Shown: positions 1 to 64,000 of the stretch, in pieces
How positions within the stretch are numbered: position 1 is the first letter of the stretch
How the letters are laid out: each line of letters begins with the position of its first letter
From: a virus
Direction: 5' to 3' (one strand)
IMG/VR virus record: IMGVR_UViG_3300032313_000518
Location: 1-64,000 of that record
DNA: 64,000 bases
Notes under the pieces: model-generated
Databases searched by the model: none
What the model saw: the letters and a program-made list of their open reading frames with translations, nothing else
What the model was told of the DNA's origin: nothing
Made by a program: the position numbers and the translations under genes

Positions 1-186
1 ATTAAGGCTGGAACACCAATCATTTGTTTTGAAAGATTCCGCATTCCATATCGTACTAAGGCCCAAAGGCAAGCGATTAGAGAGTTTATCGGATTGTATA
101 AGACTTCCGCTGTTGAGGAGGCCTTGGCAGCCGGAAGAGGTTTGGAAGCTGGTATTCCTTCTTATGTTTTAAAATTCATTTCTTAA
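1..186 (+). CDS. C-terminal end of an unrecognised protein (cut by window edge)
   Basis: The frame is open from the first base for 61 residues and stops with TAA at 184-186; the start lies outside the window. The visible part is basic in its first half (FERFRIPYRTKAQRQA) and has an alanine-rich stretch later. I recognise no domain. The stop codon overlaps the AACCCCC element that leads the next gene, so the two are tightly packed. Confidence 0.6.
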   Translation: MKAGTPIICFERFRIPYRTKAQRQAIREFIGLYKTSAVEEALAAGRGLEAGIPSYVLKFIS

Positions 187-198
187 CCCCCATTTATT

Positions 199-441
199 AT
201 GAGATATTCAGATAGTAAGATTACGGATTTAGTTAAGGTTGTTGGTGAGGAAACATCAGAGAACTTATCTCCAACCTTACGAGCGAAGCTGGTAGGTATC
301 AATGAGTATGCTGGTGTATGTACTATGGAGGTAGTTCCTTCTCCCTATCCAGCTCATTCATTCTCAGCTTCTAATAACCATAGAGCTGGTGAGAGGTATG
401 AGAGACCTTTAGAGTATGTATGGAACGCTTTCTTTTTTTAA
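199..441 (+). CDS. small hypothetical protein, 80 aa
   Basis: No family is recognised. The start is supported by an AACCCCC element 7 bases before the ATG, the same element seen before other genes of this region. The protein has no signal peptide or membrane segment and ends in an aromatic tail (WNAFFF). It lies 12 bases behind the preceding frame and is followed directly by an early-type promoter, so it probably closes a short transcription unit. Confidence 0.6.
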   Translation: MRYSDSKITDLVKVVGEETSENLSPTLRAKLVGINEYAGVCTMEVVPSPYPAHSFSASNNHRAGERYERPLEYVWNAFFF

Positions 442-458
442 AAATAAATGAGAAAAAG

Positions 459-490
459 CTTGTTTATATCAGATTTTTTGCTTACCTTTA
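459..490 (+). promoter_or_regulatory. early-type phage promoter P1
   Basis: CTTG at 459-462, 20 bases, then TACCTTTA at 483-490. This has the spacing of the Bacteroidota primary promoter, with TACCTTTA in place of TAnnTTTG. A leader with GAGAGACAGTTCTC (501-514) and AACCCCC (523-529) leads to the start at 536. Confidence 0.75.
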
Positions 491-535
491 TTAAGTGAGA
501 GAGAGACAGTTCTCCTCCTATTAACCCCCTTTGAT

Positions 536-742
536 ATGTATATTCCTAATTTGTCTTCTATGAGTGTTGTTGAGTATGTTGACTTCTTAGAGACTCGTTC
601 TCTTCATATGGGTATCGATGCTTTTGACTTGAATATTGAGTATGGTATCACTATGGGTATTATTAGTGATGAGAGATATGAAAGGGCTAAAGGTGAGTTA
701 CTTCGTAGATGGGCCAAAGGAGAAGTCTTTGGACATTCATAA
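536..742 (+). CDS. small protein of the EYVxF family, 68 aa
   Basis: First gene behind promoter P1, with the AACCCCC element 6 bases before ATG. The core EYVDFLETR followed by EYGITMGIISDERYERA recurs in altered form in the proteins at 2116-2367 and 10020-10211, so these are paralogues. It is likely a small helical cytoplasmic protein; no known domain is recognised. The early promoter suggests a role soon after infection, but that is inference. Confidence 0.65.
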   Translation: MYIPNLSSMSVVEYVDFLETRSLHMGIDAFDLNIEYGITMGIISDERYERAKGELLRRWAKGEVFGHS

Positions 743-791
743 GATATAGATTTGTTTGTTTTTTTGAGTTAATGATTTCGCCATTTTGTTT

Positions 792-820
792 AAACCCCTC
801 CGGTACTGCTGGTGGGGTTT
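792..820 (+). terminator. probable terminator hairpin
   Basis: AAACCCC (792-798) pairs with GGGGTTT (814-820), with a 15-base loop that can itself pair CC with GG. It follows the 536-742 gene and precedes promoter P2. The tail after the stem is only moderately T-rich. A second palindrome, CGGTAGCTACCG, follows at about 838-849. Confidence 0.45.
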
Positions 821-893
821 GTTGTATGTGGAGGCCCCGGTAGCTACCGCAAAATAAATAATTGAAAAAAAAGCAAAAATAATTGTTAAAAGG

Positions 894-925
894 CTTGTTT
901 ATATCATAACTTTTACTTACCTTTA
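894..925 (+). promoter_or_regulatory. early-type phage promoter P2
   Basis: CTTG at 894-897, 20 bases, TACCTTTA at 918-925. The same leader hairpin sequence GAGAGACAGTTCTC follows at 936-949 and AACCCCCC at 957-964, five bases before the ATG at 970. Confidence 0.75.
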
Positions 926-969
926 TTATATGTGAGAGAGACAGTTCTCCACTTAAAACCCCCCTTATT

Positions 970-1557
970 ATGGCTTCTGCTAAAAACACTACGAAATTTA
1001 TGTTAATGGGTATCACTTACGAATTACCCTCTGCTTGTTTAAGAACTACCAACTATTGGGGTGAGGCTCGTACCAACCCTATTATCACTATTGGGCGTAA
1101 GGAAGTTCCTCTGATGTTCAAACAATTTATGAAAGTTAAATATCCTAATATGTTAGTGTGGGGTAAATCCTCTACCTTCGCTAATGGTTCATCTTCTGAC
1201 TTGTATGCTTGTAACGCTGATGGTTCGGAGTTGGAATGGAGTTCTGAAGAGTATAAAGATATTTCTTCATTCTGTAATATGTTCAAAGGTGGACACTACG
1301 ATGGTATGCATGATTGTTATGAGTACGCTGAGAATGGTAAGAGTGATAACGGAACTGAATTAGAGTTCAACGCTAAGTATGTTTCCTTTAATGGTAAAGC
1401 CCCCTTCGGTACTTGGCCTGAAGCATTACGTTCTCTAAAGGGTATGTTGGCTGGAGAATATGTGTGGGGTGTGTTGACTGTGGAGAAAGCAATTGAGAAG
1501 TTAAAAGGATATTCCTACACCGAAGCTACCATCGCCAAAGCGGTGGCTAGCTTGTAA
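970..1557 (+). CDS. LPD29-like protein, 195 aa
   Basis: Residues about 45-125 resemble large polyvalent protein-associated domain 29: a stretch like FMKVKYPNMLVWGKSSTF with a following GSSSDL, then FKGGHYDGMHDCYEY. This domain occurs in phage and mobile-element proteins of Bacteroidota; its biochemical role is unknown to me. The C-terminal 45 residues are helical and may form a separate part. It is the first gene behind promoter P2. The assignment is from remembered motif pattern, so moderate. Confidence 0.6.
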   Translation: MASAKNTTKFMLMGITYELPSACLRTTNYWGEARTNPIITIGRKEVPLMFKQFMKVKYPNMLVWGKSSTFANGSSSDLYACNADGSELEWSSEEYKDISSFCNMFKGGHYDGMHDCYEYAENGKSDNGTELEFNAKYVSFNGKAPFGTWPEALRSLKGMLAGEYVWGVLTVEKAIEKLKGYSYTEATIAKAVASL

Positions 1558-1598
1558 TCGGACACTAATAAAAATAAATTTACTTAAAACCCCTATAT

Positions 1599-1796
1599 AT
1601 GAAATACCCCAATGGTTACTTACCTAAAATTCAATACTACACTAAGGAGATAAACGAATTGTCATTCTCCCTTCAGTACGGAAACCCAAAATACATAGGG
1701 GGACTAACCACTAAATTAAACAGCCACCTACGGAAACTGGAATATTTTATCAAAAGACATTGTGAGGAGAGTGGAGGCATTGTGGGTGTGTTGTAG
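1599..1796 (+). CDS. small hypothetical protein, 65 aa
   Basis: Basic, helical-looking protein (KLNSHLRKLEYFIKRH) with no recognised family. AACCCC at 1588-1593 precedes the ATG by five bases, the same arrangement as in neighbouring early genes. It lies 41 bases after the LPD29-like gene with no promoter between them, so the two are probably co-transcribed. Confidence 0.5.
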   Translation: MKYPNGYLPKIQYYTKEINELSFSLQYGNPKYIGGLTTKLNSHLRKLEYFIKRHCEESGGIVGVL

Positions 1797-1925
1797 TACT
1801 CTGCGGAGGCGGCTTGTCCAACACCTCCTACCAGGGGGGGACTGGTTACTTGTAAAAGGTCTTACAACTTTTTTTTGACAGGGGGGCCCTTATCTCCTTT
1901 CGCCCCGAGCCTGGTTTTTTTCTAT
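1797..1925 (+). ncRNA. structured non-coding segment with two tandem terminator-like hairpins
   Basis: No convincing frame lies between 1797 and 2115. The stretch is much more G+C rich than its surroundings and holds several stems in series: GGAGG with CCTCC (about 1805-1828), ACCAG with CTGGT (about 1830-1846), TTGTAA with TTACAA (1850-1867) followed by eight T, and CAGG plus GGGG pairing with CCCC and CCTG (about 1879-1914) followed by seven T. Either it is a structured 3' region ending the 970-1796 unit, or a small RNA with its own terminators. I see no promoter directly in front. Confidence 0.35.
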
Positions 1926-2036
1926 GGGGTTTACTTTTTTTGAGACAGAGTAGACTCTTGGTTTACCCTAAAGGGAAAGGTTTTTAGATAGTACCTATCC
2001 AGCTAACCTATTTAATAAAATAAATTTACCTAAATG

Positions 2037-2068
2037 TTTGGAATTCTCATTTATTTTACTTACCTTTA
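2037..2068 (+). promoter_or_regulatory. early-type phage promoter P3
   Basis: TTTG at 2037-2040, 20 bases, TACCTTTA at 2061-2068. It overlaps the longer open frame that begins at 2038, which shows that the true gene start must lie downstream, at 2116. Confidence 0.7.
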
Positions 2069-2115
2069 ATATGTGGTTGAGAGACAACAAACCTTCCCTC
2101 CCTCCACTCTATGAT

Positions 2116-2367
2116 ATGAAAAATGGATTAGATTTAAAACCATCAACAATTAAACGTCTTTCATTAGAACGTTACGTTGAGTTTATTGAAAAGAGAGCAA
2201 AAGCATTCCATATAACACCTAAACGAGCCAATTCCGAATACTATATAAATGAAGGTGTGGTTTCCTATGATAGATATGAAGAGGCTATGGAGTTGATTCA
2301 AAAACGGATTAACGTTAGGAACTCAATGGCAATATCGGATTACATTGATTTTCAAATAGGAAGATAA
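2116..2367 (+). CDS. small protein of the EYVxF family, 83 aa
   Basis: The frame is open upstream to 2038, but promoter P3 occupies 2037-2068, so I place the start at ATG 2116 in the GATATG context shared with neighbouring genes. RYVEFIEKR and NSEYYINEGVVSYDRYEEA match the core of the 536-742 protein and, more distantly, 10020-10211. No known domain. Conserved spacing of the aromatic and acidic residues suggests a common small fold. Confidence 0.65.
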   Translation: MKNGLDLKPSTIKRLSLERYVEFIEKRAKAFHITPKRANSEYYINEGVVSYDRYEEAMELIQKRINVRNSMAISDYIDFQIGR

Positions 2368-2372
2368 AAGAT

Positions 2373-2492
2373 ATGAACAAAGAAATGGATTTTGTATTAA
2401 AGGTAAATGGGCAATACCTCATACTAACATCTCTTCAATATGAGAAGTGGTTGATGTATGGGACATTACCAAAAGAACAAATTAACAAATAG
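2373..2492 (+). CDS. small hypothetical protein, 39 aa
   Basis: Starts at ATG 2373 in an AAAGATATG context five bases behind the previous stop and ends with TAG at 2490-2492. The product contains QYLILTSLQYEKWLMYGTLP and has no recognised domain. Its tight spacing and shared start context support it as a real gene of the same operon. Confidence 0.5.
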   Translation: MNKEMDFVLKVNGQYLILTSLQYEKWLMYGTLPKEQINK

Positions 2493-2505
2493 ATATGAAT
2501 AATAC

Positions 2506-2606
2506 AGTCAGGTGGCGGAATTGGTAGACGCATAAGACATTACATATATGTCGAAGAACAGGTCACTAGGTGATACTTCATACAGGTTCGAGTCCTGTCC
2601 TGACTA
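2506..2606 (+). tRNA. tRNA-like sequence with aberrant anticodon region (Leu/Ser class)
   Basis: Acceptor arms AGTCAGG (2506-2512) and CCTGACT (2599-2605) pair perfectly. A D-arm GCGGAATTGGTAGACGC and a T-arm ACAGG-TTCGAGT-CCTGT are textbook, as in type II tRNA-Leu. The centre is not: after the D-arm come four extra bases, then GACAT and ATGTC enclosing TACATAT, which would put CAT at the anticodon position but lacks U33. A long variable region contains TCAC-TAG-GTGA. Total 101 bases, with no encoded CCA. It may be a decayed, inserted or tRNA-mimicking RNA. Confidence 0.5.
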
Positions 2607-2701
2607 CGAGGTTCAATCCATACATGGGTTTTGTGTATTGTATGGTGTGAGGTTTAGTAACACGTAAGTGCCCTTCTATATTAGATAAAAATGCACGCTA
2701 T

Positions 2702-2814
2702 AGTCAGGTGGCGGAATTGGTAAGACGCTGCTCGTAGAGAGTTGATTGGTTCTGTTCGATTCAGACGTTGGAAATGGTGTTCCACAAATATAGGTTCGAA
2801 TCCTGTCCTGACTA
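2702..2814 (+). tRNA. second tRNA-like sequence with an enlarged anticodon region
   Basis: Nearly the same 5' end (AGTCAGG, TGGCGGAATTGGTAAGACGC) and 3' end (AGG-TTCGAAT-CCTGT, CCTGACT) as the copy at 2506-2606, so the two are duplicates. The variable arm TGGAA-ATGGTG-TTCCA is good, but about 40 bases lie between D-stem and variable arm where about 18 are normal. One candidate anticodon arm is TCTG-TTCGATT-CAGA (anticodon CGA, Ser), leaving about 20 unexplained bases. Length 113. The amino-acid identity cannot be settled by eye. Confidence 0.45.
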
Positions 2815-2833
2815 CAATTAATAAATAAAAGAT

Positions 2834-3070
2834 ATGAATACATTAGAAATAGTTGGTTACTTCGCAATGGGTATGAGTGTACTCTCCTTTGCGTTCTCTA
2901 AACAAAAGCTGGTTCGGATAGTAAACTTCTTTGCCTGCTTAGTTTGGGTTTGGTATGGGTTTCTAATTCAGAATAACCCTACTATCATTGTAAACGTTAT
3001 GGTATCGATGGTACACCTCTATTGGTTTATTAATCGTTGGTGTAGAATCAGTAAGTTAAATCGTAAATAG
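2834..3070 (+). CDS. small YgjV-like inner-membrane protein, 78 aa
   Basis: Three hydrophobic segments (about residues 5-22, 27-46 and 50-66) separated by short basic turns. The pattern GYFAMGMSVLSFAFSKQKL, then RIVNFFACLVWVWYGF, then NPTIIVNVMV resembles YgjV-type and SemiSWEET-like small membrane proteins that are common in bacteria and occasional in phages. Function of the family is unclear. It heads the run of genes that continues into the MLTI array, four bases before the next start. Confidence 0.65.
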   Translation: MNTLEIVGYFAMGMSVLSFAFSKQKLVRIVNFFACLVWVWYGFLIQNNPTIIVNVMVSMVHLYWFINRWCRISKLNRK

Positions 3071-3073
3071 GAT

Positions 3074-3361
3074 ATGCTAACGATACATAATTACAAAAAG
3101 CTGGAAGGCCAAAAGACCGGAGTAGGTAATTGGTATGTTGGTGCTATCTGGGAACAAAATAAAGAGTATGCAATAAACCTACGCTCACCCGAACACCAAG
3201 AGACTGTATATCTAAGTAGGATTGCTAAAGAATATCCCGATGGTAGGAAGGTGTACCAATACTATGATAGATTGGGTAGTGTTACTCTACGGAGTGTAAC
3301 CATTGATTTTATAAAAACTCAATCTAACTTATTACGTTCACTTAAATCATTTTGTTTATAG
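3074..3361 (+). CDS. MLTI-array paralogue 1, 95 aa
   Basis: First of eight neighbouring genes whose products begin MLTI, MLRI or MKLTI followed by a basic N-terminus (here MLTIHNYKKLEG). Shared plan: a short N-terminal strand, a central tryptophan or aromatic strand region (NWYVGAIWEQ), a YxLxx-type strand, then a C-terminal helix ending in hydrophobic residues. The ATGCTAACGATA start sequence is conserved at DNA level among members. No signal peptide, no known domain. Divergence is high, so the copies are old or fast-evolving. Confidence 0.65.
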   Translation: MLTIHNYKKLEGQKTGVGNWYVGAIWEQNKEYAINLRSPEHQETVYLSRIAKEYPDGRKVYQYYDRLGSVTLRSVTIDFIKTQSNLLRSLKSFCL

Positions 3362-3365
3362 GATT

Positions 3366-3656
3366 ATGCTAACGATACGGAACTACCATAGATTATGTGA
3401 TAAACCCATTGGAGGGGATGGATGGAAAGTCCTATTTTGTGCGGAGGGGGATAACCACTACGAAATTAAATTAGTGTGTGTGGGTAAAACATCCGTAACT
3501 ATATTTTTGGAACGTAACGCCGAAAGGGCAAACGATGGTAGGATGGCATATATGTTTAAGGATAGGGATGGTGAGGGAGATAGTGTGGGTGTAACTGCGG
3601 ATTGGATTGCGGATATGGATAACATGCTAAAGATATTAGACGGATTTACATTTTAA
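3366..3656 (+). CDS. MLTI-array paralogue 2, 96 aa
   Basis: Begins MLTIRNYHRLCDKP and is five bases from paralogue 1, its closest relative in start sequence (ATGCTAACGATAC) and in layout: DGWKVLF, then YEIKLV, VTIFLERNAER, and a C-terminal helix IADMDNMLKILDGF. Residues 50-65 match the YLSRIAKEYPDGRK region of paralogue 1. Unknown function. Confidence 0.65.
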   Translation: MLTIRNYHRLCDKPIGGDGWKVLFCAEGDNHYEIKLVCVGKTSVTIFLERNAERANDGRMAYMFKDRDGEGDSVGVTADWIADMDNMLKILDGFTF

Positions 3657-3659
3657 GAT

Positions 3660-4181
3660 ATGAAACAACGAAAGAAGAGTTTTAAAGAGTTATTGGATTA
3701 CATATGTGAATCCAAAATCATGTTGGAACAAAACCCAAATCTATATAGGTTTATTATAGATGGGGTTCGAAACAACATATTCTATATGACATCTACCAAT
3801 GAGTTCTTTACCGGAAAATATTCCTTTGAAGCCTTTGACTGGATACGAAGTGGGGGTAAGATATCGGAGTTGTGTAAGGAGCATCACTATTCTCTAAAGC
3901 GATTGTGTACCGAAATTATGTATTCAAACCTAAGTAGGGATGTGATATCGGATATGATTAAATCCAAAGGAACATTTAACCTAACTACAAAGGATGAGAA
4001 TCATATACTAAAAAGAAATAGACAATCTTATGAAAAGAGCGAAATTACTATAAATACATACAATGGTTGGTTGTGTAAGGAATTGGGTTCATATCCATCA
4101 ACCGAAACGGAGTATGTAGATTCCATACCTGAAATGTATGTTGATTGGATTGAAGAAAAACGAGATACAAGATTCTGGTAA
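3660..4181 (+). CDS. hypothetical protein inside the MLTI array, 173 aa
   Basis: This gene interrupts the array and is not an obvious member: it starts MKQRKKSFKELLDY, is mostly helical and basic, and lacks the MLTI start. I recognise no domain. It is tightly coupled, three bases behind paralogue 2 and one base before paralogue 3 at 4183. A long open frame that starts at 4138 within this gene belongs to paralogue 3 with a wrong start. Confidence 0.6.
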   Translation: MKQRKKSFKELLDYICESKIMLEQNPNLYRFIIDGVRNNIFYMTSTNEFFTGKYSFEAFDWIRSGGKISELCKEHHYSLKRLCTEIMYSNLSRDVISDMIKSKGTFNLTTKDENHILKRNRQSYEKSEITINTYNGWLCKELGSYPSTETEYVDSIPEMYVDWIEEKRDTRFW

Positions 4182-4182
4182 C

Positions 4183-4500
4183 ATGCTAACCATAAAGAAC
4201 TACAAAAAGATAAAGGATACCGAATTTAGTGTTGGCTTCACCGGTTGGGTGGTAGCCGATATTAGAGAAGAACCTGCATTCTATAAGATAGGGTTTTTCC
4301 CTAAAGTAGATGGGGTATTCGCAATCCATAAGGTAGAGTGGTTATACATATGGAGAAACCTAAGTGAGAATGGGTATGAGTATCAAATTGATTGTATAGG
4401 TTTACCTCTTAGGAAATGGGCGATTCATTATCAATACTTAAAAGACCCAAAAGAATTGATTTACTTTCTTTCAAAACGAATCTTATATAAGTTATGCTAA
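4183..4500 (+). CDS. MLTI-array paralogue 3, 105 aa
   Basis: I choose ATG 4183 (MLTIKNYKKIKD), not the in-frame ATG at 4138, because the conserved ATGCTAACCATA start lies here and the earlier start would overlap the upstream gene. Layout follows the family: GFTGWVVADI, YKIGFF, EWLYIWRNL, then a C-terminal helical end. Its stop TAA is embedded in the next start (ATGCTAA), an overlap created by the conserved array start itself. Confidence 0.65.
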   Translation: MLTIKNYKKIKDTEFSVGFTGWVVADIREEPAFYKIGFFPKVDGVFAIHKVEWLYIWRNLSENGYEYQIDCIGLPLRKWAIHYQYLKDPKELIYFLSKRILYKLC

Positions 4501-4844
4501 GGATACAAAATAAGAATAAGTTGGTTGGGGAATCGTTGGTGGTTACGGATGCGGATGGTAATCTAATTGTGTGGATAATTGAAGGAGTGCATGATTATGG
4601 ACCCGATGGTCATTATCAAATCCTATTAAGAACATCCGGCCCACAAGCGAATAAGGTATTCATACTATCCAAGGAGGAGGGGTTTGTGGAGGGAAACGCT
4701 AACTATAAGATTAAGGATGCATTTGAACCATTCAATTCGGTTTGGGTCAATTACTCTAACATAGCTAATATATCATCTATGGTAAGAACATTAAGACGAA
4801 TTATATCACATGCTAACAATCCAAAACGTTCGAAGAGATATTGA
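4494..4844 (+). CDS. MLTI-array paralogue 4, 116 aa
   Basis: Begins MLRIQNKNKLVG; ATG overlaps the previous stop by seven bases. Core strands include LIVWIIEGV and YQILLRT, with KVFILSKEEG matching the VYLSRIAKE position of paralogue 1, and a C-terminal helix ISSMVRTLRRII. The last 12 codons are shared out of frame with the beginning of the next paralogue. Confidence 0.6.
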   Translation: MLRIQNKNKLVGESLVVTDADGNLIVWIIEGVHDYGPDGHYQILLRTSGPQANKVFILSKEEGFVEGNANYKIKDAFEPFNSVWVNYSNIANISSMVRTLRRIISHANNPKRSKRY

Positions 4845-5148
4845 TTATAAGGATGGGTATCAAATTGATGAATTCCAATTGATAGATGGGGGATTATCCG
4901 GCGCTTCTTCTGGGAATTTGGAGAATCCATTCTACACTTTCTATTGGTCTATGTGGGATGATAAGAGACGATTTAAGGTGGTAGTGAAGAGGGAGCCGAT
5001 AGATGAGGTGTACTATCATCTTTGGATTGAGGATTTAAGAATGGATGTTAGGATTCACAATGTTCGGGTTAAGAGTAGCTTGTTTACGGATAGGGAAAGG
5101 TTCTATAAGTGGATGGTGGATAGGATTAGTGATTCACTATCAAATTAA
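4810..5148 (+). CDS. MLTI-array paralogue 5, 112 aa
   Basis: Begins MLTIQNVRRDID at the conserved ATGCTAACAAT and overlaps paralogue 4 by 35 bases, the largest overlap in the array. The C-terminal helix (ERFYKWMVDRISDSL) fits the family plan. Function unknown. Confidence 0.6.
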   Translation: MLTIQNVRRDIDYKDGYQIDEFQLIDGGLSGASSGNLENPFYTFYWSMWDDKRRFKVVVKREPIDEVYYHLWIEDLRMDVRIHNVRVKSSLFTDRERFYKWMVDRISDSLSN

Positions 5149-5210
5149 ACGTTTACCAAAAAAATCTTAAATTCGACACGAAGGAGAGTGGGTGATATAA
5201 TTAAACTGAT

Positions 5211-5555
5211 ATGCTAACAATAAAGAACATTAAATCACTAAAAGGAACTCAATGTAATGGGTGGATAATTAAATTTATTAGTGAAGGTATCTATTTATAC
5301 GATGATGATGATTTGAACATTATTCAAACGGAATACTATTCGATTACATTTGTATCGGGGTTGGGTTCGAACATAGGTAGGATACTCATTGGTAGAGAAT
5401 ACGATACAGCGTATAAAACACAATATAGGTATATACTTTATTTGAATCAAAAGAAGTTCGATACCGGTGGGATAAGTAAATATGGGTTGCAAGATAAGGA
5501 TGGGTTTATCCAATCCGTAGTAGATACATTGGATTATCAATTAAAAAATAAATAA
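5211..5555 (+). CDS. MLTI-array paralogue 6, 114 aa
   Basis: Begins MLTIKNIKSLKGTQ with ATGCTAACAATAAA. The order NGWIIKFI, YYSITFVSG, RILIGREYD and final helix FIQSVVDTLDYQL follows the family. A 62-base gap without a clear promoter separates it from paralogue 5, the widest break within the array. Confidence 0.65.
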   Translation: MLTIKNIKSLKGTQCNGWIIKFISEGIYLYDDDDLNIIQTEYYSITFVSGLGSNIGRILIGREYDTAYKTQYRYILYLNQKKFDTGGISKYGLQDKDGFIQSVVDTLDYQLKNK

Positions 5556-5558
5556 GAT

Positions 5559-5684
5559 ATGAAACCATTTTTAAACAATTTACTATTACTATCATCTATT
5601 ACCTTTATATGGGTAATGGTATTTCCATTTTGGGTTATTAAAGAAATTATATTTAGAATTAAAAACAATAAACATACGCTATGA
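5559..5684 (+). CDS. small single-span membrane protein, 41 aa
   Basis: Starts at ATG 5559 (AAGATATG context) and ends with TGA at 5682-5684, overlapping the next ATG by four bases. Residues about 5-32 are strongly hydrophobic (NNLLLLSSITFIWVMVF), followed by a basic tail, suggesting an inner-membrane anchor with a cytoplasmic tail. No family recognised. Confidence 0.5.
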   Translation: MKPFLNNLLLLSSITFIWVMVFPFWVIKEIIFRIKNNKHTL

Positions 5685-5944
5685 AAGAATTTAAAGATTT
5701 AGAATTTAAGGAATTACCCGATGGTAGTGGTATATACTCCCGCACTATGTTTAAAAACGGATTTGGTTCAAGTGTAATAAGACACAAATACTCATATGGA
5801 GGAAAGGATGGATTGTATGAGTTAGCAGTATTGGATACCGATGGTGAATTACATTACGATAATCCAGTTGCCGAAGGTGATGTACATGGTTATTTAACTG
5901 AAGATGATGTTACCGAATTACTAAAGAGAATCCAGCTACTATAA
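5681..5944 (+). CDS. small hypothetical protein, 87 aa
   Basis: Acidic, strand-rich protein (MKEFKDLEFKELPDG) with an ATGA overlap to the membrane peptide before it. Ends with a helix (EDDVTELLKRIQLL). It is not an MLTI member and no domain is recognised, but the tight spacing on both sides makes it part of the same operon. Confidence 0.6.
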   Translation: MKEFKDLEFKELPDGSGIYSRTMFKNGFGSSVIRHKYSYGGKDGLYELAVLDTDGELHYDNPVAEGDVHGYLTEDDVTELLKRIQLL

Positions 5945-5945
5945 A

Positions 5946-6326
5946 ATGCTAACAATACAAAACTTTGAGGAACGATTGACTCCTTTAATTTTCAAAGCCA
6001 GCTTTTTAGGTTGGTACATAATGGATGCAGTTGAAATATACAATGATTACTATCTTATACAATTACAAAAGAATTCGACAGATGATTTTAATTGGGTTGC
6101 TCTTTGGTTAGATAAAGAGGTTGATACCGATTTTCCAAATGATGATGATTCCGATGGTATGTATAAACTTAAATTTGTAGGTGAAGATGGGATAGTTATA
6201 TACGAACATTGGTTATCTCATAAATGGTTAAAGAAAACAACCGCCATCGGATTTATGAATAAGATGGCTAATATTATTGAGAGTTTTGTAATTAAACATC
6301 CAAACAATAAATGGCCAGTAGTATGA
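5946..6326 (+). CDS. MLTI-array paralogue 7, 126 aa
   Basis: The longest member, beginning MLTIQNFEERLT one base behind the previous stop. It carries an acidic insertion (DFPNDDDSDG, about residues 62-71) between strands shared with the other copies (LGWYIMDAV, YYLIQLQ, NWVALWLDKE) and ends with the family helix. The stop overlaps the start of paralogue 8. Confidence 0.6.
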   Translation: MLTIQNFEERLTPLIFKASFLGWYIMDAVEIYNDYYLIQLQKNSTDDFNWVALWLDKEVDTDFPNDDDSDGMYKLKFVGEDGIVIYEHWLSHKWLKKTTAIGFMNKMANIIESFVIKHPNNKWPVV

Positions 6327-6610
6327 AACTAACTATAAAGAACTACGATAAGATTATAGGTTGTGTTGTGGGTAAGTACCAAGTTGCACAAGTCAGACAA
6401 TTGAGTAAGTTGTATGAGATTGCCTTTAGAGGTAAGAATCGAAGATACCATAAGATTGTAACCATATATAGAGAACCATTGGAGGAATACGAACAATCAG
6501 TTTACAAAGTAGTATGTAGTGGTAGGTGGACAACTATTTGGAATATTACATTAAAGGATAAGATTGCTACCTTACAATATATTTCACATTGGCTTGAAAA
6601 TTTATTGTAA
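6323..6610 (+). CDS. MLTI-array paralogue 8 (MKLTI variant), 95 aa
   Basis: I place the start at ATG 6323 (MKLTIKNYDKII), overlapping the previous TGA, although an in-frame ATG exists at 6311. It has the family strands (KYQVAQV, YEIAFRG, HKIVTIYREP) and the C-terminal helix YISHWLENLL. It is the last copy; promoter P4 follows directly, so the array ends here. Confidence 0.65.
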   Translation: MKLTIKNYDKIIGCVVGKYQVAQVRQLSKLYEIAFRGKNRRYHKIVTIYREPLEEYEQSVYKVVCSGRWTTIWNITLKDKIATLQYISHWLENLL

Positions 6611-6614
6611 ATAA

Positions 6615-6646
6615 TTAGGAAATGTGGGTTTTTTTACTTACCTTTA
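6615..6646 (+). promoter_or_regulatory. early-type phage promoter P4
   Basis: TTAG at 6615-6618, 20 bases, TACCTTTA at 6639-6646, then AACCCCC at 6659-6665 and ATG at 6672. It drives the RNA-repair genes. Confidence 0.7.
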
Positions 6647-6671
6647 TTCTATAATTAAAACCCCCAATAGT

Positions 6672-7334
6672 ATGAAGATTATTTTGAATAAAGGTCAAAA
6701 GTTGTGGTTCACTTCCGATACCCACTTTAATCACTCAAATATTTGTAGAGGCACTACCGAATGGGATAAGAGCAAACCGAATCACTTTAGAGATTTCTAT
6801 ACTTTGGGTGAGATGAACGATAGGTTAGTTGCTGGTATCAATGCAGCAGTTGGTGAGAACGATATTTTATTCCACTTAGGAGATTGGTCTTTTGGTGGGT
6901 TCGAATCTATTAGAGAGTTTCGTAGCAGATTGAATTGTAAGAACATCCATTTAGTATTAGGAAACCACGACCACCACATTGGAAGAAATAAAGATGGGGT
7001 GCAGGATTGTTTCATTAGTGTAAACCATTTAGTTAATTTAGTTGTTAAGTGGAATATAGGAACTCTAAATCAAAAGGAAGCACAATTTGTGTTGATGCAC
7101 TTTCCAATTGCTAGTTGGGAAAATTTAGGTAAAGGTGTTATTCACTTACATGGACACGTTCACTTACCTAACCATCGTAGAGTTGGTAGTGGTAAAATTA
7201 TGGATGTGGGAGTTGATGGAAATGGGTTGAATCCAATCAGTTTAGAGGAGGTATTGAGTATTATGGAGAAACAACCAATCGGTAGTATGATGCCAAATGA
7301 CCACCACACTATTGTAGAAAATTATTTAAGATAA
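6672..7334 (+). CDS. calcineurin-like metallophosphoesterase, 220 aa
   Basis: A two-metal phosphoesterase with all hallmark motifs in order: SDTHFNH (about residues 15-21), HLGDWSFGG, LGNHDHH and HLHGHVHLPNH. The frame is open further upstream to 6624, but promoter P4 and the AACCCCC element place the start at 6672. The next two genes are a polynucleotide-kinase-like protein and an RNA ligase, so it may act as the end-healing phosphatase of an RNA-repair set, as the metallophosphoesterase domain does in clostridial Pnkp. That role is inferred from context; other substrates are possible. Confidence 0.9.
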   Translation: MKIILNKGQKLWFTSDTHFNHSNICRGTTEWDKSKPNHFRDFYTLGEMNDRLVAGINAAVGENDILFHLGDWSFGGFESIREFRSRLNCKNIHLVLGNHDHHIGRNKDGVQDCFISVNHLVNLVVKWNIGTLNQKEAQFVLMHFPIASWENLGKGVIHLHGHVHLPNHRRVGSGKIMDVGVDGNGLNPISLEEVLSIMEKQPIGSMMPNDHHTIVENYLR

Positions 7335-7338
7335 AATT

Positions 7339-7755
7339 ATGATACCAAAAATATTAACATTAGTAAGAGGATTGCCAGGTAGTGGTAAATCAACATTCGC
7401 CAATACTATTACAAATAAATTTTCAATATGTGAAGCTGATAAGTTTTTTTATGATAAGGAAGGTAACTATAACTTTGATGGTTCTAAATTGAGGCAAGCG
7501 CATGAATGGTGTAGAAACCAAGTTGAGACTCGTATGAAAGATAACCAATTAAATCCTCAATTTTATCCAGAGATTGTAGTATCAAATACATTTACGCAAG
7601 AGTGGGAAATGGAAGCATACTATAAGTTAGCAGAACAATACGGATATAAAGTATTCAGTATTATTGTTGAGAATAGACATGGTGGTGTGAATGAGCACGG
7701 AGTACCTGCTGATAAGTTAGAACAAATGCGTAATAGATTTGAAGTAAAATTATGA
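7339..7755 (+). CDS. polynucleotide-kinase-like P-loop protein, 138 aa
   Basis: Walker A GLPGSGKS at residues 11-18, followed by an EADKFFYD segment and the RHGGVNEHGVPADKLEQMRNRFE lid region (quoted in part: RHGGVNEHGVP, EQMRNRFE) typical of 5'-polynucleotide kinases of the T4 Pnk and N4BP2 type. It is only the kinase domain; the HAD phosphatase half of T4 Pnk is absent. ATGA overlap with the RNA ligase gene supports a joint repair task: phosphorylating 5' ends of broken RNA for sealing. Confidence 0.8.
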   Translation: MIPKILTLVRGLPGSGKSTFANTITNKFSICEADKFFYDKEGNYNFDGSKLRQAHEWCRNQVETRMKDNQLNPQFYPEIVVSNTFTQEWEMEAYYKLAEQYGYKVFSIIVENRHGGVNEHGVPADKLEQMRNRFEVKL

Positions 7756-8924
7756 AATACGATTTAGAAGTTTTATCGGATTATATCAATAGAGGTTTGG
7801 TGATTAAACAAAATCATCCTACACTACCTTTATCTATATACAACTATTCCCGTGAATGCCAATACAATGGTATGTGGGATGATATTACTTTGAATTGCAG
7901 AGGATTGGTTTTGGATAACGAAGGTAATGTTGTTGCTAAACCTTTTCCAAAGTTCTTTAACTACGAAGAGCACAAACCAGAGGATATCCCAAATGAAAAC
8001 TTTGAGGTTTATGAGAAGATGGATGGTTCATTGGGTATATTCTTTTACTATGAGGAAGAGTTGAGTGATGAAAGAAGATATAACATATGGTTTAATAACA
8101 ATTACGAAACAGGTATGGAAAGGTTCTTTGACCCAAACAACTTACCCAACTTCGATGACCCATACTATGAACCTACACCAAAAATAAAAGGTGAATGGCA
8201 TATGGCAACTCGTGGTTCATTTACTTCCGAACAAGCAATCAAAGGCATGGAGATTGCAAAGAGATACAACTACGATAAGAAATGCGTACCTGGCTACACA
8301 TACCTTTTTGAAATCATTTATCCTGAAAATCGTATAGTTGTGGATTATGGAAAGGAAGAGCGATTGGTATTATTAGGTGTGATGAATCGAAGAGGTGAAG
8401 AGTTTCCTTATGAAGAGCTTGTGGAAGATGGTTGGGATATCGTAATGAAGTATAAGACTTGGGGAGAAGATTGGGAAACTTTGAAAAAAGAAATATCCAA
8501 AGACAATGAAGGATATGTAATTCGTTTTTCAGGCGGTATGCGAATGAAGATTAAAGGTGATGAGTATGTTCGTCTACATAGAATCTTAACTAATTTTTCC
8601 ACCAAAGATATATGGGAACTGTTAAGAAATAACGAACAGTTAGAACCATTTTTGGAAAGAGTACCTGATGAGTTTGATGTTTGGGTAAGGGAAGTTGTTA
8701 GGGATTTACAAACTCAATATAATACCATCTTAAACGATTACCGAACTATTTTATTTAATATATGGCATCCTGATAAGAAGGTATTTGCCGAATACGCTAA
8801 AAGATATCCACACCCATCTTTGTTGTTTGCTTTGTACGATGGTAAGAATGAATCTGCATATGATTACGTTTGGAAAATGATTAAACCAAAGTATGAAAAA
8901 CCTTTCAAAAAAGATGAAAAATAA
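7752..8924 (+). CDS. rnlA: T4 Rnl1-like RNA ligase, 390 aa
   Basis: ATP-dependent RNA ligase of the Rnl1 family. The nucleotidyltransferase motif EKMDGS carries the likely AMP-accepting lysine at residue 89; CRGLVLD precedes it, EGYVIRF (motif IV) and MKIKGDEYVRLH (motif V) follow, then a C-terminal helical domain as in T4 RnlA. Length (390) is close to T4 RnlA (374). It probably seals RNA, in T4 the tRNA cut by host anticodon nucleases; the two tRNA-like sequences upstream make that idea attractive, but no target is shown. Start overlaps the kinase gene by four bases. Confidence 0.92.
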   Translation: MKYDLEVLSDYINRGLVIKQNHPTLPLSIYNYSRECQYNGMWDDITLNCRGLVLDNEGNVVAKPFPKFFNYEEHKPEDIPNENFEVYEKMDGSLGIFFYYEEELSDERRYNIWFNNNYETGMERFFDPNNLPNFDDPYYEPTPKIKGEWHMATRGSFTSEQAIKGMEIAKRYNYDKKCVPGYTYLFEIIYPENRIVVDYGKEERLVLLGVMNRRGEEFPYEELVEDGWDIVMKYKTWGEDWETLKKEISKDNEGYVIRFSGGMRMKIKGDEYVRLHRILTNFSTKDIWELLRNNEQLEPFLERVPDEFDVWVREVVRDLQTQYNTILNDYRTILFNIWHPDKKVFAEYAKRYPHPSLLFALYDGKNESAYDYVWKMIKPKYEKPFKKDEK

Positions 8925-8935
8925 TTGATAAAAAG

Positions 8936-8967
8936 CTTGTATATGTCAATCTTTTTACTTACCTTTA
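8936..8967 (+). promoter_or_regulatory. early-type phage promoter P5
   Basis: CTTG at 8936-8939, 20 bases, TACCTTTA at 8960-8967. It precedes a 21-codon frame and the SWIM-like gene. Confidence 0.7.
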
Positions 8968-8990
8968 CTGTGTACTAAGAGATACACACT

Positions 8991-9056
8991 ATGAAAGTTT
9001 TATTATTTGATTCGGTTTGGTTTGGTTTGAGAGTGTTAAAAATGTTAGGATACTAA
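8991..9056 (+). CDS. possible 21-aa micro-protein or leader peptide
   Basis: ATG at 8991, 24 bases after the promoter element, runs to TAA at 9054-9056 and encodes MKVLLFDSVWFGLRVLKMLG plus Y. It ends 11 bases before the next gene. It is hydrophobic with basic residues. Translation is unproven; it may be a leader peptide for the following gene. Confidence 0.3.
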   Translation: MKVLLFDSVWFGLRVLKMLGY

Positions 9057-9067
9057 ACAATAGACAT

Positions 9068-9250
9068 ATGAAATGGTTTTACAGCGAAATGGGTAGTGTG
9101 AATAAGAAGACTGGAAAGTATAAGCACTATAAAGTAACAGTTGAAGATTGGAAGATTATGGGTTGTAACTGCGAAGCTAGAGATTTTCGTAAATATACAC
9201 CCTGTAAACATATGATTTCAATCCATAATAAGTTAGGACATAGTTTATAA
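9068..9250 (+). CDS. SWIM-like zinc-binding protein, 60 aa
   Basis: Contains CNCEARDFRKYTPCKHM, the CxC...CxH pattern of SWIM zinc fingers, which bind DNA or protein partners. The frame is open to 9017, but I favour ATG 9068 (MKWFYSEMG) because it has the ACATATG context and leaves the 21-codon frame free. Small stand-alone SWIM proteins occur in phages; role unknown. First recognised gene behind promoter P5. Confidence 0.65.
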   Translation: MKWFYSEMGSVNKKTGKYKHYKVTVEDWKIMGCNCEARDFRKYTPCKHMISIHNKLGHSL

Positions 9251-9268
9251 AAAATAATTAAGAAAAAG

Positions 9269-9300
9269 CTTGACATTATCAATTTTTTTGCATACCTTTA
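9269..9300 (+). promoter_or_regulatory. early-type phage promoter P6
   Basis: CTTG at 9269-9272, 20 bases, TACCTTTA at 9293-9300; the gene at 9323 begins 22 bases later without the AACCCC leader. Confidence 0.7.
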
Positions 9301-9322
9301 TTAAGTAATAAATAACAAACAT

Positions 9323-9589
9323 ATGAACATTCAATTCAAAAAACCCAACAAAAATCATCCCCAACCATTTATCCGTCATTCGAACTTTTCGATTATGAAA
9401 GCTGAAACTGAAAAGTATCCCGAAATGGTTGAAATCCTAAGAGGACCTTCTTACGCTAGAAAATTCTTTGGTAAGAAATTCATAAACATTGAATCTGCTA
9501 TCAAAAGTGTAGATTTGATATGTGCAGAACGTATGATTGCAAAGCAGTCAATGGTTGAAACCGAGTCAATAGAGAACGCTTGGTGTTAA
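9323..9589 (+). CDS. hypothetical protein, 88 aa
   Basis: Basic protein starting MNIQFKKPNKNH, with a helical C-terminal half (AIKSVDLICAERMIAKQ). No domain, signal peptide or membrane span. It is a single-gene unit between promoter P6 and the host-type promoter at 9614. Confidence 0.55.
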   Translation: MNIQFKKPNKNHPQPFIRHSNFSIMKAETEKYPEMVEILRGPSYARKFFGKKFINIESAIKSVDLICAERMIAKQSMVETESIENAWC

Positions 9590-9613
9590 ACCTTAAAAAA
9601 AACTTAAAGAATA

Positions 9614-9645
9614 TTAGGATTTTTGATATTTTTTTTGTATATTTG
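9614..9645 (+). promoter_or_regulatory. host-type (Bacteroidota sigma) promoter
   Basis: TTAG at 9614-9617, 20 bases, TATATTTG at 9638-9645: the host TAnnTTTG element, not the TACCTTTA of the surrounding phage promoters. It drives the small lipoprotein. Confidence 0.7.
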
Positions 9646-9680
9646 TATAATTATAATTAATAACCTTAAACAAAAGTAAA

Positions 9681-9845
9681 ATGAAAAAATTATTAGCATT
9701 AGCGTTTATCGCATCTGGATTAGTATTAGCAGCATGTGGTGAATCAAAACAAGAAGTTGCAAGTGATTCGTTAGCAGTTGATACAATTGCAGTTGATAGT
9801 GTAGCAGCAGATTCAGCAGCAGTTGATACAGCAGTTGCAAAGTAA
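9681..9845 (+). CDS. small lipoprotein with Ala/Val/Asp repeats, 54 aa
   Basis: Signal peptide MKKLLALAFIASGLVLAAC with a clear lipobox (LAAC, Cys19), then GESKQE and an imperfect repeat of DS/DT-AVD units (DSLAVDTIAVDSVAADSAAVD). It should be a lipid-anchored envelope protein. Such short Asp/Ala-rich lipoproteins are common in Bacteroidota genomes, so this gene and its host-type promoter look acquired from a host. It stands as its own unit with a terminator. Possible roles are superinfection exclusion or envelope protection, both unproven. Confidence 0.75.
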   Translation: MKKLLALAFIASGLVLAACGESKQEVASDSLAVDTIAVDSVAADSAAVDTAVAK

Positions 9846-9872
9846 AAATTAAATTTTGATTGTGAATAATGG

Positions 9873-9904
9873 AAAGGGATAGACTTTTAGTTTATCCCTT
9901 TTTT
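9873..9904 (+). terminator. intrinsic terminator
   Basis: AAAGGGATA (9873-9881) pairs with TATCCCTTT (about 9893-9901) over an 11-base loop, followed by a T run. It ends the lipoprotein transcript. Confidence 0.75.
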
Positions 9905-9941
9905 GTTGCCTAAAAATAATTTAAAAATATTTTGGTAAAAG

Positions 9942-9973
9942 CTTGTTTATATCGATTTTTTTACTTACCTTTA
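9942..9973 (+). promoter_or_regulatory. early-type phage promoter P7
   Basis: CTTG at 9942-9945, 20 bases, TACCTTTA at 9966-9973. Leader GAGAGACAGTTCTC at 9984-9997 and AACCCC at 10006-10011 match promoters P1 and P2. Confidence 0.75.
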
Positions 9974-10019
9974 TTATATGTGAGAGAGACAGTTCTCTTC
10001 CTTTTAACCCCACATTGAT

Positions 10020-10211
10020 ATGAATTATCCAAAAAAACTTAATGAGTATGTTCACTTCATCACTATCATCTATGGTGGTACAATGCGTAAAGAAGGTATC
10101 ATAGAATGTATTATGGCTAACACTATTGGTTACGCTAATGGATTAGTATCCCGTACTACTTATAGAGGAGCCGAAAAACATTTTGTAAATTTATTAAAAA
10201 ATATTTCGTAA
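10020..10211 (+). CDS. small protein of the EYVxF family, 63 aa
   Basis: NEYVHFITIIYGG and YANGLVSRTTYRGAEKHF align in spacing with the core of the proteins at 536-742 and 2116-2367, so I place it as the most divergent of three paralogues. Behind promoter P7 with the same leader as the 536 gene, which means promoter, leader and gene may have been duplicated together. Function unknown. Confidence 0.6.
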   Translation: MNYPKKLNEYVHFITIIYGGTMRKEGIIECIMANTIGYANGLVSRTTYRGAEKHFVNLLKNIS

Positions 10212-10215
10212 AAGG

Positions 10216-10247
10216 CTTGTTTAATTCAATAATTTTACTTACCTTTA
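10216..10247 (+). promoter_or_regulatory. early-type phage promoter P8
   Basis: CTTG at 10216-10219, 20 bases, TACCTTTA at 10240-10247, starting directly after the previous stop codon. AACCCCCCC at 10281-10289 precedes the ATG at 10296. Confidence 0.75.
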
Positions 10248-10295
10248 TTATATGAGAGTGAGGGATGTTCCTCCTCCATTAACCCCCCCTTTGTT

Positions 10296-10523
10296 ATGAA
10301 TATTAGAAATTATTATGTGAATGAGTTCCCATCAGATGAGTTAGGTTTAGAGATTGACCCAAAAGCCAACTTCGAATCTTTATGGCTCGCAATTCGTGGT
10401 GATATGGTCTATGAATACATTGGTGTTTCTGATAGTGTGATACGAGAGAGATTGTTTGAAAAGTTTTCCGAACTCACCGGTCATACTTACGATTACATTT
10501 ATCAAGAATGGTTAAACGCCTAA
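10296..10523 (+). CDS. small hypothetical acidic protein, 75 aa
   Basis: Acidic, helical protein (DSVIRERLFEKFSELTGHTYDYIYQEW) with no recognised family. The AACCCCCCC element six bases before ATG and promoter P8 support expression as an early gene. No membrane segment. Confidence 0.6.
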   Translation: MNIRNYYVNEFPSDELGLEIDPKANFESLWLAIRGDMVYEYIGVSDSVIRERLFEKFSELTGHTYDYIYQEWLNA

Positions 10524-10579
10524 TCAAATTTTAATTTTAAATTTATTTCTTAATTATTGTTTCACTAAAATAAAATGTT

Positions 10580-10726
10580 ATGCAAGAAGTACCTAAATTA
10601 CCCTTCACAACAATGGATTACATTGTACATGGATTTCATTTAGTATGTTTACTTTCAATCATTGTATTGGGAGTAGCATATATTATTCACGATTTCAAAA
10701 CATATAAACCCAAAGATAGATTTTAG
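10580..10726 (+). CDS. small single-span membrane protein, 48 aa
   Basis: ATG at 10580 to TAG at 10724-10726; a nearby ATG at 10575 is in another frame and closes soon. One hydrophobic segment (about residues 15-36, VHGFHLVCLLSIIVLGVAYI) with a basic C-terminal tail. Two bases separate it from the next membrane protein. No family recognised. Confidence 0.5.
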   Translation: MQEVPKLPFTTMDYIVHGFHLVCLLSIIVLGVAYIIHDFKTYKPKDRF

Positions 10727-10728
10727 AT

Positions 10729-10977
10729 ATGGCAGTATATAAACAACTTATGGTAATACTTATCGGACTATTTATAGGAGTGGTTTCAATAAGTATAGTT
10801 GCATTTGTACCTAGCAAATCGGATAAAGCTAAGTACACCATTACATCAGAAAACGGAAAAACCTATTATGCAAATACATTTAGAGTGTATGGTAGAGGAG
10901 TTATGTTTGATGATATTTATGGTAACACAATCATCGTTCAGGGTGACTTGGAAATTAAATGTAAAAAAACTGAATGA
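10729..10977 (+). CDS. membrane-anchored small protein, 82 aa
   Basis: An N-terminal transmembrane segment (about residues 7-27, LMVILIGLFIGVVSISIVAF) followed by a strand-rich domain of about 50 residues (KYTITSENGKTYYANTF). Probably anchored in the inner membrane with the domain outside. Overlaps the next gene by ATGA. No known family. Confidence 0.6.
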   Translation: MAVYKQLMVILIGLFIGVVSISIVAFVPSKSDKAKYTITSENGKTYYANTFRVYGRGVMFDDIYGNTIIVQGDLEIKCKKTE

Positions 10978-11273
10978 AACTATTAAGTAAAACAAAAGAA
11001 ATATTTGAGGCTTGGGCAATATCGTTTAATCCAAATGATGCCCAAGCTGAATTAGCATCAGAACGTATTCAGATTTGTGATGCCTGTGAACATAAAGCAT
11101 TAGAACCTTACATTCATTGTAATCAATGCGGATGTGCTCTTAAAGCAAAGATATACACCCCTAAAACGTTTATGGATGAAGGTGGTTCATGTCCTAAAGC
11201 AAGATGGAAAGCAGTTGAAATTGAATACCTTAAAACAAAAAATTTAAATCGTTATAACGAACTAAACAAATGA
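10974..11273 (+). CDS. phage zinc-ribbon protein, 99 aa
   Basis: Cys pattern CDAC...CNQCGC...C (about residues 34-68), with a helical N-terminus (LSKTKEIFEAWAISFN). Small proteins with ICDxCxH and CxxCGC followed by a CPxxxW segment occur widely in T4-like phages; here it reads CPKARWK. Likely a zinc-binding structural or regulatory protein; exact role unknown. Overlaps both neighbours by four bases. Confidence 0.65.
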   Translation: MKLLSKTKEIFEAWAISFNPNDAQAELASERIQICDACEHKALEPYIHCNQCGCALKAKIYTPKTFMDEGGSCPKARWKAVEIEYLKTKNLNRYNELNK

Positions 11274-11416
11274 TAGAATTTGTAAAGCATGCATTGGGGT
11301 TATGTGGGGAACATTGGCATCCTAACCTATTTACAATAATAGCAAGTGGATTTGGATTATTACCGGCATTGGAATATGTTAAATACAAATACTTTAAGAA
11401 TGGAAGAACCAAATAG
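11270..11416 (+). CDS. small hypothetical protein, 48 aa
   Basis: ATG at 11270 overlaps the previous TGA; ends with TAG at 11414-11416, inside the beginning of the ClpS-like gene. Contains HALGLCGEHWHPNLFT and a hydrophobic stretch (TIIASGFGLLPAL), so it may be membrane-associated. Similar tiny proteins occur in other phages from memory, but I give no function. Confidence 0.5.
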   Translation: MIEFVKHALGLCGEHWHPNLFTIIASGFGLLPALEYVKYKYFKNGRTK

Positions 11417-11666
11417 TGAAGTAGAAGTATTGGAAAAAATTGAGAAGCAACATCAAATCGTAGTTTACAATGATAATGTAAATACGTTTGAACACGTCAT
11501 TATGTGTTTAATAATTATATGTTCGCATGAAATGGAACAGGCGGAACAATGTGCAATGATGATACACCACAAAGGAAAATGTGGGGTTAAATCAGGTGGT
11601 ATGGATGAATTACTTCCTATTGCTGAAGCATTGGATAGGGAAGGATTGCACATACAAATCGTTTAA
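11400..11666 (+). CDS. clpS: ClpS-like protease adaptor, 88 aa
   Basis: Residues 18-88 match ClpS, the adaptor that hands proteins with N-degron residues to ClpAP. The pocket residues are kept: N24 and D25 in VVYNDN, T29, and H56-H57 in MIHHKGKCGV, which correspond to the NDD and VH.GKA motifs. I place the start at ATG 11400 (MEEPNSEVEV), not at in-frame ATG 11346, which lies deep in the preceding gene. A phage copy could feed chosen host proteins to Clp or block the host adaptor; both are inference. Confidence 0.8.
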   Translation: MEEPNSEVEVLEKIEKQHQIVVYNDNVNTFEHVIMCLIIICSHEMEQAEQCAMMIHHKGKCGVKSGGMDELLPIAEALDREGLHIQIV

Positions 11667-11677
11667 TTTATATCCTT

Positions 11678-11687
11678 TATATTTATA
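11678..11687 (+). promoter_or_regulatory. late-type element TATATTTATA
   Basis: TATATTTATA, 25 bases before the ATG at 11713. First of a set of 13 related elements that precede late and envelope genes but are missing from the 0-10.5 kb early region. Confidence 0.5.
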
Positions 11688-11712
11688 TTCAAATGTAATA
11701 TAAGTGGAGACA

Positions 11713-11862
11713 ATGAAAATTAACGTATTAGAAACAAACCAAACTTTGAAGTATAATAATCGATTTGATTTCTTAAATAAAATTGTATCGTTACAATCTA
11801 AAAAAGGAAAAGCAATCAAAAACCAATCCCCACAACGTAGAGCTAAAAAGATTAAAAAATGA
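11713..11862 (+). CDS. small basic protein, 49 aa
   Basis: ATG at 11713 to TGA at 11860-11862, overlapping the next ATG by four bases. Very basic C-terminal half (KKGKAIKNQSPQRRAKKIKK), which could bind nucleic acid. First gene behind a late-type element. No family recognised. Confidence 0.55.
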   Translation: MKINVLETNQTLKYNNRFDFLNKIVSLQSKKGKAIKNQSPQRRAKKIKK

Positions 11863-12611
11863 TTAAGTTAAAATCCATATTATCCGAAGACCTTCGTAAT
11901 TGGTTTGGTAAAGGTAAGGAGGGTTCAACTACCGGTGGTGGGTGGGATAGATACGATTCTACTGGAAAGAAAGTTGGTAAGTGTGGTGATTCAAAAGAAG
12001 GAGACCCTTATGCAGCTTGTTTATCAAAAGAGAAAGCAGCCAAATTAGGTAAAGATGGAATTGCATCATTTGTAAAAAGAAAAAGAGCTGCACAATCTAA
12101 AGCAGGTGATTCTGAAAAAGGTGGTGAACAAAAGAAAGGACAGAAACCCACATTTGTAAAAACAGGAGCTAGTGAGGGATTGGATGAGAAGTGGTCTCAA
12201 AAATATAAAAAATCAATTAATTGTAGTAATCCGAAAGGATTCTCACAAAAAGCACATTGCCAGGGTAGAAAGAAAAACGAATTGGTTGAAGAGGCAATGG
12301 AATTATTTTTAGAGAAGAATTGTCCAACCGATTCGGCAAAGTGGTCAGCATCTAAAGCAGCAGCTAAAAAGAAGTTTGATGTATATCCATCAGCTTATGC
12401 AAATGGTTGGGCGGCAAAGAACTACAAATCAAAAGGTGGTGGTTGGAAAGTGTGTAAAGAAAGTGTTATAAAAGAAGAGGAGTCTGAAATGAATCCAAAG
12501 GTATTAGATATATCATCTGAACAAGATAAGAAAAGAAAGGAATTGGATATATACGATGAACCTAATTATGATAGTACATATTATTACACCGGAATGCAAG
12601 GTAAGAGTTAA
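11859..12611 (+). CDS. DUF5872-type phage protein, 250 aa
   Basis: Residues about 10-90 show the DUF5872 pattern: LRNWFGKGKEG, GGGWDRYDSTGKKVGKCGD, DPYAACLSKEKAAKLGK, then IASFVKRKRAAQ. A second Cys-containing block (SINCSNPKGFSQKAHCQGRKK, quoted in parts) and a third (NCPTDSAKWSASKAAAKKKF ... YPSAYANGWAAKNY) follow; these are also typical of T4-like phage proteins. The protein is basic and lysine-rich, so it is possibly packaged or DNA-bound, but no function is established. Ends at a shared terminator facing the leftward block. Confidence 0.75.
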   Translation: MIKLKSILSEDLRNWFGKGKEGSTTGGGWDRYDSTGKKVGKCGDSKEGDPYAACLSKEKAAKLGKDGIASFVKRKRAAQSKAGDSEKGGEQKKGQKPTFVKTGASEGLDEKWSQKYKKSINCSNPKGFSQKAHCQGRKKNELVEEAMELFLEKNCPTDSAKWSASKAAAKKKFDVYPSAYANGWAAKNYKSKGGGWKVCKESVIKEEESEMNPKVLDISSEQDKKRKELDIYDEPNYDSTYYYTGMQGKS

Positions 12612-12617
12612 AAAAGA

Positions 12618-12644
12618 AAGGGAAGATTTACTTCCCTTTTTTAT
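12618..12644. terminator. bidirectional terminator between convergent genes
   Basis: AAGGGAAG (12618-12625), loop ATTTA, CTTCCCTT (12631-12638), T-rich on the right and A-rich on the left, so it can stop transcription from both sides. Confidence 0.75.
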
Positions 12645-12645
12645 T

Positions 12646-13056
12646 TTAATCCATTAACAACTTATCATCATCTTTACTACTTTGATTTGTAAATATATTA
12701 TTAGTTGTTGGTATTGTATATGTACTACCATTTCCGCTACTATCGGTGTAAGTTAAAGTTGCACCATTTGGAAATTGTGTTGTAGTAACCGAACCTCCTG
12801 TTGTAATAGTTCCTGAAGAACTAGTTCCACTCAATGGCATAATATTTGGAGTTCCAGTTGATATCCAGCCACCACCTAATTGTGGTACTATTGCCGGTGT
12901 TCCAAAGCCACCATTACTAATAGGAAATCCAATAGGAGTATCCTCTACTTCTTTTAATTTTTCTCTGATTGAATCGAATTGTCTTTTGGTGATATTGTAT
13001 CCATCTACCGCATCTAAAAAACCTTTCAACCATTGTGTGTATTCTTGACTAGTCAT
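12646..13056 (-). CDS. small phage protein with helical head and Gly/Thr-rich tail, 136 aa
   Basis: The N-terminal 38 residues (SQEYTQWLKGFLDAV, FDSIREKLKEV) match a short helical module frequent in T4-like phages of aquatic bacteria. The rest is low-complexity Gly/Ser/Thr/Pro (LSGTSSSGTITTGGSVTTT), like a structural linker or virion decoration. Function unknown. Read leftward, 11 bases downstream of the ATPase gene. Confidence 0.65.
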   Translation of the reverse strand: MTSQEYTQWLKGFLDAVDGYNITKRQFDSIREKLKEVEDTPIGFPISNGGFGTPAIVPQLGGGWISTGTPNIMPLSGTSSSGTITTGGSVTTTQFPNGATLTYTDSSGNGSTYTIPTTNNIFTNQSSKDDDKLLMD

Positions 13057-13067
13057 AATATATTCTT

Positions 13068-13607
13068 TTATAAAAGTGATAAAATTGTATCTATACTTTT
13101 TTCGTTTACTTTAATCGGATAATAATCAATATCGTATTGTTTTAATATTGTTGTTATATCATCATCAATCTCTTTACTTTCTTCCAAACCCTGAAATCTA
13201 CCATCGGGCTGAAACATAGAGTCATCTCTTTCCAATACAATGTTAATAGAGTTGTACTGCTTATGTAAATCAACTACAAACTCATCGAATGTAAATCCGT
13301 AAAACGATGATGGATAATCATAATGAGTAGAGTATCGATTCTTATAAACCAAACTTAACATAATAGGTGAATCCACCACAATATAATCAACTTGCTCATA
13401 TAACCTTGCTATGTTCCTATGCTGATTAGCCAATACATACAATTGGTCTTTCACCATTTCGTAACTCTTATCCCACGCTAATAACTTTGGAAACTCATAT
13501 GGCATTTCTACATTCATATTAAGTTTCTTCATTTCATAATATAGACCGGCGGCTTGTGTGGATTTTCCAATGCCAGGTCCTCCAAATAAATTAATTATCT
13601 TTGTCAT
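13068..13607 (-). CDS. AAA-type P-loop ATPase/kinase, 179 aa
   Basis: Walker A GGPGIGKST (about residues 9-17) and a Walker B-like YIVVDSPI, in a protein of deoxynucleoside-kinase size. Proteins of this type (AAA_28/NadR-like fold) are common in T4-like phages. The substrate cannot be read from sequence; nucleotide or NMN phosphorylation are possibilities. Its host-type partners in the same leftward run are the TonB receptor upstream and the small protein downstream. Confidence 0.75.
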   Translation of the reverse strand: MTKIINLFGGPGIGKSTQAAGLYYEMKKLNMNVEMPYEFPKLLAWDKSYEMVKDQLYVLANQHRNIARLYEQVDYIVVDSPIMLSLVYKNRYSTHYDYPSSFYGFTFDEFVVDLHKQYNSINIVLERDDSMFQPDGRFQGLEESKEIDDDITTILKQYDIDYYPIKVNEKSIDTILSLL

Positions 13608-13611
13608 AAAT

Positions 13612-13641
13612 AAAAAGGGAGGGTGTTTATCCCCTCCCCTT
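13612..13641 (-). terminator. terminator of the TonB receptor gene
   Basis: On the minus strand GGGGAGGG and CCCTCCC form a G+C-rich stem with loop GATAAACA, followed by TTTTTATTT. It lies just after the receptor stop codon and before the ATPase start, so the leftward block has an internal stop. Confidence 0.7.
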
Positions 13642-13646
13642 AATTA

Positions 13647-16600
13647 TTAGTTAAATAGGTATCTTACACCCAATTGAATTTGGTAGCGAGAACCAAATCC
13701 TACGTTATCTCTGAATGAATCAGTAAACGGAACTTTGTTTCTTCCATCCAAATAAGGGAATGAGAAGATTGGTGTTTTACCATCAGTATCCAATTTAACA
13801 AAGTTAAGAGGAGTGATTGTTGTAGGTAATTGTTGAACACCTAATTTGCTACTAATAAAGTTTGTGAAGTTATATACATCAGCAGTAAAACGCAATGTAT
13901 GCTTTATAGCTCCAACTTTAATGTAAACGTCTTGCGTTAAATTCAAATCTAATCTATGAACCCACGGAAGAACCAATGCTTGTCTTTCCGCCATCATACC
14001 TCTACGAGTTGAAAGGTAAGGATTGTTTGAAATGAAAGCATCCAATTGAGACCATAATTCAGCTTGTGTTCTTGTATCAGCTACACCACTTACCGCAGAT
14101 GCATTAGTTAATTTAATTTGAGATGCATCTTTAGGAACGAAGATTATATCGTTACCATTGAAACCATCGTTATTCAAATCACCACCATATGTGTATGAAA
14201 GAGATGCCTGTGGAGCATTTGGTGAAGCCTCATATAATAAACCAATTGAAGTTTTTGTATTCTTAATAAACTCTTTACCATAATTCACACTTGCAATAAT
14301 TCTATGTGGTAAGTAGTTGTTTGAAAAACCTGCTTCAAAGTTGTTAGGGTCAGTACCAGTCGGTCTAGCTCCCCACATTGTAAATGCAGTAGAACCATTG
14401 ATTGTTGCATCTACTGCCGTTTGACGAGTATAAGAAGCGTTTACACCTAAGTTATTGAATTGTCTTTGGATTTGTAATGTTCCAAATAAAGTATGGCCAA
14501 TGTTTGCATTAGTCATATAGATTGCGTTACCAATGTTTGGATTTTGTGGAGTTTGAGCTGCACCAACCGCATCATATACCGAACGTTTAACAAAACGAGT
14601 TCTACCATCACTTAATGTTGTGTTACCCTCCGAAGGTAATGCAACGTTTTGGAAAACAGTAGCGTTGATATTTTGGATATAAGTTCCCTCCGCAGTTACG
14701 GTCCAACCTAATACTTTCTTATCAACTGCTAATGTAGATTTCCAAACCTGTGGGAATTTATAATTAGGGTCAGTTACGTTAAGAGAATATGATTTGGATA
14801 AACCTGGCGTTGGAGTTGGTCTATACTTATCAATATCCGGTGAGAACACATATCCAGTTCCATTTGTAATAGAGCCAAATAATGCCATACCACTATTAGA
14901 TGCCTGATTTGAAATCCATACAAATGGCGGAGGTCCTTGGAATAAACCAGTACCACCTCGTATTTGTAAAGTTTGGTCATCATTCACATCCCAGTTAAAT
15001 CCAACTCTTGGTGATATTTGTAGTGAAGCAGATGGTGCTAAACCTGTGTTTAATTTCGTACCATTATAGAACTTATCTAAACCTGCAACTACTGGATTGA
15101 AAAGGAAGTTATCAGCAAACGAAACATAATCAGCTCTAATACCATATGTTAAAGTTAGATTATCTTTTATTCTAAACTTATCCTGCGCAAATAAACTCAA
15201 CTCCGTATTCTTTGGTCCAACCAAAGGAAACCCACCACTCAATGAATATGATAAATCATAGAATGCTGCTGGTTTTGTTCCTGCTGCCGAAGCGTAGAAA
15301 TCTGCTAAACTATTGAAACGATACGCACCTGCGAATGAAGGTGAGAAACCATTTGAATAAGTTTTGAATGAGTTTTGTGTACCAAATGTAAATTCGTGCT
15401 TACCTTTATATAAGTTGAAAATGTTATTAATTTGGATTACATCACTATTTAATACGTTACCATATGTAAATCTTTCATAACCAAATGTTGTATAAGGTAA
15501 ACCATTACCATCTAAGATATCCACTTGTGGGAAATTACCAACACTTAAAGGTGCTCTATAATCTCTCAATTGAGTATATCCAATTTGTAATTTATTATTT
15601 GCTGAATTAGAGAAACGAGTATTCAATTCACCAATTAAGATATCCGCATCATTGTTGATAACATAACCACTACCAAAGAAAGGCATTGCGGTGTTACCCG
15701 GTCTTCTACCATTTGATGAGTTGATTGAACCACTATTAGATGCTGGGATATCTGCTGAAGAACGTAACATTGTATATTTCAATGAGAACGAATTCTTTGC
15801 ATTAATATTCCAATCCAACTTTGTAGTTAATCTTTGTGATTTAGAACCATACTGATAACCCTGATATGAACCCGGATTATAATTGTATTTATCGATTAAG
15901 AATTTTTGTAAAGCATCTAAATCAGCTGCTTTAGCTTGTGAGATATTGATACCATTGGGATTGTTGTTAGCATCAGATGCTGTCCATTGTGTACCCGGCT
16001 CCATTCTTTCTTCTTGCTCTCCGTTTAGGAAGAAGAACAACTTATCCTTAACAATCGCACCACCTGTGGTGAAACCTTTAAGGTCATATGTAAATGGTTG
16101 TTGTGGTAAAGTGATATCACCCACCTTATAACCTTGTAAATCTTTATTCTTAAAATATTGGTAAACCGAACCAAATGCCTGATTCTTACCACTACGAGTT
16201 ACTGTATTCACCGAGCCACCTGCGAATCCACCATACTTAACATCAAAAGGAGAAACGTTTACTTGAATTTGTTCAATCGCATCCAATGAGATTGGTTGTG
16301 CTCCCGTCTGTCCTCCCAATGTTCCATCACCCAATCCAAATGAGTTATTGAAGTTCGCACCATCCAATGTTACGTTGTTCAATTGAGAACTCATACCGCC
16401 AAACGATAAGTTGTTTTGCGATGGTACTAATTTAACTAAATCTTTCCAACTACGATTTACGTTTGGTACTGATTCGATTAATCTTCTATTGATAATCTCC
16501 TGCGAACCATTACGGCTTGAGTTGAAAACTTTGTTTTGACCTGATACAACTACAACTTCATTTAACGTAGTAGATGATTCCACTAAATTAAAATTAGCTT

Positions 16601-16907
16601 TGTGTGTCTGTCCTAACAATAATGTAATATCATTTTGTGTTTCGGTTTTGTAACCTACAAATGATACTGTCACTACATACGGTCCTCCAATTTTTAAGTT
16701 TGGTAGGTTATATCTTCCATCAGCACGAGTGGTTGTACCATACTTCGTACCGGTTGGTTGATGGGTAGCTTGTACAGTTGCACCTGCAATAGCTTCCTTA
16801 CCTGCCAAAACATTCCCTTGAATTTCTGATGTAGTTTCTTGTGCTTTTGCTACAAATGTTGATACGAATACCAACAAAAGTAACATTAGATTTTTTAACT
16901 TTCTCAT
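13647..16907 (-). CDS. Oar-like TonB-dependent outer-membrane receptor, 1086 aa
   Basis: Complete receptor. Signal peptide MRKLKNLMLLLLVFVSTFVAKAQ (cleavage after AKA), a carboxypeptidase-regulatory-like beta-sandwich (about 27-110: GNVLAGKEAIAGATV, DGRYNLPNL, VSFVGY), a TonB box (NEVVVVSG, about 116-123), a plug (NVTLDGANFNNSFG, IEQIQVNVSPFDVKYGGFAGG) and a barrel of about 800 residues ending in GVRYLFN. Such proteins import large substrates or move proteins across the outer membrane using TonB energy. In a phage genome this is remarkable: a full, uninterrupted host-type receptor, under a host-type promoter with a structured leader. It could supply nutrients, mask or replace the phage receptor, or be a recent host acquisition. 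Confidence 0.93.
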   Translation of the reverse strand: MRKLKNLMLLLLVFVSTFVAKAQETTSEIQGNVLAGKEAIAGATVQATHQPTGTKYGTTTRADGRYNLPNLKIGGPYVVTVSFVGYKTETQNDITLLLGQTHKANFNLVESSTTLNEVVVVSGQNKVFNSSRNGSQEIINRRLIESVPNVNRSWKDLVKLVPSQNNLSFGGMSSQLNNVTLDGANFNNSFGLGDGTLGGQTGAQPISLDAIEQIQVNVSPFDVKYGGFAGGSVNTVTRSGKNQAFGSVYQYFKNKDLQGYKVGDITLPQQPFTYDLKGFTTGGAIVKDKLFFFLNGEQEERMEPGTQWTASDANNNPNGINISQAKAADLDALQKFLIDKYNYNPGSYQGYQYGSKSQRLTTKLDWNINAKNSFSLKYTMLRSSADIPASNSGSINSSNGRRPGNTAMPFFGSGYVINNDADILIGELNTRFSNSANNKLQIGYTQLRDYRAPLSVGNFPQVDILDGNGLPYTTFGYERFTYGNVLNSDVIQINNIFNLYKGKHEFTFGTQNSFKTYSNGFSPSFAGAYRFNSLADFYASAAGTKPAAFYDLSYSLSGGFPLVGPKNTELSLFAQDKFRIKDNLTLTYGIRADYVSFADNFLFNPVVAGLDKFYNGTKLNTGLAPSASLQISPRVGFNWDVNDDQTLQIRGGTGLFQGPPPFVWISNQASNSGMALFGSITNGTGYVFSPDIDKYRPTPTPGLSKSYSLNVTDPNYKFPQVWKSTLAVDKKVLGWTVTAEGTYIQNINATVFQNVALPSEGNTTLSDGRTRFVKRSVYDAVGAAQTPQNPNIGNAIYMTNANIGHTLFGTLQIQRQFNNLGVNASYTRQTAVDATINGSTAFTMWGARPTGTDPNNFEAGFSNNYLPHRIIASVNYGKEFIKNTKTSIGLLYEASPNAPQASLSYTYGGDLNNDGFNGNDIIFVPKDASQIKLTNASAVSGVADTRTQAELWSQLDAFISNNPYLSTRRGMMAERQALVLPWVHRLDLNLTQDVYIKVGAIKHTLRFTADVYNFTNFISSKLGVQQLPTTITPLNFVKLDTDGKTPIFSFPYLDGRNKVPFTDSFRDNVGFGSRYQIQLGVRYLFN

Positions 16908-16949
16908 ACTTTTTTTGTTTTTGTTTTGTTTGTTTAATTAAAATAAAAA

Positions 16950-17103
16950 AGGTGTAGGGACATCCCACACCTGCTTAAAGATAGAATAGTTGCCTGTTAG
17001 AAGGCTCGTTTAAAAATGTAACTTTTTTTAGATTTATTTGTTTGTCTAACATAGGCAATGTTTTCTATCCTTTTATAACTATTTGATAGATATAAAATTT
17101 TAA
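16950..17103 (-). ncRNA. structured leader of the TonB receptor gene (possible attenuator or riboswitch)
   Basis: Between the minus-strand promoter and the start codon lies about 195 bases. Arms 16980-17001 and 17045-17069 pair in three nested blocks (GATAGAA/TTCTATC, TTGCCT/AGGCAA, GTTAGA/TCTAAC) around a 43-base loop. Closer to the gene, 16950-16972 forms a second stem (AGGTGT..GGGA/TCCC..ACACCT) followed on the minus strand by a T-run, the form of an intrinsic terminator inside the leader. This is the layout of an attenuator or riboswitch; I do not recognise a known class. Confidence 0.55.
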
Positions 17104-17135
17104 CAAAGATACGAAGAAAAAATGAAAAATCCTAA
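17104..17135 (-). promoter_or_regulatory. host-type promoter of the TonB receptor
   Basis: On the minus strand TTAG (17135-17132), 20 bases, TATCTTTG (17111-17104). Fits the Bacteroidota primary sigma promoter exactly. Confidence 0.75.
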
Positions 17136-17211
17136 TTTTTTGTTTAGTATTTTACCAATATGATTAGTATGCCCAATATTAAAAAATAATTAAAAAATAT
17201 TTGGTAAAAAA

Positions 17212-17243
17212 TTAGGAAATGTAAAAACTTTTTATTACCTTTA
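17212..17243 (+). promoter_or_regulatory. early-type phage promoter P9
   Basis: TTAG at 17212-17215, 20 bases, TACCTTTA at 17236-17243; the ATG at 17270 follows in a GATATG context. It is divergent to the TonB receptor promoter about 77 bases away. The 16908-17269 gap holds these two promoters and the receptor leader and nothing else I can support. Confidence 0.7.
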
Positions 17244-17269
17244 CTATGTAATAAATGATAAAATAAGAT

Positions 17270-17590
17270 ATGAAAAATTACAATAACCCCATCGTTGAAA
17301 AGTTTATTGAAAAAGTGAATGCTGAAATCGAAGAGTATTATTCAACTCACTTATCAAACCTAACACCCAAACCAATGGAGATGCGTGTTGGTACTAAGTT
17401 TATCAAATTAATTAGTAACGGAAGCGTATGGGGATTTATCTCCCGATATGATGGTGATTACAAAGGAGTTCCAATTAAGAAAGGTGATTTAATGAAATCT
17501 GCTTCCCGTAATGCTCCTGCCAAACATAGTAGAGGTAACATCGTTGATGGAACTGCTCGTTATGGTGTGTATGGAGTTCAGTACCTATAA
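17270..17590 (+). CDS. hypothetical phage protein, 106 aa
   Basis: Helical N-terminal third (IVEKFIEKVNAEIEEYY) and a strand-rich remainder with KFIKLISNGSVWGFI and KKGDLMKSASRNAPAKHSRG, a pattern I have seen in other phage proteins of unknown role. Ten bases before the helicase gene, so probably its operon partner. Confidence 0.6.
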   Translation: MKNYNNPIVEKFIEKVNAEIEEYYSTHLSNLTPKPMEMRVGTKFIKLISNGSVWGFISRYDGDYKGVPIKKGDLMKSASRNAPAKHSRGNIVDGTARYGVYGVQYL

Positions 17591-17600
17591 AAAATAAAGA

Positions 17601-18977
17601 GTGCAGTTAAGACCAAATCAAATAGAACCTGTTAAAAAGGGAGTGGAATTCTTTAAGCAAAAGAAAGCCGTTCCCTCAATTATTGTTGCTCCAACGGCAT
17701 TCGGTAAATCAATCGTTATCGCTCAGATAGCAAAAGAAGTTGGAGAGAAGTTATTAGTTATCCAACCATCCAAAGAGCTATTAGAGCAGAACTATAATAA
17801 GTTTATAGGGTTAGGTGGTGAGGCATCAATCTATTCGGCTGCTATGGGAGAGAAGGAGATTGGACATGTTACCTATGCAACCATTGGTTCGATTGTAAAC
17901 ATCGCATACAAGTTTAAGGATATGGGTATCACCAAAGTCATTATCGATGAGTGTGATAGATTCCCAAGAGACCCTAAGGGAATGATGAGAAGATTTTTAG
18001 ATGCTGCAAAAACAACTCACGTATTAGGATTAACCGCAACTCCATTAAAGTTACAAACTAATATGGGGGATGATGGAAGACCTTTTTCTAAATTGGTAAT
18101 GTTGACATCCCGTTCTAAAAAGGGTATATTCTTTAAGGAGGTACTTCATGTAGCTCAAATTAAAGAGATGGTTGATTTACAATTTTGGTCTCCTCTAAAA
18201 TATGAATCATATGATTTTAATACTGGGGATTTAGTTTACAATTCGACCAACGCAGAGTTCACCGATGAATCAATTCAAAAAGCTTACAAAAATCAAGATA
18301 TTGGTGGTAAAATAATGAAGAAGATTTCGGATATGCCTGATAGAAAATCTATATTAGTTGCCGTACCCTCAATTGATGATGCTAAATTATTATCAACAAA
18401 ATTACCATCATGTGAAGCAGTATATAGCGGAATGCCTGATAAGGATAGAGATAGGATTATTGATGATTTTAAAAACCTAAGATTACGAATTGTAGTTCAA
18501 GTTACTATTCTTTCGGTAGGATTTGACCATCCTCAATTAGATTGTATCATTACAGGTAGACCTACTGCATCTTTAAGTTGGTGGTATCAATTTGTGGGAA
18601 GAGTAACTCGTATCCACTCCGAAAAGCCAAATGGATTGGTTATAGATTTTGTAGGTAGTGTTCCGAAATTTGGAAAGGTTGAGGATTTATACTTTAAGAA
18701 AGAAGGTGTGATGTGGAAACTCTATGGGGAAGGTCAAAAGTTGTTGACTGGTATTCCATTGCATGAAGTTGGATTACATATAGAAGGAAAGAAATCTCCT
18801 TACGAATTAGCAGAAGAAAGTCCTGATGTGATTATGACATTTGGCAAATACAAAGATACACCAATCAGAAAAATACCTATATGGTATAGAAAGTGGATGT
18901 TGGAGAACATTACTTGGAATCAATTTAATCAAGCCATAAAAGCTGAATTACTCCGATTAAAAAATATTGGAATTTAA
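17601..18977 (+). CDS. UvsW-like superfamily II DNA/RNA helicase with extra C-terminal module, 458 aa
   Basis: Starts with GTG at 17601 (RPNQIEPVKKGVEFF is the Q-motif-like beginning). Walker A PTAFGKS at about 31-37, motif II DECD in place of DEAH/DEAD, motif III GLTATP, and motifs V-VI (VTILSVGFDHPQLDCII ... QFVGRVTR). This fits phage UvsW-type helicases for recombination and fork remodelling. The last 50 residues (IMTFGKYKDTPIRKIP, WYRKWMLENI) form a separate DUF3820-like module also found beside exonucleases. Fusion of the two is slightly unusual. Confidence 0.88.
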   Translation: MQLRPNQIEPVKKGVEFFKQKKAVPSIIVAPTAFGKSIVIAQIAKEVGEKLLVIQPSKELLEQNYNKFIGLGGEASIYSAAMGEKEIGHVTYATIGSIVNIAYKFKDMGITKVIIDECDRFPRDPKGMMRRFLDAAKTTHVLGLTATPLKLQTNMGDDGRPFSKLVMLTSRSKKGIFFKEVLHVAQIKEMVDLQFWSPLKYESYDFNTGDLVYNSTNAEFTDESIQKAYKNQDIGGKIMKKISDMPDRKSILVAVPSIDDAKLLSTKLPSCEAVYSGMPDKDRDRIIDDFKNLRLRIVVQVTILSVGFDHPQLDCIITGRPTASLSWWYQFVGRVTRIHSEKPNGLVIDFVGSVPKFGKVEDLYFKKEGVMWKLYGEGQKLLTGIPLHEVGLHIEGKKSPYELAEESPDVIMTFGKYKDTPIRKIPIWYRKWMLENITWNQFNQAIKAELLRLKNIGI

Positions 18978-18984
18978 TCTATTC

Positions 18985-18994
18985 AATATTTATT
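18985..18994 (+). promoter_or_regulatory. late-type element AATATTTATT
   Basis: AATATTTATT lies only three bases before the ATG at 18998, so if active the transcript would be nearly leaderless. Weaker match than most in the set. Confidence 0.3.
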
Positions 18995-18997
18995 GGT

Positions 18998-19243
18998 ATG
19001 TTGAATAAATTTAGATACTACATATCAAGATATTGGGTTACTATATCGTTTATAGTATTAGCAATTTATTTTTATCCAACACATACTGAAATAACTCAAT
19101 GTGGTCCAATGATATTGGATTCAAATAATAATCATAAAACATTATTTGGATTAGGTGAAATGAGCTGGATGTGGTTATTGATGGCAGTAGCACATGGTGC
19201 TAACTATTGTTATTGCGATATAAAAAAATTAATAAAAAAATAA
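18998..19243 (+). CDS. small two-span membrane protein, 81 aa
   Basis: Two hydrophobic segments (about residues 13-25, WVTISFIVLAIYF, and 55-68, SWMWLLMAVAHGA) and a basic end (CDIKKLIKK). Probably inner membrane. One base separates it from the next gene. No known family; holin-like topology cannot be excluded. Confidence 0.55.
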   Translation: MLNKFRYYISRYWVTISFIVLAIYFYPTHTEITQCGPMILDSNNNHKTLFGLGEMSWMWLLMAVAHGANYCYCDIKKLIKK

Positions 19244-19244
19244 A

Positions 19245-19478
19245 ATGTCATATTTCGTACACAAACAACTAATACCCATTGATTCAAATGTGGGTGACCC
19301 GAATTGGGCAAAAAGACAGATATGGGTTTTACGCCTAAATCCAAATGATACCATTGATGAATTTGATACTATCGATGAAGCACAAGTTAAAGTTGGATTA
19401 TTAATGAATGAAGACCCTTCTGGTAGAATCTACAAAGTTGTAGAACGATTGGAAGATGGTACATTCTCCGATATTTAA
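19245..19478 (+). CDS. small hypothetical protein, 77 aa
   Basis: Soluble acidic protein with KRQIWVLRLNPNDTIDEF and a C-terminal KVVERLEDGTFSDI. No recognised family. Co-transcribed with the preceding membrane protein. Confidence 0.5.
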   Translation: MSYFVHKQLIPIDSNVGDPNWAKRQIWVLRLNPNDTIDEFDTIDEAQVKVGLLMNEDPSGRIYKVVERLEDGTFSDI

Positions 19479-19543
19479 AAAAATAATAAACATACATGCG
19501 GTAACACTTCCCTGGTTTGCACTGTGTCACATGTCTGCCTGCG

Positions 19544-19605
19544 AAAAGTTGTCAAAAGATTGAAATTAAAAATTTTGCCTGAACCAATAATCTTCCAACT
19601 TTTTT
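19544..19605 (+). terminator. long nested hairpin with T-run (terminator or small RNA end)
   Basis: AAAAGTTG (19544-19551) pairs with CAACTTTT (19596-19603) and AAGATT (19556-19561) with AATCTT (19589-19594), around a 27-base A/T-rich loop; a T-run closes it. The gene-free stretch 19479-19770 also contains a G+C-richer block at 19499-19542 that I cannot explain; it may be a small RNA ended by this hairpin. The host-type promoter for the next gene begins at 19717. Confidence 0.5.
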
Positions 19606-19716
19606 AGGTGATTAAAGTATAGTATCCGAAGGACACATTTATATATATGACCATCTTTTACCAAACGAAAGAAAAAAATCAAAAAATATTAAAAAAATAA
19701 AATATAGTTTGTTTTG

Positions 19717-19748
19717 TTTGGATTTATCAATTTTTATTCTTATCTTTG
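19717..19748 (+). promoter_or_regulatory. host-type promoter
   Basis: TTTG at 19717-19720, 20 bases, TATCTTTG at 19741-19748. It overlaps an upstream extension of the next frame, so it fixes the start at 19771. Confidence 0.75.
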
Positions 19749-19770
19749 TAAATTAACTAAAACAAAATAT

Positions 19771-20130
19771 ATGTTACACTCGAATTTTGAAGACCCTTCA
19801 ATTGTTGAATTAGCCGAAAAGGATTATCCTGAAACTACTGCTGAATACAAACGAATTATGTATGAGCAATATGAATTGTTCTGCCGTAAACAATCAAACT
19901 ACGGACCGGGAAACATTTCGGTAGGAACTGAATGTAGAAGTGATGCGGATGTAAAGTTATCATTGACTGGATTGTGGTTTAGAATTAATGATAAGATTAA
20001 TCGTTTAAAACAAATGATTATTATTGGAGCACAAGATAATGTTGGAGAATCTCTAACGGATACATATCAAGACCTTTCAGTATATGGTATCATCGCTCAA
20101 ATTGTACAAAACAAAAAGTGGGGTAAGTAA
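19771..20130 (+). CDS. Nmad1-like (DUF1599) nucleotide-modification-associated protein, 119 aa
   Basis: Residues about 30-115 match nucleotide modification-associated domain 1: YEQYELFCRKQSNYGPGNIS, then LTGLWFRINDKINRLKQMI, then NVGESLTDTYQDLSVYG. In phages this domain is linked with thymidylate-type enzymes and nucleotide metabolism; catalysis is not established. The promoter at 19717-19748 places the start at 19771, not 19714. Its stop overlaps the deaminase start by one base. Confidence 0.75.
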   Translation: MLHSNFEDPSIVELAEKDYPETTAEYKRIMYEQYELFCRKQSNYGPGNISVGTECRSDADVKLSLTGLWFRINDKINRLKQMIIIGAQDNVGESLTDTYQDLSVYGIIAQIVQNKKWGK

Positions 20131-20570
20131 TGGAGTGGGGTGAATACTTTATTAATATAGCCGAACAGGTTAAATTAAAATCAAAAGATAACAACACCAA
20201 AATAGGAGTGGTTATAGTTGGTAAAGATAATGAGATTGTTTCTACCGGCTATAACTCCTTTCCAAGAGGTATTGATGATAGTGTAGAAGAACGACAAGAA
20301 AAACCTGAAAAGTATTTTTGGTTTGAGCATGCAGAACGTAACGCAATCTACAACGCAGCACGAATTGGAGTATCAACTTTAGGAACTACAATGTATATGA
20401 CTTGTGGTATCAGTTGTGCGGATTGTGCTAGAGCTATTATCAATGCAGGAATTTCAAAGATTGTACTTCGTAGTGGGAAAGGTGCAATGAGTCCAAAGTG
20501 GGTAGAATCATCACAACGTTCAAATCAAATGTTTAAAGAAGCCGGAATCCAAATCGAATATTATGATTAA
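20130..20570 (+). CDS. dCMP deaminase family zinc enzyme, 146 aa
   Basis: Zinc deaminase with HAE at residues 67-69 (FEHAERNAIYNAA) and the metal cysteines C96 and C99 in GISCADCA; here the usual proline before the first Cys is Ser. It converts dCMP to dUMP, feeding the thymidylate synthase at 30 kb. Start (TAATG) overlaps the Nmad1-like gene, so the two form a nucleotide-metabolism pair. Confidence 0.88.
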   Translation: MEWGEYFINIAEQVKLKSKDNNTKIGVVIVGKDNEIVSTGYNSFPRGIDDSVEERQEKPEKYFWFEHAERNAIYNAARIGVSTLGTTMYMTCGISCADCARAIINAGISKIVLRSGKGAMSPKWVESSQRSNQMFKEAGIQIEYYD

Positions 20571-20572
20571 TT

Positions 20573-20582
20573 CATATTTATT
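20573..20582 (+). promoter_or_regulatory. late-type element CATATTTATT
   Basis: CATATTTATT ends three bases before the ATG at 20586; a partial match. If used, the mRNA of the next gene would have almost no leader. Confidence 0.35.
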
Positions 20583-20585
20583 TGT

Positions 20586-21941
20586 ATGGAATACAGACCA
20601 ATAGCAGATTTAGATAATCTATACCCATTAACCGAAAATCCTGAATTAACACCATATAATACTGTAGCTAAAGATTTGGTTAGTTTTACAGGGTTATATC
20701 CTGATGTTAATAAAATTGATATTGCAATAAAATCCATAAAAGATATACAAATTGTTGCTAACACAAATTTTCAATTTATAATAGCCGTTAAAAAATATAA
20801 TATTGATGAACCTGAAAAAATTCAATATTTTACATCTCCAAGTTTTTATTCTTTATTGGAAACCGCTTTATATGAATCAAATCATTACTTTATAAATTCT
20901 GCTCAAGGTAAATTTTTATATTATAGTTTACCATTATCTTCAAAAAGAACTTTATCAATTGATGCTAAATATGTAGTTGAGTTTGTACTTGAAGAAACAT
21001 TAAAATTATTTTCAACACCAACAGACCCAAAGAAAAAATCAATGAGGAAACTGGAAAATGAAGCAGGTGTTAATTTTAAAAAAAATATATATTTTAATTA
21101 TTCAGATAATTCAATTGATTATTATTCTTTAATTAAATATATTGATTGGGTTGTATCTTCTGAAAATTTGACAGAAATAATTGAGCAAAATGGAGTATTG
21201 GAAGCAAGTGCTTTATGTGATTTTGCATATGGTAGATTAAATAGTAATGGTGAATTTATCACTAAAGCTGCATATGATTTAGAAACAAAACTTCAAGATT
21301 TACAAGATGAGTTAGATGCTCTTAATGTTGATATTGGTAAAGTGGAATATGCAATAAAGAACCCAACTAATGCTGAGTTAAATTTATCTAATGTTGCACT
21401 TGGTGCATTAGCTGGAGTAGCTGGTGCTGCTGTTATTGGAGCTGGTATTGGTGCATTGGGAGCTACTGCATTGGCAACAGCTGCTGGAGCAATTGCTGGA
21501 GTTCCTGTTGTTACGGGATTAAGTACAGTATTAGCAGGTGCATTATCTGGAGCAGCATTAGGACCTATTGGAATAGCTGCTGGTTTGGTGGTTGGTGGTT
21601 TGTTTGCAATATTTGGTAGTAATAAGAATAAAAATGCACAACAAAAAGCAATAAATGAATTTGTTCAAAATCTCAAAGGTGAATTAGCAAAATTAAAAGC
21701 AAGAAAAACTGAAATAGAAACTCAAATAGAAAAATTAAAACAAAATATAACTGTGTTAGGTGATACTAAATTAAATCCATCTGGGATTAATAAATTTGAT
21801 TTAAGTACAACTTATATTGTAAAAAACACACCACCCCCACCACCAATGTCAGGTACTATTGATGCACCATCTGGTGGAAACCAAGGTGGAGGAACGCCGG
21901 GCGGACCAGGATTTAATGATAGTGGTACATATGGTTCATAA
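20586..21941 (+). CDS. probable virion protein with coiled coils and Gly/Ala hydrophobic core, 451 aa
   Basis: Globular N-terminal part (about 1-230), a coiled coil (LETKLQDLQDELDAL, about 237-262), then about 80 residues of Gly/Ala-rich hydrophobic sequence (GAGIGALGATALATAAGAIA and similar) able to span a membrane several times, a second coiled coil (LAKLKARKTEIETQIEKLK), and a Pro/Gly-rich tail ending SGTYGS. The tail resembles the end of the baseplate-region protein at 62243 (YDGYFGS). It could be a membrane-active injected or tail protein; this is inference. Confidence 0.6.
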   Translation: MEYRPIADLDNLYPLTENPELTPYNTVAKDLVSFTGLYPDVNKIDIAIKSIKDIQIVANTNFQFIIAVKKYNIDEPEKIQYFTSPSFYSLLETALYESNHYFINSAQGKFLYYSLPLSSKRTLSIDAKYVVEFVLEETLKLFSTPTDPKKKSMRKLENEAGVNFKKNIYFNYSDNSIDYYSLIKYIDWVVSSENLTEIIEQNGVLEASALCDFAYGRLNSNGEFITKAAYDLETKLQDLQDELDALNVDIGKVEYAIKNPTNAELNLSNVALGALAGVAGAAVIGAGIGALGATALATAAGAIAGVPVVTGLSTVLAGALSGAALGPIGIAAGLVVGGLFAIFGSNKNKNAQQKAINEFVQNLKGELAKLKARKTEIETQIEKLKQNITVLGDTKLNPSGINKFDLSTTYIVKNTPPPPPMSGTIDAPSGGNQGGGTPGGPGFNDSGTYGS

Positions 21942-22525
21942 TGTTTTATGTAAGATGTGGAAATATAGAATCTAATATACCTTGGGGTAGACCTAATGTT
22001 GAGGCATTGAAAAATTGGTACACTCAATTATCTCAATTAAATTCAAATACAAATAAATTCAAATTTAATATAGTTGGTGGATTTGCGGAAAAACTATCAA
22101 ACCCTAATATAGATACTTGGGATATTGATATTGCATTAACATCTGATATTATAGAAGATTATAATCAAATAAAAACTTTATTGGATGATGCAACTAAATT
22201 AGCTTTTGAAAATAAAATACTATTGGATATATATTGGGTTAATCATCAGCTATTTGATTTCCACCAAAACTTATCAGCAGATACGAATTTAGAAAATATT
22301 GACAAATCTAAATTAATTTTAATAAGAAATTTTTATGATTTTGAAATAACTAAAAATGGTAATACAACTTATATAGATTTGCGTAATAATCAACAAGTTA
22401 GGGAATTAATTGATGGATTATATATGTTTTATGGATACAATGAATCTACTATAAATAAGGTAATAAGCCGAATAAAGGATAATATTTACAAACGTAATAT
22501 TGTAGAAATACAATCTATTTATTGA
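21941..22525 (+). CDS. nucleotidyltransferase-like protein, 194 aa
   Basis: FNIVGGFAEKL followed by DTWDIDIALTSDI gives the hG-G...DxD pattern of minimal nucleotidyltransferases. The rest is helical with no clear substrate domain. Start overlaps the previous stop by one base. Possible roles are nucleotide transfer to RNA or protein; alternatively it is a non-catalytic relative. I found no antitoxin-like partner beside it. Confidence 0.55.
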   Translation: MFYVRCGNIESNIPWGRPNVEALKNWYTQLSQLNSNTNKFKFNIVGGFAEKLSNPNIDTWDIDIALTSDIIEDYNQIKTLLDDATKLAFENKILLDIYWVNHQLFDFHQNLSADTNLENIDKSKLILIRNFYDFEITKNGNTTYIDLRNNQQVRELIDGLYMFYGYNESTINKVISRIKDNIYKRNIVEIQSIY

Positions 22526-22565
22526 TTTTACAAATACTTATTAGTAATAAAACTAAGTTTTGCCT

Positions 22566-22931
22566 ATGGCATATTCTAAGGTACATTGGAAAAAGTATTT
22601 AGATAGTTCACATCCTACTATCAATCAATACCTTAGTGTATTTGGTGATAACTTCATCAAACAAACTCACCACCGAATCAAACAAGCTCACAAAAGAAAG
22701 TTGCCCGAAATCGTTCTCATTCGATTTAAGGATTCCGATATTGTTTCCATCGTAAAAAGTAAACATTATATTTCAGTATTGGAAAATCTTCTAAACTTAT
22801 GCATTAAGTTAGAGAAGTATGAGTTGTGTGGGGATATACATCAAACATTGGATTTATTAAAAAGTAAAAATAAGATTAGAATCGCACTAGGTGTGGTTGG
22901 TAAAACTAATCCGGTTACGTTAGTGAACTAA
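22566..22931 (+). CDS. hypothetical protein, 121 aa
   Basis: Basic helical protein (HHRIKQAHKRKLPEIVLIRF, LENLLNLCIKLEKYEL). A TTG two codons upstream (22560) is an alternative start; I prefer ATG 22566 (MAYSKVHWKKY). It lies 12 bases before phoH and is probably co-transcribed with it. No family recognised. Confidence 0.55.
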   Translation: MAYSKVHWKKYLDSSHPTINQYLSVFGDNFIKQTHHRIKQAHKRKLPEIVLIRFKDSDIVSIVKSKHYISVLENLLNLCIKLEKYELCGDIHQTLDLLKSKNKIRIALGVVGKTNPVTLVN

Positions 22932-22943
22932 ATAGTAATCAAT

Positions 22944-23783
22944 ATGGGAAAGAGACAACCAAAAACTCTGGATGAAGTAAGAGAGGCAATAAACGTTTTG
23001 CCAAAAGTAGTAAAAAAGATTAAATTCAAAACAAAAAATCAAAAGAGGTTTTTTAAAGCAATTGAAAGTGATGGAAATAATATTGTAATGGCTCATGCAT
23101 TAGCAGGGGCAGGTAAGACCTACGTTGCAATACAAAAAGGATTGGAGTTACTATTCCACAAATCATCACCAATTGAAAAACTTATTATTATGAACCCAAC
23201 GGTTGATGTGGGTGGTGAGGATAAGTTGGGTTTCTTACCCGGAGATTTGATGGAGAAGATTGAAGTACACAACGAATCTGCTCTATACATTTTAGATAAG
23301 ATAATAGGATTGGCAGAAACTCGTAGATTAATTGCACAAGGAAAGATTGAGTTCAAAGTACTTAACTTTTTGAGAGGAAACAATATGGAGAAATCGTATG
23401 TTATATTGGATGAAGCACAAAACGCATCACCTCTACAACTTAAAACATTAGTAACCCGTATTACGGATGATTCAAAACTTATCATTCAGGGTGACCTTTC
23501 ACAATGTGATAAGTATAGAAATAATGGAACACCTGCTTACCAAAAGAGTGGGTTCTACGATGTGTGGAAACGATTGGCAGGATTGAAGGGAGTTTATCAA
23601 ATAGAGTTTACTAAAGATGATTGTATCCGTTCTGGTATTGTTAAAAGAATATTGGAAAGATATGAATTGGAAGAGGAAATATATTTGGGAGAAAACAACG
23701 CATACGAAATATATGTTGATTATAATCCAGCCGTAGAGATATTGGATATAGAAGAGTACCAGTTTGTTGATGAAATACAATAA
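22944..23783 (+). CDS. phoH: PhoH-like P-loop ATPase, 279 aa
   Basis: ATPase with Walker A AGAGKTYVAI, the PhoH-specific GEDKLGFLPGDLMEKI, Walker B YVILDEAQNAS and the C-terminal sensor region (GDLSQCD, IVKRILERYE). PhoH is widespread in marine and freshwater phages; an RNA-linked helicase/ATPase role has been proposed, and the phosphate-stress link is uncertain in phages. Length and motif order are normal. Confidence 0.93.
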   Translation: MGKRQPKTLDEVREAINVLPKVVKKIKFKTKNQKRFFKAIESDGNNIVMAHALAGAGKTYVAIQKGLELLFHKSSPIEKLIIMNPTVDVGGEDKLGFLPGDLMEKIEVHNESALYILDKIIGLAETRRLIAQGKIEFKVLNFLRGNNMEKSYVILDEAQNASPLQLKTLVTRITDDSKLIIQGDLSQCDKYRNNGTPAYQKSGFYDVWKRLAGLKGVYQIEFTKDDCIRSGIVKRILERYELEEEIYLGENNAYEIYVDYNPAVEILDIEEYQFVDEIQ

Positions 23784-23831
23784 TTTTTGTCAGTAAAATT
23801 TTAATAAAAGTAAAAAATAAAGGGGTAAAAA

Positions 23832-23863
23832 TTTGGTAATTTCAATTATTTTTCGTATATTTG
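23832..23863 (+). promoter_or_regulatory. host-type promoter
   Basis: TTTG at 23832-23835, 20 bases, TATATTTG at 23856-23863, 28 bases before the ATG at 23892. Confidence 0.75.
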
Positions 23864-23891
23864 AAAGTACTAATGATTTACCCCTTTTATT

Positions 23892-24347
23892 ATGAATAAA
23901 AAAGTTATTTGGATTGATATGGATGGTGTTCTGGTTGATTTTGGCGGACACGTTGAAAATATAATGAGAAACAATCCCCATCTAAACGAAGAATATGAAG
24001 GAAGAGAAGATGAAATTCCAAACATATTCAGAAACGCTCCCCCAATCGAAGGGGCAATTGAAGCAGTAAGAAAATTAGAAGAGAGTGGAAAGTATGAGTT
24101 GTATATCGCAACTGCAGCTCCGTGGGGAAATCCTTCTGCTGCTATGGATAAGAGATTATGGATTGTGGAGTACTTTGGTGAGTTGTTCGTTAAAAGAATG
24201 GCAATCACTCACTTAAAGAATATGTTGATTGGGGATTACCTAATTGATGATAGAACTAAGAATGGTGCAGGTGAGTTTAACGGAACTCATATTCACTTTG
24301 GACAAAACGGAACTGATTGGAGTGAAGTTTTAAGATTGTTACTATAA
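23892..24347 (+). CDS. 5'(3')-deoxyribonucleotidase (HAD family), 151 aa
   Basis: HAD phosphatase with motif I DMDGVLVDF (about residues 9-17), motif II TAAPW (about 77-81) and the late acidic motif GDYLIDDRT. It resembles NT5C-type deoxyribonucleotidases, which remove phosphate from deoxynucleoside monophosphates and so adjust dNTP pools. First of three tightly spaced genes behind a host-type promoter. Confidence 0.85.
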   Translation: MNKKVIWIDMDGVLVDFGGHVENIMRNNPHLNEEYEGREDEIPNIFRNAPPIEGAIEAVRKLEESGKYELYIATAAPWGNPSAAMDKRLWIVEYFGELFVKRMAITHLKNMLIGDYLIDDRTKNGAGEFNGTHIHFGQNGTDWSEVLRLLL

Positions 24348-24350
24348 TAA

Positions 24351-24743
24351 ATGAGAACTAAAGAATTTAAATTACCAACTACACCCATAACCGAAAAAAC
24401 ATTTATTAGGCAAGGGTGGGAAAAGACTCATATTGGTGATAGGTATATTGATGATGAGGGATTTGAAGAAGATGCCGAAGAGTTTGAAGAGGATGGAGAG
24501 ATAGAAGATGATGATGCATATTATTGGACACTCCCATTACCAAAGAGTAGAAGGGAAGACCCATATGCGGTTGTACTAACATCAAACGCAACTGATGAGT
24601 TAAGTGTTGTTAGAGAGTGTGGATTGCAAGATGGTTCGTTTATTGTTGAAATATTTGATTCAGATGGATTAGGATTATGTACAAACGAAGAAGAGTTAGA
24701 AGTATTGTATAGAGCATTAACAGGAGAAGAAATAGAAGATTAA
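24351..24743 (+). CDS. acidic hypothetical protein, 130 aa
   Basis: Very acidic middle (EGFEEDAEEFEEDGEIEDDD, about residues 36-55) and a C-terminal strand/helix domain (GSFIVEIFDSDG, EELEVLYRALTG). DNA mimicry or protein binding is conceivable but unsupported. Three bases separate it from each neighbour. No family recognised. Confidence 0.55.
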   Translation: MRTKEFKLPTTPITEKTFIRQGWEKTHIGDRYIDDEGFEEDAEEFEEDGEIEDDDAYYWTLPLPKSRREDPYAVVLTSNATDELSVVRECGLQDGSFIVEIFDSDGLGLCTNEEELEVLYRALTGEEIED

Positions 24744-24745
24744 TT

Positions 24746-25354
24746 ATGAAATTTGAAGAATTTAAAATGAATGCCGATTGGGAAGATTGGATGAAAAATA
24801 TGTTCCATAGTTTTTATACAGAAATATGGGATGACCACGAATACGATAGATTTGGTATTGAAATTTCCGAAGGAGATGTTGTGGTAGATTTGGGTGCAAG
24901 TATTGGATTGTTTTCACAATATGCAGTTAGTAAAGGTGCATCAAAAGTATTTGCTTTTGAATGTATGGATGAAAGGTTTGAATTGATTAAAGAAAACATT
25001 TCAAATACGGATAAGATTACACCAATGTATGGATTGATTTCTGATAAAGCAGATGGTGATAACTACAATTTAGAAAGAATCTTTAAGGATTGTAATGTAG
25101 ACCATATTGATTTTATGAAGGTAGATGTGGATGGTTATGAGTATCCGTTCATATTAAATGCATCTGATGAATTATTTAAGAAAGTAGATAAGTGGGCAAT
25201 GGAAGTTCACATTTGGGGGATGTTTGATAACCGAGCAGATGAGTACATAAAGATGATGCAGATTATAGAGAAGTTCAGTAAGAATGGATATAAGGTAGCT
25301 TGTGAGCACGTTCATAAGAATACAAATCTTTATATGCTATACGCTTCAAAATAA
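24746..25354 (+). CDS. FkbM-type SAM-dependent methyltransferase, 202 aa
   Basis: Rossmann motif I VVDLGASIGLFS (about residues 48-59), motif II VFAFECMDERF, then DFMKVDVDGYEYPFI typical of FkbM methyltransferases, which often methylate sugars or small molecules. In this genome it could modify glycans on the host surface, together with the glycosyltransferases at 47-50 kb, or a nucleotide derivative. Substrate unknown. Confidence 0.8.
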   Translation: MKFEEFKMNADWEDWMKNMFHSFYTEIWDDHEYDRFGIEISEGDVVVDLGASIGLFSQYAVSKGASKVFAFECMDERFELIKENISNTDKITPMYGLISDKADGDNYNLERIFKDCNVDHIDFMKVDVDGYEYPFILNASDELFKKVDKWAMEVHIWGMFDNRADEYIKMMQIIEKFSKNGYKVACEHVHKNTNLYMLYASK

Positions 25355-25355
25355 A

Positions 25356-25387
25356 TTTGGAAATATCAAAAAGTTTTATTATATTTG
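25356..25387 (+). promoter_or_regulatory. host-type promoter for a near-leaderless gene
   Basis: TTTG at 25356-25359, 20 bases, TATATTTG at 25380-25387. The ATG at 25392 is only four bases beyond, so transcription should begin at or just beside the start codon. Confidence 0.7.
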
Positions 25388-25391
25388 TAAC

Positions 25392-26054
25392 ATGAGAAAT
25401 TATACTGAACAACAATTACAAGATAACTACGAAAAGTTCCTAAACTTTATTCGTAAAGCATTCGCTAACCAGCCGGAACGAATGGAGAAATTATTACATA
25501 TGTATTCCGAAGAACAATTGGGTATGGAATTAATAATGGCGCCAGCAAGTGGTAAAGCTCATTTTCATTCTGCATATGTTGGTGGTTATATTGACCACGT
25601 TATGAATGTGTGTAAAAATTCAATAGGACAAATGAATCAATTTAAAGCCAATGGTGGTACTATTGATTTTGAGGTTGAGGAATTACTATTCGCAGCATTA
25701 CATCACGACTTAGGAAAGTTAGGAGATTTGGGTAAACCATATTATGTAGAACAAGAATCAGATTGGCATCGTAAGAATCAAGGTTCCCTATTCAAACAAA
25801 ATCCAAACATTAATTATTTTGATGTAACGCATAGAGCTTTATGGTTATTACAAGAATATGGGATTAAGTTTACCCAAAAAGAAATGTTGGGTATTATGTT
25901 GGCGGATGGTTTGTATAATAAAGGAAACGAAAAATACTTTATTTCATATGATGAAAACTTCCAATTAAAAACCGAATTACCATATTTGTTACATTGGGCA
26001 GACCATATGAGTTGCCGTATTGAAAATAGTGAATATAAGAATGGGGTTGTTTAA
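25392..26054 (+). CDS. HD-domain phosphohydrolase, 220 aa
   Basis: Metal-binding H69 (GGYIDHV), H104-H105-D106 (LHHDLGKLG) and a later D in LLHWADHM give the HD superfamily signature. Such proteins hydrolyse nucleotides or cyclic nucleotides; the surroundings (nucleotidase, deaminase, ThyA) favour a nucleotide substrate. The frame is open to 25302 inside the methyltransferase gene, but the promoter fixes the start at 25392. Defence functions of HD proteins cannot be excluded. Confidence 0.8.
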   Translation: MRNYTEQQLQDNYEKFLNFIRKAFANQPERMEKLLHMYSEEQLGMELIMAPASGKAHFHSAYVGGYIDHVMNVCKNSIGQMNQFKANGGTIDFEVEELLFAALHHDLGKLGDLGKPYYVEQESDWHRKNQGSLFKQNPNINYFDVTHRALWLLQEYGIKFTQKEMLGIMLADGLYNKGNEKYFISYDENFQLKTELPYLLHWADHMSCRIENSEYKNGVV

Positions 26055-26068
26055 TTTTTAGACAACCT

Positions 26069-26103
26069 TATATTTATATAGGATGGAGCTGGCCAGCACA
26101 TCC
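26069..26103 (+). promoter_or_regulatory. late-type element TATATTTATA followed by an inverted repeat
   Basis: TATATTTATA at 26069-26078; directly behind it GGATG (26081-26085), the palindrome GCTGGCCAGC (26088-26097) and CATCC (26099-26103) form one nested inverted repeat. It lies in the Hsp20 leader and could be an operator or an RNA hairpin. Confidence 0.55.
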
Positions 26104-26154
26104 TCGTATTATCCAAATGGAAATACAAACTTAACGCTTAAACAAGGTAAAAAA

Positions 26155-26634
26155 ATGAAAAATCAAATCCAAAGGGGTTTCCCTATCCCCACATTTAGGG
26201 ACGAGTTCTTCTCACCATTAGATACTTTATTCGATAAAGTATTATCGGAATCATTTCCTGAATTATCAAAGGAAATTGGTATCAACCCATTCCAACAAAA
26301 TGCTTATCCAAAATGTGACATCATTAACTTTGATGACCGTATTGAGATTGTAGCAGAAGTTCCTGGTCTAACCAAAGAACAAATTACCATTGATGTAGAT
26401 GGTGATGTAATTACATTAAAAGGAGAAAAAGCAAACAAAGCAAACGAAAAAGAAGGTGGTACATATCTTCGTAGAGAAGTTAAACGTTCATCGTTTCTAA
26501 GAAGTTTTACTGCTGATTCTAAAATTTTTGATTTAGATAATGTGAAAGCATCATTTGAAGATGGGGTATTGGAATTGCAGATACCAAAGAGGGAACCTGA
26601 ACAACCAAAAAAGAGAACTATTACGATAGGTTAA
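26155..26634 (+). CDS. hsp20: small heat-shock protein Hsp20, 159 aa
   Basis: Alpha-crystallin domain from about residue 45 (CDIINFDDRIEIVAEVPGL, TIDVDGDVITLKGEK) to KASFEDGVLELQIPK, with the usual GVLxL motif and a C-terminal KRTITIG extension. It is an ATP-independent holdase; Hsp20 genes are common in T4-like phages and may help virion assembly. I place the start at ATG 26155 (MKNQIQRGFP); the upstream open frame would translate the inverted repeat. Driven by a late-type element. Confidence 0.92.
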   Translation: MKNQIQRGFPIPTFRDEFFSPLDTLFDKVLSESFPELSKEIGINPFQQNAYPKCDIINFDDRIEIVAEVPGLTKEQITIDVDGDVITLKGEKANKANEKEGGTYLRREVKRSSFLRSFTADSKIFDLDNVKASFEDGVLELQIPKREPEQPKKRTITIG

Positions 26635-26648
26635 TAATTAAATAATAT

Positions 26649-26681
26649 GGGAGTGGGTGTCAAAACTCACTTCCTTTTTAT
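26649..26681 (+). terminator. intrinsic terminator after Hsp20
   Basis: GGGAGTG pairs with CACTTCC (one G-U pair) over a 12-base loop, followed by TTTTTATTTTCC. A late-type element begins at 26688 just behind it. Confidence 0.65.
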
Positions 26682-26687
26682 TTTCCT

Positions 26688-26697
26688 TATATTTATA
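26688..26697 (+). promoter_or_regulatory. late-type element TATATTTATA
   Basis: TATATTTATA, 13 bases before the ATG at 26711 and directly behind a terminator. Confidence 0.6.
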
Positions 26698-26710
26698 CTA
26701 AAGAATTTAT

Positions 26711-26890
26711 ATGAAACCCGAATACAAACAAAAGGCTCAAGAGAATTTAGAAGCTATTTCAAAGAGAGCAAAAGTTATTTCCGAAATGTTGCATGGTGAG
26801 AGACCGGCTAATGAGGAAGAAGCTAAGAGATTGGCAAGAGAGATTGAAAGATTAGTTGAACTTACTACAAACATAGTAGATTTATCATAA
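26711..26890 (+). CDS. small helical protein, 59 aa
   Basis: ATG at 26711 to TAA at 26888-26890. Almost wholly helical and charged (EYKQKAQENLEAISKRAKVI, EEEAKRLAREIERLVELTTN), probably a short coiled coil. Three bases before the next membrane protein gene and behind a late-type element, so it may be a virion or assembly factor. Confidence 0.55.
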   Translation: MKPEYKQKAQENLEAISKRAKVISEMLHGERPANEEEAKRLAREIERLVELTTNIVDLS

Positions 26891-26893
26891 TAT

Positions 26894-28129
26894 ATGAATT
26901 GGCTTAAAGTACTTTTGTTTATGGCTGCTACTGCAGTGGCTGGAACTGGAGCATACTTTTCGGTAACTGGTTTGGGTGTTCTATTTAGTGGAGCATCTAC
27001 GGCTGTTATTGTTATGGCATCTGCATTGGAGTTCGCTAAATTAGTAACTGCATCATATTTAGAACAAAAATGGAGAGAAACCACATTATTTTTAAAAGTT
27101 TACTTAACATCAGCCGTATTTATACTAATGCTCATCACATCAGCTGGTATCTTTGGTTATTTATCTAATGCTTTTCAGCAACAAAATATCAAACTACAAC
27201 AAGTAGATAGAGAAATTTTGGTATTTCAAACAAAAATTGACCAAAATACCGCTCAAATAGAGCAATTATCAACTCAAATTAGTGAATCAAACAAAAATCA
27301 GACAACAATATTGGGTAAAGGTAAGGTGAACAACCGACTTTTACGTTCAATTGATAACAGAGACCGTCAAATTAGCAAAATTAACAATAACATTGCCAAA
27401 TTACAAGAAGATAACGCTAAAAACAACGAAGAAATCAACAAAATCCGGTTAAATAACTTGGATTTGGAGAAAGAAGTGGGTGGATTTAAGTTTGTTGCCC
27501 AAACATTTGATGTAGAATTGGATAAAGTAGTAAAATGGTTTATGTTTTTGATTGTTTTTGTGTTTGACCCACTTGCAATCGCTTTAGTGTTGGCATTAAA
27601 CAAACTTTTAAAGGAAAATAAGCCAAAAATTGAAGAAAACGAACCTTTAGTGGAAAAAAATTACGAAGTTTACGGAGATAGTGGAAAAATTCCATCAATA
27701 AATGATATTTTAAGTGTTAATGTGGAAAATAATCAACAAATGGGTTTATATGAACCACCATTTGATAATCCATTAATAGATAATGAAGAAATATTTACCG
27801 AAGATGATAAGAAAGCATTAGAATCCGAAATCACCGATGAAATATTATTAAATCTGCAAACCGATTACTCAAAAAGACCGATTGATGTGGATGGTGATGG
27901 TACTGTTGATGGATATGATACCGATGGTGATGGTTTAATTAATATTATCAGAGCAGAGCACCCAAGTAGAGCTGAAGAGGTTAAAACAAAACTACCATAC
28001 TATGCAAGGGGTGATTTTAATTGGTCTGATAGAAAAAATTGGATAAATGACCAAAATGCAGTGAACTATTGGATTAAGCATATTAAACAATCTCAATATC
28101 CTGAAGATTTCTCTGGAAAATCTTACTAA
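26894..28129 (+). CDS. membrane protein with coiled coil and calcium-loop motif, 411 aa
   Basis: Three hydrophobic segments in the first 95 residues, a long coiled coil (about 95-200, LQQVDREILVFQTKIDQNTA and following), a fourth span (about 220-245, WFMFLIVFVFDPLAIALVLA), and an acidic cytoplasmic tail. Near residues 331-347 stands DVDGDGTVDGYDTDGDG, two tandem Asp-rich calcium loops as in thrombospondin type 3 or dockerin repeats. Large membrane proteins of this layout are known in T4-like phages without assigned function; late expression suggests envelope or virion work. Confidence 0.7.
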   Translation: MNWLKVLLFMAATAVAGTGAYFSVTGLGVLFSGASTAVIVMASALEFAKLVTASYLEQKWRETTLFLKVYLTSAVFILMLITSAGIFGYLSNAFQQQNIKLQQVDREILVFQTKIDQNTAQIEQLSTQISESNKNQTTILGKGKVNNRLLRSIDNRDRQISKINNNIAKLQEDNAKNNEEINKIRLNNLDLEKEVGGFKFVAQTFDVELDKVVKWFMFLIVFVFDPLAIALVLALNKLLKENKPKIEENEPLVEKNYEVYGDSGKIPSINDILSVNVENNQQMGLYEPPFDNPLIDNEEIFTEDDKKALESEITDEILLNLQTDYSKRPIDVDGDGTVDGYDTDGDGLINIIRAEHPSRAEEVKTKLPYYARGDFNWSDRKNWINDQNAVNYWIKHIKQSQYPEDFSGKSY

Positions 28130-28132
28130 AAA

Positions 28133-28164
28133 TTAGGATTTCTCATAAATAATTCGTATATTTG
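28133..28164 (+). promoter_or_regulatory. host-type promoter
   Basis: TTAG at 28133-28136, 20 bases, TATATTTG at 28157-28164, 22 bases before the UvdE start. Confidence 0.75.
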
Positions 28165-28186
28165 TTTTCATCATTCAAATAACACT

Positions 28187-29077
28187 ATGAATTTAGGATA
28201 CGCCTGTATCAATATGAGTTTAGGTAAGAACGTAACTACAAATCGTTCTATGGTTAAACGTACATTTAATGAAAAAGGTTTAGATTACGTTTCCGAACTT
28301 GCGTTAGCAAATTCTAAAGATGTACTCAAAATATTAGTGTGGAATAAGAACAATAATATAAAGTTCTTCCGTTTATCATCAGCGCTCGTTCCTTGGGGTG
28401 ATGGCTTGGACCTAACAACCTTAAAAGACTATGATGAGATAAGTATCGCACTTCGTAGAGCAGGTGATTATGCTAAAGCAAATGGTATTAGAATCACATC
28501 ACACCCCGGCCCCTTTGTAGTTCTAACTTCACCCAAAGAAAATGTGGTAGAAGCAGCTATTAAAGATTTAGAGTTACATGGTAAGATATTTGATTTGTTA
28601 GGGTTATCACAAACTCCTTATAACAAAATAAACATACATTGTAATGGTGTTTACGGAGATAAGTTATCTGCAATGGATAGATTTTGTGAAAATTATCTTA
28701 GATTATCCGATAGTGTTAAGAAACGTTTGACTGTTGAGAACGATGATAAAGCAACAATGTACAATGTAAAAGATTTAATGTACATTCATAATAAAATTAA
28801 CATTCCAATTGTATTTGATTACCATCACCACACATTCAATACAGGTGATTTAACTGAAGAAGAAGCACTTAAACTTGCTATCGCAACTTGGGGTGATATT
28901 ACGCCGGTTGTTCACTATTCAGAATCAAAAGCATTGCATGAAGAAAATAATAAACTAAAGCCACAAGCTCATTCAGATTATATCAAATCACTTCCAAATA
29001 CATACGGATTGAACGTAGATATTATGGTTGAAGCAAAAGCTAAAGAGTTAGCAATATTACCATTTATTAAAAAGTAA
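28187..29077 (+). CDS. uvsE: UV damage endonuclease UvdE, 296 aa
   Basis: TIM-barrel endonuclease with UvdE motifs in order: LGYACINMSL at the start, FFRLSSALVPW, ITSHPGPF, INIHCNGVYG, LTVENDDKATMY, PIVFDYHHHTFN and VVHYSESK. It nicks DNA 5' to UV photoproducts and other lesions, starting excision repair. All expected metal-binding His/Glu/Asp positions appear to be present. It heads an operon with an oxygenase-like gene and thymidylate synthase. Confidence 0.93.
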   Translation: MNLGYACINMSLGKNVTTNRSMVKRTFNEKGLDYVSELALANSKDVLKILVWNKNNNIKFFRLSSALVPWGDGLDLTTLKDYDEISIALRRAGDYAKANGIRITSHPGPFVVLTSPKENVVEAAIKDLELHGKIFDLLGLSQTPYNKINIHCNGVYGDKLSAMDRFCENYLRLSDSVKKRLTVENDDKATMYNVKDLMYIHNKINIPIVFDYHHHTFNTGDLTEEEALKLAIATWGDITPVVHYSESKALHEENNKLKPQAHSDYIKSLPNTYGLNVDIMVEAKAKELAILPFIKK

Positions 29078-29078
29078 A

Positions 29079-29693
29079 ATGTACATACCTCAATTAACCG
29101 AAGTAAATCTATTTGACCCATTAATATTTAAATCACATTTTTATCAATGGGATTGGAAAAAAATAGAACCATTATGTGAACAATGGATAGGTGAGAAGCC
29201 AACAAAAATTTATTTAGAACAAGGAAATGCTGCAAGTTCTGTAGCTAATGTAAATGAATTGAGACCACATCAACATCCTGAATTTGCATCATTTTATAAA
29301 TGGGTAAGGCCAATTGCAGATAATATAATGTTTAAAAAATGGAAATTATCAACAGGTTTTGATTATAAAATAGTTAATTCTTGGGTAAATGTACATGGTG
29401 AGGGTGGTATGACTGAAATCCACGACCACGGACCTACTACATTGGTTATAACAGCCTATTTAAATTTACCTGAAAATGGAGGGTTTATACAATTCAAAGA
29501 CCCATTGGAATATCATCATGCACATTTAATAAAAGAATTTGATACTGAATTGGGGTCTTGGAGAACATTTCCTGCTAAAACAGGTGATGTAGTTATGTTT
29601 CCTGGTTGGTTACGGCATAGGACTGAAGCAAATAAATCAAAAGAAAAAAGATGGGTATTAACAACAAATATAAATTGTATTATAACAGATTAA
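29079..29693 (+). CDS. putative 2OG-Fe(II) oxygenase, 204 aa
   Basis: Resembles the 2OG-FeII_Oxy_5 (TIGR02466) family found in many cyanophages and other aquatic phages: WVNVHGEGGMTEIHDHGP provides the first iron His and Asp region, and the distal GDVVMFPGWLRHRTEAN provides the second His, with RWVLTTN after it. It would hydroxylate a small molecule, protein or base using 2-oxoglutarate; substrate unknown. One base after uvdE. Confidence 0.75.
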   Translation: MYIPQLTEVNLFDPLIFKSHFYQWDWKKIEPLCEQWIGEKPTKIYLEQGNAASSVANVNELRPHQHPEFASFYKWVRPIADNIMFKKWKLSTGFDYKIVNSWVNVHGEGGMTEIHDHGPTTLVITAYLNLPENGGFIQFKDPLEYHHAHLIKEFDTELGSWRTFPAKTGDVVMFPGWLRHRTEANKSKEKRWVLTTNINCIITD

Positions 29694-29705
29694 AAAAATA
29701 AAATT

Positions 29706-30107
29706 ATGGATACGAACACAACATTAAAAATTACACTAGGTACAATACTAATAGTGGGAATTATAGCAATTACAATAGTATCAATAGGATTTAGTATGAA
29801 TAATAAAGATAAACCAATAGTTGCAATGAGTAGAGAAAACTATCAGATTCAAACTCATACAATAGATTCATTGACTAGAGTAGTTGATAGTTTAGAAATG
29901 GAAATACATTCACAAGCACAAAAGTTTGATAATAAAGAAAAAAAATACAAAGAAATCCTATTTGAATATGAATTAGGTATTGATAGAATCAAAAACTATC
30001 ATCCAAAAGCATATGAGGATTTCCATAGGATATTAGCATATAGAGAAGATTATAGTAGAGAAGCAGAAATTGAAAACAAAAAAAGATTAAATGAATACAA
30101 TAGATAA
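29706..30107 (+). CDS. membrane-anchored coiled-coil protein, 133 aa
   Basis: One N-terminal membrane span (about residues 9-29, ITLGTILIVGIIAITIVSIG) followed by a charged coiled coil (about 50-100, IDSLTRVVDSLEMEI). The topology recalls phage Rz-type or assembly proteins, but no family is recognised. Its last 17 bases overlap the thymidylate synthase start. Confidence 0.55.
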   Translation: MDTNTTLKITLGTILIVGIIAITIVSIGFSMNNKDKPIVAMSRENYQIQTHTIDSLTRVVDSLEMEIHSQAQKFDNKEKKYKEILFEYELGIDRIKNYHPKAYEDFHRILAYREDYSREAEIENKKRLNEYNR

Positions 30108-31284
30108 AAAGTATCAACAATTACTTAATGATATTATTGAATTTGGTGTAGAAAAAAAAGATAGAACCGGAACAGGTACTATATCAGAGTTTGGACATCA
30201 AATACGACATAAGATGAGTGAGGGGTTTCCATTACTTACTACAAAAAAGATGCATTGGAATTCCATTGTGACAGAACTCCTATGGTTTTTAAGAGGTGAT
30301 ACTAACATCAAATTCCTATTGGATTACGATTGCCACATTTGGGATGGTGATACATATAAGAACTATGTAAGTAAAGTTGAAGAATATACATCTACATTAA
30401 ATGTTCCTAATGATATATCCGAATTTCAAGAAGTAATGGATTCAGTAGGAAACCAAATAAAGAGTAGTGTATTATCAAAAGAAGAATTCATTAAACAAAT
30501 CAAAACCAATAATGAGTTTGCAAAGAAGTGGGGAGATTTAGGACCAATCTATGGTAAGCAGTGGAGACAGTGGCAAGGTTGGATGGATATTAATGGTAAT
30601 GAAAAAGGTTCATTGTGGTATGACCAAATCCTACAATTAGTTCATTCCCTTAAAACAAATCCCGATAGTAGAAGATTAATGGTATCAGCTTGGAATGTAG
30701 CAGAGTTAGACCAAATGGTTTTACCACCTTGCCATTATGGATTTCAAGTTTATACAAGAGAATTAAGTTGGGAAGAAAGATATGTAATCTTGAAAAATAA
30801 AACAAATGAAGACCCGTTGAAGTATTCAAAATTAGATAATGGTGATTATGACCAGTATCCGAAAGAAATGACCACAAAATGGATGGATGAATTAAACATA
30901 CCAACCAGAGCAATCTCTTTAATGTGGAATCAACGTTCAGTAGATACATTTTTGGGATTACCATTTAATATAGCATCTTATGCATTACTATTAGAGATTA
31001 TTGCGAAAGAAGTAAATATGGTGCCGGAAGATTTGATTGGTAATTTGGGAGATGTGCATTTATATAAAAACCATATCGAACAAGCCAAAGAACAAATCAG
31101 TAGAGAACCATATAGTTTACCAACAATTCAAATCACCGAAAGGAATTGGTATCAGCACGAAAAAGTAAAAGAGAATTTAGGACCAAAAACATTTAGAGAT
31201 ATAATACTATCTTATAGACCTGATTGTTTTGAACTAATAGGTTACGAATCACATCCAAAAATTAAAGCACCATTATCAAATTAA
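30091..31284 (+). CDS. thyA: thymidylate synthase ThyA with two insertions, 397 aa
   Basis: Classical folate-dependent synthase converting dUMP to dTMP. Catalytic Cys214 lies in LPPCHYGFQVY; RRLMVSAWN and QRSVDTFLGLPFNIASYALL (quoted in part: FLGLPFNIASYA) are intact. The Asn in PFNIASY is kept, which marks a dUMP enzyme, not a dCMP hydroxymethylase (Asp there). At 397 residues it is far longer than the E. coli enzyme (264); extra sequence sits at about 88-142 and 223-276. It works with the upstream dCMP deaminase. Confidence 0.93.
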   Translation: MNTIDKKYQQLLNDIIEFGVEKKDRTGTGTISEFGHQIRHKMSEGFPLLTTKKMHWNSIVTELLWFLRGDTNIKFLLDYDCHIWDGDTYKNYVSKVEEYTSTLNVPNDISEFQEVMDSVGNQIKSSVLSKEEFIKQIKTNNEFAKKWGDLGPIYGKQWRQWQGWMDINGNEKGSLWYDQILQLVHSLKTNPDSRRLMVSAWNVAELDQMVLPPCHYGFQVYTRELSWEERYVILKNKTNEDPLKYSKLDNGDYDQYPKEMTTKWMDELNIPTRAISLMWNQRSVDTFLGLPFNIASYALLLEIIAKEVNMVPEDLIGNLGDVHLYKNHIEQAKEQISREPYSLPTIQITERNWYQHEKVKENLGPKTFRDIILSYRPDCFELIGYESHPKIKAPLSN

Positions 31285-31295
31285 AAAATAATAAT

Positions 31296-31868
31296 ATGAA
31301 AATTAAAAAAATTGAGCAATCGCCTGTTACAAAAGAAGATATTGCAAAGTATAAAGAATTGGTACAACATAGAGAAGGTATGATGCATACTGCTAATGAT
31401 GTTGGAATGAATAAAAGAATTGTTACCTTTAGACCCGATACAAAAGATACCGAACTTACATTAGTAAATCCTCGTATTGTAGACGGTTCTGATAATGCAG
31501 TTGTTTATTTTGAAAAGGATAACTACAAAGATAAAATCCGCAAGACTGTTCGATTATCACATTTAGTTATTGAAACTGATAATTTGGGTAAGATGGAATT
31601 CAAATCAGATAAAACAAATTGGAAAAACGCAGATGAGTTTATGGAAGATGCTGGTTTATTTGAATCGGTTCATATTCAAAAACTAATTGATGCTATTGAT
31701 GGTATTGAATTAACACATCCATCTCGTCAATACAAAGAGACAGTTAGTGTAAAGAAAAAGTTGGGAAGAAACGAAAGAGTTATGTTACAATCGCCTGAAG
31801 GTGAGATGGCATTTGTGAAAGCAAAACAAGCAGATTCATATTACCAATTGGGATATAGAGCAATTTAA
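31296..31868 (+). CDS. peptide-deformylase-like protein lacking the metal site, 190 aa
   Basis: The order GMMHTANDVGMNKRIV (like GLAAPQVGVNKRII), LVNPRIVDGSD, then RKTVRLSHLVIETDNLGK and finally KLIDAIDGI (129-137) follows peptide deformylase, whose motif would read HEIDHLDGI. Here both metal histidines and the catalytic Glu are changed (H to K, E to L, H to A), and the EGCLS cysteine is not present. It is therefore probably a non-catalytic relative used for binding. Phages often carry active deformylases, so this drift is notable. No N-terminal signal. Confidence 0.6.
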   Translation: MKIKKIEQSPVTKEDIAKYKELVQHREGMMHTANDVGMNKRIVTFRPDTKDTELTLVNPRIVDGSDNAVVYFEKDNYKDKIRKTVRLSHLVIETDNLGKMEFKSDKTNWKNADEFMEDAGLFESVHIQKLIDAIDGIELTHPSRQYKETVSVKKKLGRNERVMLQSPEGEMAFVKAKQADSYYQLGYRAI

Positions 31869-31871
31869 TTT

Positions 31872-32132
31872 ATGGCAAAGTTAATATTTAATATAGATAA
31901 CGATAACTTCAGAGAAGCATCAAACATAGAACTTGTTGTGCCGGATGATATGGATATTTGGGAATACAAAATAATGTGTACCCGATTAGCTTCCGCAATG
32001 GGATATACCGAATCAACTATCAAAAGAGCATTCGGAGAAGAGGAATACAATCACACCGAAGATGAGTTACGATTCAGAGAATTTTTAGAAATAATCAATG
32101 TTTACACCGGTTCACTAATAAACACAATATAA
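31872..32132 (+). CDS. small hypothetical protein, 86 aa
   Basis: Acidic soluble protein (DIWEYKIMCTRLASAMGYTE, EDELRFREFLEII). Helical, with no recognised family. Overlaps the next gene by one base and follows the deformylase-like gene by three bases. Confidence 0.6.
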   Translation: MAKLIFNIDNDNFREASNIELVVPDDMDIWEYKIMCTRLASAMGYTESTIKRAFGEEEYNHTEDELRFREFLEIINVYTGSLINTI

Positions 32133-32377
32133 TGAACGAATTAGAAAGACAAATATTATCATCACAAATTTTAGTAGAATCGTTGGCAGATATACTAATC
32201 CAAAAAGGAATTATGACTCAAGCTGAAATTCAAGAGTTATGCCAAGAAAGAGTTGATTCACTAACTTCAGAATTAAAGAGGGAACAAAAGAAGCAAGTAA
32301 AGAAAACAAAAACAAAACAATCCGATTCAGAGATACTTACATCAATGTTTATGGGTAATCAAATTGGGGAAGCATAA
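32132..32377 (+). CDS. small coiled-coil protein, 81 aa
   Basis: Helical N-terminal half (RQILSSQILVESLADILIQK) and a lysine-rich second half (SELKREQKKQVKKTKTKQ). Resembles short phage scaffold-like or tail-associated helices; no family recognised. The stop lies within an imperfect hairpin (about 32365-32390) that may act as a weak terminator. Confidence 0.55.
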   Translation: MNELERQILSSQILVESLADILIQKGIMTQAEIQELCQERVDSLTSELKREQKKQVKKTKTKQSDSEILTSMFMGNQIGEA

Positions 32378-32392
32378 AAACTTTCCCAATAA

Positions 32393-32424
32393 TTTGGTTT
32401 ATTCAAAATAATGTTGTATCTTTG
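32393..32424 (+). promoter_or_regulatory. host-type promoter before the sigma-factor operon
   Basis: TTTG at 32393-32396, 20 bases, TATCTTTG at 32417-32424, 21 bases before the next ATG. It would let the host polymerase switch on the late sigma factor. Confidence 0.75.
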
Positions 32425-32445
32425 TAAGATATAAACAAATAAATT

Positions 32446-32712
32446 ATGATATTGTTATATACAATCCTAACAATCTCCATTCTATTGAATATCCTCCTTT
32501 TTATAAGAGGAATGATATTAGTGAGACAAAACGAACAATTAGCAGATGCAGTTATCGAATCTGATAATGTGGTTGAAGAATCACAAGCAACATTAGAGAA
32601 GATGTTAGAAGAGATGAGAACCCTTGATATAAAAGGTTCTTTTGAAGCAGATGATGAAGTAGGTACTGTATTTACGGAACTGAAAGAACTCATCCAAAAA
32701 TATAAAAACTAA
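32446..32712 (+). CDS. small membrane-anchored coiled-coil protein, 88 aa
   Basis: N-terminal membrane span (about residues 2-22, ILLYTILTISILLNILLFI) followed by an acidic coiled coil (EESQATLEKMLEEMRTLD). Eight bases before the late sigma-factor gene. Small anchored coils in this position are known in T4-like phages, function unknown to me. Confidence 0.55.
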   Translation: MILLYTILTISILLNILLFIRGMILVRQNEQLADAVIESDNVVEESQATLEKMLEEMRTLDIKGSFEADDEVGTVFTELKELIQKYKN

Positions 32713-32720
32713 TCTAATAG

Positions 32721-33470
32721 ATGCCAAGAAAGAAAAAAAGTAAAATATACTTTTCGCAAGATACCGAAAACGCAATTATAGAGTATAATAAATCAAAAGA
32801 TTATGTAAGAAGAAATAGGATATATGTAGAAAGTATTCAGTATCCTTTTGAAAAGTTAGCAGAAAATATTCTAAACACATTTAAGTTCACATACTTCGAT
32901 GTACCTAAAGCAGATGTTCAAAGAGAGGTGGTATCTACTCTAATTGAAAAAATACATATGTTCAAAGAAGGACGGGGTAAAGCGTTCTCTTACTTTAGTA
33001 TTGTTGCTAAGAACCACTTAATCTTAAAGAACAACGGAAACTATAAAAGGTTTAAGAAAACTGCTTTATTATCCGAAATGCCGGAGACTTGGAATCCACC
33101 AAATGATTTTGAAGAAACTCAAGCAGGTGCAGAGTTTATGGAGTTCAGAGATTTAATGTTGGCTTATTGGGATAAACATCTAACAAGAGTATTCACAAAG
33201 AAAAGAGATATCCAAATTGCAGATGCAGTATTAGAACTATTCCGTAGAAGTCAATACATCGAAAACTTTAATAAGAAACATCTATATCTCCTTATTAGAG
33301 AAATGACAGATTGTAAGACACACTACATTACAAAAGTGGTAAACGAAATGAAGAAACATCAGACAAAGATGTTAAATGATTACTTAGACCACGGATATGT
33401 AAAGGATGAGAATAACGATTTTTGGGAAGAGGAATATTTATATGAAACGGAACAAATAGACGAAGATTAA
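32721..33470 (+). CDS. gp55-like late transcription sigma factor, 249 aa
   Basis: Matches the T4 gp55 family as seen in cyanophages: IEYNKSKDYVRRNRIYVE, a region 2-like LAENILNTFKFTYFDV, then GRGKAFSYFSIVAKNHLILK, which is the sigma region 2 core helix. In T4 gp55 directs RNA polymerase to late promoters of the type TATAAATA together with the sliding clamp. Here the natural candidates for its sites are the TATATTTATA elements. Driven by a host-type promoter, as expected for a middle gene. Confidence 0.82.
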   Translation: MPRKKKSKIYFSQDTENAIIEYNKSKDYVRRNRIYVESIQYPFEKLAENILNTFKFTYFDVPKADVQREVVSTLIEKIHMFKEGRGKAFSYFSIVAKNHLILKNNGNYKRFKKTALLSEMPETWNPPNDFEETQAGAEFMEFRDLMLAYWDKHLTRVFTKKRDIQIADAVLELFRRSQYIENFNKKHLYLLIREMTDCKTHYITKVVNEMKKHQTKMLNDYLDHGYVKDENNDFWEEEYLYETEQIDED

Positions 33471-33472
33471 AA

Positions 33473-33844
33473 ATGGAAGATATAGCATCAATGTTTTTTC
33501 ACAGTAGAACACAAGCACACGAATTTCATACGAAAGTAACTGGACCTGGTTCTCTTGCTATACATAACGCATTACAACAATATTACGAAGATGTAGTACC
33601 ATTAATAGATGGAATAATAGAAGCATATCAGGGTATGTATGGTTTAATTTCTTACAAAAAAGTTGCAGGTGTTGATAATGATGCTACTAAAGAAAACATA
33701 TTAAATTATTTTGATGATTTGATTAAGTTTTTGGAAACAAAAAGAAAAGATGAAAAACTACAAGTAAGTTGGATTCAGAATGAGTTGGATAATTTAGCAA
33801 AACTCTTATACTCAACTAAATATAAACTAACTTATTTAGGATAA
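33473..33844 (+). CDS. DUF5856-type ferritin-like protein, 123 aa
   Basis: All-helical protein; SMFFHSRTQAHEFHTKVTGP followed by ALQQYYEDVVPLIDGIIEAY fits phage DUF5856, thought to take a Dps/ferritin-like four-helix fold. His and Glu/Asp residues are spaced as in that fold, so metal binding is plausible; DNA protection is inference. Two bases after the sigma gene. Confidence 0.65.
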   Translation: MEDIASMFFHSRTQAHEFHTKVTGPGSLAIHNALQQYYEDVVPLIDGIIEAYQGMYGLISYKKVAGVDNDATKENILNYFDDLIKFLETKRKDEKLQVSWIQNELDNLAKLLYSTKYKLTYLG

Positions 33845-33871
33845 TAAAAAAATAAGAAATTACTAAAATTA

Positions 33872-33907
33872 AGGTGTTTGATATTTATATTCGGACACCT
33901 TTTTTTA
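33872..33907 (+). terminator. terminator with a late-type element in its loop
   Basis: AGGTGT (33872-33877) pairs with ACACCT (33895-33900), followed by T7. The loop contains GATATTTATA (33880-33889). The same 36 bases could stop the upstream transcript and start the downstream envelope operon at 33964. Confidence 0.65.
33880..33889 (+). promoter_or_regulatory. late-type element GATATTTATA
   Basis: Lies 74 bases before the first gene of the envelope island, with no other promoter between, and within the loop of the terminator. Confidence 0.5.
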
Positions 33908-33963
33908 TGTCCAACTAATATGTTATAGAATTAAAAATTAAACTGGGGTCAATACCTATTTTT

Positions 33964-34632
33964 ATGAAAAATAATGTAACATCAATTGGTTCAAACATTA
34001 GTGAGTTAGGTACTAACTTTCTATTGTTCATCGTATCTTCTATTGTAGCAATAGGATTATGTACTCAAGCATATTTTGTGTATCTTAACGTTTCTGGTAA
34101 CAATGAAACTGCAAAAAACTTATCAACTAAATTTGATGAGAAGTTTAATGGATATTACAAAAACACACCTGGTAATATATTCTATAATGATGATAGTATA
34201 TACTATATGGAAGAAAATGAAGTGTGGGTTGATGGTGTAACTAATCAGGTTAAGATTGGTAAGTTAGCCGGAAATCGTAATTTAGAATTTGGAGTTAAAA
34301 ACATATTAGAAGAATATATCCAAGAAACAGGATATGCTCTTACTGAAAACGCAAGTAAAAAAATTAAAGTTGAGATAATCTATTTAGATGTACTCACAAC
34401 AAAAAAGAACATATCGGTTTTTCATAGTAATGAAGAAGAGGTAGTTATTCGTTTACGTGGAATGTTATATAAAGATGGTAAAAAAGTGAAAGATGTTATA
34501 GTGGAGGAATCATCATCGGAAGTATCAATGTCAACGCTGATAGTAGACGGTGGTGGTAAGTTCAATCAAACTTCTTTAAGCAATGCGCTGAAGAAAGGTT
34601 CTGGTAAACTTATTACTAAACTATTTCAGTAA
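33964..34632 (+). CDS. membrane-anchored periplasmic protein, 222 aa
   Basis: One membrane span (about residues 18-40, TNFLLFIVSSIVAIGLCTQA) and a strand/helix domain outside. The part from NLEFGVKNILEEYIQETGYA to SNALKKGSGKLITKL recalls outer-membrane assembly lipoproteins of the CsgG/YajG kind, but only loosely. First gene of the island and directly joined to the next gene (stop TAA then ATG), so it may help export or assemble the following proteins. Function not established. Confidence 0.55.
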   Translation: MKNNVTSIGSNISELGTNFLLFIVSSIVAIGLCTQAYFVYLNVSGNNETAKNLSTKFDEKFNGYYKNTPGNIFYNDDSIYYMEENEVWVDGVTNQVKIGKLAGNRNLEFGVKNILEEYIQETGYALTENASKKIKVEIIYLDVLTTKKNISVFHSNEEEVVIRLRGMLYKDGKKVKDVIVEESSSEVSMSTLIVDGGGKFNQTSLSNALKKGSGKLITKLFQ

Positions 34633-36255
34633 ATGAAAAATTTCTTATTGGCTCTGGTACTATCACTAGTATCATTAACATCTTTTGGTCAATTAATCAT
34701 TAACCAAGAGGTAACTAACTCTAAACCTTATAGAGTTGGTGATACACTAACGGTAAGGTATAACGTTATTAAAGGAACTACAAACCCTAGATTTCTTTGG
34801 ATGCGTTATCAATACTCAAACAAACACCTACAAAAATTAGGTAATACTGTATTCTCACAAGGAGCAACTGCACAAAATTTTGAAGCAACTTGGCCCAACT
34901 ATATGTTCACACAAAACCCAGCAATTGGAGTTGGTGAATTGGATAAACAATATGGTTCAACCCCTTGGAACTATACCGCAAACAATGATTGGATAGCGAA
35001 GCAATTTACAACACAAAGAGCAGATGCGGTAATTGATGGTTTGTGGGCAACTGAAAAGTACATCTTATTAGAAAACTCAACATATCAAGCAATACACAAA
35101 TTGGATTTAGCAACTGCAAATGGAACAAACGATGCGGCAATTACACCAATTGGTTCTCAAGTTCTTCAATTATCATTTGCTGATGCAGATGTAAAGCACG
35201 TATCGGCATTTAGAGTAAGAGTTGGATATCCAGCTAACTTTCCAATTACTTCATTATCAGTATTAATCCAACCATTAAACACAGATGGAACTACCAATTT
35301 TACTGCTCCACAAATAGCAAAGAAATCATTAAACTCAGCAGGAATTGCAGATTTTGAACAATTTAATATTGGTGATAAATTTGGTGTATATATTGTTCCA
35401 ACTACTGGAGCAGATTATCTAAACAATGTAATAACTGTTACCGATGCTTATAGAGCATTTTTAGCAGTAACCGATGTTGGATTAAATGGAACATCATCCG
35501 TATTTCAATATCCTGCAATTGAAAAAATGATTGGTAATGTAACAATTGGAGATGGTGATTTTAACAACAACGATGCTTACTATTTATTTGCACATATTTT
35601 AGGACAAGATGTGACAGCAAAAGCAAACATAACTAAACAAAGTGCAAATCCATTACGATTTATATCAGTAAAACAATCAGTATATCCTACTATTACAAAT
35701 GCAGCAACTAACAATTCAGTAAACATAACATCTGCAAATCAAACTGAAATATTCTCTTATGCATTTAGTGGTGATTTGGACTTCTCTCATTCATCTAACC
35801 CAGCTATACCAATAACAAATAGTGTAGGTGGGCAAGGAACAATGAATAGAACGATAACTAATAAAGGAATATATTCAAATCAATTAGCTGGAAATGCAAC
35901 ATTAAGTTTATCATCTAAAATTGAAAACAACAAAGTTATCCTAAGTGGTAACTTAACGCAAGCTGGATTAGCAGGTTTGGAAGTTATTTTGAAATATGAT
36001 AATTCTAAATTAACTTTGGATGGTATTGTATTTGATGCGGGTTCATCTATAACTAACTTCTCAACGGATAAAGATGGTAGATTAACGTTTGGTTCAATGG
36101 ACCAAATTAAAACTGCTAGAATCAAAACGGGTACACCATACAAATTAACTTTCACATCCAATGTTCCCTTAACAAATACTGCAGGTTTATTTTATACTGA
36201 ATTAGCAGATGCAGTTGATGGAAACGGAAATAAGATTGGATTAAATGTAGAGTAA
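34633..36255 (+). CDS. secreted protein with dockerin-like and cohesin-like parts, 540 aa
   Basis: Signal peptide MKNFLLALVLSLVSLTSFGQ. Large strand-rich N-terminal half, then a dockerin-type calcium helix-loop (GDGDFNNNDAYYLFAHILG, about 306-324), then a C-terminal cohesin-like sandwich (about 417-540: LSLSSKIENNKVILSGN, LEVILKYDNSKLTLDGI, GRLTFGS). Its second half is paralogous to that of the next protein (shared VTVTDAYRAF.. / LTVGDAYLAF.., GL.GT.S). Cohesin and dockerin bind each other in cellulosomes, so self-assembly into a surface layer or fibre is possible. Late expression is likely. Confidence 0.7.
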   Translation: MKNFLLALVLSLVSLTSFGQLIINQEVTNSKPYRVGDTLTVRYNVIKGTTNPRFLWMRYQYSNKHLQKLGNTVFSQGATAQNFEATWPNYMFTQNPAIGVGELDKQYGSTPWNYTANNDWIAKQFTTQRADAVIDGLWATEKYILLENSTYQAIHKLDLATANGTNDAAITPIGSQVLQLSFADADVKHVSAFRVRVGYPANFPITSLSVLIQPLNTDGTTNFTAPQIAKKSLNSAGIADFEQFNIGDKFGVYIVPTTGADYLNNVITVTDAYRAFLAVTDVGLNGTSSVFQYPAIEKMIGNVTIGDGDFNNNDAYYLFAHILGQDVTAKANITKQSANPLRFISVKQSVYPTITNAATNNSVNITSANQTEIFSYAFSGDLDFSHSSNPAIPITNSVGGQGTMNRTITNKGIYSNQLAGNATLSLSSKIENNKVILSGNLTQAGLAGLEVILKYDNSKLTLDGIVFDAGSSITNFSTDKDGRLTFGSMDQIKTARIKTGTPYKLTFTSNVPLTNTAGLFYTELADAVDGNGNKIGLNVE

Positions 36256-38189
36256 TGAGAAAACTGCTTGTTGTAATATTAATATTATTATCCAGTAGTA
36301 TATCCATAGCACAATCCATTACACAACCAACCGCTAGAAAGTTTGAATTAAACCTAAGTGGGCAGGCGTGTAGTGGATTTGTTTTGAATGGATTTACTTC
36401 TACTGATATTTTGTTGGCATCCATAGGGTTTATTAATCCACCAGCAGGTACAACATTCAATTTAACCACAACAACGGGATTATCACCCGCATCTGGATTT
36501 ACTTTAAGTGGTAATAAAAGTAAATTAGTTTTTACGGGTACAATGGCAAACATAAACAATGCATTGGCAACCTTAAAAATAAATACGGGTGCAACTGCGG
36601 GTAGTGTTCAGGTATCCGTATCAGCAACTATAAATCCAACTGGGTTTTATTATAATCCAATAAACGGACACTTTTACAAACCTGTAACAACCGGTGTTAC
36701 CTATACTGCAGCTAGAGCGGCAGCATTAACAACAACATTCAAAGGACAAACAGGATATTTGGTAACAATTACTTCTGCTGATGAAAATTCTTTTATATTT
36801 GTTAATGTACCACAAGCTAACATATGGTTTGCGGCAACGGATGAAGTAACGGATGGAACTTGGGTAATCGATGCAGGACCTGAAAAAGGAACTGTAATGA
36901 AAACATCGAATGGGCAAACTGCCGGAAACAGACCTGGTGTATATAACAACTGGGCAGGTGGTGAACCCAATGGATACAATCATAGTGAGGATTATGCAGT
37001 AACTAATTGGAATGGGCAATCAACTTGGAATGATTTATCAAATAATTGGAGTAACCCATACATAATTGAATATGGAACTTGGACTAATCCAGATTCACAA
37101 ACATTTACTGATTTTTATTCAGCAAACGTAATAAACCCCATAGACGTACCATCATCAAAAGTTAATTTTTATTTTGGTGGTAATATAAATCCATCACAAT
37201 GGTCTATAAAAGCATATACTGCAAATGGTGTAACTCCTGTTAGTACAACTACTGGTTTAACTTTGGGTGCAAATGGCAGTGTGGTTAATACAACGGATTT
37301 TGTTAAATCTAAAACTGATATGGTACTATATTTATCAAAACTACCATCCGCCACTTTAACAAGTCTATATGGTAGTGTATTAACTGTTGGTGATGCGTAT
37401 TTGGCATTTCAAGAGTTATCTGATAGAGGATTAACTGGAACTGAAAGTAAAGCATTTACAAGTGGAGTACAATTTTTAAATGGAGATGTAGATGGTAACA
37501 ATGTATTTAATGAAATAGATTCCTACAAAATATTACAACACGTTATAGGTAGTACACCAATTGTTTCTACTTGGAGTGAAAGTAATTTATTTAGATTTGT
37601 AAAAAAATCTACATTCGATGGTATAACTAAAGCAAATTGGGCAACAACCAATACACCATATTCAGCAATTTATCCTTTGGCAGTTAATGCAACTATAAAT
37701 GATTATGTGTACGATGTGGTGGTGGCATTAAAGGGTGATGTAAACCTTTCACATACAGTAGCACAAAATAGACCTACTACTCAAAGTACAAATCGTACAA
37801 TGAATTTAAGTATGCCTATGGAAGTATCAACCTATGTATCAAGCGAAATAGTGGATGGTAAGGTAGTAGTAACTATAAAAGTTAATACATTGGGGCAATT
37901 GGTAAAAGGGATTCAATTAAAGTTAAACTATGATAGTGATATTTTAAAATATGAAAATACCGAATATACAACTTCTGGTAATCCTTTAAACTTTTCAAAT
38001 GATATTGGCAACTGCATAAGTTTTGGTTCTTTAATTTATAATAGTAATGGTTTATTAAACAATAATACGGAATACAAATTAACATTTACACCAAAAGAAG
38101 TCATAACTAATACAATTGGTTTAACATCAATTGAGGGAATTGATGCGGTAAATGTGAGTGGTTCAACTCTTAAAATTAAAAACTTATAA
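36255..38189 (+). CDS. secreted C-type-lectin, dockerin-like and cohesin-like protein, 644 aa
   Basis: Signal peptide MRKLLVVILILLSSSISIAQ. Residues about 130-274 form a C-type lectin-like domain: FYKPV, YTAARAAAL, GYLVTITSADENSFI, IWFAATDEVTDGTWV, WAGGEPNG, EDYAVTNWNG and WNDLSN. Then a dockerin-type loop (GDVDGNNVFNEIDSYKILQH, about 410-429) and a cohesin-like end (about 515-644). Paralogous in its second half to the previous gene; start and stop overlap in both directions (ATGA-like joins). The lectin part suggests sugar or protein binding at the cell surface. Could also be a virion-associated adhesin if not retained. Confidence 0.75.
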   Translation: MRKLLVVILILLSSSISIAQSITQPTARKFELNLSGQACSGFVLNGFTSTDILLASIGFINPPAGTTFNLTTTTGLSPASGFTLSGNKSKLVFTGTMANINNALATLKINTGATAGSVQVSVSATINPTGFYYNPINGHFYKPVTTGVTYTAARAAALTTTFKGQTGYLVTITSADENSFIFVNVPQANIWFAATDEVTDGTWVIDAGPEKGTVMKTSNGQTAGNRPGVYNNWAGGEPNGYNHSEDYAVTNWNGQSTWNDLSNNWSNPYIIEYGTWTNPDSQTFTDFYSANVINPIDVPSSKVNFYFGGNINPSQWSIKAYTANGVTPVSTTTGLTLGANGSVVNTTDFVKSKTDMVLYLSKLPSATLTSLYGSVLTVGDAYLAFQELSDRGLTGTESKAFTSGVQFLNGDVDGNNVFNEIDSYKILQHVIGSTPIVSTWSESNLFRFVKKSTFDGITKANWATTNTPYSAIYPLAVNATINDYVYDVVVALKGDVNLSHTVAQNRPTTQSTNRTMNLSMPMEVSTYVSSEIVDGKVVVTIKVNTLGQLVKGIQLKLNYDSDILKYENTEYTTSGNPLNFSNDIGNCISFGSLIYNSNGLLNNNTEYKLTFTPKEVITNTIGLTSIEGIDAVNVSGSTLKIKNL

Positions 38190-39088
38190 TGAAAAAGTTT
38201 ATAATTACTCTTATCTTTATACTTACAGTACAAATGTGGGGATATTCTCAAACTGTATCAATACCGGATACTATGCAACTATCCGCAAAGGAATTATTTG
38301 ATGAAAGCGATGATTGGAATGATTTGGGTATATTAGAATCTTATATTGATTTTTCAAAAGATGTTCTATCATCATCTAATCTATCAGTTGGTATAATTGG
38401 AAGGCAAGTATCAACTACTATAAATTTAGGATATAGTAAGTGGTCTAAAAATGGTATGTATGGGCATTCATTTTCAACATCAATAAATCCAATATGGAAA
38501 TACTATGGGTTGGGTTATGGATTTAGTAAAAATACGGATAAAAGAACAACAACTTTACAATCATTTTATTCAACCGATTTTGATTTTCAAAAAGATATTA
38601 ACCTTTCATTCATAGATGTTTATAGAACTAAAAAGTGGGGAACATTTGGATATAGTTTAATAGCATCAAAAACATATTGGGGTTCTTATGAGGGAGAGTG
38701 GGAAGGAAAATATACAGTAGATTCGGATGGCAACTTTTTGGATTTGATATATCCAACAATTCCTGCATCATCTCAATTAACTTATAAAGGAATGTTGATG
38801 TACACTTATACATTTAAAACAAAGATGGTTGATATATCGCCACAACTATTTGGTATGAGTGATGTTTATGTAGATTTTAAAGATGGTACTGAATCTGATT
38901 TGGCTTATGTAAATGATTTCAATTTAGACTTGTATTATGGTACATCTTTGGATTGGAAACTAACTAAAAGATTCGTATTGAATACTAACATTAGATTTAA
39001 TAAGACTTGGGATAAATTATCAAAATCCGTTGGTTATAAAAAGAGTAACCCAATAATGTTTATGATTGGAACAAACTTTCAATTTTAA
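38189..39088 (+). CDS. outer-membrane beta-barrel protein, 299 aa
   Basis: Signal peptide MKKFIITLIFILTVQMWGYSQ, then alternating strands ending in the barrel signature IMFMIGTNFQF with a terminal Phe. The last 60 residues (LYYGTSLDWKLTKRFVLNTN) resemble the barrel end of the stalked protein at 49936-51546, so the two barrels are paralogous. It is translationally coupled to the lectin/cohesin gene and may anchor or export those proteins. Confidence 0.75.
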   Translation: MKKFIITLIFILTVQMWGYSQTVSIPDTMQLSAKELFDESDDWNDLGILESYIDFSKDVLSSSNLSVGIIGRQVSTTINLGYSKWSKNGMYGHSFSTSINPIWKYYGLGYGFSKNTDKRTTTLQSFYSTDFDFQKDINLSFIDVYRTKKWGTFGYSLIASKTYWGSYEGEWEGKYTVDSDGNFLDLIYPTIPASSQLTYKGMLMYTYTFKTKMVDISPQLFGMSDVYVDFKDGTESDLAYVNDFNLDLYYGTSLDWKLTKRFVLNTNIRFNKTWDKLSKSVGYKKSNPIMFMIGTNFQF

Positions 39089-39091
39089 GGT

Positions 39092-39436
39092 ATGAAGTGG
39101 AGTAAAATTATAATTTGGTGTTGTGTACTTTCTATAATATCTTGTCAAAATGAATATATAGTAGAACCACAAATAATTGATATTTTTAAAGTAGAACAAT
39201 CTACTCTATCAAATAAAAGTGAAATTAGTTTTAATGTGCAAAAGGAAGGGATATACATTGTAACTATGGTAGATAAAAATACCAATCAAGTTCTAAGTAG
39301 AGAAAAAATAAAATGTATTATAGGTAAAAATAAAATAAAGGTTTATACGAAAACAATACCAAGTCAATATTTATATTTGACATTGGAAGATAGTTTTGAT
39401 AATCAGTTAGGAAAAACAACAATAACAATAAAATAA
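39092..39436 (+). CDS. lipoprotein with a sorting-domain-like fold, 114 aa
   Basis: Lipobox LSIISC (Cys18) after a short hydrophobic signal. The remainder (EGIYIVTMVDKNTNQVLSRE, KNKIKVYTKTIP) has the strand rhythm of a T9SS type A C-terminal sorting domain or small Ig-like sandwich. The next gene is a diverged duplicate. Probably anchored in the outer membrane beside the barrel protein. Confidence 0.65.
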   Translation: MKWSKIIIWCCVLSIISCQNEYIVEPQIIDIFKVEQSTLSNKSEISFNVQKEGIYIVTMVDKNTNQVLSREKIKCIIGKNKIKVYTKTIPSQYLYLTLEDSFDNQLGKTTITIK

Positions 39437-39438
39437 AG

Positions 39439-39810
39439 ATGAAAAAAGTATTAGGATTATTAGCAATGATTTGCATAGTTGCAAGTTGTACCAATGAAGA
39501 TTTGTTAGTACCAACAACAACGGAAGTAACTGAAAAATTACAAATAGTTGGCAATATGGGTATTAAAGTAGAAACTCCATTTGTAAAAAATGAAGTTGCT
39601 ATGAATGTAAAAGCTGAAACTGCTGGAACATATGTAGTAAAGATATTAAACATAGCAAACAAATCAGTATCAAAAGAAGAAGTAACTATAAAAGCTGGTA
39701 ACAATCTATTAAAGATTTATGCAAACGCTTTACCATCTTCAGCATATAGAATTGGTCTATTCGATTTAGAAGGAAACTTACTTGGGATAGCAGATTTTAA
39801 CAAGTTATAA
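39439..39810 (+). CDS. lipoprotein with a sorting-domain-like fold, 123 aa
   Basis: Lipobox IVASC (Cys17). Body AGTYVVKILNIANKSVSKEE, GNNLLKIYANALPSSAYRIG matches the plan of the preceding lipoprotein and of T9SS sorting domains (GxYxVxI ... GxNxLxI). Two bases from its partner. Function unknown; likely a small surface or periplasmic lipoprotein. Confidence 0.65.
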   Translation: MKKVLGLLAMICIVASCTNEDLLVPTTTEVTEKLQIVGNMGIKVETPFVKNEVAMNVKAETAGTYVVKILNIANKSVSKEEVTIKAGNNLLKIYANALPSSAYRIGLFDLEGNLLGIADFNKL

Positions 39811-39837
39811 TTAAAACAAATATAAATAAAGAATAAA

Positions 39838-40164
39838 ATGTCAGAGGAAACAGAAAACTCAGGAGGCGGTTCATTAAAGAGTATTTTAATTGGACTTGCT
39901 AGCACAGTCGCATTGGGAGTTGGTGGTTATGTAACCAAACAACTAACAGGTGAAAAAGATGAGCCGGCAGCTGCAACATCAGCACCAGCACCGGTAATCA
40001 ACATTACCAATTCACAAACGCAACAACAATCTGCTGGTGGTAAAACTATAATCATCAACAAAGGTGGTAATGGAAACGGAGCAGCAGCGCCAGCAGCAGC
40101 ACCAACTCCTAAACCAAAGAAAAAAGAAGGAGACGAGTTCAAAGAAGAAAAACCACAATGGTAA
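39838..40164 (+). CDS. single-span protein with Ala/Pro-rich tail, 108 aa
   Basis: A membrane-like segment (about residues 15-32, SILIGLASTVALGVGGYV) and a low-complexity tail (PAAATSAPAPVINITNSQTQ, GNGNGAAAPAAAPTPKPKKK). Located directly before two holin-like genes. May belong to a lysis or envelope complex; no family recognised. Confidence 0.6.
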   Translation: MSEETENSGGGSLKSILIGLASTVALGVGGYVTKQLTGEKDEPAAATSAPAPVINITNSQTQQQSAGGKTIIINKGGNGNGAAAPAAAPTPKPKKKEGDEFKEEKPQW

Positions 40165-40170
40165 TATAGT

Positions 40171-40506
40171 ATGGAGAATCAACAACCGGATGGATTTAAG
40201 CAACTCTTAAATCAAATGATGAAACGCAGGTGGTTAATTACATTAATTGTGTTAATTACTTTTATGTTTACTACATTTGGAATTATGATTTCTATTCATA
40301 TAGATACGGCTGTTGGACAAGAATGGAAAGAATTATTATTACTTTTATTAGGGGCATTTATTGGTTCTTATGGTAAGATTATAGATTACTGGTTTTCTGA
40401 TACTGATAAAGATAAGATGTTAGTTCAGAAAATGGATGAAGAAGATGGAGTATCTCTTTCAAATACCGGTGGAGCAGCAGAATCATCGGAAGAAGAATTA
40501 GGTTAA
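40171..40506 (+). CDS. holin-like two-span membrane protein, 111 aa
   Basis: Two hydrophobic segments (about residues 22-45, WLITLIVLITFMFTTFGIMI, and 57-73, LLLLLLGAFIGSYGKII) and an acidic C-terminal tail ending SSEEELG. The size and topology suit a class II holin. The next gene has the same topology and tail end, so the two may act as a pair (holin and antiholin). Assignment is by topology only. Confidence 0.55.
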   Translation: MENQQPDGFKQLLNQMMKRRWLITLIVLITFMFTTFGIMISIHIDTAVGQEWKELLLLLLGAFIGSYGKIIDYWFSDTDKDKMLVQKMDEEDGVSLSNTGGAAESSEEELG

Positions 40507-40580
40507 ATTTTATAATAATAAGTTACACCCAAATACGTTTTAATAATTGGTTATATTAAATAACAATTAAATAAAAGATT

Positions 40581-40868
40581 ATGGGATTTTTTAAAGAATT
40601 ATTCAGCGATGACAATCAAATAAATGAGAAATCGGTAGTTGGATTCGCATCATTCGCAGTAATGGTAATATGTATCGCTGTTGATTTAGTAACCGGATAT
40701 ATTGGAAAAGAATTAGTGATTAACGAATATGTGTTTAACGCATTTCTAACACTAACATTGGGTTCATTCGGTATTGGTTCAGTTGATAAGTTTATCAACA
40801 AAAAAGCTGAAAATGATAAAGCTAAAATTGAAGCAGATAGTTCATCCGATGAGGAAGAGTTAGGATAG
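40581..40868 (+). CDS. holin-like two-span membrane protein, 95 aa
   Basis: Two hydrophobic segments (about residues 21-40, GFASFAVMVICIAVDLVTGY, and 52-68, NAFLTLTLGSFGIGSV) and a charged tail ending SSSDEEELG, the same end as the preceding protein. Followed by a strong terminator. Likely the last gene of the 33.96-40.87 kb transcript. Confidence 0.55.
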   Translation: MGFFKELFSDDNQINEKSVVGFASFAVMVICIAVDLVTGYIGKELVINEYVFNAFLTLTLGSFGIGSVDKFINKKAENDKAKIEADSSSDEEELG

Positions 40869-40871
40869 TAC

Positions 40872-40904
40872 AAAAGGGAGAAAGTTTTTTTCTCCCTTTT
40901 TTTT
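40872..40904 (+). terminator. intrinsic terminator
   Basis: AAAAGGGAGAAA (40872-40883) pairs with TTTCTCCCTTTT (40889-40900) and is followed by more T. Strong stem; a late-type element starts at its end. Confidence 0.8.
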
Positions 40905-40913
40905 ATATTTATA
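40904..40913 (+). promoter_or_regulatory. late-type element TATATTTATA
   Basis: TATATTTATA, 23 bases before the CsgG-like gene and directly after a terminator, so it most likely starts a new transcript. Confidence 0.65.
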
Positions 40914-40936
40914 CATAAACAAAAACAAAATTATGT

Positions 40937-41656
40937 ATGAAAAAATTATTGCTATTATTAAGTTTATGTTCGTTAAGCAGTGTTGCAGTAGGACAAACGG
41001 TAGGAAAAACTCAAACTGAAAACTACAAAGCATCATTTGAAACGAAGGTTGACATTAGTGAGTTGATGGACTATGATGGACCAACAATTCCAGTACAAAT
41101 CTTAAAATGTGGAATCAGCGATGAAATTTTGGAACAGTATCCGGAACTTAAAGAAAAGAAGGTGGGCCTTGGTGTTGCTAATATATCTATGGAATACCTT
41201 GAAAATCTCAATCGTTTTACTTTTACTGAAGATAAGACGGAGTTAAAGAACAGAATGGTTGCTCAATTCAAAGCATCCCAATCTGGTATCTCTCAGGACA
41301 AATTAGATGGTAGAGGTAAAATTCGTTTAGCACATTACTTTGTTACAATCGAAGTATATGATTTCTCCGTTTCCGAAGATGAGACAGTTAATCTAAAAGA
41401 TGGAGTAAAGAATAAGATGGTTACTCGTCTGGGTTTGCAAGTTCGTTTTACTGATGCTGAAACCGGAGAGGTATTTGGCGCAAGTGGTTTGGGTGAAGCA
41501 ACTACAACCAGAGAGTTATCTTTAATATCCGATGCAACAATCGATGATGTTAAATTTAACCAATCAACAATCGGAACATCTACAAAGAAAGCATTAGATA
41601 TTGCTTGTAGTAGAATTCTTCTTCGTATGATAAAGAAGGGGAAGTTCCCAAAATGA
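40937..41656 (+). CDS. CsgG-like outer-membrane secretion/pore protein, 239 aa
   Basis: Signal peptide MKKLLLLLSLCSLSSVAVGQ without a lipobox Cys, then a CsgG-like domain: VGLGVANISMEYLENLNRF, an ELKNRMVAQF helix, GRGKIRLAHYFVTIEVYDF, and LGLQVRFTDAETGEVFGASG. CsgG forms a nonameric outer-membrane pore for curli secretion; CsgG relatives are known in some marine T4-like phages, where a lysis or export role has been suggested. The adjacent holin-like and lipase genes favour an envelope-opening role. No curlin gene is nearby. Confidence 0.7.
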   Translation: MKKLLLLLSLCSLSSVAVGQTVGKTQTENYKASFETKVDISELMDYDGPTIPVQILKCGISDEILEQYPELKEKKVGLGVANISMEYLENLNRFTFTEDKTELKNRMVAQFKASQSGISQDKLDGRGKIRLAHYFVTIEVYDFSVSEDETVNLKDGVKNKMVTRLGLQVRFTDAETGEVFGASGLGEATTTRELSLISDATIDDVKFNQSTIGTSTKKALDIACSRILLRMIKKGKFPK

Positions 41657-41662
41657 TAAATT

Positions 41663-42403
41663 ATGACTAAAAGAGAAGTATTATATAATGCTAGTTTAGC
41701 AGTATTAGCATATTCAAAAGAAGAGCAAATTAAGTGGAGTGATTATGGGTTAGAGTTAGTGAAGTGGATTCACAACGATAAATCAGATACACAGGGATTT
41801 GTAGCAACGCGGGATAAAGCAATCTATGTTGTGTGGAGAGGTAGTGAATCAAAGAAGGATTTTCAAAATGATGCTTCAATTGATAAAGTACCATTTATAA
41901 ACGATGGAGAGAAAGTACACATTGGATTTAAATATTGTTGGGAATCGGTAGTGGGTGATACCTATGATGCAATCGATATTGCAATAGAAAACCTACAAGG
42001 AGAAACTACGGATATTGTAGTTTGTGGACATAGTTTGGGTGGAGCAATAGCAACATTGTATGCACACTCAATTAAGAAACACTATCCACATTACAACATT
42101 AAATCCGTAACAATTGGAAGTCCAAGAGTTGGCAACAAAACATTTAAGGACAATTACGATTCATATGAGATTGATACTTTGAGAGTGGTACACAATAACG
42201 ATTTGGTAACACATACACCATACATTAGATTTTATCACGTAAACTATCAATTAAGATTAGATAGTGATGGTAATGTATTAAAGAGAGATACATCATTAAA
42301 TGCATTATGGTTATACCTTAAAGCAATATTTTCAGGTAGTAATATCAAAGACCATATGGGTGATGGGTATATGAAAGCATTACAAAATTGGGTAACAAAA
42401 TAA
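41663..42403 (+). CDS. class 3-type lipase, 246 aa
   Basis: Alpha/beta hydrolase with nucleophile Ser124 in CGHSLGGAIA, a likely catalytic Asp in HNNDLVTHTP and His in KDHMGDGYM. VVWRGS is the oxyanion region of lipase_3 enzymes. There is no signal peptide, so release would depend on membrane breakdown or the holin-like proteins. Beside CsgG- and holin-like genes it could attack membrane lipids at lysis; a metabolic role is also possible. Confidence 0.85.
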   Translation: MTKREVLYNASLAVLAYSKEEQIKWSDYGLELVKWIHNDKSDTQGFVATRDKAIYVVWRGSESKKDFQNDASIDKVPFINDGEKVHIGFKYCWESVVGDTYDAIDIAIENLQGETTDIVVCGHSLGGAIATLYAHSIKKHYPHYNIKSVTIGSPRVGNKTFKDNYDSYEIDTLRVVHNNDLVTHTPYIRFYHVNYQLRLDSDGNVLKRDTSLNALWLYLKAIFSGSNIKDHMGDGYMKALQNWVTK

Positions 42404-42406
42404 TAT

Positions 42407-42715
42407 ATGTCAACAATAAGGGTTACATTATATGAGGATGAAGAAGTATTAGTGGAATGTGATTATCTTTTCAATAGAACTAAAGTTGCTATGCATATAA
42501 GTTTTAATGAAGAAGTATGGTCACATTCTTTTTTTAAAAGAATGAAATATTTATATATTGATATTCTTCAAAACTTTAAGAATGAGGGTTATAACGAAAT
42601 ATACGGAGCACCCCCAAACGGAAATATTAAAGCAAAGAAATTAGCACAAATGTTTGGATTCAAAGATTTTTTTGAAAACAACGAGTTATATTTAATGAGA
42701 ATGGAAATAAACTAA
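42407..42715 (+). CDS. GNAT-like small protein, 102 aa
   Basis: The C-terminal part FKNEGYNEIYGAPPNGNIKA and KLAQMFGFKDFFENNELYLM has the end of a GNAT acetyltransferase fold, as in other short phage proteins, but the acetyl-CoA loop is not clear. Three bases after the lipase gene. Substrate unknown. Confidence 0.5.
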   Translation: MSTIRVTLYEDEEVLVECDYLFNRTKVAMHISFNEEVWSHSFFKRMKYLYIDILQNFKNEGYNEIYGAPPNGNIKAKKLAQMFGFKDFFENNELYLMRMEIN

Positions 42716-42727
42716 ACAACTAAAATT

Positions 42728-43528
42728 ATGGGAAGTGCTGGAAAAGCAATTGAAAACGCATTTGTAGATGCGGGAAATGCAATTAACGATAATGTTATTA
42801 AACCAATCGCAGATGTAGTAGTAGATGCGGGAAATGTGATTAATGATAATGTAATTCAACCAATCGCAGGTGGTATAAACACTGCAATAGGTAGTGTAGA
42901 AGATGCATACAACTATTCAGTAGCATTTGCTACCGATAGTGCACATAGAGTAGAAAGCGCAGCTTGTACTATTGCAAGTACTACTGAAGAATTTGCAAAG
43001 GTAGGATTCGATGTAACTCAAAACGAATTTGTTCAATTATCTAAACAAGCCGAACAACAAATTGTTGCAGGTGTTGAAATAGTGGCAGCAGGTGCAGTAG
43101 CTGCATATAATTGGGCAGATGCAAATGCTTGTACAATTGGAATAACTGCAGCAATCTCTACGGGTTGTGTTTTAGCATTTACACCGGCACAACCTGCTGG
43201 AGCAGCAACTTCAACTACATTATCATTGATGGCTACGCCGGTTCTTTACGTTGCAGATATGGCAGCTAAAATGGCAGTATCAACGGCAATGGGTGTAATA
43301 GTGGCAGATGGATTTTTAGCAATACCTGGTGTTGGTGGAAATGTTGACCCACAATTATTAAGAAATGTATGTTCAAATTGTATCTATTATAGTTTAGATT
43401 CAGCTGCATTATGGGCAACGCCTGCTGGAGTTGGTATCGCAATAGGAGCTGCAGTAGCACCAGTTGTTGCATCTTTGGTATGTACTAGAACTTGTCCTAA
43501 TGGATTCAGTAAAGCATTGGGTGCATAA
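42728..43528 (+). CDS. hydrophobic Ala/Val-rich protein with internal repeat, 266 aa
   Basis: Starts with two copies of a unit DAGNAINDNVIKPIADVV / DAGNVINDNVIQPIAGGI (residues about 15-50). The rest is rich in Ala/Val/Gly with several long hydrophobic stretches and about eight Cys, without signal peptide. It might insert into membranes. Unrecognised; co-oriented with lipase and GNAT-like genes. Confidence 0.6.
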   Translation: MGSAGKAIENAFVDAGNAINDNVIKPIADVVVDAGNVINDNVIQPIAGGINTAIGSVEDAYNYSVAFATDSAHRVESAACTIASTTEEFAKVGFDVTQNEFVQLSKQAEQQIVAGVEIVAAGAVAAYNWADANACTIGITAAISTGCVLAFTPAQPAGAATSTTLSLMATPVLYVADMAAKMAVSTAMGVIVADGFLAIPGVGGNVDPQLLRNVCSNCIYYSLDSAALWATPAGVGIAIGAAVAPVVASLVCTRTCPNGFSKALGA

Positions 43529-43612
43529 TACAAACTTAACAATTTGATAATATTAAAAGTATAATTTTATTAAGGTAGTTTCCTATATATTGGTGAAAAT
43601 TAAAACATCAAT

Positions 43613-46096
43613 ATGAGGAAACTACTTTTATTATTAACGTTACTAATTCCCATAATATCCTTTTCACAAACCTTATCGGGTAAAACAAAATCAAATAAAG
43701 AAGAACTCATTGGAGTTACAATTTGGCTAACTAACAAAAATACAAATAAAAAAATTGGAAGTACATCTGATATCGAATCCAAATATCAATTCCAAAATGT
43801 AGTAGCTGGAAACTATTCAATCAAAGCATCATTTGTTGGATATAAAGAATATACAAAAGATATTACAATTAATGGAGATACCAATTTAGATATCCTAATT
43901 GAAGAAGATACAAAAGTATTGCAAGAAGTTGTAGTAAAGCAAGTAGCAAAGAAAGAAACTGCAACCGCACTTATCAATACACTTAAAGCATCTTACATTG
44001 TAGCAGATGGTTTATCAATCGAATCAATAAAGAAAACACCAGATAGAACTGTTGGAGATGCACTTAAAAGAGTTAGTGGTGTAACAATCCAAAACGATAA
44101 GTTTGTTTTAGTTAGAGGTTTAGCTGATAGATACAACTCGGCTCTACTAAACAAATCAATCCTACCATCAACCGAACCCGATAGAAGAGCATTCTCATTT
44201 GATATTATACCAACATCACTAATAGATAATATTATCATCAACAAAGGAGCATCGGCAAACCTACCGGGTGATTTCGCAGGAGGTTTGGTACAAATTACAA
44301 CAAAGGAAGTTAGTGGTGATTTCTTAAATGTATCATTGGGAGGAAGTTGGGGTTCACTATCAACGGGACAGAATTTTAGATTGGTAGACCCAATACAATT
44401 CCCATCAACGTTCCCATCAACAAACGGATATAGGATTGCTGGATTGGGTGATAGAAGAGCATACACTAAACTAATAGGTTCGCCACAATCCGAAGAGTTT
44501 TCATCTATTCCAAACTTAAATGGTAACTTATCATTTGGTGTTGTAAAAAACAAATGGAACATCTTATTCAGTTCAACAGCAAGAAATACATATTCAGCTA
44601 ATACAACCGAAAGAATCGATTATCAATCATCAACTGAATTAGCATACAATTACAAAGACTTAAATTACTCAAATGTACAATCTCTAAATGGATTATTGAA
44701 CATAGTTTATTTAGGAGAGAATCGTTATAGTTGGAAAACACTTGCTAACTACCAAAACGAAAAATCATTTTTAAGTAGAGTTGGTGAGAACTATGATAAT
44801 GTTCAGTATGTAGATAGTAAATCATCCAACTCAATTCAAAAGTTAGTATTCAATACACAATTTGAAGGTAAGATTAAAACATTGGATTTTAATGTAGGAT
44901 ATAATCTTATGTTGAGAGACCAACCTGATTATAGAGTAACACCTTACATATCATCTTTATATACATCAACACCTTATTCAATAGCATGGAGAGATACCTA
45001 TCGTTTTTGGAGTGTAATGGATGAAAACTCATTCAATGGGGGATTAAACAAATCCATAGGAGATATTCGTTTAGGAGTGGGTTACTTGAAGAAATTGAGA
45101 AACTTCAAAGCAAGAATATTCAGATACGAATCAATGGATTTATTAAATGAGATTACAAACAACACCGATAGATATACTGCCGATTTTGATTTGGCAAATG
45201 GATATGTGATGTATGAAAAAGAAATCAATGACCTAAAAGTAAATACAGGTTTTAGAACAGAATACAATTTATTCAAAGTTCAAACATCTGATTTTAGTGG
45301 ACAACGGATTTCAGTAGATAGAGAGTATTTGGATTTACTCCCATCATTAAACGCAACATATTCAACATCAGAAAAAACAAAGGTTAGATTATCGGTAAGT
45401 AAAACATTAGCAAGACCAGAGTTTAGAGAGGTAGCTAATTTTGCGTATTATGACTTTGTTAGAAACGCACAACTATTAGGAAATCCAAACTTACAAAAAA
45501 CGGATATATTCAATTCAGATATAAAGTTCGAGTTGTATCCTAAATCAGGTGAGAATATATCAATCGGTTTTTTTGGTAAGAAGTTCTTCAATCCAATTGA
45601 GCAAGTTGTAGCAGATGGTTCAGTTCCATCAAATCTATTATTAACATATAAAAATCCAAATGAAGCATTGGTATATGGAGTTGAAATTGAACTTCGTAAA
45701 AAATTAAATGATTGGTTAGATTTATATTCAAACACATCATTCATCAATTCGGAAGTTGATATAAATGGAATTAAAAGACAATTGCAAGGACAATCAAACT
45801 ATGTAGTAAATGGTGGATTGAACTTACATAAAAACAACAATACGTTCAACATATCATACAATAGAGTTGGAGATAGAATATCAGCAGTAGGATTTCAAGG
45901 ATACCCCGATATATTTGAAAACTCTCGTGATGTAGTTGATATTGTTATTCTTCGTAAAATTAAAAACGGAGAAATTAAATTAGCAGTATCGGATATATTC
46001 AGACAACCATTTGAGTATTACCAAAAACCAAATAGAACTTTAATTAAAACAAACAACGAAACAACAGTTTCACTAACACTAAATTACAACCTATGA
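43613..46096 (+). CDS. TonB-dependent outer-membrane receptor, 827 aa
   Basis: Signal peptide MRKLLLLLTLLIPIISFSQ, carboxypeptidase-regulatory-like domain (about 20-95: LIGVTIWLTNKNTNKKIGS, KASFVGYKEY), TonB box VLQEVVVKQ (about 102-110), plug (DALKRVSGVTIQN, VLVRGLADRYNSALLN, IIINKGASANLPGDFAGG) and a 22-strand-type barrel ending SLTLNYNL. It is a complete nutrient-type receptor. The four-base overlap with the beta-helix lipoprotein gene is the usual arrangement for a Bacteroidota receptor with its surface lipoprotein. Substrate not identifiable. Confidence 0.93.
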   Translation: MRKLLLLLTLLIPIISFSQTLSGKTKSNKEELIGVTIWLTNKNTNKKIGSTSDIESKYQFQNVVAGNYSIKASFVGYKEYTKDITINGDTNLDILIEEDTKVLQEVVVKQVAKKETATALINTLKASYIVADGLSIESIKKTPDRTVGDALKRVSGVTIQNDKFVLVRGLADRYNSALLNKSILPSTEPDRRAFSFDIIPTSLIDNIIINKGASANLPGDFAGGLVQITTKEVSGDFLNVSLGGSWGSLSTGQNFRLVDPIQFPSTFPSTNGYRIAGLGDRRAYTKLIGSPQSEEFSSIPNLNGNLSFGVVKNKWNILFSSTARNTYSANTTERIDYQSSTELAYNYKDLNYSNVQSLNGLLNIVYLGENRYSWKTLANYQNEKSFLSRVGENYDNVQYVDSKSSNSIQKLVFNTQFEGKIKTLDFNVGYNLMLRDQPDYRVTPYISSLYTSTPYSIAWRDTYRFWSVMDENSFNGGLNKSIGDIRLGVGYLKKLRNFKARIFRYESMDLLNEITNNTDRYTADFDLANGYVMYEKEINDLKVNTGFRTEYNLFKVQTSDFSGQRISVDREYLDLLPSLNATYSTSEKTKVRLSVSKTLARPEFREVANFAYYDFVRNAQLLGNPNLQKTDIFNSDIKFELYPKSGENISIGFFGKKFFNPIEQVVADGSVPSNLLLTYKNPNEALVYGVEIELRKKLNDWLDLYSNTSFINSEVDINGIKRQLQGQSNYVVNGGLNLHKNNNTFNISYNRVGDRISAVGFQGYPDIFENSRDVVDIVILRKIKNGEIKLAVSDIFRQPFEYYQKPNRTLIKTNNETTVSLTLNYNL

Positions 46097-47295
46097 AAAA
46101 ATTATTAGTATTGTTCGCAAGTTTAACAATCTTTGGATGTTCTAAAGATTTGGGTGGAGAAGTTACACCAATCAATGTACCAACCTCAACAACTTTGAGT
46201 GGTAACATCACATCAACTACAACTCTTACATCGGATAAAGAGTGGGTATTAAAAGGATATGTTTATGTAACCGATGGTGCTAAACTTATCATTCAACCTG
46301 GCACAACAATCAAATCTGATATAAGTGAGAAAGGTGCATTGTGTATTGAAAGAGGAGCACAAATTGTAGCAGAAGGTACTGTAGCAAAACCAATCATATT
46401 CACATCTGGTAGACCTGCTGGAGAAAGAACACCTGGTGATTGGGGTGGTATTGTAATATTGGGTAGAGCAAAAACCAATAGAACGGCAGAACCAACTATC
46501 GAAGGTGGTATCGGAAGACCTTATGGTGGAACAAACGATTTAGATAATAGTGGTGTTCTAAAATATGTAAGAATTGAATACGCTGGAATTGCAGCAATGC
46601 CAAACTCTGAAATCAACGCACTAACATTGGGTGGAGTTGGTAGTGGAACAATTATTGAGAATGTTCAAACTATCTACGCTAACGATGATGCATTTGAATT
46701 CTTTGGTGGAACTGTAAATGCTAAAAACTTATATGCATATGGAACTGCGGATGATGATTATGATTTTGATTTTGGATATAGAGGAAAAGTATCTTTTTCA
46801 GTATCAAAGAGAGACCCACAATTCGTAGATAATGGTGATGCGGGAAATGGTGTAGAGTGTGATAATGATGGAACAGGTTCAACAGCAGAACCATTTACAC
46901 ATCCTATTTTAGATAATATGATTTTAGTTGGGCCTAACGATGCAACATCTTTAGCAAACCACAATTTAGCAATGAGATGGAGAAGAGCAACTCAATTTGA
47001 GGTTTACAATTCTACAATCATTGGATATATGAAAGGTGGTTTCTCAATGGAAAGTAATGAAACTGCACAATTCTACAAAGATGGTGTAAGTAAGTTTCAG
47101 AACAATAAAATTGGTTCATACAACTTATTAAACTTTATCAGTAAGGCAACTACTATTATTACATCGGATGTAGTTAAAACAAAAGCATTAAGTGAAGGTA
47201 ATACTGAAATAACTTTAACTCCAACCGAAATAGAAACCTTATCTAAACCAATTTGGACAGCAGGTTGGACTAAATTCCCAACGAAAGGAAACTAA
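46093..47295 (+). CDS. surface lipoprotein with right-handed beta-helix fold, 400 aa
   Basis: Lipobox IFGC (Cys16) after MKKLLVLFASLTIFGCSKD. Body consists of short repeating strands (KLIIQPGTTIKSDISEKGAL, AKPIIFTSGRPAG, GDWGGIVILGRAK, VLKYVRIEYAG), the pattern of Bacteroidota beta-helix lipoproteins often encoded next to TonB receptors. It is coupled to the receptor gene by ATGA. It probably forms the lid or substrate-binding partner of that receptor, in the manner of SusD for SusC though unrelated in fold. Confidence 0.82.
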   Translation: MKKLLVLFASLTIFGCSKDLGGEVTPINVPTSTTLSGNITSTTTLTSDKEWVLKGYVYVTDGAKLIIQPGTTIKSDISEKGALCIERGAQIVAEGTVAKPIIFTSGRPAGERTPGDWGGIVILGRAKTNRTAEPTIEGGIGRPYGGTNDLDNSGVLKYVRIEYAGIAAMPNSEINALTLGGVGSGTIIENVQTIYANDDAFEFFGGTVNAKNLYAYGTADDDYDFDFGYRGKVSFSVSKRDPQFVDNGDAGNGVECDNDGTGSTAEPFTHPILDNMILVGPNDATSLANHNLAMRWRRATQFEVYNSTIIGYMKGGFSMESNETAQFYKDGVSKFQNNKIGSYNLLNFISKATTIITSDVVKTKALSEGNTEITLTPTEIETLSKPIWTAGWTKFPTKGN

Positions 47296-47296
47296 A

Positions 47297-48010
47297 ATGA
47301 AAGATAAATTAACTATCATCATCCCATCAAAAAACGAAAGCGATACTTTATATGATTGCTTACAATTTTTGTATAATCAAACGGATATAGATGGTTTTAG
47401 AGTTATAGTAGCAGATATATCAGATGACCCATATTCGGTTGGTATTTTATATAAAGCAAGAAGTAATTTCAAAGATAAATTAAAAATTGAAGTAATAAAA
47501 GGTGGGTATCCATCGGAAGGTAGATTGGCAGGTTCTAAACTTGCCAATACTCCTTACATTCTGTTTTTAGATGCAGATGTATTTCTTACAAACCATAGTT
47601 TGTTAAGTGATATATTCAAAAAGTTGGAAACAACAAAGATAGAACTATTAACTACACCATTTCAAACTTCTAAAAAATGGAATTGGGTGTTTCGTATTTT
47701 TGATATATTCCAATGGTTGAGTGTAAAGATAAACTCACCATTTGCAGTAGGTGGATTTCAGTTATGGGATAGACAAGCATATTGGAAAGTAGGGGGATAT
47801 AAAAAAGATGAATTGTTTGCGGAAGATTATTCACTTTCATCAAAATCAAATCCAAAGTATTTTCATATACATAAAACAAACGGAGTTTGGACATCACCTC
47901 GTAGATTTCAAAACAAAGGAGTATTCTATATGGTTTCTTTAATGATGCAAAGTTACATCAACAGAAATAATCCTGAATTTTTCAAACAACATCACAATTA
48001 TTGGGTTTAA
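47297..48010 (+). CDS. family 2-like glycosyltransferase, 237 aa
   Basis: GT-A fold: LTIIIPSKNESDTLYDCL at the start, then VIVADISDDP, YILFLDADVF (DxD metal motif, about residues 88-97) and GGFQLWDRQAYWKVGGY with LFAEDYSLS. This fits GT2 enzymes that add sugars to surface glycans. One base after the beta-helix lipoprotein gene. Likely to alter host or virion glycans; substrate unknown. Confidence 0.85.
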   Translation: MKDKLTIIIPSKNESDTLYDCLQFLYNQTDIDGFRVIVADISDDPYSVGILYKARSNFKDKLKIEVIKGGYPSEGRLAGSKLANTPYILFLDADVFLTNHSLLSDIFKKLETTKIELLTTPFQTSKKWNWVFRIFDIFQWLSVKINSPFAVGGFQLWDRQAYWKVGGYKKDELFAEDYSLSSKSNPKYFHIHKTNGVWTSPRRFQNKGVFYMVSLMMQSYINRNNPEFFKQHHNYWV

Positions 48011-48012
48011 TT

Positions 48013-48108
48013 ATGGGCACTATATTTCCTTTTCTTTTTGGATTTGCAGTTGTTATAGCAGGTTGTATTGTTATGATGATTGTAGACCAAATTTCTAAAA
48101 AAAGATAA
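48013..48108 (+). CDS. 31-aa membrane peptide
   Basis: ATG at 48013 to TAA at 48106-48108, sharing one base with the next ATG. Nearly all hydrophobic (IFPFLFGFAVVIAGCIVMMI) with a basic end (SKKR). It links the glycosyltransferase and phosphoesterase genes. A real gene by its tight packing, function unknown. Confidence 0.5.
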   Translation: MGTIFPFLFGFAVVIAGCIVMMIVDQISKKR

Positions 48109-48818
48109 TGTACAAATATATCATAGTATCAGATTTACATTTAGGTACTAAACATAGTAAAGCAAAGGAGTTCTTACAATTCATAGAAGAGAACCCATGC
48201 GAACAACTTATTCTCAATGGGGATATAGTTGATGGATGGGCATTGCAAAGAGGAACTAAATGGAGAACATCTCACACAAAGGTAATTGCTAAACTAATAA
48301 AACTATCCACAAAGCAAAAGGTAGTTTGGATACGGGGAAATCACGATGATTTTCTTAAAGATTTTATTGGTACTAATTTGGGTAATATAAAAATCAGAGA
48401 AGATTATATTATTACCGCAGATAAAAGATACTTCATATTTCACGGAGATATTATAGATGTATTTATTACAAAATACAAATGGTTATCACAAATAGGAGCG
48501 GTTGGATACGATTTTGCTTTATTACTAAATGACGTGTATAATTGGTATCGTAAGTGGAGAAATCTACCTTATTATTCAATATCACAAAGAATAAAAGAGG
48601 GTGTTAAAATAGCAACCAATTATGTTAATGATTTTGAAACAACCGCAATCCGAATGGCAGGTGATAAGATGTGTGATGGTGTTATTTGTGGACACATTCA
48701 CCAACCCGCTGACAGAATGATTGGTAAAAAACACTATCTCAATTCAGGAGATTGGGTTGAGAATATGACAGCAATCTGTATAAATGATAACAATAATATA
48801 ACAATTAAAAGAATATAA
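48108..48818 (+). CDS. LpxH-like metallophosphoesterase, 236 aa
   Basis: Two-metal phosphoesterase: SDLHLGTK, NGDIVDGW, WIRGNHDDF, FHGDIIDVF and CGHIHQPA, with YLNSGDWVEN at the end. The order and spacing match UDP-2,3-diacylglucosamine hydrolase-like proteins of Bacteroidota, which act in lipid A synthesis or related glycolipids. Together with two glycosyltransferases it suggests lipopolysaccharide change during infection. It is unlike the phosphoesterase at 6672. Confidence 0.82.
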   Translation: MYKYIIVSDLHLGTKHSKAKEFLQFIEENPCEQLILNGDIVDGWALQRGTKWRTSHTKVIAKLIKLSTKQKVVWIRGNHDDFLKDFIGTNLGNIKIREDYIITADKRYFIFHGDIIDVFITKYKWLSQIGAVGYDFALLLNDVYNWYRKWRNLPYYSISQRIKEGVKIATNYVNDFETTAIRMAGDKMCDGVICGHIHQPADRMIGKKHYLNSGDWVENMTAICINDNNNITIKRI

Positions 48819-48822
48819 TTGT

Positions 48823-48832
48823 GATATTTATA
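48823..48832 (+). promoter_or_regulatory. late-type element GATATTTATA
   Basis: GATATTTATA, 20 bases before the ATG at 48853. Confidence 0.6.
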
Positions 48833-48852
48833 TATACAAACTAAACAAATAA

Positions 48853-49893
48853 ATGTCATCCTCAAAAACTCTGTTTATATTAAAAAGAAAACAAAACTAT
48901 AATCTTTCAACCGATTATAGTGTTGGATTAAGCACCGGCCTGTACAATTCGGCTCAATTTATGAATCAAATGCTATTAGATGGCGGGTTTGATTCTCAAA
49001 TGGTAGTTGTAAATGATAATAACGATATAGATAGAGAAGTAACTCTACACAAACCAACCCACGTTATTATTGAAGCTCTTTGGGTTGTTCCATCTAAATT
49101 CGAAGTTCTTTGCAAATTACATCCAAACGTTAAATGGGTAATTCGTTTACATAGCGAAATACCATTTTTAGCAAATGAAGGAATGGCAATGGATTGGATT
49201 GGGGAATATAGTAAATTTGATAATATTATTATTTCTTGCAACTCACCACAAACTACCAAAGATATTGAGTTTTATATGAGTACAAAATTGGGTATTAAAA
49301 AGAATATAGCTTTTTTACCAAATTTTTATCCACAACAATATAAAACTAAATCATTCAATAAGAAAGGTGATACGATTCACATAGGATGTTTTGGTGCAAT
49401 TAGACCTCTAAAAAATCATCTTATACAAGCATTTGCAGCAATTAAGTTTGCAGATGAAATTGGTAAAAAATTACATTTCCATATCAATTGCGATAGAGTT
49501 GAACAAAAAGGAGAACCAATATTAAATAACTTAATAAGTATGTTCAATCATTTAGAACATAAAGGTCATAAGTTAGTTCATCATGAGTGGAGTGTTAGAG
49601 AGCAATTTATTCAATTATGTTCTACGATGGATATTGGAATTCAGATATCATTTAATGAAACTTTTAATATTGTAGGAGCTGATATAGTTTCACAAGGAGT
49701 TCCTTTGGTATCTTCACCTGAAATCCCTTGGGCTAATTCATTATTTACTGCAAGACAAACTAATACTGATGATATTGTAGATTCACTATTATGTACTTAC
49801 GCATATCCAAAAATAAATGTATTATTAAATCAAAGAGGTCTTGAAAAATATACAAATAAAACAAAACATATTTGGTTTAAGTTTTTCAAATGA
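48853..49893 (+). CDS. GT4-like (GT-B) glycosyltransferase, 346 aa
   Basis: GT-B-type layout: an N-terminal acceptor half with WVIRLHSEIPFLANEG and IISCNSP, a linker FLPNFYP, then IHIGCFGAIRPLKNHLIQAF and SFNETFNIVGADIVSQGVPL, the donor-binding E-x7-E region. Similar enzymes occur in T4-like phages and may act on host glycans or on DNA; nothing here indicates DNA glucosylation. Driven by a late-type element. Confidence 0.78.
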   Translation: MSSSKTLFILKRKQNYNLSTDYSVGLSTGLYNSAQFMNQMLLDGGFDSQMVVVNDNNDIDREVTLHKPTHVIIEALWVVPSKFEVLCKLHPNVKWVIRLHSEIPFLANEGMAMDWIGEYSKFDNIIISCNSPQTTKDIEFYMSTKLGIKKNIAFLPNFYPQQYKTKSFNKKGDTIHIGCFGAIRPLKNHLIQAFAAIKFADEIGKKLHFHINCDRVEQKGEPILNNLISMFNHLEHKGHKLVHHEWSVREQFIQLCSTMDIGIQISFNETFNIVGADIVSQGVPLVSSPEIPWANSLFTARQTNTDDIVDSLLCTYAYPKINVLLNQRGLEKYTNKTKHIWFKFFK

Positions 49894-49901
49894 TATTTAT
49901 A
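49892..49901 (+). promoter_or_regulatory. late-type element GATATTTATA
   Basis: GATATTTATA overlaps the previous stop codon and precedes the TTG start at 49936 by 34 bases. Confidence 0.6.
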
Positions 49902-49935
49902 TCCGGTTACACTTTTAAATATAAATCGGATATGA

Positions 49936-51546
49936 TTGAAAAAGTTAAAAGTTTTATTAAGTGTATTATTCATATTCTGTCTAGCTTCCAAAGCTAACGG
50001 ACAAACAACATTTACACAAACATTTATAGATAAGTGTACTGGAGAAGTAAAACTCGCCACCACTACCTATGTCAATGGAAATGCCTTTGTATCATTCTAT
50101 GACCAAATGAAAGTATTCTCACCCGAAGAAGTTCAAAGTGGTGCAATGAAAATTTGGTTACAAGCAGTTTACCTTGCTTATGCAAATAAGACTTGTGCAA
50201 CTGCAACGGTAGTTCAACAAACCATTCAACAAACGGTAAACCAAGCAGTTCAACAAGCAGCATCTCAAGCGGCTCAACAGGCAGCAGCTCAAGCCGCATC
50301 ACAAGCAGCAGCTCAAGCGGCTTCACAAGCAGCAGCTTCAGCCGCACAATCGGCAGCAGCTTCGGCAGCTCAATCAGCGGCAAGTTCAGCTGCATCATCT
50401 GCTGCTTCTTCTGCGGCAAGTTCAGCGGCAAGTTCAGCTGCATCATCTGCCGCTTCTTCTGCGGCTAGTGGAGCGGCTTCATCGGCAGCTGGTTCTGCGG
50501 CTAGTGGAGCAGCAGCTTCGGCAGCCGGAGCGGCAGTACCACCACCCCCACCAACTCCATCCGCACCTGCTCCTAGCGCTCCGGCTCCTTCTGGTGGAGG
50601 TTCACCTACCCCATCATCAAATAGTTCTTCTGGTGGAGGAAACGGAGGTGGTAGTTCATCACCAAAAGCAGAAGCAAAAGCTGAGGCAAAAGCTGAGGCA
50701 AAAGCCGAAGCTAAAGCTGAATCAAAATCGGAAAGTAAGAGTGAATCTAAATCAGAATCCAAATCCGAATCCAAAGAAGAAAGTAAATCCGAAAGTAAAA
50801 GTGAGGAAAAGAAAGAAGAATCAAAATCGGAATCTAAAAAAGAAGAAAAGAAAGAAGAGAAAAAGGAAGAGAAGAAACAAAAAGCAGCACCAATAAATCC
50901 ATTATTATTGGCATCGGATTTAAGTGTAGTAGAATCCGAACCTGGTAGTTGGCAGGCAATCCTATCAACTGGTGTATCTCGTTCATCAATGGCTGGAGAT
51001 GAAAGTTATTCAGCTAGTTCAATGATTTGGAGTAATCTAAAACAATTTGCCCTAAGTGGTGGTTATACTAAGATGAACTTCAAAGATGGAGCATTACATT
51101 CTATGAACTCATACTCACTAACTGGTGCATATTTGGATAGAACCTATATGAGTTTAGTTGGATTGACAGTAATAATACCACACCCAAAGATTGGAGTATA
51201 TGGATACAATGTTGGTTTAGTTAATCTATTCTCACCAAAAGAAGGTGGGGGATATGGATATAGTGTAAGTAATTCTGGTGTTCTATTTTGGACTAAACCA
51301 TATCAAACTACAAAGAAATTAACACTATCACCGCAAGTGTTTACAATGTTACCTGGTGGAAGTTGGGATACAACCAATGGTACATTCACTTATAGTTCCG
51401 ATGTTGGATTATTATTGGGTACTTCGATTGATTACAAAATCAGTAAACGTTTTGGATTTAGTTTTAATTACAAAATCAATACGTCTACTGCTGCAGGGGC
51501 TCCGATATTAAGTAACTTTTTAATTGGTTCTAGATTGATGCTTTAA
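49936..51546 (+). CDS. outer-membrane barrel with long Ala/Ser and Lys/Glu stalk, 536 aa
   Basis: TTG start gives a good signal peptide (MKKLKVLLSVLFIFCLASKA, then NGQ); the ATG at 49932 is in another frame. After a small domain (24-93) come about 105 residues of QAA/SAA repeats, a Pro/Gly linker (201-242), about 75 residues of KAEA, KSES and KKEE repeats, and a barrel (about 320-536) ending NFLIGSRLML. The barrel end resembles the 38189 protein (LGTSIDYKISKRFGFSFN). This looks like a surface or periplasmic stalk anchored in the outer membrane. Late expression is likely. Confidence 0.8.
   Translation: MKKLKVLLSVLFIFCLASKANGQTTFTQTFIDKCTGEVKLATTTYVNGNAFVSFYDQMKVFSPEEVQSGAMKIWLQAVYLAYANKTCATATVVQQTIQQTVNQAVQQAASQAAQQAAAQAASQAAAQAASQAAASAAQSAAASAAQSAASSAASSAASSAASSAASSAASSAASSAASGAASSAAGSAASGAAASAAGAAVPPPPPTPSAPAPSAPAPSGGGSPTPSSNSSSGGGNGGGSSSPKAEAKAEAKAEAKAEAKAESKSESKSESKSESKSESKEESKSESKSEEKKEESKSESKKEEKKEEKKEEKKQKAAPINPLLLASDLSVVESEPGSWQAILSTGVSRSSMAGDESYSASSMIWSNLKQFALSGGYTKMNFKDGALHSMNSYSLTGAYLDRTYMSLVGLTVIIPHPKIGVYGYNVGLVNLFSPKEGGGYGYSVSNSGVLFWTKPYQTTKKLTLSPQVFTMLPGGSWDTTNGTFTYSSDVGLLLGTSIDYKISKRFGFSFNYKINTSTAAGAPILSNFLIGSRLML
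50215..50883 (+). repeat. coding low-complexity repeats (SAA/QAA and KAE/KSE)
   Basis: Imperfect trinucleotide-rich repeats of GCA/GCT/TCA/CAA (50215-50535), a proline/glycine linker (50536-50661) and AAA-GAA/TCA-GAA type repeats (50662-50883). Codons vary, so selection acts on protein composition more than on recent slippage. Long open frames on other strands here are artefacts of this composition. Confidence 0.8.
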
Positions 51547-51683
51547 GAAATAACTTCTTTATCTATATGTAAAGGTTCAGTATGTTGTCTTTGCTTTCTA
51601 ACACCATAATGAGTTGTTGTTTTTGCAATTGTAGCTCCTAAAGAACCACAAATTAAAATTATTGTAATTAATAAATTTATCAT
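51543..51683 (-). CDS. possible small leftward membrane protein, 46 aa
   Basis: On the minus strand ATG at 51683 runs to TAA at 51545-51543, overlapping the stop codon of the barrel gene. Residues 2-20 are hydrophobic (INLLITIILICGSLGATIA), followed by a polar tail. No clear promoter is visible; the rest of the gap to 51865 is A/T-rich without features except a late-type element. Confidence 0.4.
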   Translation of the reverse strand: MINLLITIILICGSLGATIAKTTTHYGVRKQRQHTEPLHIDKEVIS

Positions 51684-51836
51684 TTTTTTGTATTATTTGT
51701 ATTGTTTTATCACTTTTCTAATATAAGTATTGGAAAAATACTAAAAAGATAATAAAAATAGGATTTTCCCAATAAGTTAAAAAAGGTTCTTTATATAATA
51801 CAAAAATATTATAATTTTATTGATTATTAAGTATTT

Positions 51837-51846
51837 AATATTTATT
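51837..51846 (+). promoter_or_regulatory. late-type element AATATTTATT
   Basis: AATATTTATT, 19 bases before the ATG at 51866, at the start of the tail gene block. Confidence 0.5.
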
Positions 51847-51865
51847 GGTGTAAAAAATATACATT

Positions 51866-52492
51866 ATGAACACGTTTCTTAAATTAGGTGTAATCGTTAT
51901 AGCAATCGCAGTTGGAATATTTATATTCCGTGAATGTTCTTCATCGGATACGCCGGGTGAAACTGTGAATGTGGATGGTAAAAAGTATGAGTTAATAAAA
52001 CACAAAATTGATACTTTTGTTGTTGAGCACACTCAAATAAAATATAAAAGAGGACAAGATATCTACCACGAAACAATTGTGGAAAAAGAAAAGAGAGTAG
52101 AAGTACCTATTTATATTAAATCTGATAGTGAAAGAATTGTCAGAGAGTATCATCAAAAAGTTTTGTATAAAGATAAGTTAGTATTAGAAAATAATTTGGG
52201 AACAATTGAATTAACTGATACTATATCTATGAATAAGATTATTGGCAGAAAGTGGAACGCTCAAATAAGAGAAAGAACCATAACTGATACCAAAATAGTA
52301 AAAGAGTTACCAAAGAATCAAGTCTACATTGGAGCACAAACTATAATTGGGAATTCAACTGTAATGGCTGGACCACAACTTACATTGAAAACTAAAAAAG
52401 ATAATATGTATGGTGCCGGAGTATTGATTGATGGTAATGGAAACAAATACTTAGGAGTTTCAGTTGGTTGGAAAATTAGACTTAAAAAATAA
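51866..52492 (+). CDS. envelope-spanning protein, 208 aa
   Basis: N-terminal membrane span (about residues 6-21, KLGVIVIAIAVGIFIF), an extended charged region with many strands (YHETIVEKEKRVEVPIYI), and a C-terminal strand-rich end (VYIGAQTIIGNSTVMAGPQL, YLGVSVGWKIRLKK) that resembles the last hairpins of an outer-membrane barrel. It may bridge inner membrane and outer membrane like a spanin, but no family is recognised. Confidence 0.6.
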   Translation: MNTFLKLGVIVIAIAVGIFIFRECSSSDTPGETVNVDGKKYELIKHKIDTFVVEHTQIKYKRGQDIYHETIVEKEKRVEVPIYIKSDSERIVREYHQKVLYKDKLVLENNLGTIELTDTISMNKIIGRKWNAQIRERTITDTKIVKELPKNQVYIGAQTIIGNSTVMAGPQLTLKTKKDNMYGAGVLIDGNGNKYLGVSVGWKIRLKK

Positions 52493-52493
52493 A

Positions 52494-53300
52494 ATGCTCA
52501 ACGAGTGTATCATTGTATCTAAAGAAGTTGGTGATAAGTTCATCTTAGCTAAAAATAGAGATAGAGCTTACAAACCAAAATTAGAAATTATCCACACTAT
52601 CATAAATGGTGTGGAGGTTGCATACATTCACGATATGATTACCGATTGGAGTGAGGGTATGAACGAGTTTGGAATTGGTATTGTAAATTCAGCTCTAATG
52701 GTAGGACATGATGAGGCAGAAGCAAAGTTGGTAAAGAAGAGTGGTAAACCATCCAAAGATGGAAAGAAAATTAGAACTGCACTTTCACAAAAAACTTTAA
52801 GAGAAGCAATCAAAGCAGCAGTATTAACTGATGGTGGTGTAAACGGACATACATTTGTTTCATCTCCAAAGTATATGGTTAGTATTGAAAAGACATCAAA
52901 ACACAGACCTAATATTATTTTACACAATATGGAAAATCCAGTTGTTCGTACAAATCACGGACATATGTTTACTGATGCTGGATACACACATGGACAAAAA
53001 TACTTATCATCTAAAATGAGAAAGATATCAGCTGAAAAATCAGTTGATAAAGTTGAAGATTGGAAAGAGATTGCAAATGCAATGAGAAAAGAATTCTTTC
53101 CAAAACAATCTCAACTTAATATGGCAAGAAAATCTAAAGAGATGTTCACATCATCTCAAACTGTACTTAACCTTACTGATAGAATATTACAAATAGAATA
53201 TTTTACTGATAACGTCCAAGAGTTTGTTGGTATAACTAATAAGTTACCAAAGGACTACAAAGCTAAAATCAGTATCGTAGTAAAACCAATTCAATCCTAA
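52494..53300 (+). CDS. Ntn-hydrolase-like (C45/linear amide hydrolase) protein, 268 aa
   Basis: MLNECIIVSKEVGDKFILAK leads into NRDRAY, the early motif of Ntn hydrolases whose nucleophile would be Cys5; VRTNHG with later GYTHGQKY supports the fold. Such enzymes cleave amide bonds in small molecules or peptides, including cell-wall or signalling compounds. The start is placed at ATG 52494, not 52464 inside the previous gene. The N-terminal residues before Cys would need removal for activity. Appears in other T4-like phages without known substrate. Confidence 0.65.
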   Translation: MLNECIIVSKEVGDKFILAKNRDRAYKPKLEIIHTIINGVEVAYIHDMITDWSEGMNEFGIGIVNSALMVGHDEAEAKLVKKSGKPSKDGKKIRTALSQKTLREAIKAAVLTDGGVNGHTFVSSPKYMVSIEKTSKHRPNIILHNMENPVVRTNHGHMFTDAGYTHGQKYLSSKMRKISAEKSVDKVEDWKEIANAMRKEFFPKQSQLNMARKSKEMFTSSQTVLNLTDRILQIEYFTDNVQEFVGITNKLPKDYKAKISIVVKPIQS

Positions 53301-53314
53301 CTTTTTATAGTTTA

Positions 53315-53324
53315 GATATTTATA
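53315..53324 (+). promoter_or_regulatory. late-type element GATATTTATA
   Basis: GATATTTATA, 27 bases before the ATG at 53352, ahead of the baseplate genes. Confidence 0.65.
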
Positions 53325-53351
53325 TACAAGCAATATATAAATAAAATTACT

Positions 53352-53744
53352 ATGTCAACCGATTTCGAATTATTCAAAGGTAAAACATTAGGTTCACTTT
53401 TTGAGGACATCTATAATAACCAAACACAAAAGAAAGCAAAAATATCCGAACTAATCATTGAACTAAAAAAAATGGTTAGACACGCAGGTGATATGGCTGT
53501 TATAGGTCCTTTAATTAGAGATTTAATAGATACATCGGTAAAGAATGATGACCAATTGGTTAAGTTGGCAAACCTTGCTCAAAAACTAATAGTATCTGAA
53601 AAAAAATCGGAGGGGGATGATGGATTCCTTTCAGCATTTGAAAAAGAACAATTACTAAAAGATATTGAAGATACTCAATTAGAATTAGAAAGAGTAGATG
53701 AATTAGAAAACGAAATAGAGGAGCTTAAATTAAAAGTTAAATAA
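53352..53744 (+). CDS. helical structural protein, 130 aa
   Basis: Helical throughout (ISELIIELKKMVRHAGDMAV) with a C-terminal coiled coil (LELERVDELENEIEELKLKV). Directly joined to the gp5-like spike gene and behind a late-type element. Probably a tail or baseplate component or assembly factor; family not named. Confidence 0.6.
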   Translation: MSTDFELFKGKTLGSLFEDIYNNQTQKKAKISELIIELKKMVRHAGDMAVIGPLIRDLIDTSVKNDDQLVKLANLAQKLIVSEKKSEGDDGFLSAFEKEQLLKDIEDTQLELERVDELENEIEELKLKVK

Positions 53745-54977
53745 ATGTCGGAAAGAACAGACGCACTTGCAAATTTAGATAAAGAATTATTAAAAAAAGG
53801 TGTTGATTTGGTCACTATTGGATATGTTCATGATGTGATTTTAGATGAAACGCATCCAAAAGCCGAAGGTAATTCCGCTTATATTGGTGCTATTTTATAT
53901 TCAAATTCAACTACCATTTCTGGTGATACTGATTTATTTATAGCACTACCAATAGATAGAAATATAAAAAATTTACCAGTAAAAAATGAAAGAGTTCAAA
54001 TACATCATTTTGGTCAAAGTGAAAAATACTCTTTAATAGAAAATTCATCAAATCCATCGGTAACTGCAAATGAAAGTCAAATAGCAGGAGCTATAGCTGG
54101 TGGTTCTACTGGAAACCAACCACCACCCAAAATTGATATAGATGTAGCTGTAACTGAAACTGCAAAAACAAATACGGATACTTCTAAAAAATACAATGGG
54201 TATGGTAAATATTATAAAGGTCAAATAGGAATTCATAATTTAAAAATGTACGAAGGTGATAATGTAATTCAAAGTAGATTTGGACAATCGATACGTTTTA
54301 GTGGTTATAATAATCCAAACAGTACATTTTCACCAACAATCATTATTAGAAATAAAGAAACTTCACTAAATCAAGGTAACACCAAAGCCAAGATATCAGT
54401 AGAGGAGGATATAAATAGGGATGGTAGTAGTATAGTATTATCTTCCAATGAATACCAATTACCATTTCAGCCTGGTAATTTAGATGAAAAAGGAAATAGT
54501 GATTGGAGTGAAAATGCAAGTCCAATAAGTTGGCTGCCAGGTACATTTCCATCAAAATTGGTTGGTGACCAAATTTTAATAAATTCTGGTAGAATTATAA
54601 TATCATCAAAATCAGCAGAAATGCTTTTTTATTCTAAAAAAGATTATGGATTTATATCAGAGGGAATGCTTCACATAGATAATAAGCAAGGTATAAGAGC
54701 AATTGTTGGTGATAAAATACTTATAAAAACAAATAGTCAAGATATAAAATTTATAACAGACCAAGGAAAAATTGAATTAGGTAATATTAATTTAGAACCA
54801 TTGGTTATGGGAAATAAATTGGTAAATATTTTAAAAGATTTAATAAGTTTAATTACTCAACAGCAATATCTAACTCCATCTGGTCCAAGTGCGGAAGGGC
54901 CGGTAAACAAACCGCAATTTGATTCTCTAGCATCTAAATTAGATACTATATTAAGTGCTTTAAATAAAACATCATAA
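53745..54977 (+). CDS. gp5-like baseplate hub/spike protein, 410 aa
   Basis: An N-terminal OB-fold-like part (VDLVTIGYVHDVI, YIGAILYSNST, VQIHHFG), a central Gly/Pro linker, then a region of short strands with repeated turns (IIIRNKETSLNQ, GDQILINSGRIIISSKSAEM, GDKILIKTNSQDIKFITD, GKIELG) like the spike helix of gp5/gpV. It would form the tip of the contractile tail that pierces the outer membrane. The lysozyme part of T4 gp5 is absent; the next gene supplies hydrolase activity. Confidence 0.7.
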   Translation: MSERTDALANLDKELLKKGVDLVTIGYVHDVILDETHPKAEGNSAYIGAILYSNSTTISGDTDLFIALPIDRNIKNLPVKNERVQIHHFGQSEKYSLIENSSNPSVTANESQIAGAIAGGSTGNQPPPKIDIDVAVTETAKTNTDTSKKYNGYGKYYKGQIGIHNLKMYEGDNVIQSRFGQSIRFSGYNNPNSTFSPTIIIRNKETSLNQGNTKAKISVEEDINRDGSSIVLSSNEYQLPFQPGNLDEKGNSDWSENASPISWLPGTFPSKLVGDQILINSGRIIISSKSAEMLFYSKKDYGFISEGMLHIDNKQGIRAIVGDKILIKTNSQDIKFITDQGKIELGNINLEPLVMGNKLVNILKDLISLITQQQYLTPSGPSAEGPVNKPQFDSLASKLDTILSALNKTS

Positions 54978-54978
54978 T

Positions 54979-57126
54979 ATGTCTTGGGACACATTTAAAG
55001 AAACTATATTAATAGTTGCAAACAATCCTAAAAGTATACCTGATAGAAATACTGTTGCAAAACTTTATGCAAATGCATATGATACTGCTATAAAAAATGG
55101 AGGAGATACTAAAAACCAAACCCGTTTAATTAAAGGTAATGTTGAAAGTATGAGAGTAGCGTTTTTAGCTGCATTGGAAAAGGGTGTTACAACCTATGGA
55201 CCTTATGATTTAGTTGCTCAAATGGGAGATGGTGTTAAGGCATATTGGGCAAATGCTACAATGGATAAGTATCCGGTTCCAATTGAATTACCCAATGGTG
55301 CGGTTGCCAACATAAACATTGTAGAAAATAACATAATTGAGGTAGGTGAGTGGTTAGAACCACTATCAACACCATCTGCACCAAAGCCAGCAAATACACC
55401 ACCTCCTGCACCAAAACAAAACCCAAAACCTTCCGATGATTATAATTTAAGAAAAATGTTGGATGATGCTGGTTATGCGGCCATAAAAAAATATGAAGAT
55501 GAGGATGGTTGTGTTTCTTTAATAAGTGGTAAAACGGGATTGCAACTTACGGATTATAAAAAAGTTGGATGTGGTGGGTATAACCCTGGACAAGATGCTC
55601 AAGAAAGAATTATAAAAGAAAGAATAAAAAATGTATTAGGATTTGATGTTTGGGCTAAAATACCACCCATATTTAGAATGCAAATATATTCATTTATGTA
55701 TAATGCCGATTCTACTGCAGATACGGCAACTGTAAAGGGTGACAAATTCAGATGGATTGCTGGCTTGTTGCAGGCAGCAAAAAATGAAACATCTCAATAT
55801 AGAGCAAGCGTTAGAACGAATCAAATAATAAGAGATTTTGAAATACCTTATTTGAAAACATTAACAACTGCTGATTTTCAAAAAATCTATCCAACTTATC
55901 TTAAAGTTTTAGATGAGATGTACAAAGCCATTAGTGATGCTGAGTTACAATCGTTAGCAAATAAAACAACAAATGCAGAAAAAGCATTAGTTGTAAAGAA
56001 AGCATCAGGTTATAATCTTACTTGGAAAGATAGACCTTCTAAAATTCAAACACATTACGAATCCTCTATTTTTGGAAAAAAAGATAAATCACCGCAAGAA
56101 GTTGGACAAACTAATGACCCATCGAAACAAACAACGGAAGAACCAACATCTAATATTCCATTAAAATCAGGTCCTATTCCACCAACAAATAATACTTCAC
56201 TATTTGTTGATTATTTTATAAGAACCGCAATTGACCATTTAAATACAATAAAAGGAATAATTATTACACAATCAAGTTATGGTATAATTAATGGACCTGG
56301 TGTATTAAATTGGAAAGGATATACGGTAAAAGGTACTGTTCAGACAAGACAAATTATTTCAGTTGGTGATTTTACAGACAAATTAAAAGATTATTTAATA
56401 TCTCAAGGTATTGTAGAAACAGAAGAAATAGTAGATGAAAATTCAGATGAAAAGGGAGGTGATGCCGTAACCTACACAAAATATAAAGGAGGAAGCAAAC
56501 AACAAAAAAATGCAATGGCAAGTGCACTATTAAATGTACACAAAATCGGTACATATACAGATTATAAAGATTGGAAACAACCAAAGGGTAAAAATAATTT
56601 TTCAGTAGGATTTGATGTGGGACTTTGTGCTCAATGGACATTTAATATAGCTAAAAATTATGTTTTTTATCTTAATGGGTTTGGTTCAAAATCAGATGGT
56701 CCTGCTTATAGAGCAGGTGCTAATGCAAATGAACGTGGATACTGGACTTCATTAAAATTTTTAGGTTATAGATTGGATATTGATACTACGTTTGAATCCA
56801 AAGCACCTTTAGTAGCATTATTATCAGATGCTGAAAAATTTAATATAGGTGATGTTGCTGTATATTTTGGAACAGATGGTATAGAATTACCAGGTCATAC
56901 ACAAATATTTACAGGTGGATATGGTAGCGATTATCCTAAAGCCGGATATGGTACAGCAGCACCCAATCGTCCCAAGAAAAAATATTTAGAAAAGGGAGGG
57001 TGGGATAATGTTTCAAATTGGGAAACTGATGCTTACAACAACTATGGGAGTTCAATGGTTTATAGAAGTAAATCCAGTTCATCAAAAACTTGGAGATTAT
57101 TGATATTTAGAGCACCATCCAAATAA
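54979..57126 (+). CDS. tail-associated cell-wall hydrolase, 715 aa
   Basis: N-terminal helical module (FKETILIVANNPKSIPDRNT), a Pro-rich linker (about 135-155), a lysozyme-like central region (AAIKKYEDEDGCVSL, NPGQDAQERI, FRMQIYSFMYNADS) and a C-terminal CHAP/NlpC-like region (FDVGLCAQWTFNIAKNYV with catalytic Cys, later LPGHTQIFTGG with His). It is probably a two-activity enzyme that opens peptidoglycan during DNA injection. Domain borders are approximate, and the lysozyme assignment is weaker than the CHAP one. Confidence 0.65.
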   Translation: MSWDTFKETILIVANNPKSIPDRNTVAKLYANAYDTAIKNGGDTKNQTRLIKGNVESMRVAFLAALEKGVTTYGPYDLVAQMGDGVKAYWANATMDKYPVPIELPNGAVANINIVENNIIEVGEWLEPLSTPSAPKPANTPPPAPKQNPKPSDDYNLRKMLDDAGYAAIKKYEDEDGCVSLISGKTGLQLTDYKKVGCGGYNPGQDAQERIIKERIKNVLGFDVWAKIPPIFRMQIYSFMYNADSTADTATVKGDKFRWIAGLLQAAKNETSQYRASVRTNQIIRDFEIPYLKTLTTADFQKIYPTYLKVLDEMYKAISDAELQSLANKTTNAEKALVVKKASGYNLTWKDRPSKIQTHYESSIFGKKDKSPQEVGQTNDPSKQTTEEPTSNIPLKSGPIPPTNNTSLFVDYFIRTAIDHLNTIKGIIITQSSYGIINGPGVLNWKGYTVKGTVQTRQIISVGDFTDKLKDYLISQGIVETEEIVDENSDEKGGDAVTYTKYKGGSKQQKNAMASALLNVHKIGTYTDYKDWKQPKGKNNFSVGFDVGLCAQWTFNIAKNYVFYLNGFGSKSDGPAYRAGANANERGYWTSLKFLGYRLDIDTTFESKAPLVALLSDAEKFNIGDVAVYFGTDGIELPGHTQIFTGGYGSDYPKAGYGTAAPNRPKKKYLEKGGWDNVSNWETDAYNNYGSSMVYRSKSSSSKTWRLLIFRAPSK

Positions 57127-57147
57127 ATCCCAAAAATAAACAATTTA

Positions 57148-57157
57148 AATATTTATA
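57148..57157 (+). promoter_or_regulatory. late-type element AATATTTATA
   Basis: AATATTTATA, 24 bases before the ATG at 57182. Confidence 0.6.
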
Positions 57158-57181
57158 TTAACAACAACGAAAGATAATCAA

Positions 57182-57688
57182 ATGAATACGGATAAATTAT
57201 TAAAAGCTATTCAAATTCTTATCAAAGAGGAGTTAAAACAACAACTCCCTGCTTTGATTAAAGAAGGAGTAAAAGCGGAAATGAAAAAGGTTTTAGCGGA
57301 AGGAAATACTAAACCGCAACCTAAAAAAGAAAGTGAAGGTTTTTCAATGGCTAAAGCAATATTGGGAGATGATACTATTAAAGAATCGCTTGAAACTAAA
57401 GTAGTATCAAACAAACAATTTAGTAAAAACCCAATGATTAACCAAATTCTAAATGAAACTGCAATGGCTCCTGTGAGCAACGATGGCGGATTTAGAACAA
57501 TGAATTTTGGACAGGGTGATATGGGGTCTGTTGTAGGTAGAACCGCAGTAGCTGAAAAAATGGGATATGGTGATTTAGCTAGAGGACCTCAACCAAGTGG
57601 ATTGGGTGTTCAAACTGGAGTGCCTGAATTAGATAAAGCATTGAATAGAGATTATTCGGAATTAGTAAAACGATTTAATAAAAAATAA
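57182..57688 (+). CDS. phage structural protein, 168 aa
   Basis: Helical N-terminus (LLKAIQILIKEELKQQLPAL), then a Gly-rich middle (GGFRTMNFGQGDMGSVVG). Resembles small proteins coded just before gp25 in T4-like phages. Stop and next start overlap by one base. Probably baseplate related; no function named. Confidence 0.6.
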   Translation: MNTDKLLKAIQILIKEELKQQLPALIKEGVKAEMKKVLAEGNTKPQPKKESEGFSMAKAILGDDTIKESLETKVVSNKQFSKNPMINQILNETAMAPVSNDGGFRTMNFGQGDMGSVVGRTAVAEKMGYGDLARGPQPSGLGVQTGVPELDKALNRDYSELVKRFNKK

Positions 57689-58116
57689 TGGCAGTAATAT
57701 TAGGTAAAAAATTAGTTAAAGATACTAAAAATTATAATGATTATGCAGTTGGTATAACATTGCCAATACAAATTGGAAATACTGCATTTAATCAATCATT
57801 TAGTGTTACCGAACAAGTAAAATCTAATATTAAAAACTTACTATTAACAAAGAAATATGAAAGAGTTATGCAACCTGAATTAGGAAGTGGATTGCAAGAA
57901 CTTTTGTTTCAATTTAACAATGATGATTTGGCTGGGGATATTGAAGATACAATAGTAAACGCATTATCTTTGTGGCTTCCATATGTAACAGTTGATACTA
58001 TATTGATTGAGCAGTCAAACGAATTAAAAGATATGAATTCATTAAATGTTTCTGTTAAATTTAAAATATTAAATAATCCATCTCTTGAGGTAGTAACATT
58101 TAAAGTAAGGGTATAA
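57688..58116 (+). CDS. gp25-like baseplate wedge protein, 142 aa
   Basis: Matches the GPW/gp25 family: TEQVKSNIKNLLLTKKYERV followed by MQPELGSGLQELLF, and a C-terminal strand half (VDTILIEQSNELKDMNSLNV). gp25 starts sheath assembly and connects the baseplate to the tail sheath. Located next to gp6 as in T4-like phages. Confidence 0.88.
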   Translation: MAVILGKKLVKDTKNYNDYAVGITLPIQIGNTAFNQSFSVTEQVKSNIKNLLLTKKYERVMQPELGSGLQELLFQFNNDDLAGDIEDTIVNALSLWLPYVTVDTILIEQSNELKDMNSLNVSVKFKILNNPSLEVVTFKVRV

Positions 58117-58120
58117 TTAT

Positions 58121-60154
58121 ATGGCAATAACTACAACAAATAAAAACTTTAAAAATAAAGGAAAAGATATAAAATATCTTGGTAAAGATTTTACTAGCTT
58201 TAGAAGTAATTTAATAGAATTCGCTAAAACATATTTTCCTAAATCATATTCTGATTTTAATGAAACTTCACCAGGTATGATGTTTATTGAAATGGCGTCA
58301 TATGTTGGTGATGTTCTTTCATATTATGTAGATGATACTTTTAAAGAATCATTAATGCCATATGCAGAAGATATTCAAAGTGTAATTGCATTATCTCAAT
58401 TTTTAGGGTATAAACCAAAAGTAACGGCTCCTGCAATTACTGATATAGCTGTCTATCAATTAGTTCCATCGATTGGTACCGGTACATCAAATATACCCGA
58501 TTCAAAATATTATTTAAGAATAAAAGAAGGAATGGTTGTGGAATCAACCAATACTATTCAATTCAGAACAACTAGTTTATTGGATTTTTCAGATTCAAAT
58601 AATAGACAAATAACTGTTTACCAAAGAGATTCAAATACAGGAGAACCAACTTTTTATTTGGTAAAAAAATACGTTCAGGTTATATCTGCAATACAAAAAC
58701 AAGAAACTTTTACATTTGGTACATATCAACCATTTCAAACTATTGATTTGATTGATACGAATGTAATACAAATATATGATGTAAGAGATTCTAATAATAA
58801 CAAATATTATGAAGTTCCGTATTTAGGACAGGAGATGATATTTGTTGATGAACCAAATAATGAAATAAACGATCCTGATTTGGTTCAATTTAAAGACACA
58901 GTACCTTATGTATTAAAAACTATAAAAACGCCAAAACGATTTGTAGCTAAAGTAAATCAAGATAGTACAACTACATTACAATTTGGAGCAGGTGACCCAT
59001 CTGCTAGTGATGAACAATTAATTCCAAATCTTAAAAACGTTGGATTGGGATTACCAAACTCTATTAGTAGATTAGAAGAATCATTTGACCCAACAAATTT
59101 CTTAAAAACAAAAACTTATGGTACATCTCCATCAAATACTAATATAATTGTTAAGTATTATGTAGGTGGTGGGGTTGAATCTAATGTAGCACAGCGTACT
59201 ATAACAAAAATAGCATCTGTTGAATATGATGAAAATTCTTCAACATTTACAAATCAACAATTACCCGTTTATAATTCAATAAAAAAATCATTATCAGTTG
59301 ATAATGAAATGCCTGCGGTTGGTGGTCGTGGTGGTGAAACCATAGAAGAAATTAGACAAAATGCATTAGCAAACTTTGGCGCACAAAATAGAGCAGTAAC
59401 TGCACGAGATTATCAAGTAAGAGCATTATCTTTACCATCTAAATATGGTGGTATAGCTAAAGTATATGCAACTGCAGATGGTACATTAGATAATAATTCA
59501 CCCGCATCTATATTATCATCACCAAATCATTTACAAGAGTTTACTGATTTAGTAATGAGTTTTGTAAATAAACCTGACATACAAGAACCAACATCAGCTG
59601 TAGTTAAGCAAGAACTTACTAAATATTTAGTTGGTAAAGAATCTAATTTAAAAGAAAAAAATAATCCATTTGCAATTAATCTTTATTTGTTGGGTTATAA
59701 TTTAAACAATCAATTAACAAATTTAAATAGAGCAGTAAAGGAAAATCTTAAAACATACTTAAATGAATACAGAATAATGACCGATGCTATTAATATAAGT
59801 GACGGATTTGTTATTAATATAGGAATTGATTTTGAGATAATTACTTATAAAAATTATAATAAGAGTGAAGTTTTAACAAATGTAATTACTGAATTAAAAA
59901 ATTATTTCAATATTGATAATTGGACATTTAATCAAACTATAAATTTAAGTGAGGTTGAGTTAATGATTGCAAATATAGAGGGAGTATCATCAGTACCAAT
60001 GTTAAAAATAACAAATAAATGTGGTGGTAACTATTCAAGTAATTCATATAATATAGATGCGGCAACTAAAAGTAAGGTAGTATATCCATCGTTAGACCCA
60101 TCGGTTTTTGAAGTTAAGTTTCCGGATTCAGACATTAAAGGAAGAGCAAAATAA
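58121..60154 (+). CDS. gp6-like baseplate wedge protein, 677 aa
   Basis: The N-terminal pattern DFTSFRSNLIEFAKTYFP, then NETSPGMMFIEMASYVGDVL and SVIALSQFLGYKPK, marks gp6/gpJ. The middle has the PAVGGRGGETIEEIRQNALA segment (quoted as is) and RAVTARDYQVRALS typical of the J family. gp6 dimers form the ring that drives baseplate change during contraction. Length near T4 gp6 (660). Confidence 0.9.
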   Translation: MAITTTNKNFKNKGKDIKYLGKDFTSFRSNLIEFAKTYFPKSYSDFNETSPGMMFIEMASYVGDVLSYYVDDTFKESLMPYAEDIQSVIALSQFLGYKPKVTAPAITDIAVYQLVPSIGTGTSNIPDSKYYLRIKEGMVVESTNTIQFRTTSLLDFSDSNNRQITVYQRDSNTGEPTFYLVKKYVQVISAIQKQETFTFGTYQPFQTIDLIDTNVIQIYDVRDSNNNKYYEVPYLGQEMIFVDEPNNEINDPDLVQFKDTVPYVLKTIKTPKRFVAKVNQDSTTTLQFGAGDPSASDEQLIPNLKNVGLGLPNSISRLEESFDPTNFLKTKTYGTSPSNTNIIVKYYVGGGVESNVAQRTITKIASVEYDENSSTFTNQQLPVYNSIKKSLSVDNEMPAVGGRGGETIEEIRQNALANFGAQNRAVTARDYQVRALSLPSKYGGIAKVYATADGTLDNNSPASILSSPNHLQEFTDLVMSFVNKPDIQEPTSAVVKQELTKYLVGKESNLKEKNNPFAINLYLLGYNLNNQLTNLNRAVKENLKTYLNEYRIMTDAINISDGFVINIGIDFEIITYKNYNKSEVLTNVITELKNYFNIDNWTFNQTINLSEVELMIANIEGVSSVPMLKITNKCGGNYSSNSYNIDAATKSKVVYPSLDPSVFEVKFPDSDIKGRAK

Positions 60155-61224
60155 TGGCATACTATTTTTTAACAGCATCAAAAGATGCATCGGTTTATTT
60201 ACAACAGCCTAACCAAAATACTGGGCTTGATGAAATATTAGAAATTAGTAAAGTTTATTATGGTAACATAAAAGATGTTGCTAGAAGTATAATTAAATTT
60301 GATGTTGGATTTTTATCATCATCAATTTCAACCGGTACAATTGGATTGGATTCTGCTAATTTAATTTTAAGAGAAACTGAAAGTGAAGAACTTCCATTAG
60401 AATATACTATATATGCAAATCCACTTTCTGGAAGTTGGGATATGGGTATTGGTACACGATTTGATAATGTATCTACGGCTGGTGTAACTTGGAATTACAG
60501 AGAGGGTGATACTAAAAAAGACTGGTTAGAAAATAATCTTAATTTAGGAACTGATGCCAATCCAAATAATGGAACTGGTGGAACTTGGTGGACTGGTTAT
60601 GGTGGTACTCAATCATATAGTTACCAAACAGCGGATATTAATATGGATGTTAAATCTATATTAAACGCATGGATGAGTAGTTCTATTCCAAATGATGGAT
60701 TTTTATTAAGATATTCCGATGTGGTTGAAAATAATACTGAAGATTATGGAATACTTAAATTTTTTAGTAAAGAAACACATACTATATATCAACCTAAAAT
60801 TAGTATTGGGTGGAATGACCAATCATTTGTAACAGCTTCATTGACTGCTTTGACTTCCGAAGATATTAAAGTTAGTATATCTAATCTAAAAAAAGAATAT
60901 AAATTAGGTAGTACTCCAAAATTAAGAATATTAGCTAGAGAACTATATCCATTAAAAACTTTTACAAATACATTCGCTTATAATAGCGTTAAGTACTTAC
61001 CACAAACAACATATTATCAGATAAAAGATTTTTCATCTGATGATGTAATAGTACCATTTTCGGACTATTCAAAAGTAAGTTGTGATTCAAATGGAAATTA
61101 TATAAATTTAAATCTTTCAAATTGGGAGGCTAATAGAACATATAAAATAGAATTTAAAATTGAACAAAATGGTGGTGTTCAATATTTTGATAATAGTATA
61201 ACATTTGATATAGTCAAATACTAA
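60154..61224 (+). CDS. baseplate-region protein with DNRLRE-like domain, 356 aa
   Basis: Residues about 3-180 resemble the DNRLRE domain: ASKDASVYLQ, ILEISKVYYG, ARSIIKFDVGFL, SANLILRETES, SGSWDMGIGTRFDNV and TWNYREG. This beta-sandwich is best known from extracellular bacterial proteins. The second half is another strand-rich module. In this place it could decorate the baseplate or bind host sugars. Joined to gp6 by one base overlap. Confidence 0.65.
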   Translation: MAYYFLTASKDASVYLQQPNQNTGLDEILEISKVYYGNIKDVARSIIKFDVGFLSSSISTGTIGLDSANLILRETESEELPLEYTIYANPLSGSWDMGIGTRFDNVSTAGVTWNYREGDTKKDWLENNLNLGTDANPNNGTGGTWWTGYGGTQSYSYQTADINMDVKSILNAWMSSSIPNDGFLLRYSDVVENNTEDYGILKFFSKETHTIYQPKISIGWNDQSFVTASLTALTSEDIKVSISNLKKEYKLGSTPKLRILARELYPLKTFTNTFAYNSVKYLPQTTYYQIKDFSSDDVIVPFSDYSKVSCDSNGNYINLNLSNWEANRTYKIEFKIEQNGGVQYFDNSITFDIVKY

Positions 61225-61226
61225 AA

Positions 61227-62231
61227 ATGGTAGTAGACACTAGTGGTTTAAAAAACGAACAAAAAATTAAAGAACTTTTAATTAAAGGTTCTGAAGCAAT
61301 CACGACTAAAAATGATTTTGGTGTTCATATATTTAGTGGTTCTGCTATGGATGATGGAATCATATCTGCCAAACTACAAAAACCAAAATATGATAATTCT
61401 GAAATTCAAAAAACAGTCGATGTTCGAATAATAGAATTATTACCCCCATCCACTCCTGATGTTCCTGATACTGTTTTGAGAAGCGTATATAATCCCGTAA
61501 CTCAATCTGTAATAGATTTAACTTTTCAAGTTCAAACATTAAATGGTATTGTAAGTAATTTAACTGCAAAAGTTAAAGAAATAGAAATAGTTTCTCAAAG
61601 TTTAAAAATTGATATTGATTCAAAGGAATTAATAGTTGCAACTGCACAAAATCAAACCACACAAACAAATACAAAGATATCAACAACTGTTATTAATTTG
61701 CAAAATGCAATACAAAAAGCAACTAACGAAGCACTACAAAGAGTTTCACTTTTTGCAAGAAATCAATCGTTGCAAACGGAAAATGAAAATTTAAAAGACC
61801 AATTATTTGGAAAAGCTGCAAAAATAGCAGAAGGAGCTAAAGTTGGGCAAGATTTCTCTGTTAAATCAATTGCTAAATCTGATACAAATTTAGGTGATTT
61901 GGCATTTACTGCAAAGTGGGATGGTAATGGTGGTGTAACATGGATAAATGGGCCGGATATTGAAGTATATAATTTTACAAAAGATGCAATAACATTATCA
62001 TTTTTTCCAAGCGGACAAGTTGGTGATGTATTCTACACTCCAAGTTCAGTAACGTTACAACCATCCGAAACTAAAATTGTAAAAATAGCAACAAAACCAA
62101 ATGTTATATCTGATAAACCACCAAGAAGTGCTAATCAAGGTGATGTTACTTATACAGCTGCATTAACTGTTAAATCAAAAACATCATCAGCTACACTATC
62201 AGCTACATTTAAGAAAATAGGATTTGTATAA
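61227..62231 (+). CDS. structural protein with coiled coil and Ig-like end, 334 aa
   Basis: Central coiled coil (about residues 85-195, TFQVQTLNGIVSNLTAKVKE and LQNAIQKATNEALQ) and a C-terminal Ig-like sandwich (IEVYNFTKDAITLSFFPSGQ, VTLQPSETKIVKIATKP). Looks like a tail fibre, collar or baseplate spoke. Start at ATG 61227 two bases after the previous stop. Confidence 0.65.
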   Translation: MVVDTSGLKNEQKIKELLIKGSEAITTKNDFGVHIFSGSAMDDGIISAKLQKPKYDNSEIQKTVDVRIIELLPPSTPDVPDTVLRSVYNPVTQSVIDLTFQVQTLNGIVSNLTAKVKEIEIVSQSLKIDIDSKELIVATAQNQTTQTNTKISTTVINLQNAIQKATNEALQRVSLFARNQSLQTENENLKDQLFGKAAKIAEGAKVGQDFSVKSIAKSDTNLGDLAFTAKWDGNGGVTWINGPDIEVYNFTKDAITLSFFPSGQVGDVFYTPSSVTLQPSETKIVKIATKPNVISDKPPRSANQGDVTYTAALTVKSKTSSATLSATFKKIGFV

Positions 62232-62242
62232 ATTAAAATAAA

Positions 62243-63853
62243 ATGGCATTACAAACATTTAAGGAGGTAATACAAAACAAAGGATATAGAATTAGTTCTA
62301 AAGATAGACAAATTTTTGAAAAAGAAAATTTGCAATCTTTCTTTGGATTAAGTGATTCTGATGTAATTGAATTTGTAGTTTATGATGCAAACGATAATCA
62401 ATTATCACAAGCTAATTATGGATTGGTTAGATATATAAAATTATCAACCCAAAATATTAAAGATTATATCTTAATTCCAACTGGTACTGTTTTTCAAAAA
62501 TACAAATTCCCAAAAGAATATTTTATTGATGTAGAACGATTACTTAAAGAAGCTGGATATACAAATGGTATATTTAAAACACAAGTAACATTATTAAATA
62601 AAAGGGTTGGTAGTGGTGAAGAACCAAATAATAAATTATGGATTTCCGAAATATCACCATCTAGAACAGAGATAAGATTATATCCTCTTAAAAAAGGTTT
62701 AGAAGAACATGCTGATTTGCAAGAAAGATTTAATATATTTACAAATAATAAAAATTTTAGAGAGGATACTATATACAATATATCTACTTTTTTAGAAAAA
62801 ATAAAAGCCGATTATATAACCGAACTTATTAAAAATAAATATACGGCAAAATGGTTTGATACATTAAGAGCTGAATTTAAAATAGCAAATTTTGATGAAT
62901 TTGCTACAAAGATAAGAAATGTATTTGTACAAGCATCTGAATATGAATTTTCTAATAGATTTTCAACAATAGGACAGCCTAATTATGGACAGGTAAAATC
63001 AACTAAACAAAATTTAGATTTATCTGTATTGGATATAACAAATACTTGTAAAAGAATTTTAACAGAAGTTATAAGTCATTATTTATTGTATCCTGATGTT
63101 AAAACAAAAGCAACTTTTGATTATGGATTTAATGTAAGTAATGATTATGTTACATCCGTATTACAAAGAAATGAAAGTGATACTGTGATAAATACGTTAT
63201 TTCCGGTTCTTAGACAAACTACTATTTTAAAAGCTCCTGCTACTCCATTGGATACGGCTGTAACAAAGGAAGACCCAAGTAAACCAGCAGGTCCTGTTAT
63301 TATAATAGAACAACCAAATCCAGAAAAACCAAAAACACCAGGCACAAATAATCCATACGATGGACAAATTGATAAACCAAGCGATGCACCGCAAAGACCA
63401 AAACCACCGGTAGGAGGACCTCCAAAAGCAAATCCAATCGAAACCGACCCATTTGGAAATCCGACAGGTGGAGTTGCTGATCCTGTTCCACCACTTGGTG
63501 GCGGTGGAAATACTATTCCACCGGAGGGTGGAGCAACTACAAATCCATTGGAGGAAAATCCCGATGGAACTTTAACTGGTGGAGGAACTACTCCTACTGA
63601 TATACCTACTGCGGGTGGGGGAACTACTGGTGCACCAACCAATCCTTTTGCTGGAATTTATATACCTCCTATTCAAATAGCAATAGGTCCGCAAATACCT
63701 AATATTCCAAACCCACCATATGATGATAATCCGGTAATTACTGTACCTCCTGATAGTAATCCATATATTGATAATCCATTTACAAATCCTAGTGATTTAG
63801 GTGCAAGTCCAGTAGATGGTGGTTTGGGATATGATGGATATTTTGGAAGTTAA
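62243..63853 (+). CDS. structural protein with long Pro/Gly-rich tail, 536 aa
   Basis: Globular N-terminal part (about 1-330; FKEVIQNKGYRISSKDRQIF) and a Pro/Gly/Thr-rich C-terminal tail of about 200 residues (NPEKPKTPGTNNPYDG, PPLGGGGNTIPPEGG, NPFAGIYIPPIQIAIG) ending GLGYDGYFGS. The end resembles that of the 20586 protein. Likely a tail or baseplate structural component; the tail could be flexible or bind the host surface. Confidence 0.6.
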   Translation: MALQTFKEVIQNKGYRISSKDRQIFEKENLQSFFGLSDSDVIEFVVYDANDNQLSQANYGLVRYIKLSTQNIKDYILIPTGTVFQKYKFPKEYFIDVERLLKEAGYTNGIFKTQVTLLNKRVGSGEEPNNKLWISEISPSRTEIRLYPLKKGLEEHADLQERFNIFTNNKNFREDTIYNISTFLEKIKADYITELIKNKYTAKWFDTLRAEFKIANFDEFATKIRNVFVQASEYEFSNRFSTIGQPNYGQVKSTKQNLDLSVLDITNTCKRILTEVISHYLLYPDVKTKATFDYGFNVSNDYVTSVLQRNESDTVINTLFPVLRQTTILKAPATPLDTAVTKEDPSKPAGPVIIIEQPNPEKPKTPGTNNPYDGQIDKPSDAPQRPKPPVGGPPKANPIETDPFGNPTGGVADPVPPLGGGGNTIPPEGGATTNPLEENPDGTLTGGGTTPTDIPTAGGGTTGAPTNPFAGIYIPPIQIAIGPQIPNIPNPPYDDNPVITVPPDSNPYIDNPFTNPSDLGASPVDGGLGYDGYFGS

Positions 63854-63859
63854 AAAAAA

Positions 63860-63869
63860 TATATTTATA
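63860..63869 (+). promoter_or_regulatory. late-type element TATATTTATA
   Basis: TATATTTATA, 26 bases before the ATG at 63896. Confidence 0.6.
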
Positions 63870-63895
63870 AAGTAATAACACATAAGAAATAACAA

Positions 63896-64000
63896 ATGCT
63901 AACAGAAGCAGAAAAAGCCGAAGCAAAACTAATTGGTCTTACAGAAGAACAATACCTAATGTTAAAAAAAAATAACACATTAGAATTGTATAAAGCTGCA
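63896..64000 (+). CDS. N-terminal part of an unrecognised protein (cut by window edge)
   Basis: ATG at 63896, open for 35 codons to the end: MLTEAEKAEAKLIGLTEEQY and following, helical and charged. Despite the MLT start it does not look like the MLTI family (no NYK strand follows). A late-type element supports a real start. Confidence 0.55.
   Translation, partial: MLTEAEKAEAKLIGLTEEQYLMLKKNNTLELYKAA

Follow-up and report, generated by a model that had tools for sequence, protein, structure and literature searches.

A phage gene array of an undescribed protein family whose single-gene cassettes are probably shuffled at a shared start sequence

Eight genes of one protein family are packed tail to head at 3074-6610 of the window analyzed here (64,000 nucleotides, positions 1 to 64,000 of IMG/VR record IMGVR_UViG_3300032313_000518), and the conserved DNA sequence with which they start, left unexplained by the original prediction, coincides with the joints at which cassettes are gained and lost. 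We consider it reasonably likely that this undescribed phage family is arranged here as a cassette array, shuffled start to start and stocking early host-targeting binding proteins. Each cassette would begin at its own ATG and extend up to that of the following gene, recombination between two near-identical starts would remove, add, or swap whole genes with their frames intact, and the array would constitute a changeable stock of proteins acting on variable host targets.

Table 1. Features of the array and its surroundings (window coordinates).
Feature	Coordinates	Strand	Length	Remarks
Promoter-like repeat upstream of array	2038-2068	+		TTG, ~19 nt, TACCTTTA
Family member 1	3074-3361	+	95 aa	
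Segment of member 1 missing in sister phage G021	3074-3365	+		Exact ATG-to-ATG
Family member 2	3366-3656	+	96 aa	
Interspersed non-member	3660-4181	+	173 aa	Without significant family match
Family member 3	4183-4500	+	105 aa	
Two-cassette segment (members 3 and 4) missing in sister phage G021	4183-4809	+		Both ends within ATGCTAAC
Family member 4	4494-4844	+	116 aa	
Family member 5	4810-5148	+	112 aa	Weakest member by sequence
Family member 6	5211-5555	+	114 aa	
Possible non-member small ORF	5559-5684	+	41 aa	Hydrophobic
Interspersed non-member	5681-5944	+	87 aa	PHROG 4074 (unknown function)
Family member 7	5946-6326	+	126 aa	Acidic, pI 4.8
Family member 8	6323-6610	+	95 aa	MKLTI start; basic, pI 9.6
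Next copy of TTACTTACCTTTA element	6634-6646	+		Directly past array, before phosphoesterase
P-loop polynucleotide-kinase-like protein	7339-7755	+	 	Pfam AAA_33
T4 Rnl1-like RNA ligase	7752-8924	+	 	Pfam RNA_lig_T4_1

The eight genes of 95-126 codons were present as predicted, all on the plus strand, with the claimed N-termini (MLTI in six, MLRI and MKLTI in one each) and, as claimed, with several overlaps, which measure 7 nt (4183/4494), 35 nt (4494/4810), and 4 nt (5946/6323). Member 3 was taken to start at 4183 (ATGCTAAC); the open reading frame list places its start at 4138, with 15 extra codons that overlay the end of the preceding gene. Both of the small non-members described as interspersed were found, but the one at 3660-4181 is not small, and a further short reading frame is possible at 5559. 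Family membership was assessed by a leave-out profile test in which residues 1-12 and every BLAST-similar relative were excluded. Seven of the eight genes matched the family profile with E values of 8e-6 to 6e-11, and for these none of 2000 shuffles scored as high; the member at 4810 was marginal (E 0.004, with one of 2000 shuffles as high). Ancestry confined to the first ten residues, the outcome named beforehand as refuting the proposal, was thus ruled out for seven genes, and 4810 is joined to them by this weaker profile evidence and by its fold order. Chance likeness of the starts was likewise ruled out by the shuffles and by the counts of ATGCTAAC in the window. Some window pairs gave no BLASTP match, which together with the marginal score of 4810 is what speaks for unrelated small early genes that have only the start sequence in common; the seven matches obtained with the first 12 residues removed, the fold order of 4810, and the retention of core hydrophobic positions and of Arg50 and Tyr62 far from the start leave that reading highly improbable. 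We conclude that the eight genes are confirmed as one protein family.

The family as collected from related IMG/VR phages comprises 232 members (215 distinct) at 25 loci. Array size ranges from 5 to more than 30 copies between phages, a single 101-kb record carrying at least 33 members, and the phages that bear the arrays are a group of phages of Bacteroidota. Pfam, PHROGs, and PADLOC gave no significant family match, only isolated weak hits, each to one member. No match at E 0.1 was obtained when three members were compared by tblastn with 50,697 phage records, none was obtained with the family profile on Mel-JY01 (scanned whole) or on an immuto phage (scanned over its first 50 kb), and no relative was found when GTDB contigs were scanned with one member. 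A trio of MK[AG]PxNF proteins in the related record G001 was excluded from the family by profile. The family is undescribed so far, and none of the libraries searched yielded a detectable match.

The AlphaFold2 model of the member at 3366 has five strands and a C-terminal helix (pLDDT 91), and the member at 4810, modeled independently from its six orthologues alone, has the same predicted strand and helix order; the strand-strand-helix plan that had been proposed is replaced by this arrangement. The predicted domain is ∼105 residues in length, its strands are antiparallel in the proposed description, and its N-terminal motif is M-L-x-I-x-N-x-x-K-L. Foldseek searches gave no significant structural match (best E 0.27 in the PDB and 0.074 in BFVD), and a sequence profile had no significant match in the PDB either (best E 0.21). 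The members show no conserved catalytic set, the conserved polar residues being Asn6, Lys9, and Arg50. Lys or Arg is common at position 9 across the family, but the basic segment said to follow the start is not uniform, since the pI values of the eight window members extend from 4.8 to 9.6; a uniform basic segment or a DNA-binding role for every member is not supported. Tyr32, Ile4, Asn6, Leu2, and Arg50 are near-invariant across more than 200 members, as would be expected if all members shared one task, serving dosage or redundancy, by binding the same ligand or hub through Asn6, Lys9, Tyr32, Arg50, and Tyr62, and the conserved basic Asn/Lys/Arg patch could point to a single partner common to all instead of many targets. 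Such a shared task is nevertheless unlikely, as the members within one genome span net charges of -7 to +8 at identities of 16-36%, and the variation in copy number between phages is unlike dosage.

The member start ATGCTAAC is conserved at the DNA level and nearly restricted to member starts. It is exact at six of the eight window members; the claim that it is kept throughout holds for these, but 4494 has ATGCTAAG and 6323 has ATGAAACTAAC. Both strands of the window contain eight occurrences of ATGCTAAC (2.2 expected), six of them at member starts, and on the array strand of the loci examined 87 of 94 occurrences are member starts. Leu2 is encoded by CTA in 61 of 78 and then in 107 of 148 members, compared with 12% of internal Leu codons, the members being related and the counts not independent. 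All member starts have 8-18 bases of near-identical DNA (ATGCTAACAATA-like) in common. Within-genome homogenization of the starts is weak: the likeness of the start DNA over codons 2-4 was 0.81 within genomes and 0.78 between them, uncorrected for phylogeny, with seven of 300 label shuffles as high.

The same locus holds eight members in the window, five in G021, ten in G001, seven in G003, and three in the partial G002; with the ancestry that extends past the start, this variation in number and content among sister phages upholds the repeated duplication with divergence that had been proposed. The two segments by which the window differs from G021 (3074-3365 and 4183-4809) run exactly from ATG to ATG. 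In a pair of records that share 99.5% identity across 8.7 kb, one cassette differs (L042 8704-9034); the joint there is a hybrid start that, within its first 18 bases, has ATGCTAACAATAAAAAAC of one gene and then CAATATAAATTA of the next. To the right of this joint the pair diverges by ∼3%, and the event may therefore be a replacement from another phage and not a simple deletion. Single cassettes common to G013 and G015 adjoin different neighbors. Given the ATG-to-ATG differences and the hybrid joint, the shared start behaves as the joint of cassette gain, loss, and shuffling; the direction and mechanism of the recombination are what we infer from these comparisons.

Right block edges numbered 116/216 versus 80/380, and the shared start itself accounts in part for their running into the next start. 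Block edges also fell at the starts of non-member genes (43% of left edges); the raw edge statistic was therefore given less weight, and part of the pattern reflects the fact that exchanges located at gene borders usually survive. These edges are consistent with a start kept for translation, through its context and stop-start coupling in a long operon, the ATG borders marking the whole-gene exchanges that survived. The upstream stop often lies within ATGCTAA, as where the start of member 4 contains the stop codon of member 3, or forms TAA-N-ATG: the overlap is exactly 7 nt at 17 junctions, which have the upstream stop in ATGNTAA, another 19 are TAA-N-ATG, and eight overlap by 1 nt. However, an upstream frame open for at least 50 codons uses just 16 of 76 ATGNTAA starts, yet CTA is mostly kept, and one joint is a hybrid within the start. 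We give this translational account a modest chance of being correct. A further proposal, which we regard as tentative and doubtful, casts ATGCTAAC(AATA) as a joint dedicated to exchange, its DNA kept by selection for trading single-gene cassettes without breaking frames.

The rapid divergence suggested for the array stands as turnover and replacement, orthologues being 43-84% identical to those of G001 and the flanking phosphoesterase and kinase 93%, but not for retained copies, which are under purifying selection (dN/dS 0.08-0.85, mostly below 0.5). No sign of gene-wide positive selection on the members was found in these values. The array adjoins RNA-repair genes and lies amid promoter-like repeats; TTNCTTACCTTTA has seven exact copies in the window, one of them at 2038-2068, all within the first 10.3 kb. 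Because of the RNA ligase and kinase neighbors, the repeats, the lack of a catalytic set, the range of pI, and the purifying selection, we infer that the members are probably candidate non-enzymatic binding proteins, expressed early as host-takeover or counter-defense factors. Inhibition of host defense proteins or toxins would fit the anatomy of the locus.

Small size, diversity, exchangeability, and a common N-terminus are likewise features of the T4 internal proteins IPI, IPII, and IPIII, an accessory set of which IPI counters restriction by inhibiting a type IV enzyme (PMC9026906). By analogy, the first ∼10 conserved residues of the array members, followed by a diverged remainder, might be a tag by which diverse small proteins are packaged into the head and then injected, the diversification being that of the cargo. 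The N-terminus of T4 internal proteins is a cleaved capsid-targeting peptide (PMC9026906), whereas that of 3366 was modeled confidently inside the domain (pLDDT 92 over residues 1-10) and not as a removable peptide, although the six-sequence model of 4810 has low confidence there. The array members also differ in not being uniformly basic and in their far larger copy number, they are encoded beside RNA-repair genes and not head genes, and a peptide tag needs no conservation of CTA in the DNA. A packaging role is consequently improbable.

No direct precedent for phage paralogue arrays with joints at the start was found in the open-access literature. Integrons hold arrays of single-gene cassettes that change in order and content. 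The phage array resembles them in this respect, but its joints are the gene starts themselves. The esaG and tipC tandem immunity arrays of firmicutes consist of non-identical paralogues in series, which come and go through recombination at conserved blocks common to all copies (PMC9484751); those are bacterial chromosomal immunity genes, unlike the phage genes of an undescribed family, whose short joint lies right where the gene begins. In archaeal viruses, small early genes with a proposed anti-defense role are also grouped by shared regulatory DNA (PMC11065993). The likeness lies in grouping by non-coding or start-proximal sequence; those viruses share an upstream promoter, whereas here the shared DNA is coding, at the start, and the promoter-like repeats lie elsewhere. 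The mosaicism of temperate phages is reported to arise by relaxed, homology-driven recombination through Rad52-like recombinases (PMC3945230). Short or divergent homology at the borders of exchanged pieces is common to both cases; in contrast to that one, RecT and ERF recombinases had no match in eight records here, and a RecA-family gene is present in three, namely the sisters with more complete sequences (G003, G004, and G021).

A previously undescribed phage family, widely duplicated and with a domain predicted at high confidence, is reported here, and the precise gain and loss of cassettes is tied to a short conserved stretch of DNA where the genes begin. Were this stretch indeed a joint dedicated to exchange, the locus would represent a system, anchored at the start codon, that shuffles cassettes encoding host-targeting proteins with a versatile binding fold. 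The shared start provides a simple handle for finding more members of the family, and if the members are counter-defense factors, the arrays would be a ready candidate library against the defenses of Bacteroidota.

The eight array genes of the window (3074-6610, + strand; members named by start coordinate or numbered 1 to 8) were confirmed as real, with the coordinates and starts of the original prediction, and they are one family. Because pairwise BLASTP connects only some of them, profiles were built, with the first 12 residues cut from every sequence and BLAST-linked relatives of the query dropped from training. Seven members scored 22 to 39 bits against these leave-out profiles, equivalent to E values of 8e-6 to 6e-11 in a set of 1000 sequences, and each outscored all 2000 of its own shuffles; member 4810 scored 13.5 bits (E 0.004), with 1 of 2000 shuffles as high. 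AlphaFold2 models of member 3366 (42 family sequences, pLDDT 91) and member 4810 (only six orthologues, pLDDT 78) share one predicted element order, a short helix (7-10), five long strands, and a C-terminal helix, in place of the strand-strand-helix plan first proposed. The surfaces differ, with pI values of 4.8 to 9.6 within the array, and the basic segment once thought common is not shared; nor are both interspersed non-members small, one (3660-4181, +) having 173 aa. An iterated search found 232 members (215 distinct) at 25 loci, and at one profile threshold the window holds 8 and the related phages G001, G003, G021, G015, and G013 hold 13, 7, 7, 20, and 33, respectively. No significant match was found in Pfam, PHROGs, PADLOC, PDB sequences, PDB folds, or predicted viral folds, three members had no match among 50,697 phage records, and no report of the family or of a start-codon joint was found in the open literature library; as far as the libraries show, the family was previously unnamed. 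Sister phages carry a second array of the family (MLTIQN, MKLTIKN, and INIENP types; L045 8541-11386, L044 4499-6976) upstream, at a position beyond the left end of the window record. Three tandem paralogues with MK[AG]PxNF starts directly upstream of the G001 array (L044 13645-14630) fell outside the family by profile, and the tandem small-paralogue sets of Microcystis phage Mel-JY01 (L051 16144-20253; 116144-120253 in its record) were likewise unrelated.

The family gene start is conserved as DNA. The Leu2 codon is CTA in 61 of 78 Met-Leu-starting members (107 of 148 in the enlarged set), compared with 12% of the Leu codons further inside those genes; the formal p-value (7e-42) overstates independence because members are related. 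The start ATGCTAAC, predicted to be kept in all eight genes, is exact in six and not in the other two; 87 of its 94 array-strand occurrences in the loci examined, a few of them near-duplicates, are member starts. The arrays are tightly packed, with 17 junctions having a 7-nt overlap (upstream stop within ATGNTAA), 19 of the form TAA-N-ATG, and 8 with a 1-nt overlap.

Segments 3074-3365 and 4183-4809, each spanning ATG to ATG, are missing exactly from G021, which is ~91-96% identical in the flanks. Two IMG/VR records, L042 and L055, are 99.5% identical over 8.7 kb and differ by a single cassette, present in L042 at 8704-9034; in L055 the start at the joint has ATGCTAACAATAAAAAAC from the missing gene followed by CAATATAAATTA from the next. 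G001 carries one further cassette at the same joint, separating member 1 from member 2, and has its member 3 and member 5 homologues in swapped order; single cassettes common to G013 and G015 have different neighbours. Across all pairs, the left edge of a homologous block lay ≤15 nt from an ATG in 136 of 195 cases for members and 157 of 366 for other genes, and the right edge lay 0-40 nt into a start in 116 of 216 and 80 of 380, respectively. The excess at member starts is clear, but gene borders generally attract block edges, as the other-gene figures show, and the resolved events therefore weigh more. With three resolved differences and suggestive statistics behind it, a role of the start as the putative recombination joint of cassettes is well supported. 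A RecA-family gene is present in G003, G004, and G021; RecT and ERF recombinases were not found in eight records. The closest mechanism is that of the esaG/tipC arrays, which recombine between shared blocks (PMC9484751), and phage recombination has been shown to tolerate short divergent homology (PMC3945230).

Retained members gave dN/dS values of 0.08-0.17 against G021, except 3366 (0.85, differences mostly in the last third), and 0.15-0.52 against G001, where the flanking phosphoesterase, kinase, and ligase gave 0.09-0.25. The member genes are thus maintained and functional, and they are replaced faster than their neighbours.

The phage (record length 110,968 bases, the window being its first 64 kb) is a myovirus, given that its baseplate-wedge protein has ~40% identity to the counterparts in Flavobacterium phage immuto and Mel-JY01; a host among the Bacteroidota is suggested by one gene with relatives in freshwater members of that phylum. 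The first TonB-dependent receptor is 97-98% conserved in sisters G001, G004, and G021 and 69% in G013, with ~65% identity to receptors of freshwater Bacteroidetes/Chitinophagaceae MAGs; it is a lasting, phage-borne receptor gene of host type.

Further features of the window
Feature	Position	Strand	Remark
TonB-dependent outer-membrane receptor, full-length	13647-16907	-	OMP_b-brl_4 + CarboxypepD_reg; opposite strand
Second TonB-dependent receptor-like protein	43613-46096	+	OMP_b-brl_3 + Plug
Predicted lipoprotein	46093-47295		follows second receptor-like gene
UV-damage endonuclease UvdE	28187-29077	+	
Hsp20-type small heat-shock protein	26083-26634	+	
Seven exact TTNCTTACCTTTA copies	478-10247	+	inside 70-115-nt dispersed repeats; only first 10.3 kb

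The pattern of conserved positions (L2, I4, N6, K9, L10, Y32, L48, R50, Y62, and core hydrophobics) suggests that the domain has a binding role and not a catalytic one. Downstream of the array lie the phosphoesterase, the kinase, and a T4 Rnl1-like RNA ligase; T4 end-healing and ligase enzymes of this kind counter host anticodon nuclease. The promoter-like repeat TTG-N19-TACCTTTA, with seven exact coding-strand copies confined to the first 10.3 kb of the window, is close to the Bacteroidota consensus, TTTG/TANNTTTG, and the TTNCTTACCTTTA-bearing repeats are probable early promoters; in G001 one copy of the promoter-like repeat, at L044:14648, sits a short way ahead of the first array member, at 14680. 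T4 internal proteins (PMC9026906) are the closest phage analogue in logic, and archaeal-virus early anti-defence sets (PMC11065993) are closest in presumed use. The function we infer for the members follows from the conserved pattern, the differing surfaces, the RNA-repair-type neighbours, and the promoter-like repeats, which together favour early host-interaction proteins; within that role counter-defence would be the most likely sub-class, at roughly even probability, with takeover of host processes next.

Follow-up and report, generated by a model that had tools for sequence, protein, structure and literature searches.

Gene content of the island

The window analysed here is a stretch of 64,000 nucleotides from a viral IMG/VR record, in which about 20 same-strand open reading frames (ORFs) occupy positions 33964-51546 and form a 17.5 kb island of envelope genes. 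Its 3' flank consists of gp25/gp6-type baseplate genes, and the gene at the 5' flank (32721-33470), called a late sigma factor in the original prediction, has no Pfam or PHROGs match. The genes, lettered A to T, and the repeat upstream of N are as follows.

33964-39088, + strand: A-D, a membrane protein, two large exported proteins and the barrel-like D; late-type element at 33882
39092-39810, + strand: E and F, two small lipoproteins with lipoboxes
39838-40868, + strand: G, H and I, small membrane proteins with hydrophobic segments, probable holins
40937-43528, + strand: J-M, exported J, class-3 lipase K, small L and hydrophobic M; late-type element at 40906
43536-43553, + strand: PHO-box-like direct repeat TTAACAA-TTTG-ATAATAT, 77 bp upstream of N
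43613-46096, + strand: N, TonB-dependent transporter (Pfam CarbopepD_reg_2, Plug, OMP_b-brl_3)
46093-47295, + strand: O, lipoprotein with lipobox and right-handed beta-helix fold (model pLDDT 90.8), partner of N
47297-48010, + strand: P, family-2 glycosyltransferase (GT2; PF00535, 6.7e-16)
48013-48108, + strand: small ORF whose translation has 31 aa and a single hydrophobic segment, overlapping the start of Q
48108-48818, + strand: Q, calcineurin-like metallophosphoesterase (PF00149 and PF12850), proposed to be PlcP-like
48853-49893, + strand: R, glycosyltransferase-like (PHROG glycosyltransferase, 0.0015), optional cargo; own late-type element at 48825
49936-51546, + strand: S, exported Ala/Lys/Glu-rich protein with barrel-like C-terminus, kept in island-free relatives
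51866-52492, + strand: T, membrane-anchored protein kept beside S; homologues (32-46%) in island-free relatives

The envelope-rich island first described from the sequence is real. Its gene order is repeated, with phage flanks, in seven independent IMG/VR contigs, which rules out an assembly chimera with host DNA, and relatives that lack the island have only 0.3-3.4 kb at the corresponding site. Across related contigs, P-Q and R are gained and lost independently between O and S. The island consists of at least two modules: N-O-P-(small ORF)-Q (43613-48818) is the interpretable part, and A-M together with R-T are a separate phage envelope and probable lysis block, the only genes for which adhesion or lysis control is possible. 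A defence island was also considered and rejected, as a PADLOC scan of ten island proteins, N left out, gave a single weak match, in B.

N-terminal hydrophobic leaders of the export type, judged by eye, are present in B, C, D, J, N and S. The lectin/dockerin/cohesin pair of the original prediction is retained in part, with a C-type lectin domain found in C by HMM, and cohesin and dockerin in B and C without HMM (Pfam) or PDB support where searched. D and S, the two proposed barrels, are a single remote family; the structure model of D is poor (pLDDT 53.6) and was left unused, and the term barrel is therefore taken from the strand pattern only. Homologues of S (44-55%) are found in five relatives without the island. 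Lipoboxes in E, F and O agree with the three lipoproteins that had been proposed, and F has, in addition, a weak Por_Secre_tail match in Pfam. In one contig a homologue of I follows an endolysin gene. The CsgG-like pore assigned to J found no Pfam or PDB match, and the lipase was confirmed in K (Lipase_3, 2.7e-30 in Pfam; GHSLG at 122). Neither C nor K has a match in 13 host-family genomes, where an empty result is weak evidence about host origin.

Late-type elements do precede several genes, as had been noticed: the element reads ATATTTATA, and of 120 upstream regions 19 contain TATTTATA, where 2.25 are expected, with copies before A, J, R and S. The canonical T4 late motif TATAAATA is not enriched on the coding strand, and its reverse complement is enriched. 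Upstream of N there is no phage late-promoter motif and N-O has a host-type, PHO-box-like element of its own; membership of a single late-expressed unit is rejected for N-O.

The N-O pair and its phosphate context

The proposed TonB receptor with a beta-helix partner stands. N combines plug, carboxypeptidase-like and barrel domains (PF07715, PF13715 and PF14905), the same trio as PUSIV-type TonB-dependent transporters (TBDTs), and comparison of the structure model gives O a fold as in pectate lyases and adhesins, with no close solved structure found. N is 71% to Aquirufa and O 78-80% to Aquirufa-like genomes, and all IMG/VR phage O proteins tested fall into a single clade whose sister is the freshwater bacterium Aquirufa (support 100/99 and 100/100); the origin of N-O is an Aquirufa-like host. 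The pair is found in phages with no other genes in common, and also alone elsewhere. It is under purifying selection (dN/dS 0.07-0.17 for N among phages, 0.07-0.26 as the overall range), O is retained together with N and conserved to an equal degree, and the signal peptide and N-terminal domain of N vary from copy to copy. A second TonB receptor in the window (13647-16907) was excluded from the cassette because O is not adjacent to the best cellular homologues of this receptor.

The cellular homologues lie in a phosphate context. In Aquirufa, N-O adjoin an alkaline-phosphatase-superfamily hydrolase and a PHO4 transporter, and 80 cellular N-O loci include PitA in 24, a PhoU-like DUF47 protein in 23 and a PhoB/PhoR-like pair in 20-24. 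Across the wider family, coordinate lists read by inspection, not a statistic, show O linked to PitA in host-like genomes and in some small ones, but not in many others. A similar pair is known from the PhoBR operon of Flavobacterium johnsoniae, in which PUSIV comprises the TBDT Fjoh_0545, which shares the three Pfam domains of N, and the adjacent beta-helix lipoprotein FII, Fjoh_0546; both are induced by Pi depletion only, and not by Fe or N depletion (PMC8115612). PUSIV and N-O are alike in Pfam trio, neighbouring lipoprotein and phosphate-regulon setting, but PUSIV is cellular and lies beside phoBR, whereas the phage N-O lies among phage genes, and the likeness is one of domain make-up.

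The repeat upstream of N is built of heptamers with an 11-bp period. Of the 22 phage copies, 18 keep it between -62 and -88, many of these copies being near-identical, and four lack it. With a matrix from cellular (bacterial) sites the repeat outscores every other position on either strand of the 110,968-base record, a first rank that is partly circular because the motif consensus was first derived from phage plus Aquirufa sequences; a simple match score of 11 is attained by 16 of the 130 genes of the phage record. The repeat is enriched before cellular TBDTs (21/70 vs 24/613, p 5e-11) and, in Aquirufa-like genomes, also precedes PitA and the Q homologue. From these upstream sequences, the N-O cassette is predicted to be probably under the control of host PhoB.

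P, Q and a possible link to membrane lipids

Of the two glycosyltransferases originally proposed, P is assigned to GT2 and R stays glycosyltransferase-like. The best NCBIfam model for P falls well under its cut-off, and a host origin found no homologue of note, the one match being trivial. Q, described earlier as LpxH-like, is a metallophosphoesterase by HMM with complete metal motifs (SDLHLG, NGDIVD, GNHDD, HGD, GHIH), but its identity as LpxH (UDP-2,3-diacylglucosamine diphosphatase) is not supported, as it scores 50.1 bits against a curated cut-off of 134, under which the host's own LpxH-like paralogues likewise fall (90 and 70 bits). In host-family genomes, a gene 9-27 kb away from O matches Q at 48-50%, and Q is much nearer the O-linked phosphatase gene of host-like genomes than the host LpxH-like paralogue.

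In Aquirufa-like genomes the Q homologue is found near O and upstream of a glycosyltransferase gene, which has no detected homology to P. Compared with the known pairing of PlcP-type phospholipase C and a lipid glycosyltransferase, Q has the metallophosphoesterase motifs and the Pfam family in common, a likeness at family level, and it is proposed to be related to such enzymes, which recycle phosphorus from membrane lipids. A Q homologue (40%) is also present in the T4-like Pelagibacter phage Mosig EXVC030M, where cargo is inserted between baseplate genes; there it is annotated as UDP-2,3-diacylglucosamine hydrolase and adjoins a gene annotated as a phosphate ABC transporter; that stretch differs in having neither a TonB transporter nor O, and the host belongs to another phylum.

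A probable phosphorus-acquisition cassette and its alternatives

Among the purposes originally listed, which were nutrient capture, blocking of rival phages, adhesion between infected cells and lysis control, the evidence favours nutrient capture, specifically of phosphorus. We consider it likely, on balance, that N-O with P-Q is a host-derived phosphorus-acquisition cassette, probably PhoB-controlled and exchanged among unrelated phages, a reading built on the observed gene identity, host origin, purifying selection, phage distribution, phosphate-gene neighbours of the cellular homologues and conserved upstream repeat. We infer PhoB binding, the ligand and its transport, what P and Q do, and the benefit to the phage. 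Under phosphate starvation, host PhoB would act on the repeat upstream of N and switch on N-O, and probably also the adjoining P-Q. At the cell surface, O would bind a phosphorus source, either phosphate or an organophosphorus compound, or process it, and N would import the ligand of O with TonB energy; Q may free phosphorus from the cell's own phospholipids, with P providing a sugar headgroup, and the phosphorus gained would feed phage DNA synthesis once host transcription is off. The complete version, in which capture and TonB import by N-O and phospholipid-to-glycolipid conversion by P-Q make up a full outer-membrane phosphorus programme, switched by host PhoB and traded among unrelated phages of the same freshwater hosts, is put forward tentatively.

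TonB receptors often serve as phage receptors, and N could instead be a decoy or altered form of a host receptor used by other phages, one that sits in the outer membrane and blocks or diverts such rivals, an idea with which its exchange among unrelated phages of a possibly common host, and its variable signal peptide and N-terminal domain, are compatible. The constant presence of the equally conserved O, the phosphate-linked cellular homologues with the same repeat upstream, and the near-empty defence scan of ten other island proteins make such exclusion improbable. The same low probability is given to import of some other nutrient in short supply, be it iron, a vitamin or a glycan, with the phosphate neighbours in cells being incidental: siderophores, vitamins and glycans are the usual cargo of TonB receptors and the fold of O would suit such a role, but phosphate-gene neighbours and the upstream repeat recur in several families, and the similar F. 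johnsoniae pair answers Pi and not Fe or N depletion (PMC8115612). The view that the whole island is expressed late and acts as one unit in outer-membrane rebuilding, with adhesion or lysis control as its purpose, accords with the late-type elements and with the repetition of the block in related phages, but is very improbable given the host-type repeat of N-O in place of a late element, its occurrence alone elsewhere and the independent variation of P-Q and R.

For the phosphorus cassette, the closest parallel is provided by cyanophage pstS and phoA, auxiliary phosphorus genes that the host PhoBR system controls (PMC10976474). Both sets are host-derived, carried by T4-like phages, patchy and phage-exchanged, with host-type Pho boxes upstream. 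The Bacteroidota phages differ in having a TonB transporter of the outer membrane plus a surface lipoprotein, where cyanophages have a periplasmic binding protein or phosphatase, and host control of N-O is deduced from sequence only. The cassette is best read as a putative Bacteroidota outer-membrane counterpart of cyanophage pstS. The open-access literature, covered incompletely and at the level of titles and abstracts, yielded no description of a TonB transporter for phosphorus encoded by a phage.

The best-known phosphorus genes of phages are those of cyanophages, which encode periplasmic binding proteins and phosphatases. The present data suggest a freshwater phage of Bacteroidota that carries a host-type outer-membrane phosphorus-uptake gene pair, and the combination of this pair with an apparent phosphate-starvation switch and a lipid-recycling-related enzyme suggests that the virus helps starving infected cells to find phosphorus for virus copying. 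The cassette gives a testable role to a lipoprotein family, as yet uncharacterised, that stands out in Bacteroidota starved of phosphate, and offers a test of phosphorus supply as a limit on such infections. If confirmed, freshwater Bacteroidota phages would meet the same phosphorus problem at the outer membrane, by TonB-driven import and host phosphate sensing.

Gene content and flanks of the island

The full IMG/VR virus record comprises 110,968 bases, of which the window covers bases 1-64000. The region 33964-51546 is packed with about 20 ORFs, all on the plus strand and lettered A to T with those just past it, and the following features are relevant here:

32721-33470, gene originally read as a late sigma factor, one flank of the island
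41663-42403, class-3 lipase
43536..43553 (+), PHO-box-like direct repeat upstream of N
43613..46096 (+), N, TonB-dependent transporter (TBDT)
46093..47295 (+), O, partner beta-helix lipoprotein
47297..48010 (+), P, family-2 glycosyltransferase
48108..48818 (+), Q, metallophosphoesterase
49936-51546, S, with a barrel-like C-terminal domain
52464-53300, U, conserved core gene

The other flank consists of gp25/gp6-type baseplate genes, as originally predicted; the gene at 32721-33470 gave no family match. HMM matches were obtained in the island for a C-type lectin domain, the class-3 lipase (35% homologues in cyanophages P-SSM2 and P-SSM5), the TonB receptor, the family-2 glycosyltransferase and the metallophosphoesterase, and the three claimed lipoproteins correspond to E, F and O, all with lipoboxes; the cohesin, dockerin and CsgG assignments found no support where tested. 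The C-terminus of S belongs to the same remote family as D, whose barrel-like model is unreliable. U adjoins the baseplate genes and weakly matches a C45 autoproteolytic acyltransferase (26 bits, cut-off 85).

The block is no assembly artefact, given that its gene order is repeated in the IMG/VR contigs L003, L005, L008, L010, L012, L018 and L023, where phage genes flank it on the covered sides. Island-free relatives have 0.3-3.4 kb from the sigma-like gene to the next conserved genes and retain S and T, and the island site is a variable cargo slot; in two of these relatives a carbamoyltransferase-like ORF, read by eye, occupies part of this slot, behind the sigma-like gene (L093:1232-2956, L099:742-2508). 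Judged by gp6, the nearest isolates are Microcystis phage Mel-JY01, at 42%, and Flavobacterium immuto phages, at 40%.

Exchange and origin of the N-O pair

The cargo between O and S is variable, the order being N-O-P-Q-R-S in the window and L003, N-O-P-Q-S in L020 and L023, N-O-R-S in L018, and N-O-S in L005 and L012; among the loci compared, Q is accompanied by P beside N-O wherever the contig extends far enough. N-O is also found in contigs that otherwise have few or no genes in common with this phage (L007, L009, L011, L014-L016, L019, L021, L022): in L009 the neighbours include ssDNA-binding, UvsX-like and helicase genes, and in L007, whose N is 93% identical despite the different surroundings, the pair adjoins an endolysin. 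The dN/dS values of N and O (0.07-0.26) indicate purifying selection.

O is 78-80% identical to proteins of genomes like that of the freshwater Bacteroidota bacterium Aquirufa, and about 50% further out in that family. By maximum likelihood, the 15 IMG/VR phage O sequences all fall into a single clade (100/99) with Aquirufa as its sister (100/100), and the O of L005 and L012 groups with that of L014, a contig that lacks the remainder of the island. These identities and the tree suggest that phages took N-O from a freshwater host resembling Aquirufa and then passed it between themselves; the host of this phage is presumably Aquirufa-like too. The O copy of the 634 kb phage LR745206 (38%), which adjoins a TBDT (27%), falls outside the phage clade on a long branch. 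A second TonB receptor in the window (13647-16907, minus strand; OMP_b-brl_4, Oar-like), adjoined by two same-strand genes, is 43-45% identical to cellular homologues in host-family genomes.

The O model is a right-handed beta-helix (pLDDT 90.8) with PDB matches too weak to point to a substrate (the best a streptococcal beta-helix adhesin, E 4e-3; next, pectate lyase Pel9A, 6e-3).

Phosphorus genes and the PHO-box-like repeat

In Aquirufa L164, the genes that come after the TBDT and O encode an alkaline-phosphatase-superfamily hydrolase and a PHO4 phosphate transporter, and an alkaline phosphatase lies near the locus. The cellular genome G123 carries within about 11 kb, in order, a Q homologue, a MurG-like glycosyltransferase, a porin-like gene, two PHO4-type transporters, the hydrolase, O and the TBDT (PHO4-type calls were Pfam-tested once, in L164, and otherwise made by eye). 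Each of the 80 cellular loci contains the TBDT; PitA and a histidine kinase are each present in 24, a PhoU-like DUF47 protein in 23 and a response regulator in 20. For representative kinases and regulators, the top matches are PnpS/PhoR and PhoB models, at scores short of the equivalog cut-offs. The PhoBR operon of F. johnsoniae holds a TBDT and an adjacent beta-helix lipoprotein, both responding to Pi depletion only (PMC8115612); that TBDT matches N in all three Pfam domains, a likeness of domain make-up.

Most phages carry TTAACAA-N4-(T/A/G)TAA(C/T)A upstream of N, in the 7+4 layout of PHO boxes (absent from the copies in L007, L017, L019 and L022), and Aquirufa-like genomes have a similar repeat before PitA (TTAACAATTCCTTAACA), the Q homologue and, four-fold, the TBDT. 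The repeat is enriched upstream of cellular TBDTs (21/70 vs 24/613, p 5e-11) and of DUF47-PitA genes (6/23, p 4e-4), related genomes not being independent. With a matrix from cellular sites, 43536 ranks first of all record positions, a rank that is partly circular since phage and Aquirufa sequences together supplied the initial consensus and the matrix sites were picked by likeness to it; the simple match score of N's repeat is reached by 16 of the record's 130 genes. The late-type element ATATTTATA, the reverse complement of the T4 late motif, precedes A, J, R and S, and none was found before N; it also occurs across the whole record (e.g. 40906, 57150, 63862), about 26-49 bp before many start codons.

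The metallophosphoesterase motifs are all present in Q. Several host-family genomes carry, 9-27 kb from O, a gene that matches Q at 48-50% identity, vs 27-31% for a paralogue that is more LpxH-like. Pelagibacter phage Mosig has a Q homologue (40%) beside a gene with the annotation phosphate ABC transporter, and S-SRM01 has one at 29%. We infer that Q is a PlcP and that P would make a glycolipid; the best model for P, an arsenosugar-biosynthesis glycosyltransferase, scores far below its cut-off (57.7 vs 182 bits).

Control of cyanophage phosphorus genes by host PhoBR is already known (PMC10976474). The original prediction of a real and unusual island stands, with nutrient capture among its listed purposes, but not as one unit: A-M and R-T form a separate block of phage-specific envelope genes, probably with a part in lysis. 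The best-supported reading, narrower than the original one, is that N-O forms a cassette for acquiring phosphorus, controlled in the host's manner, of which P-Q are probably part.
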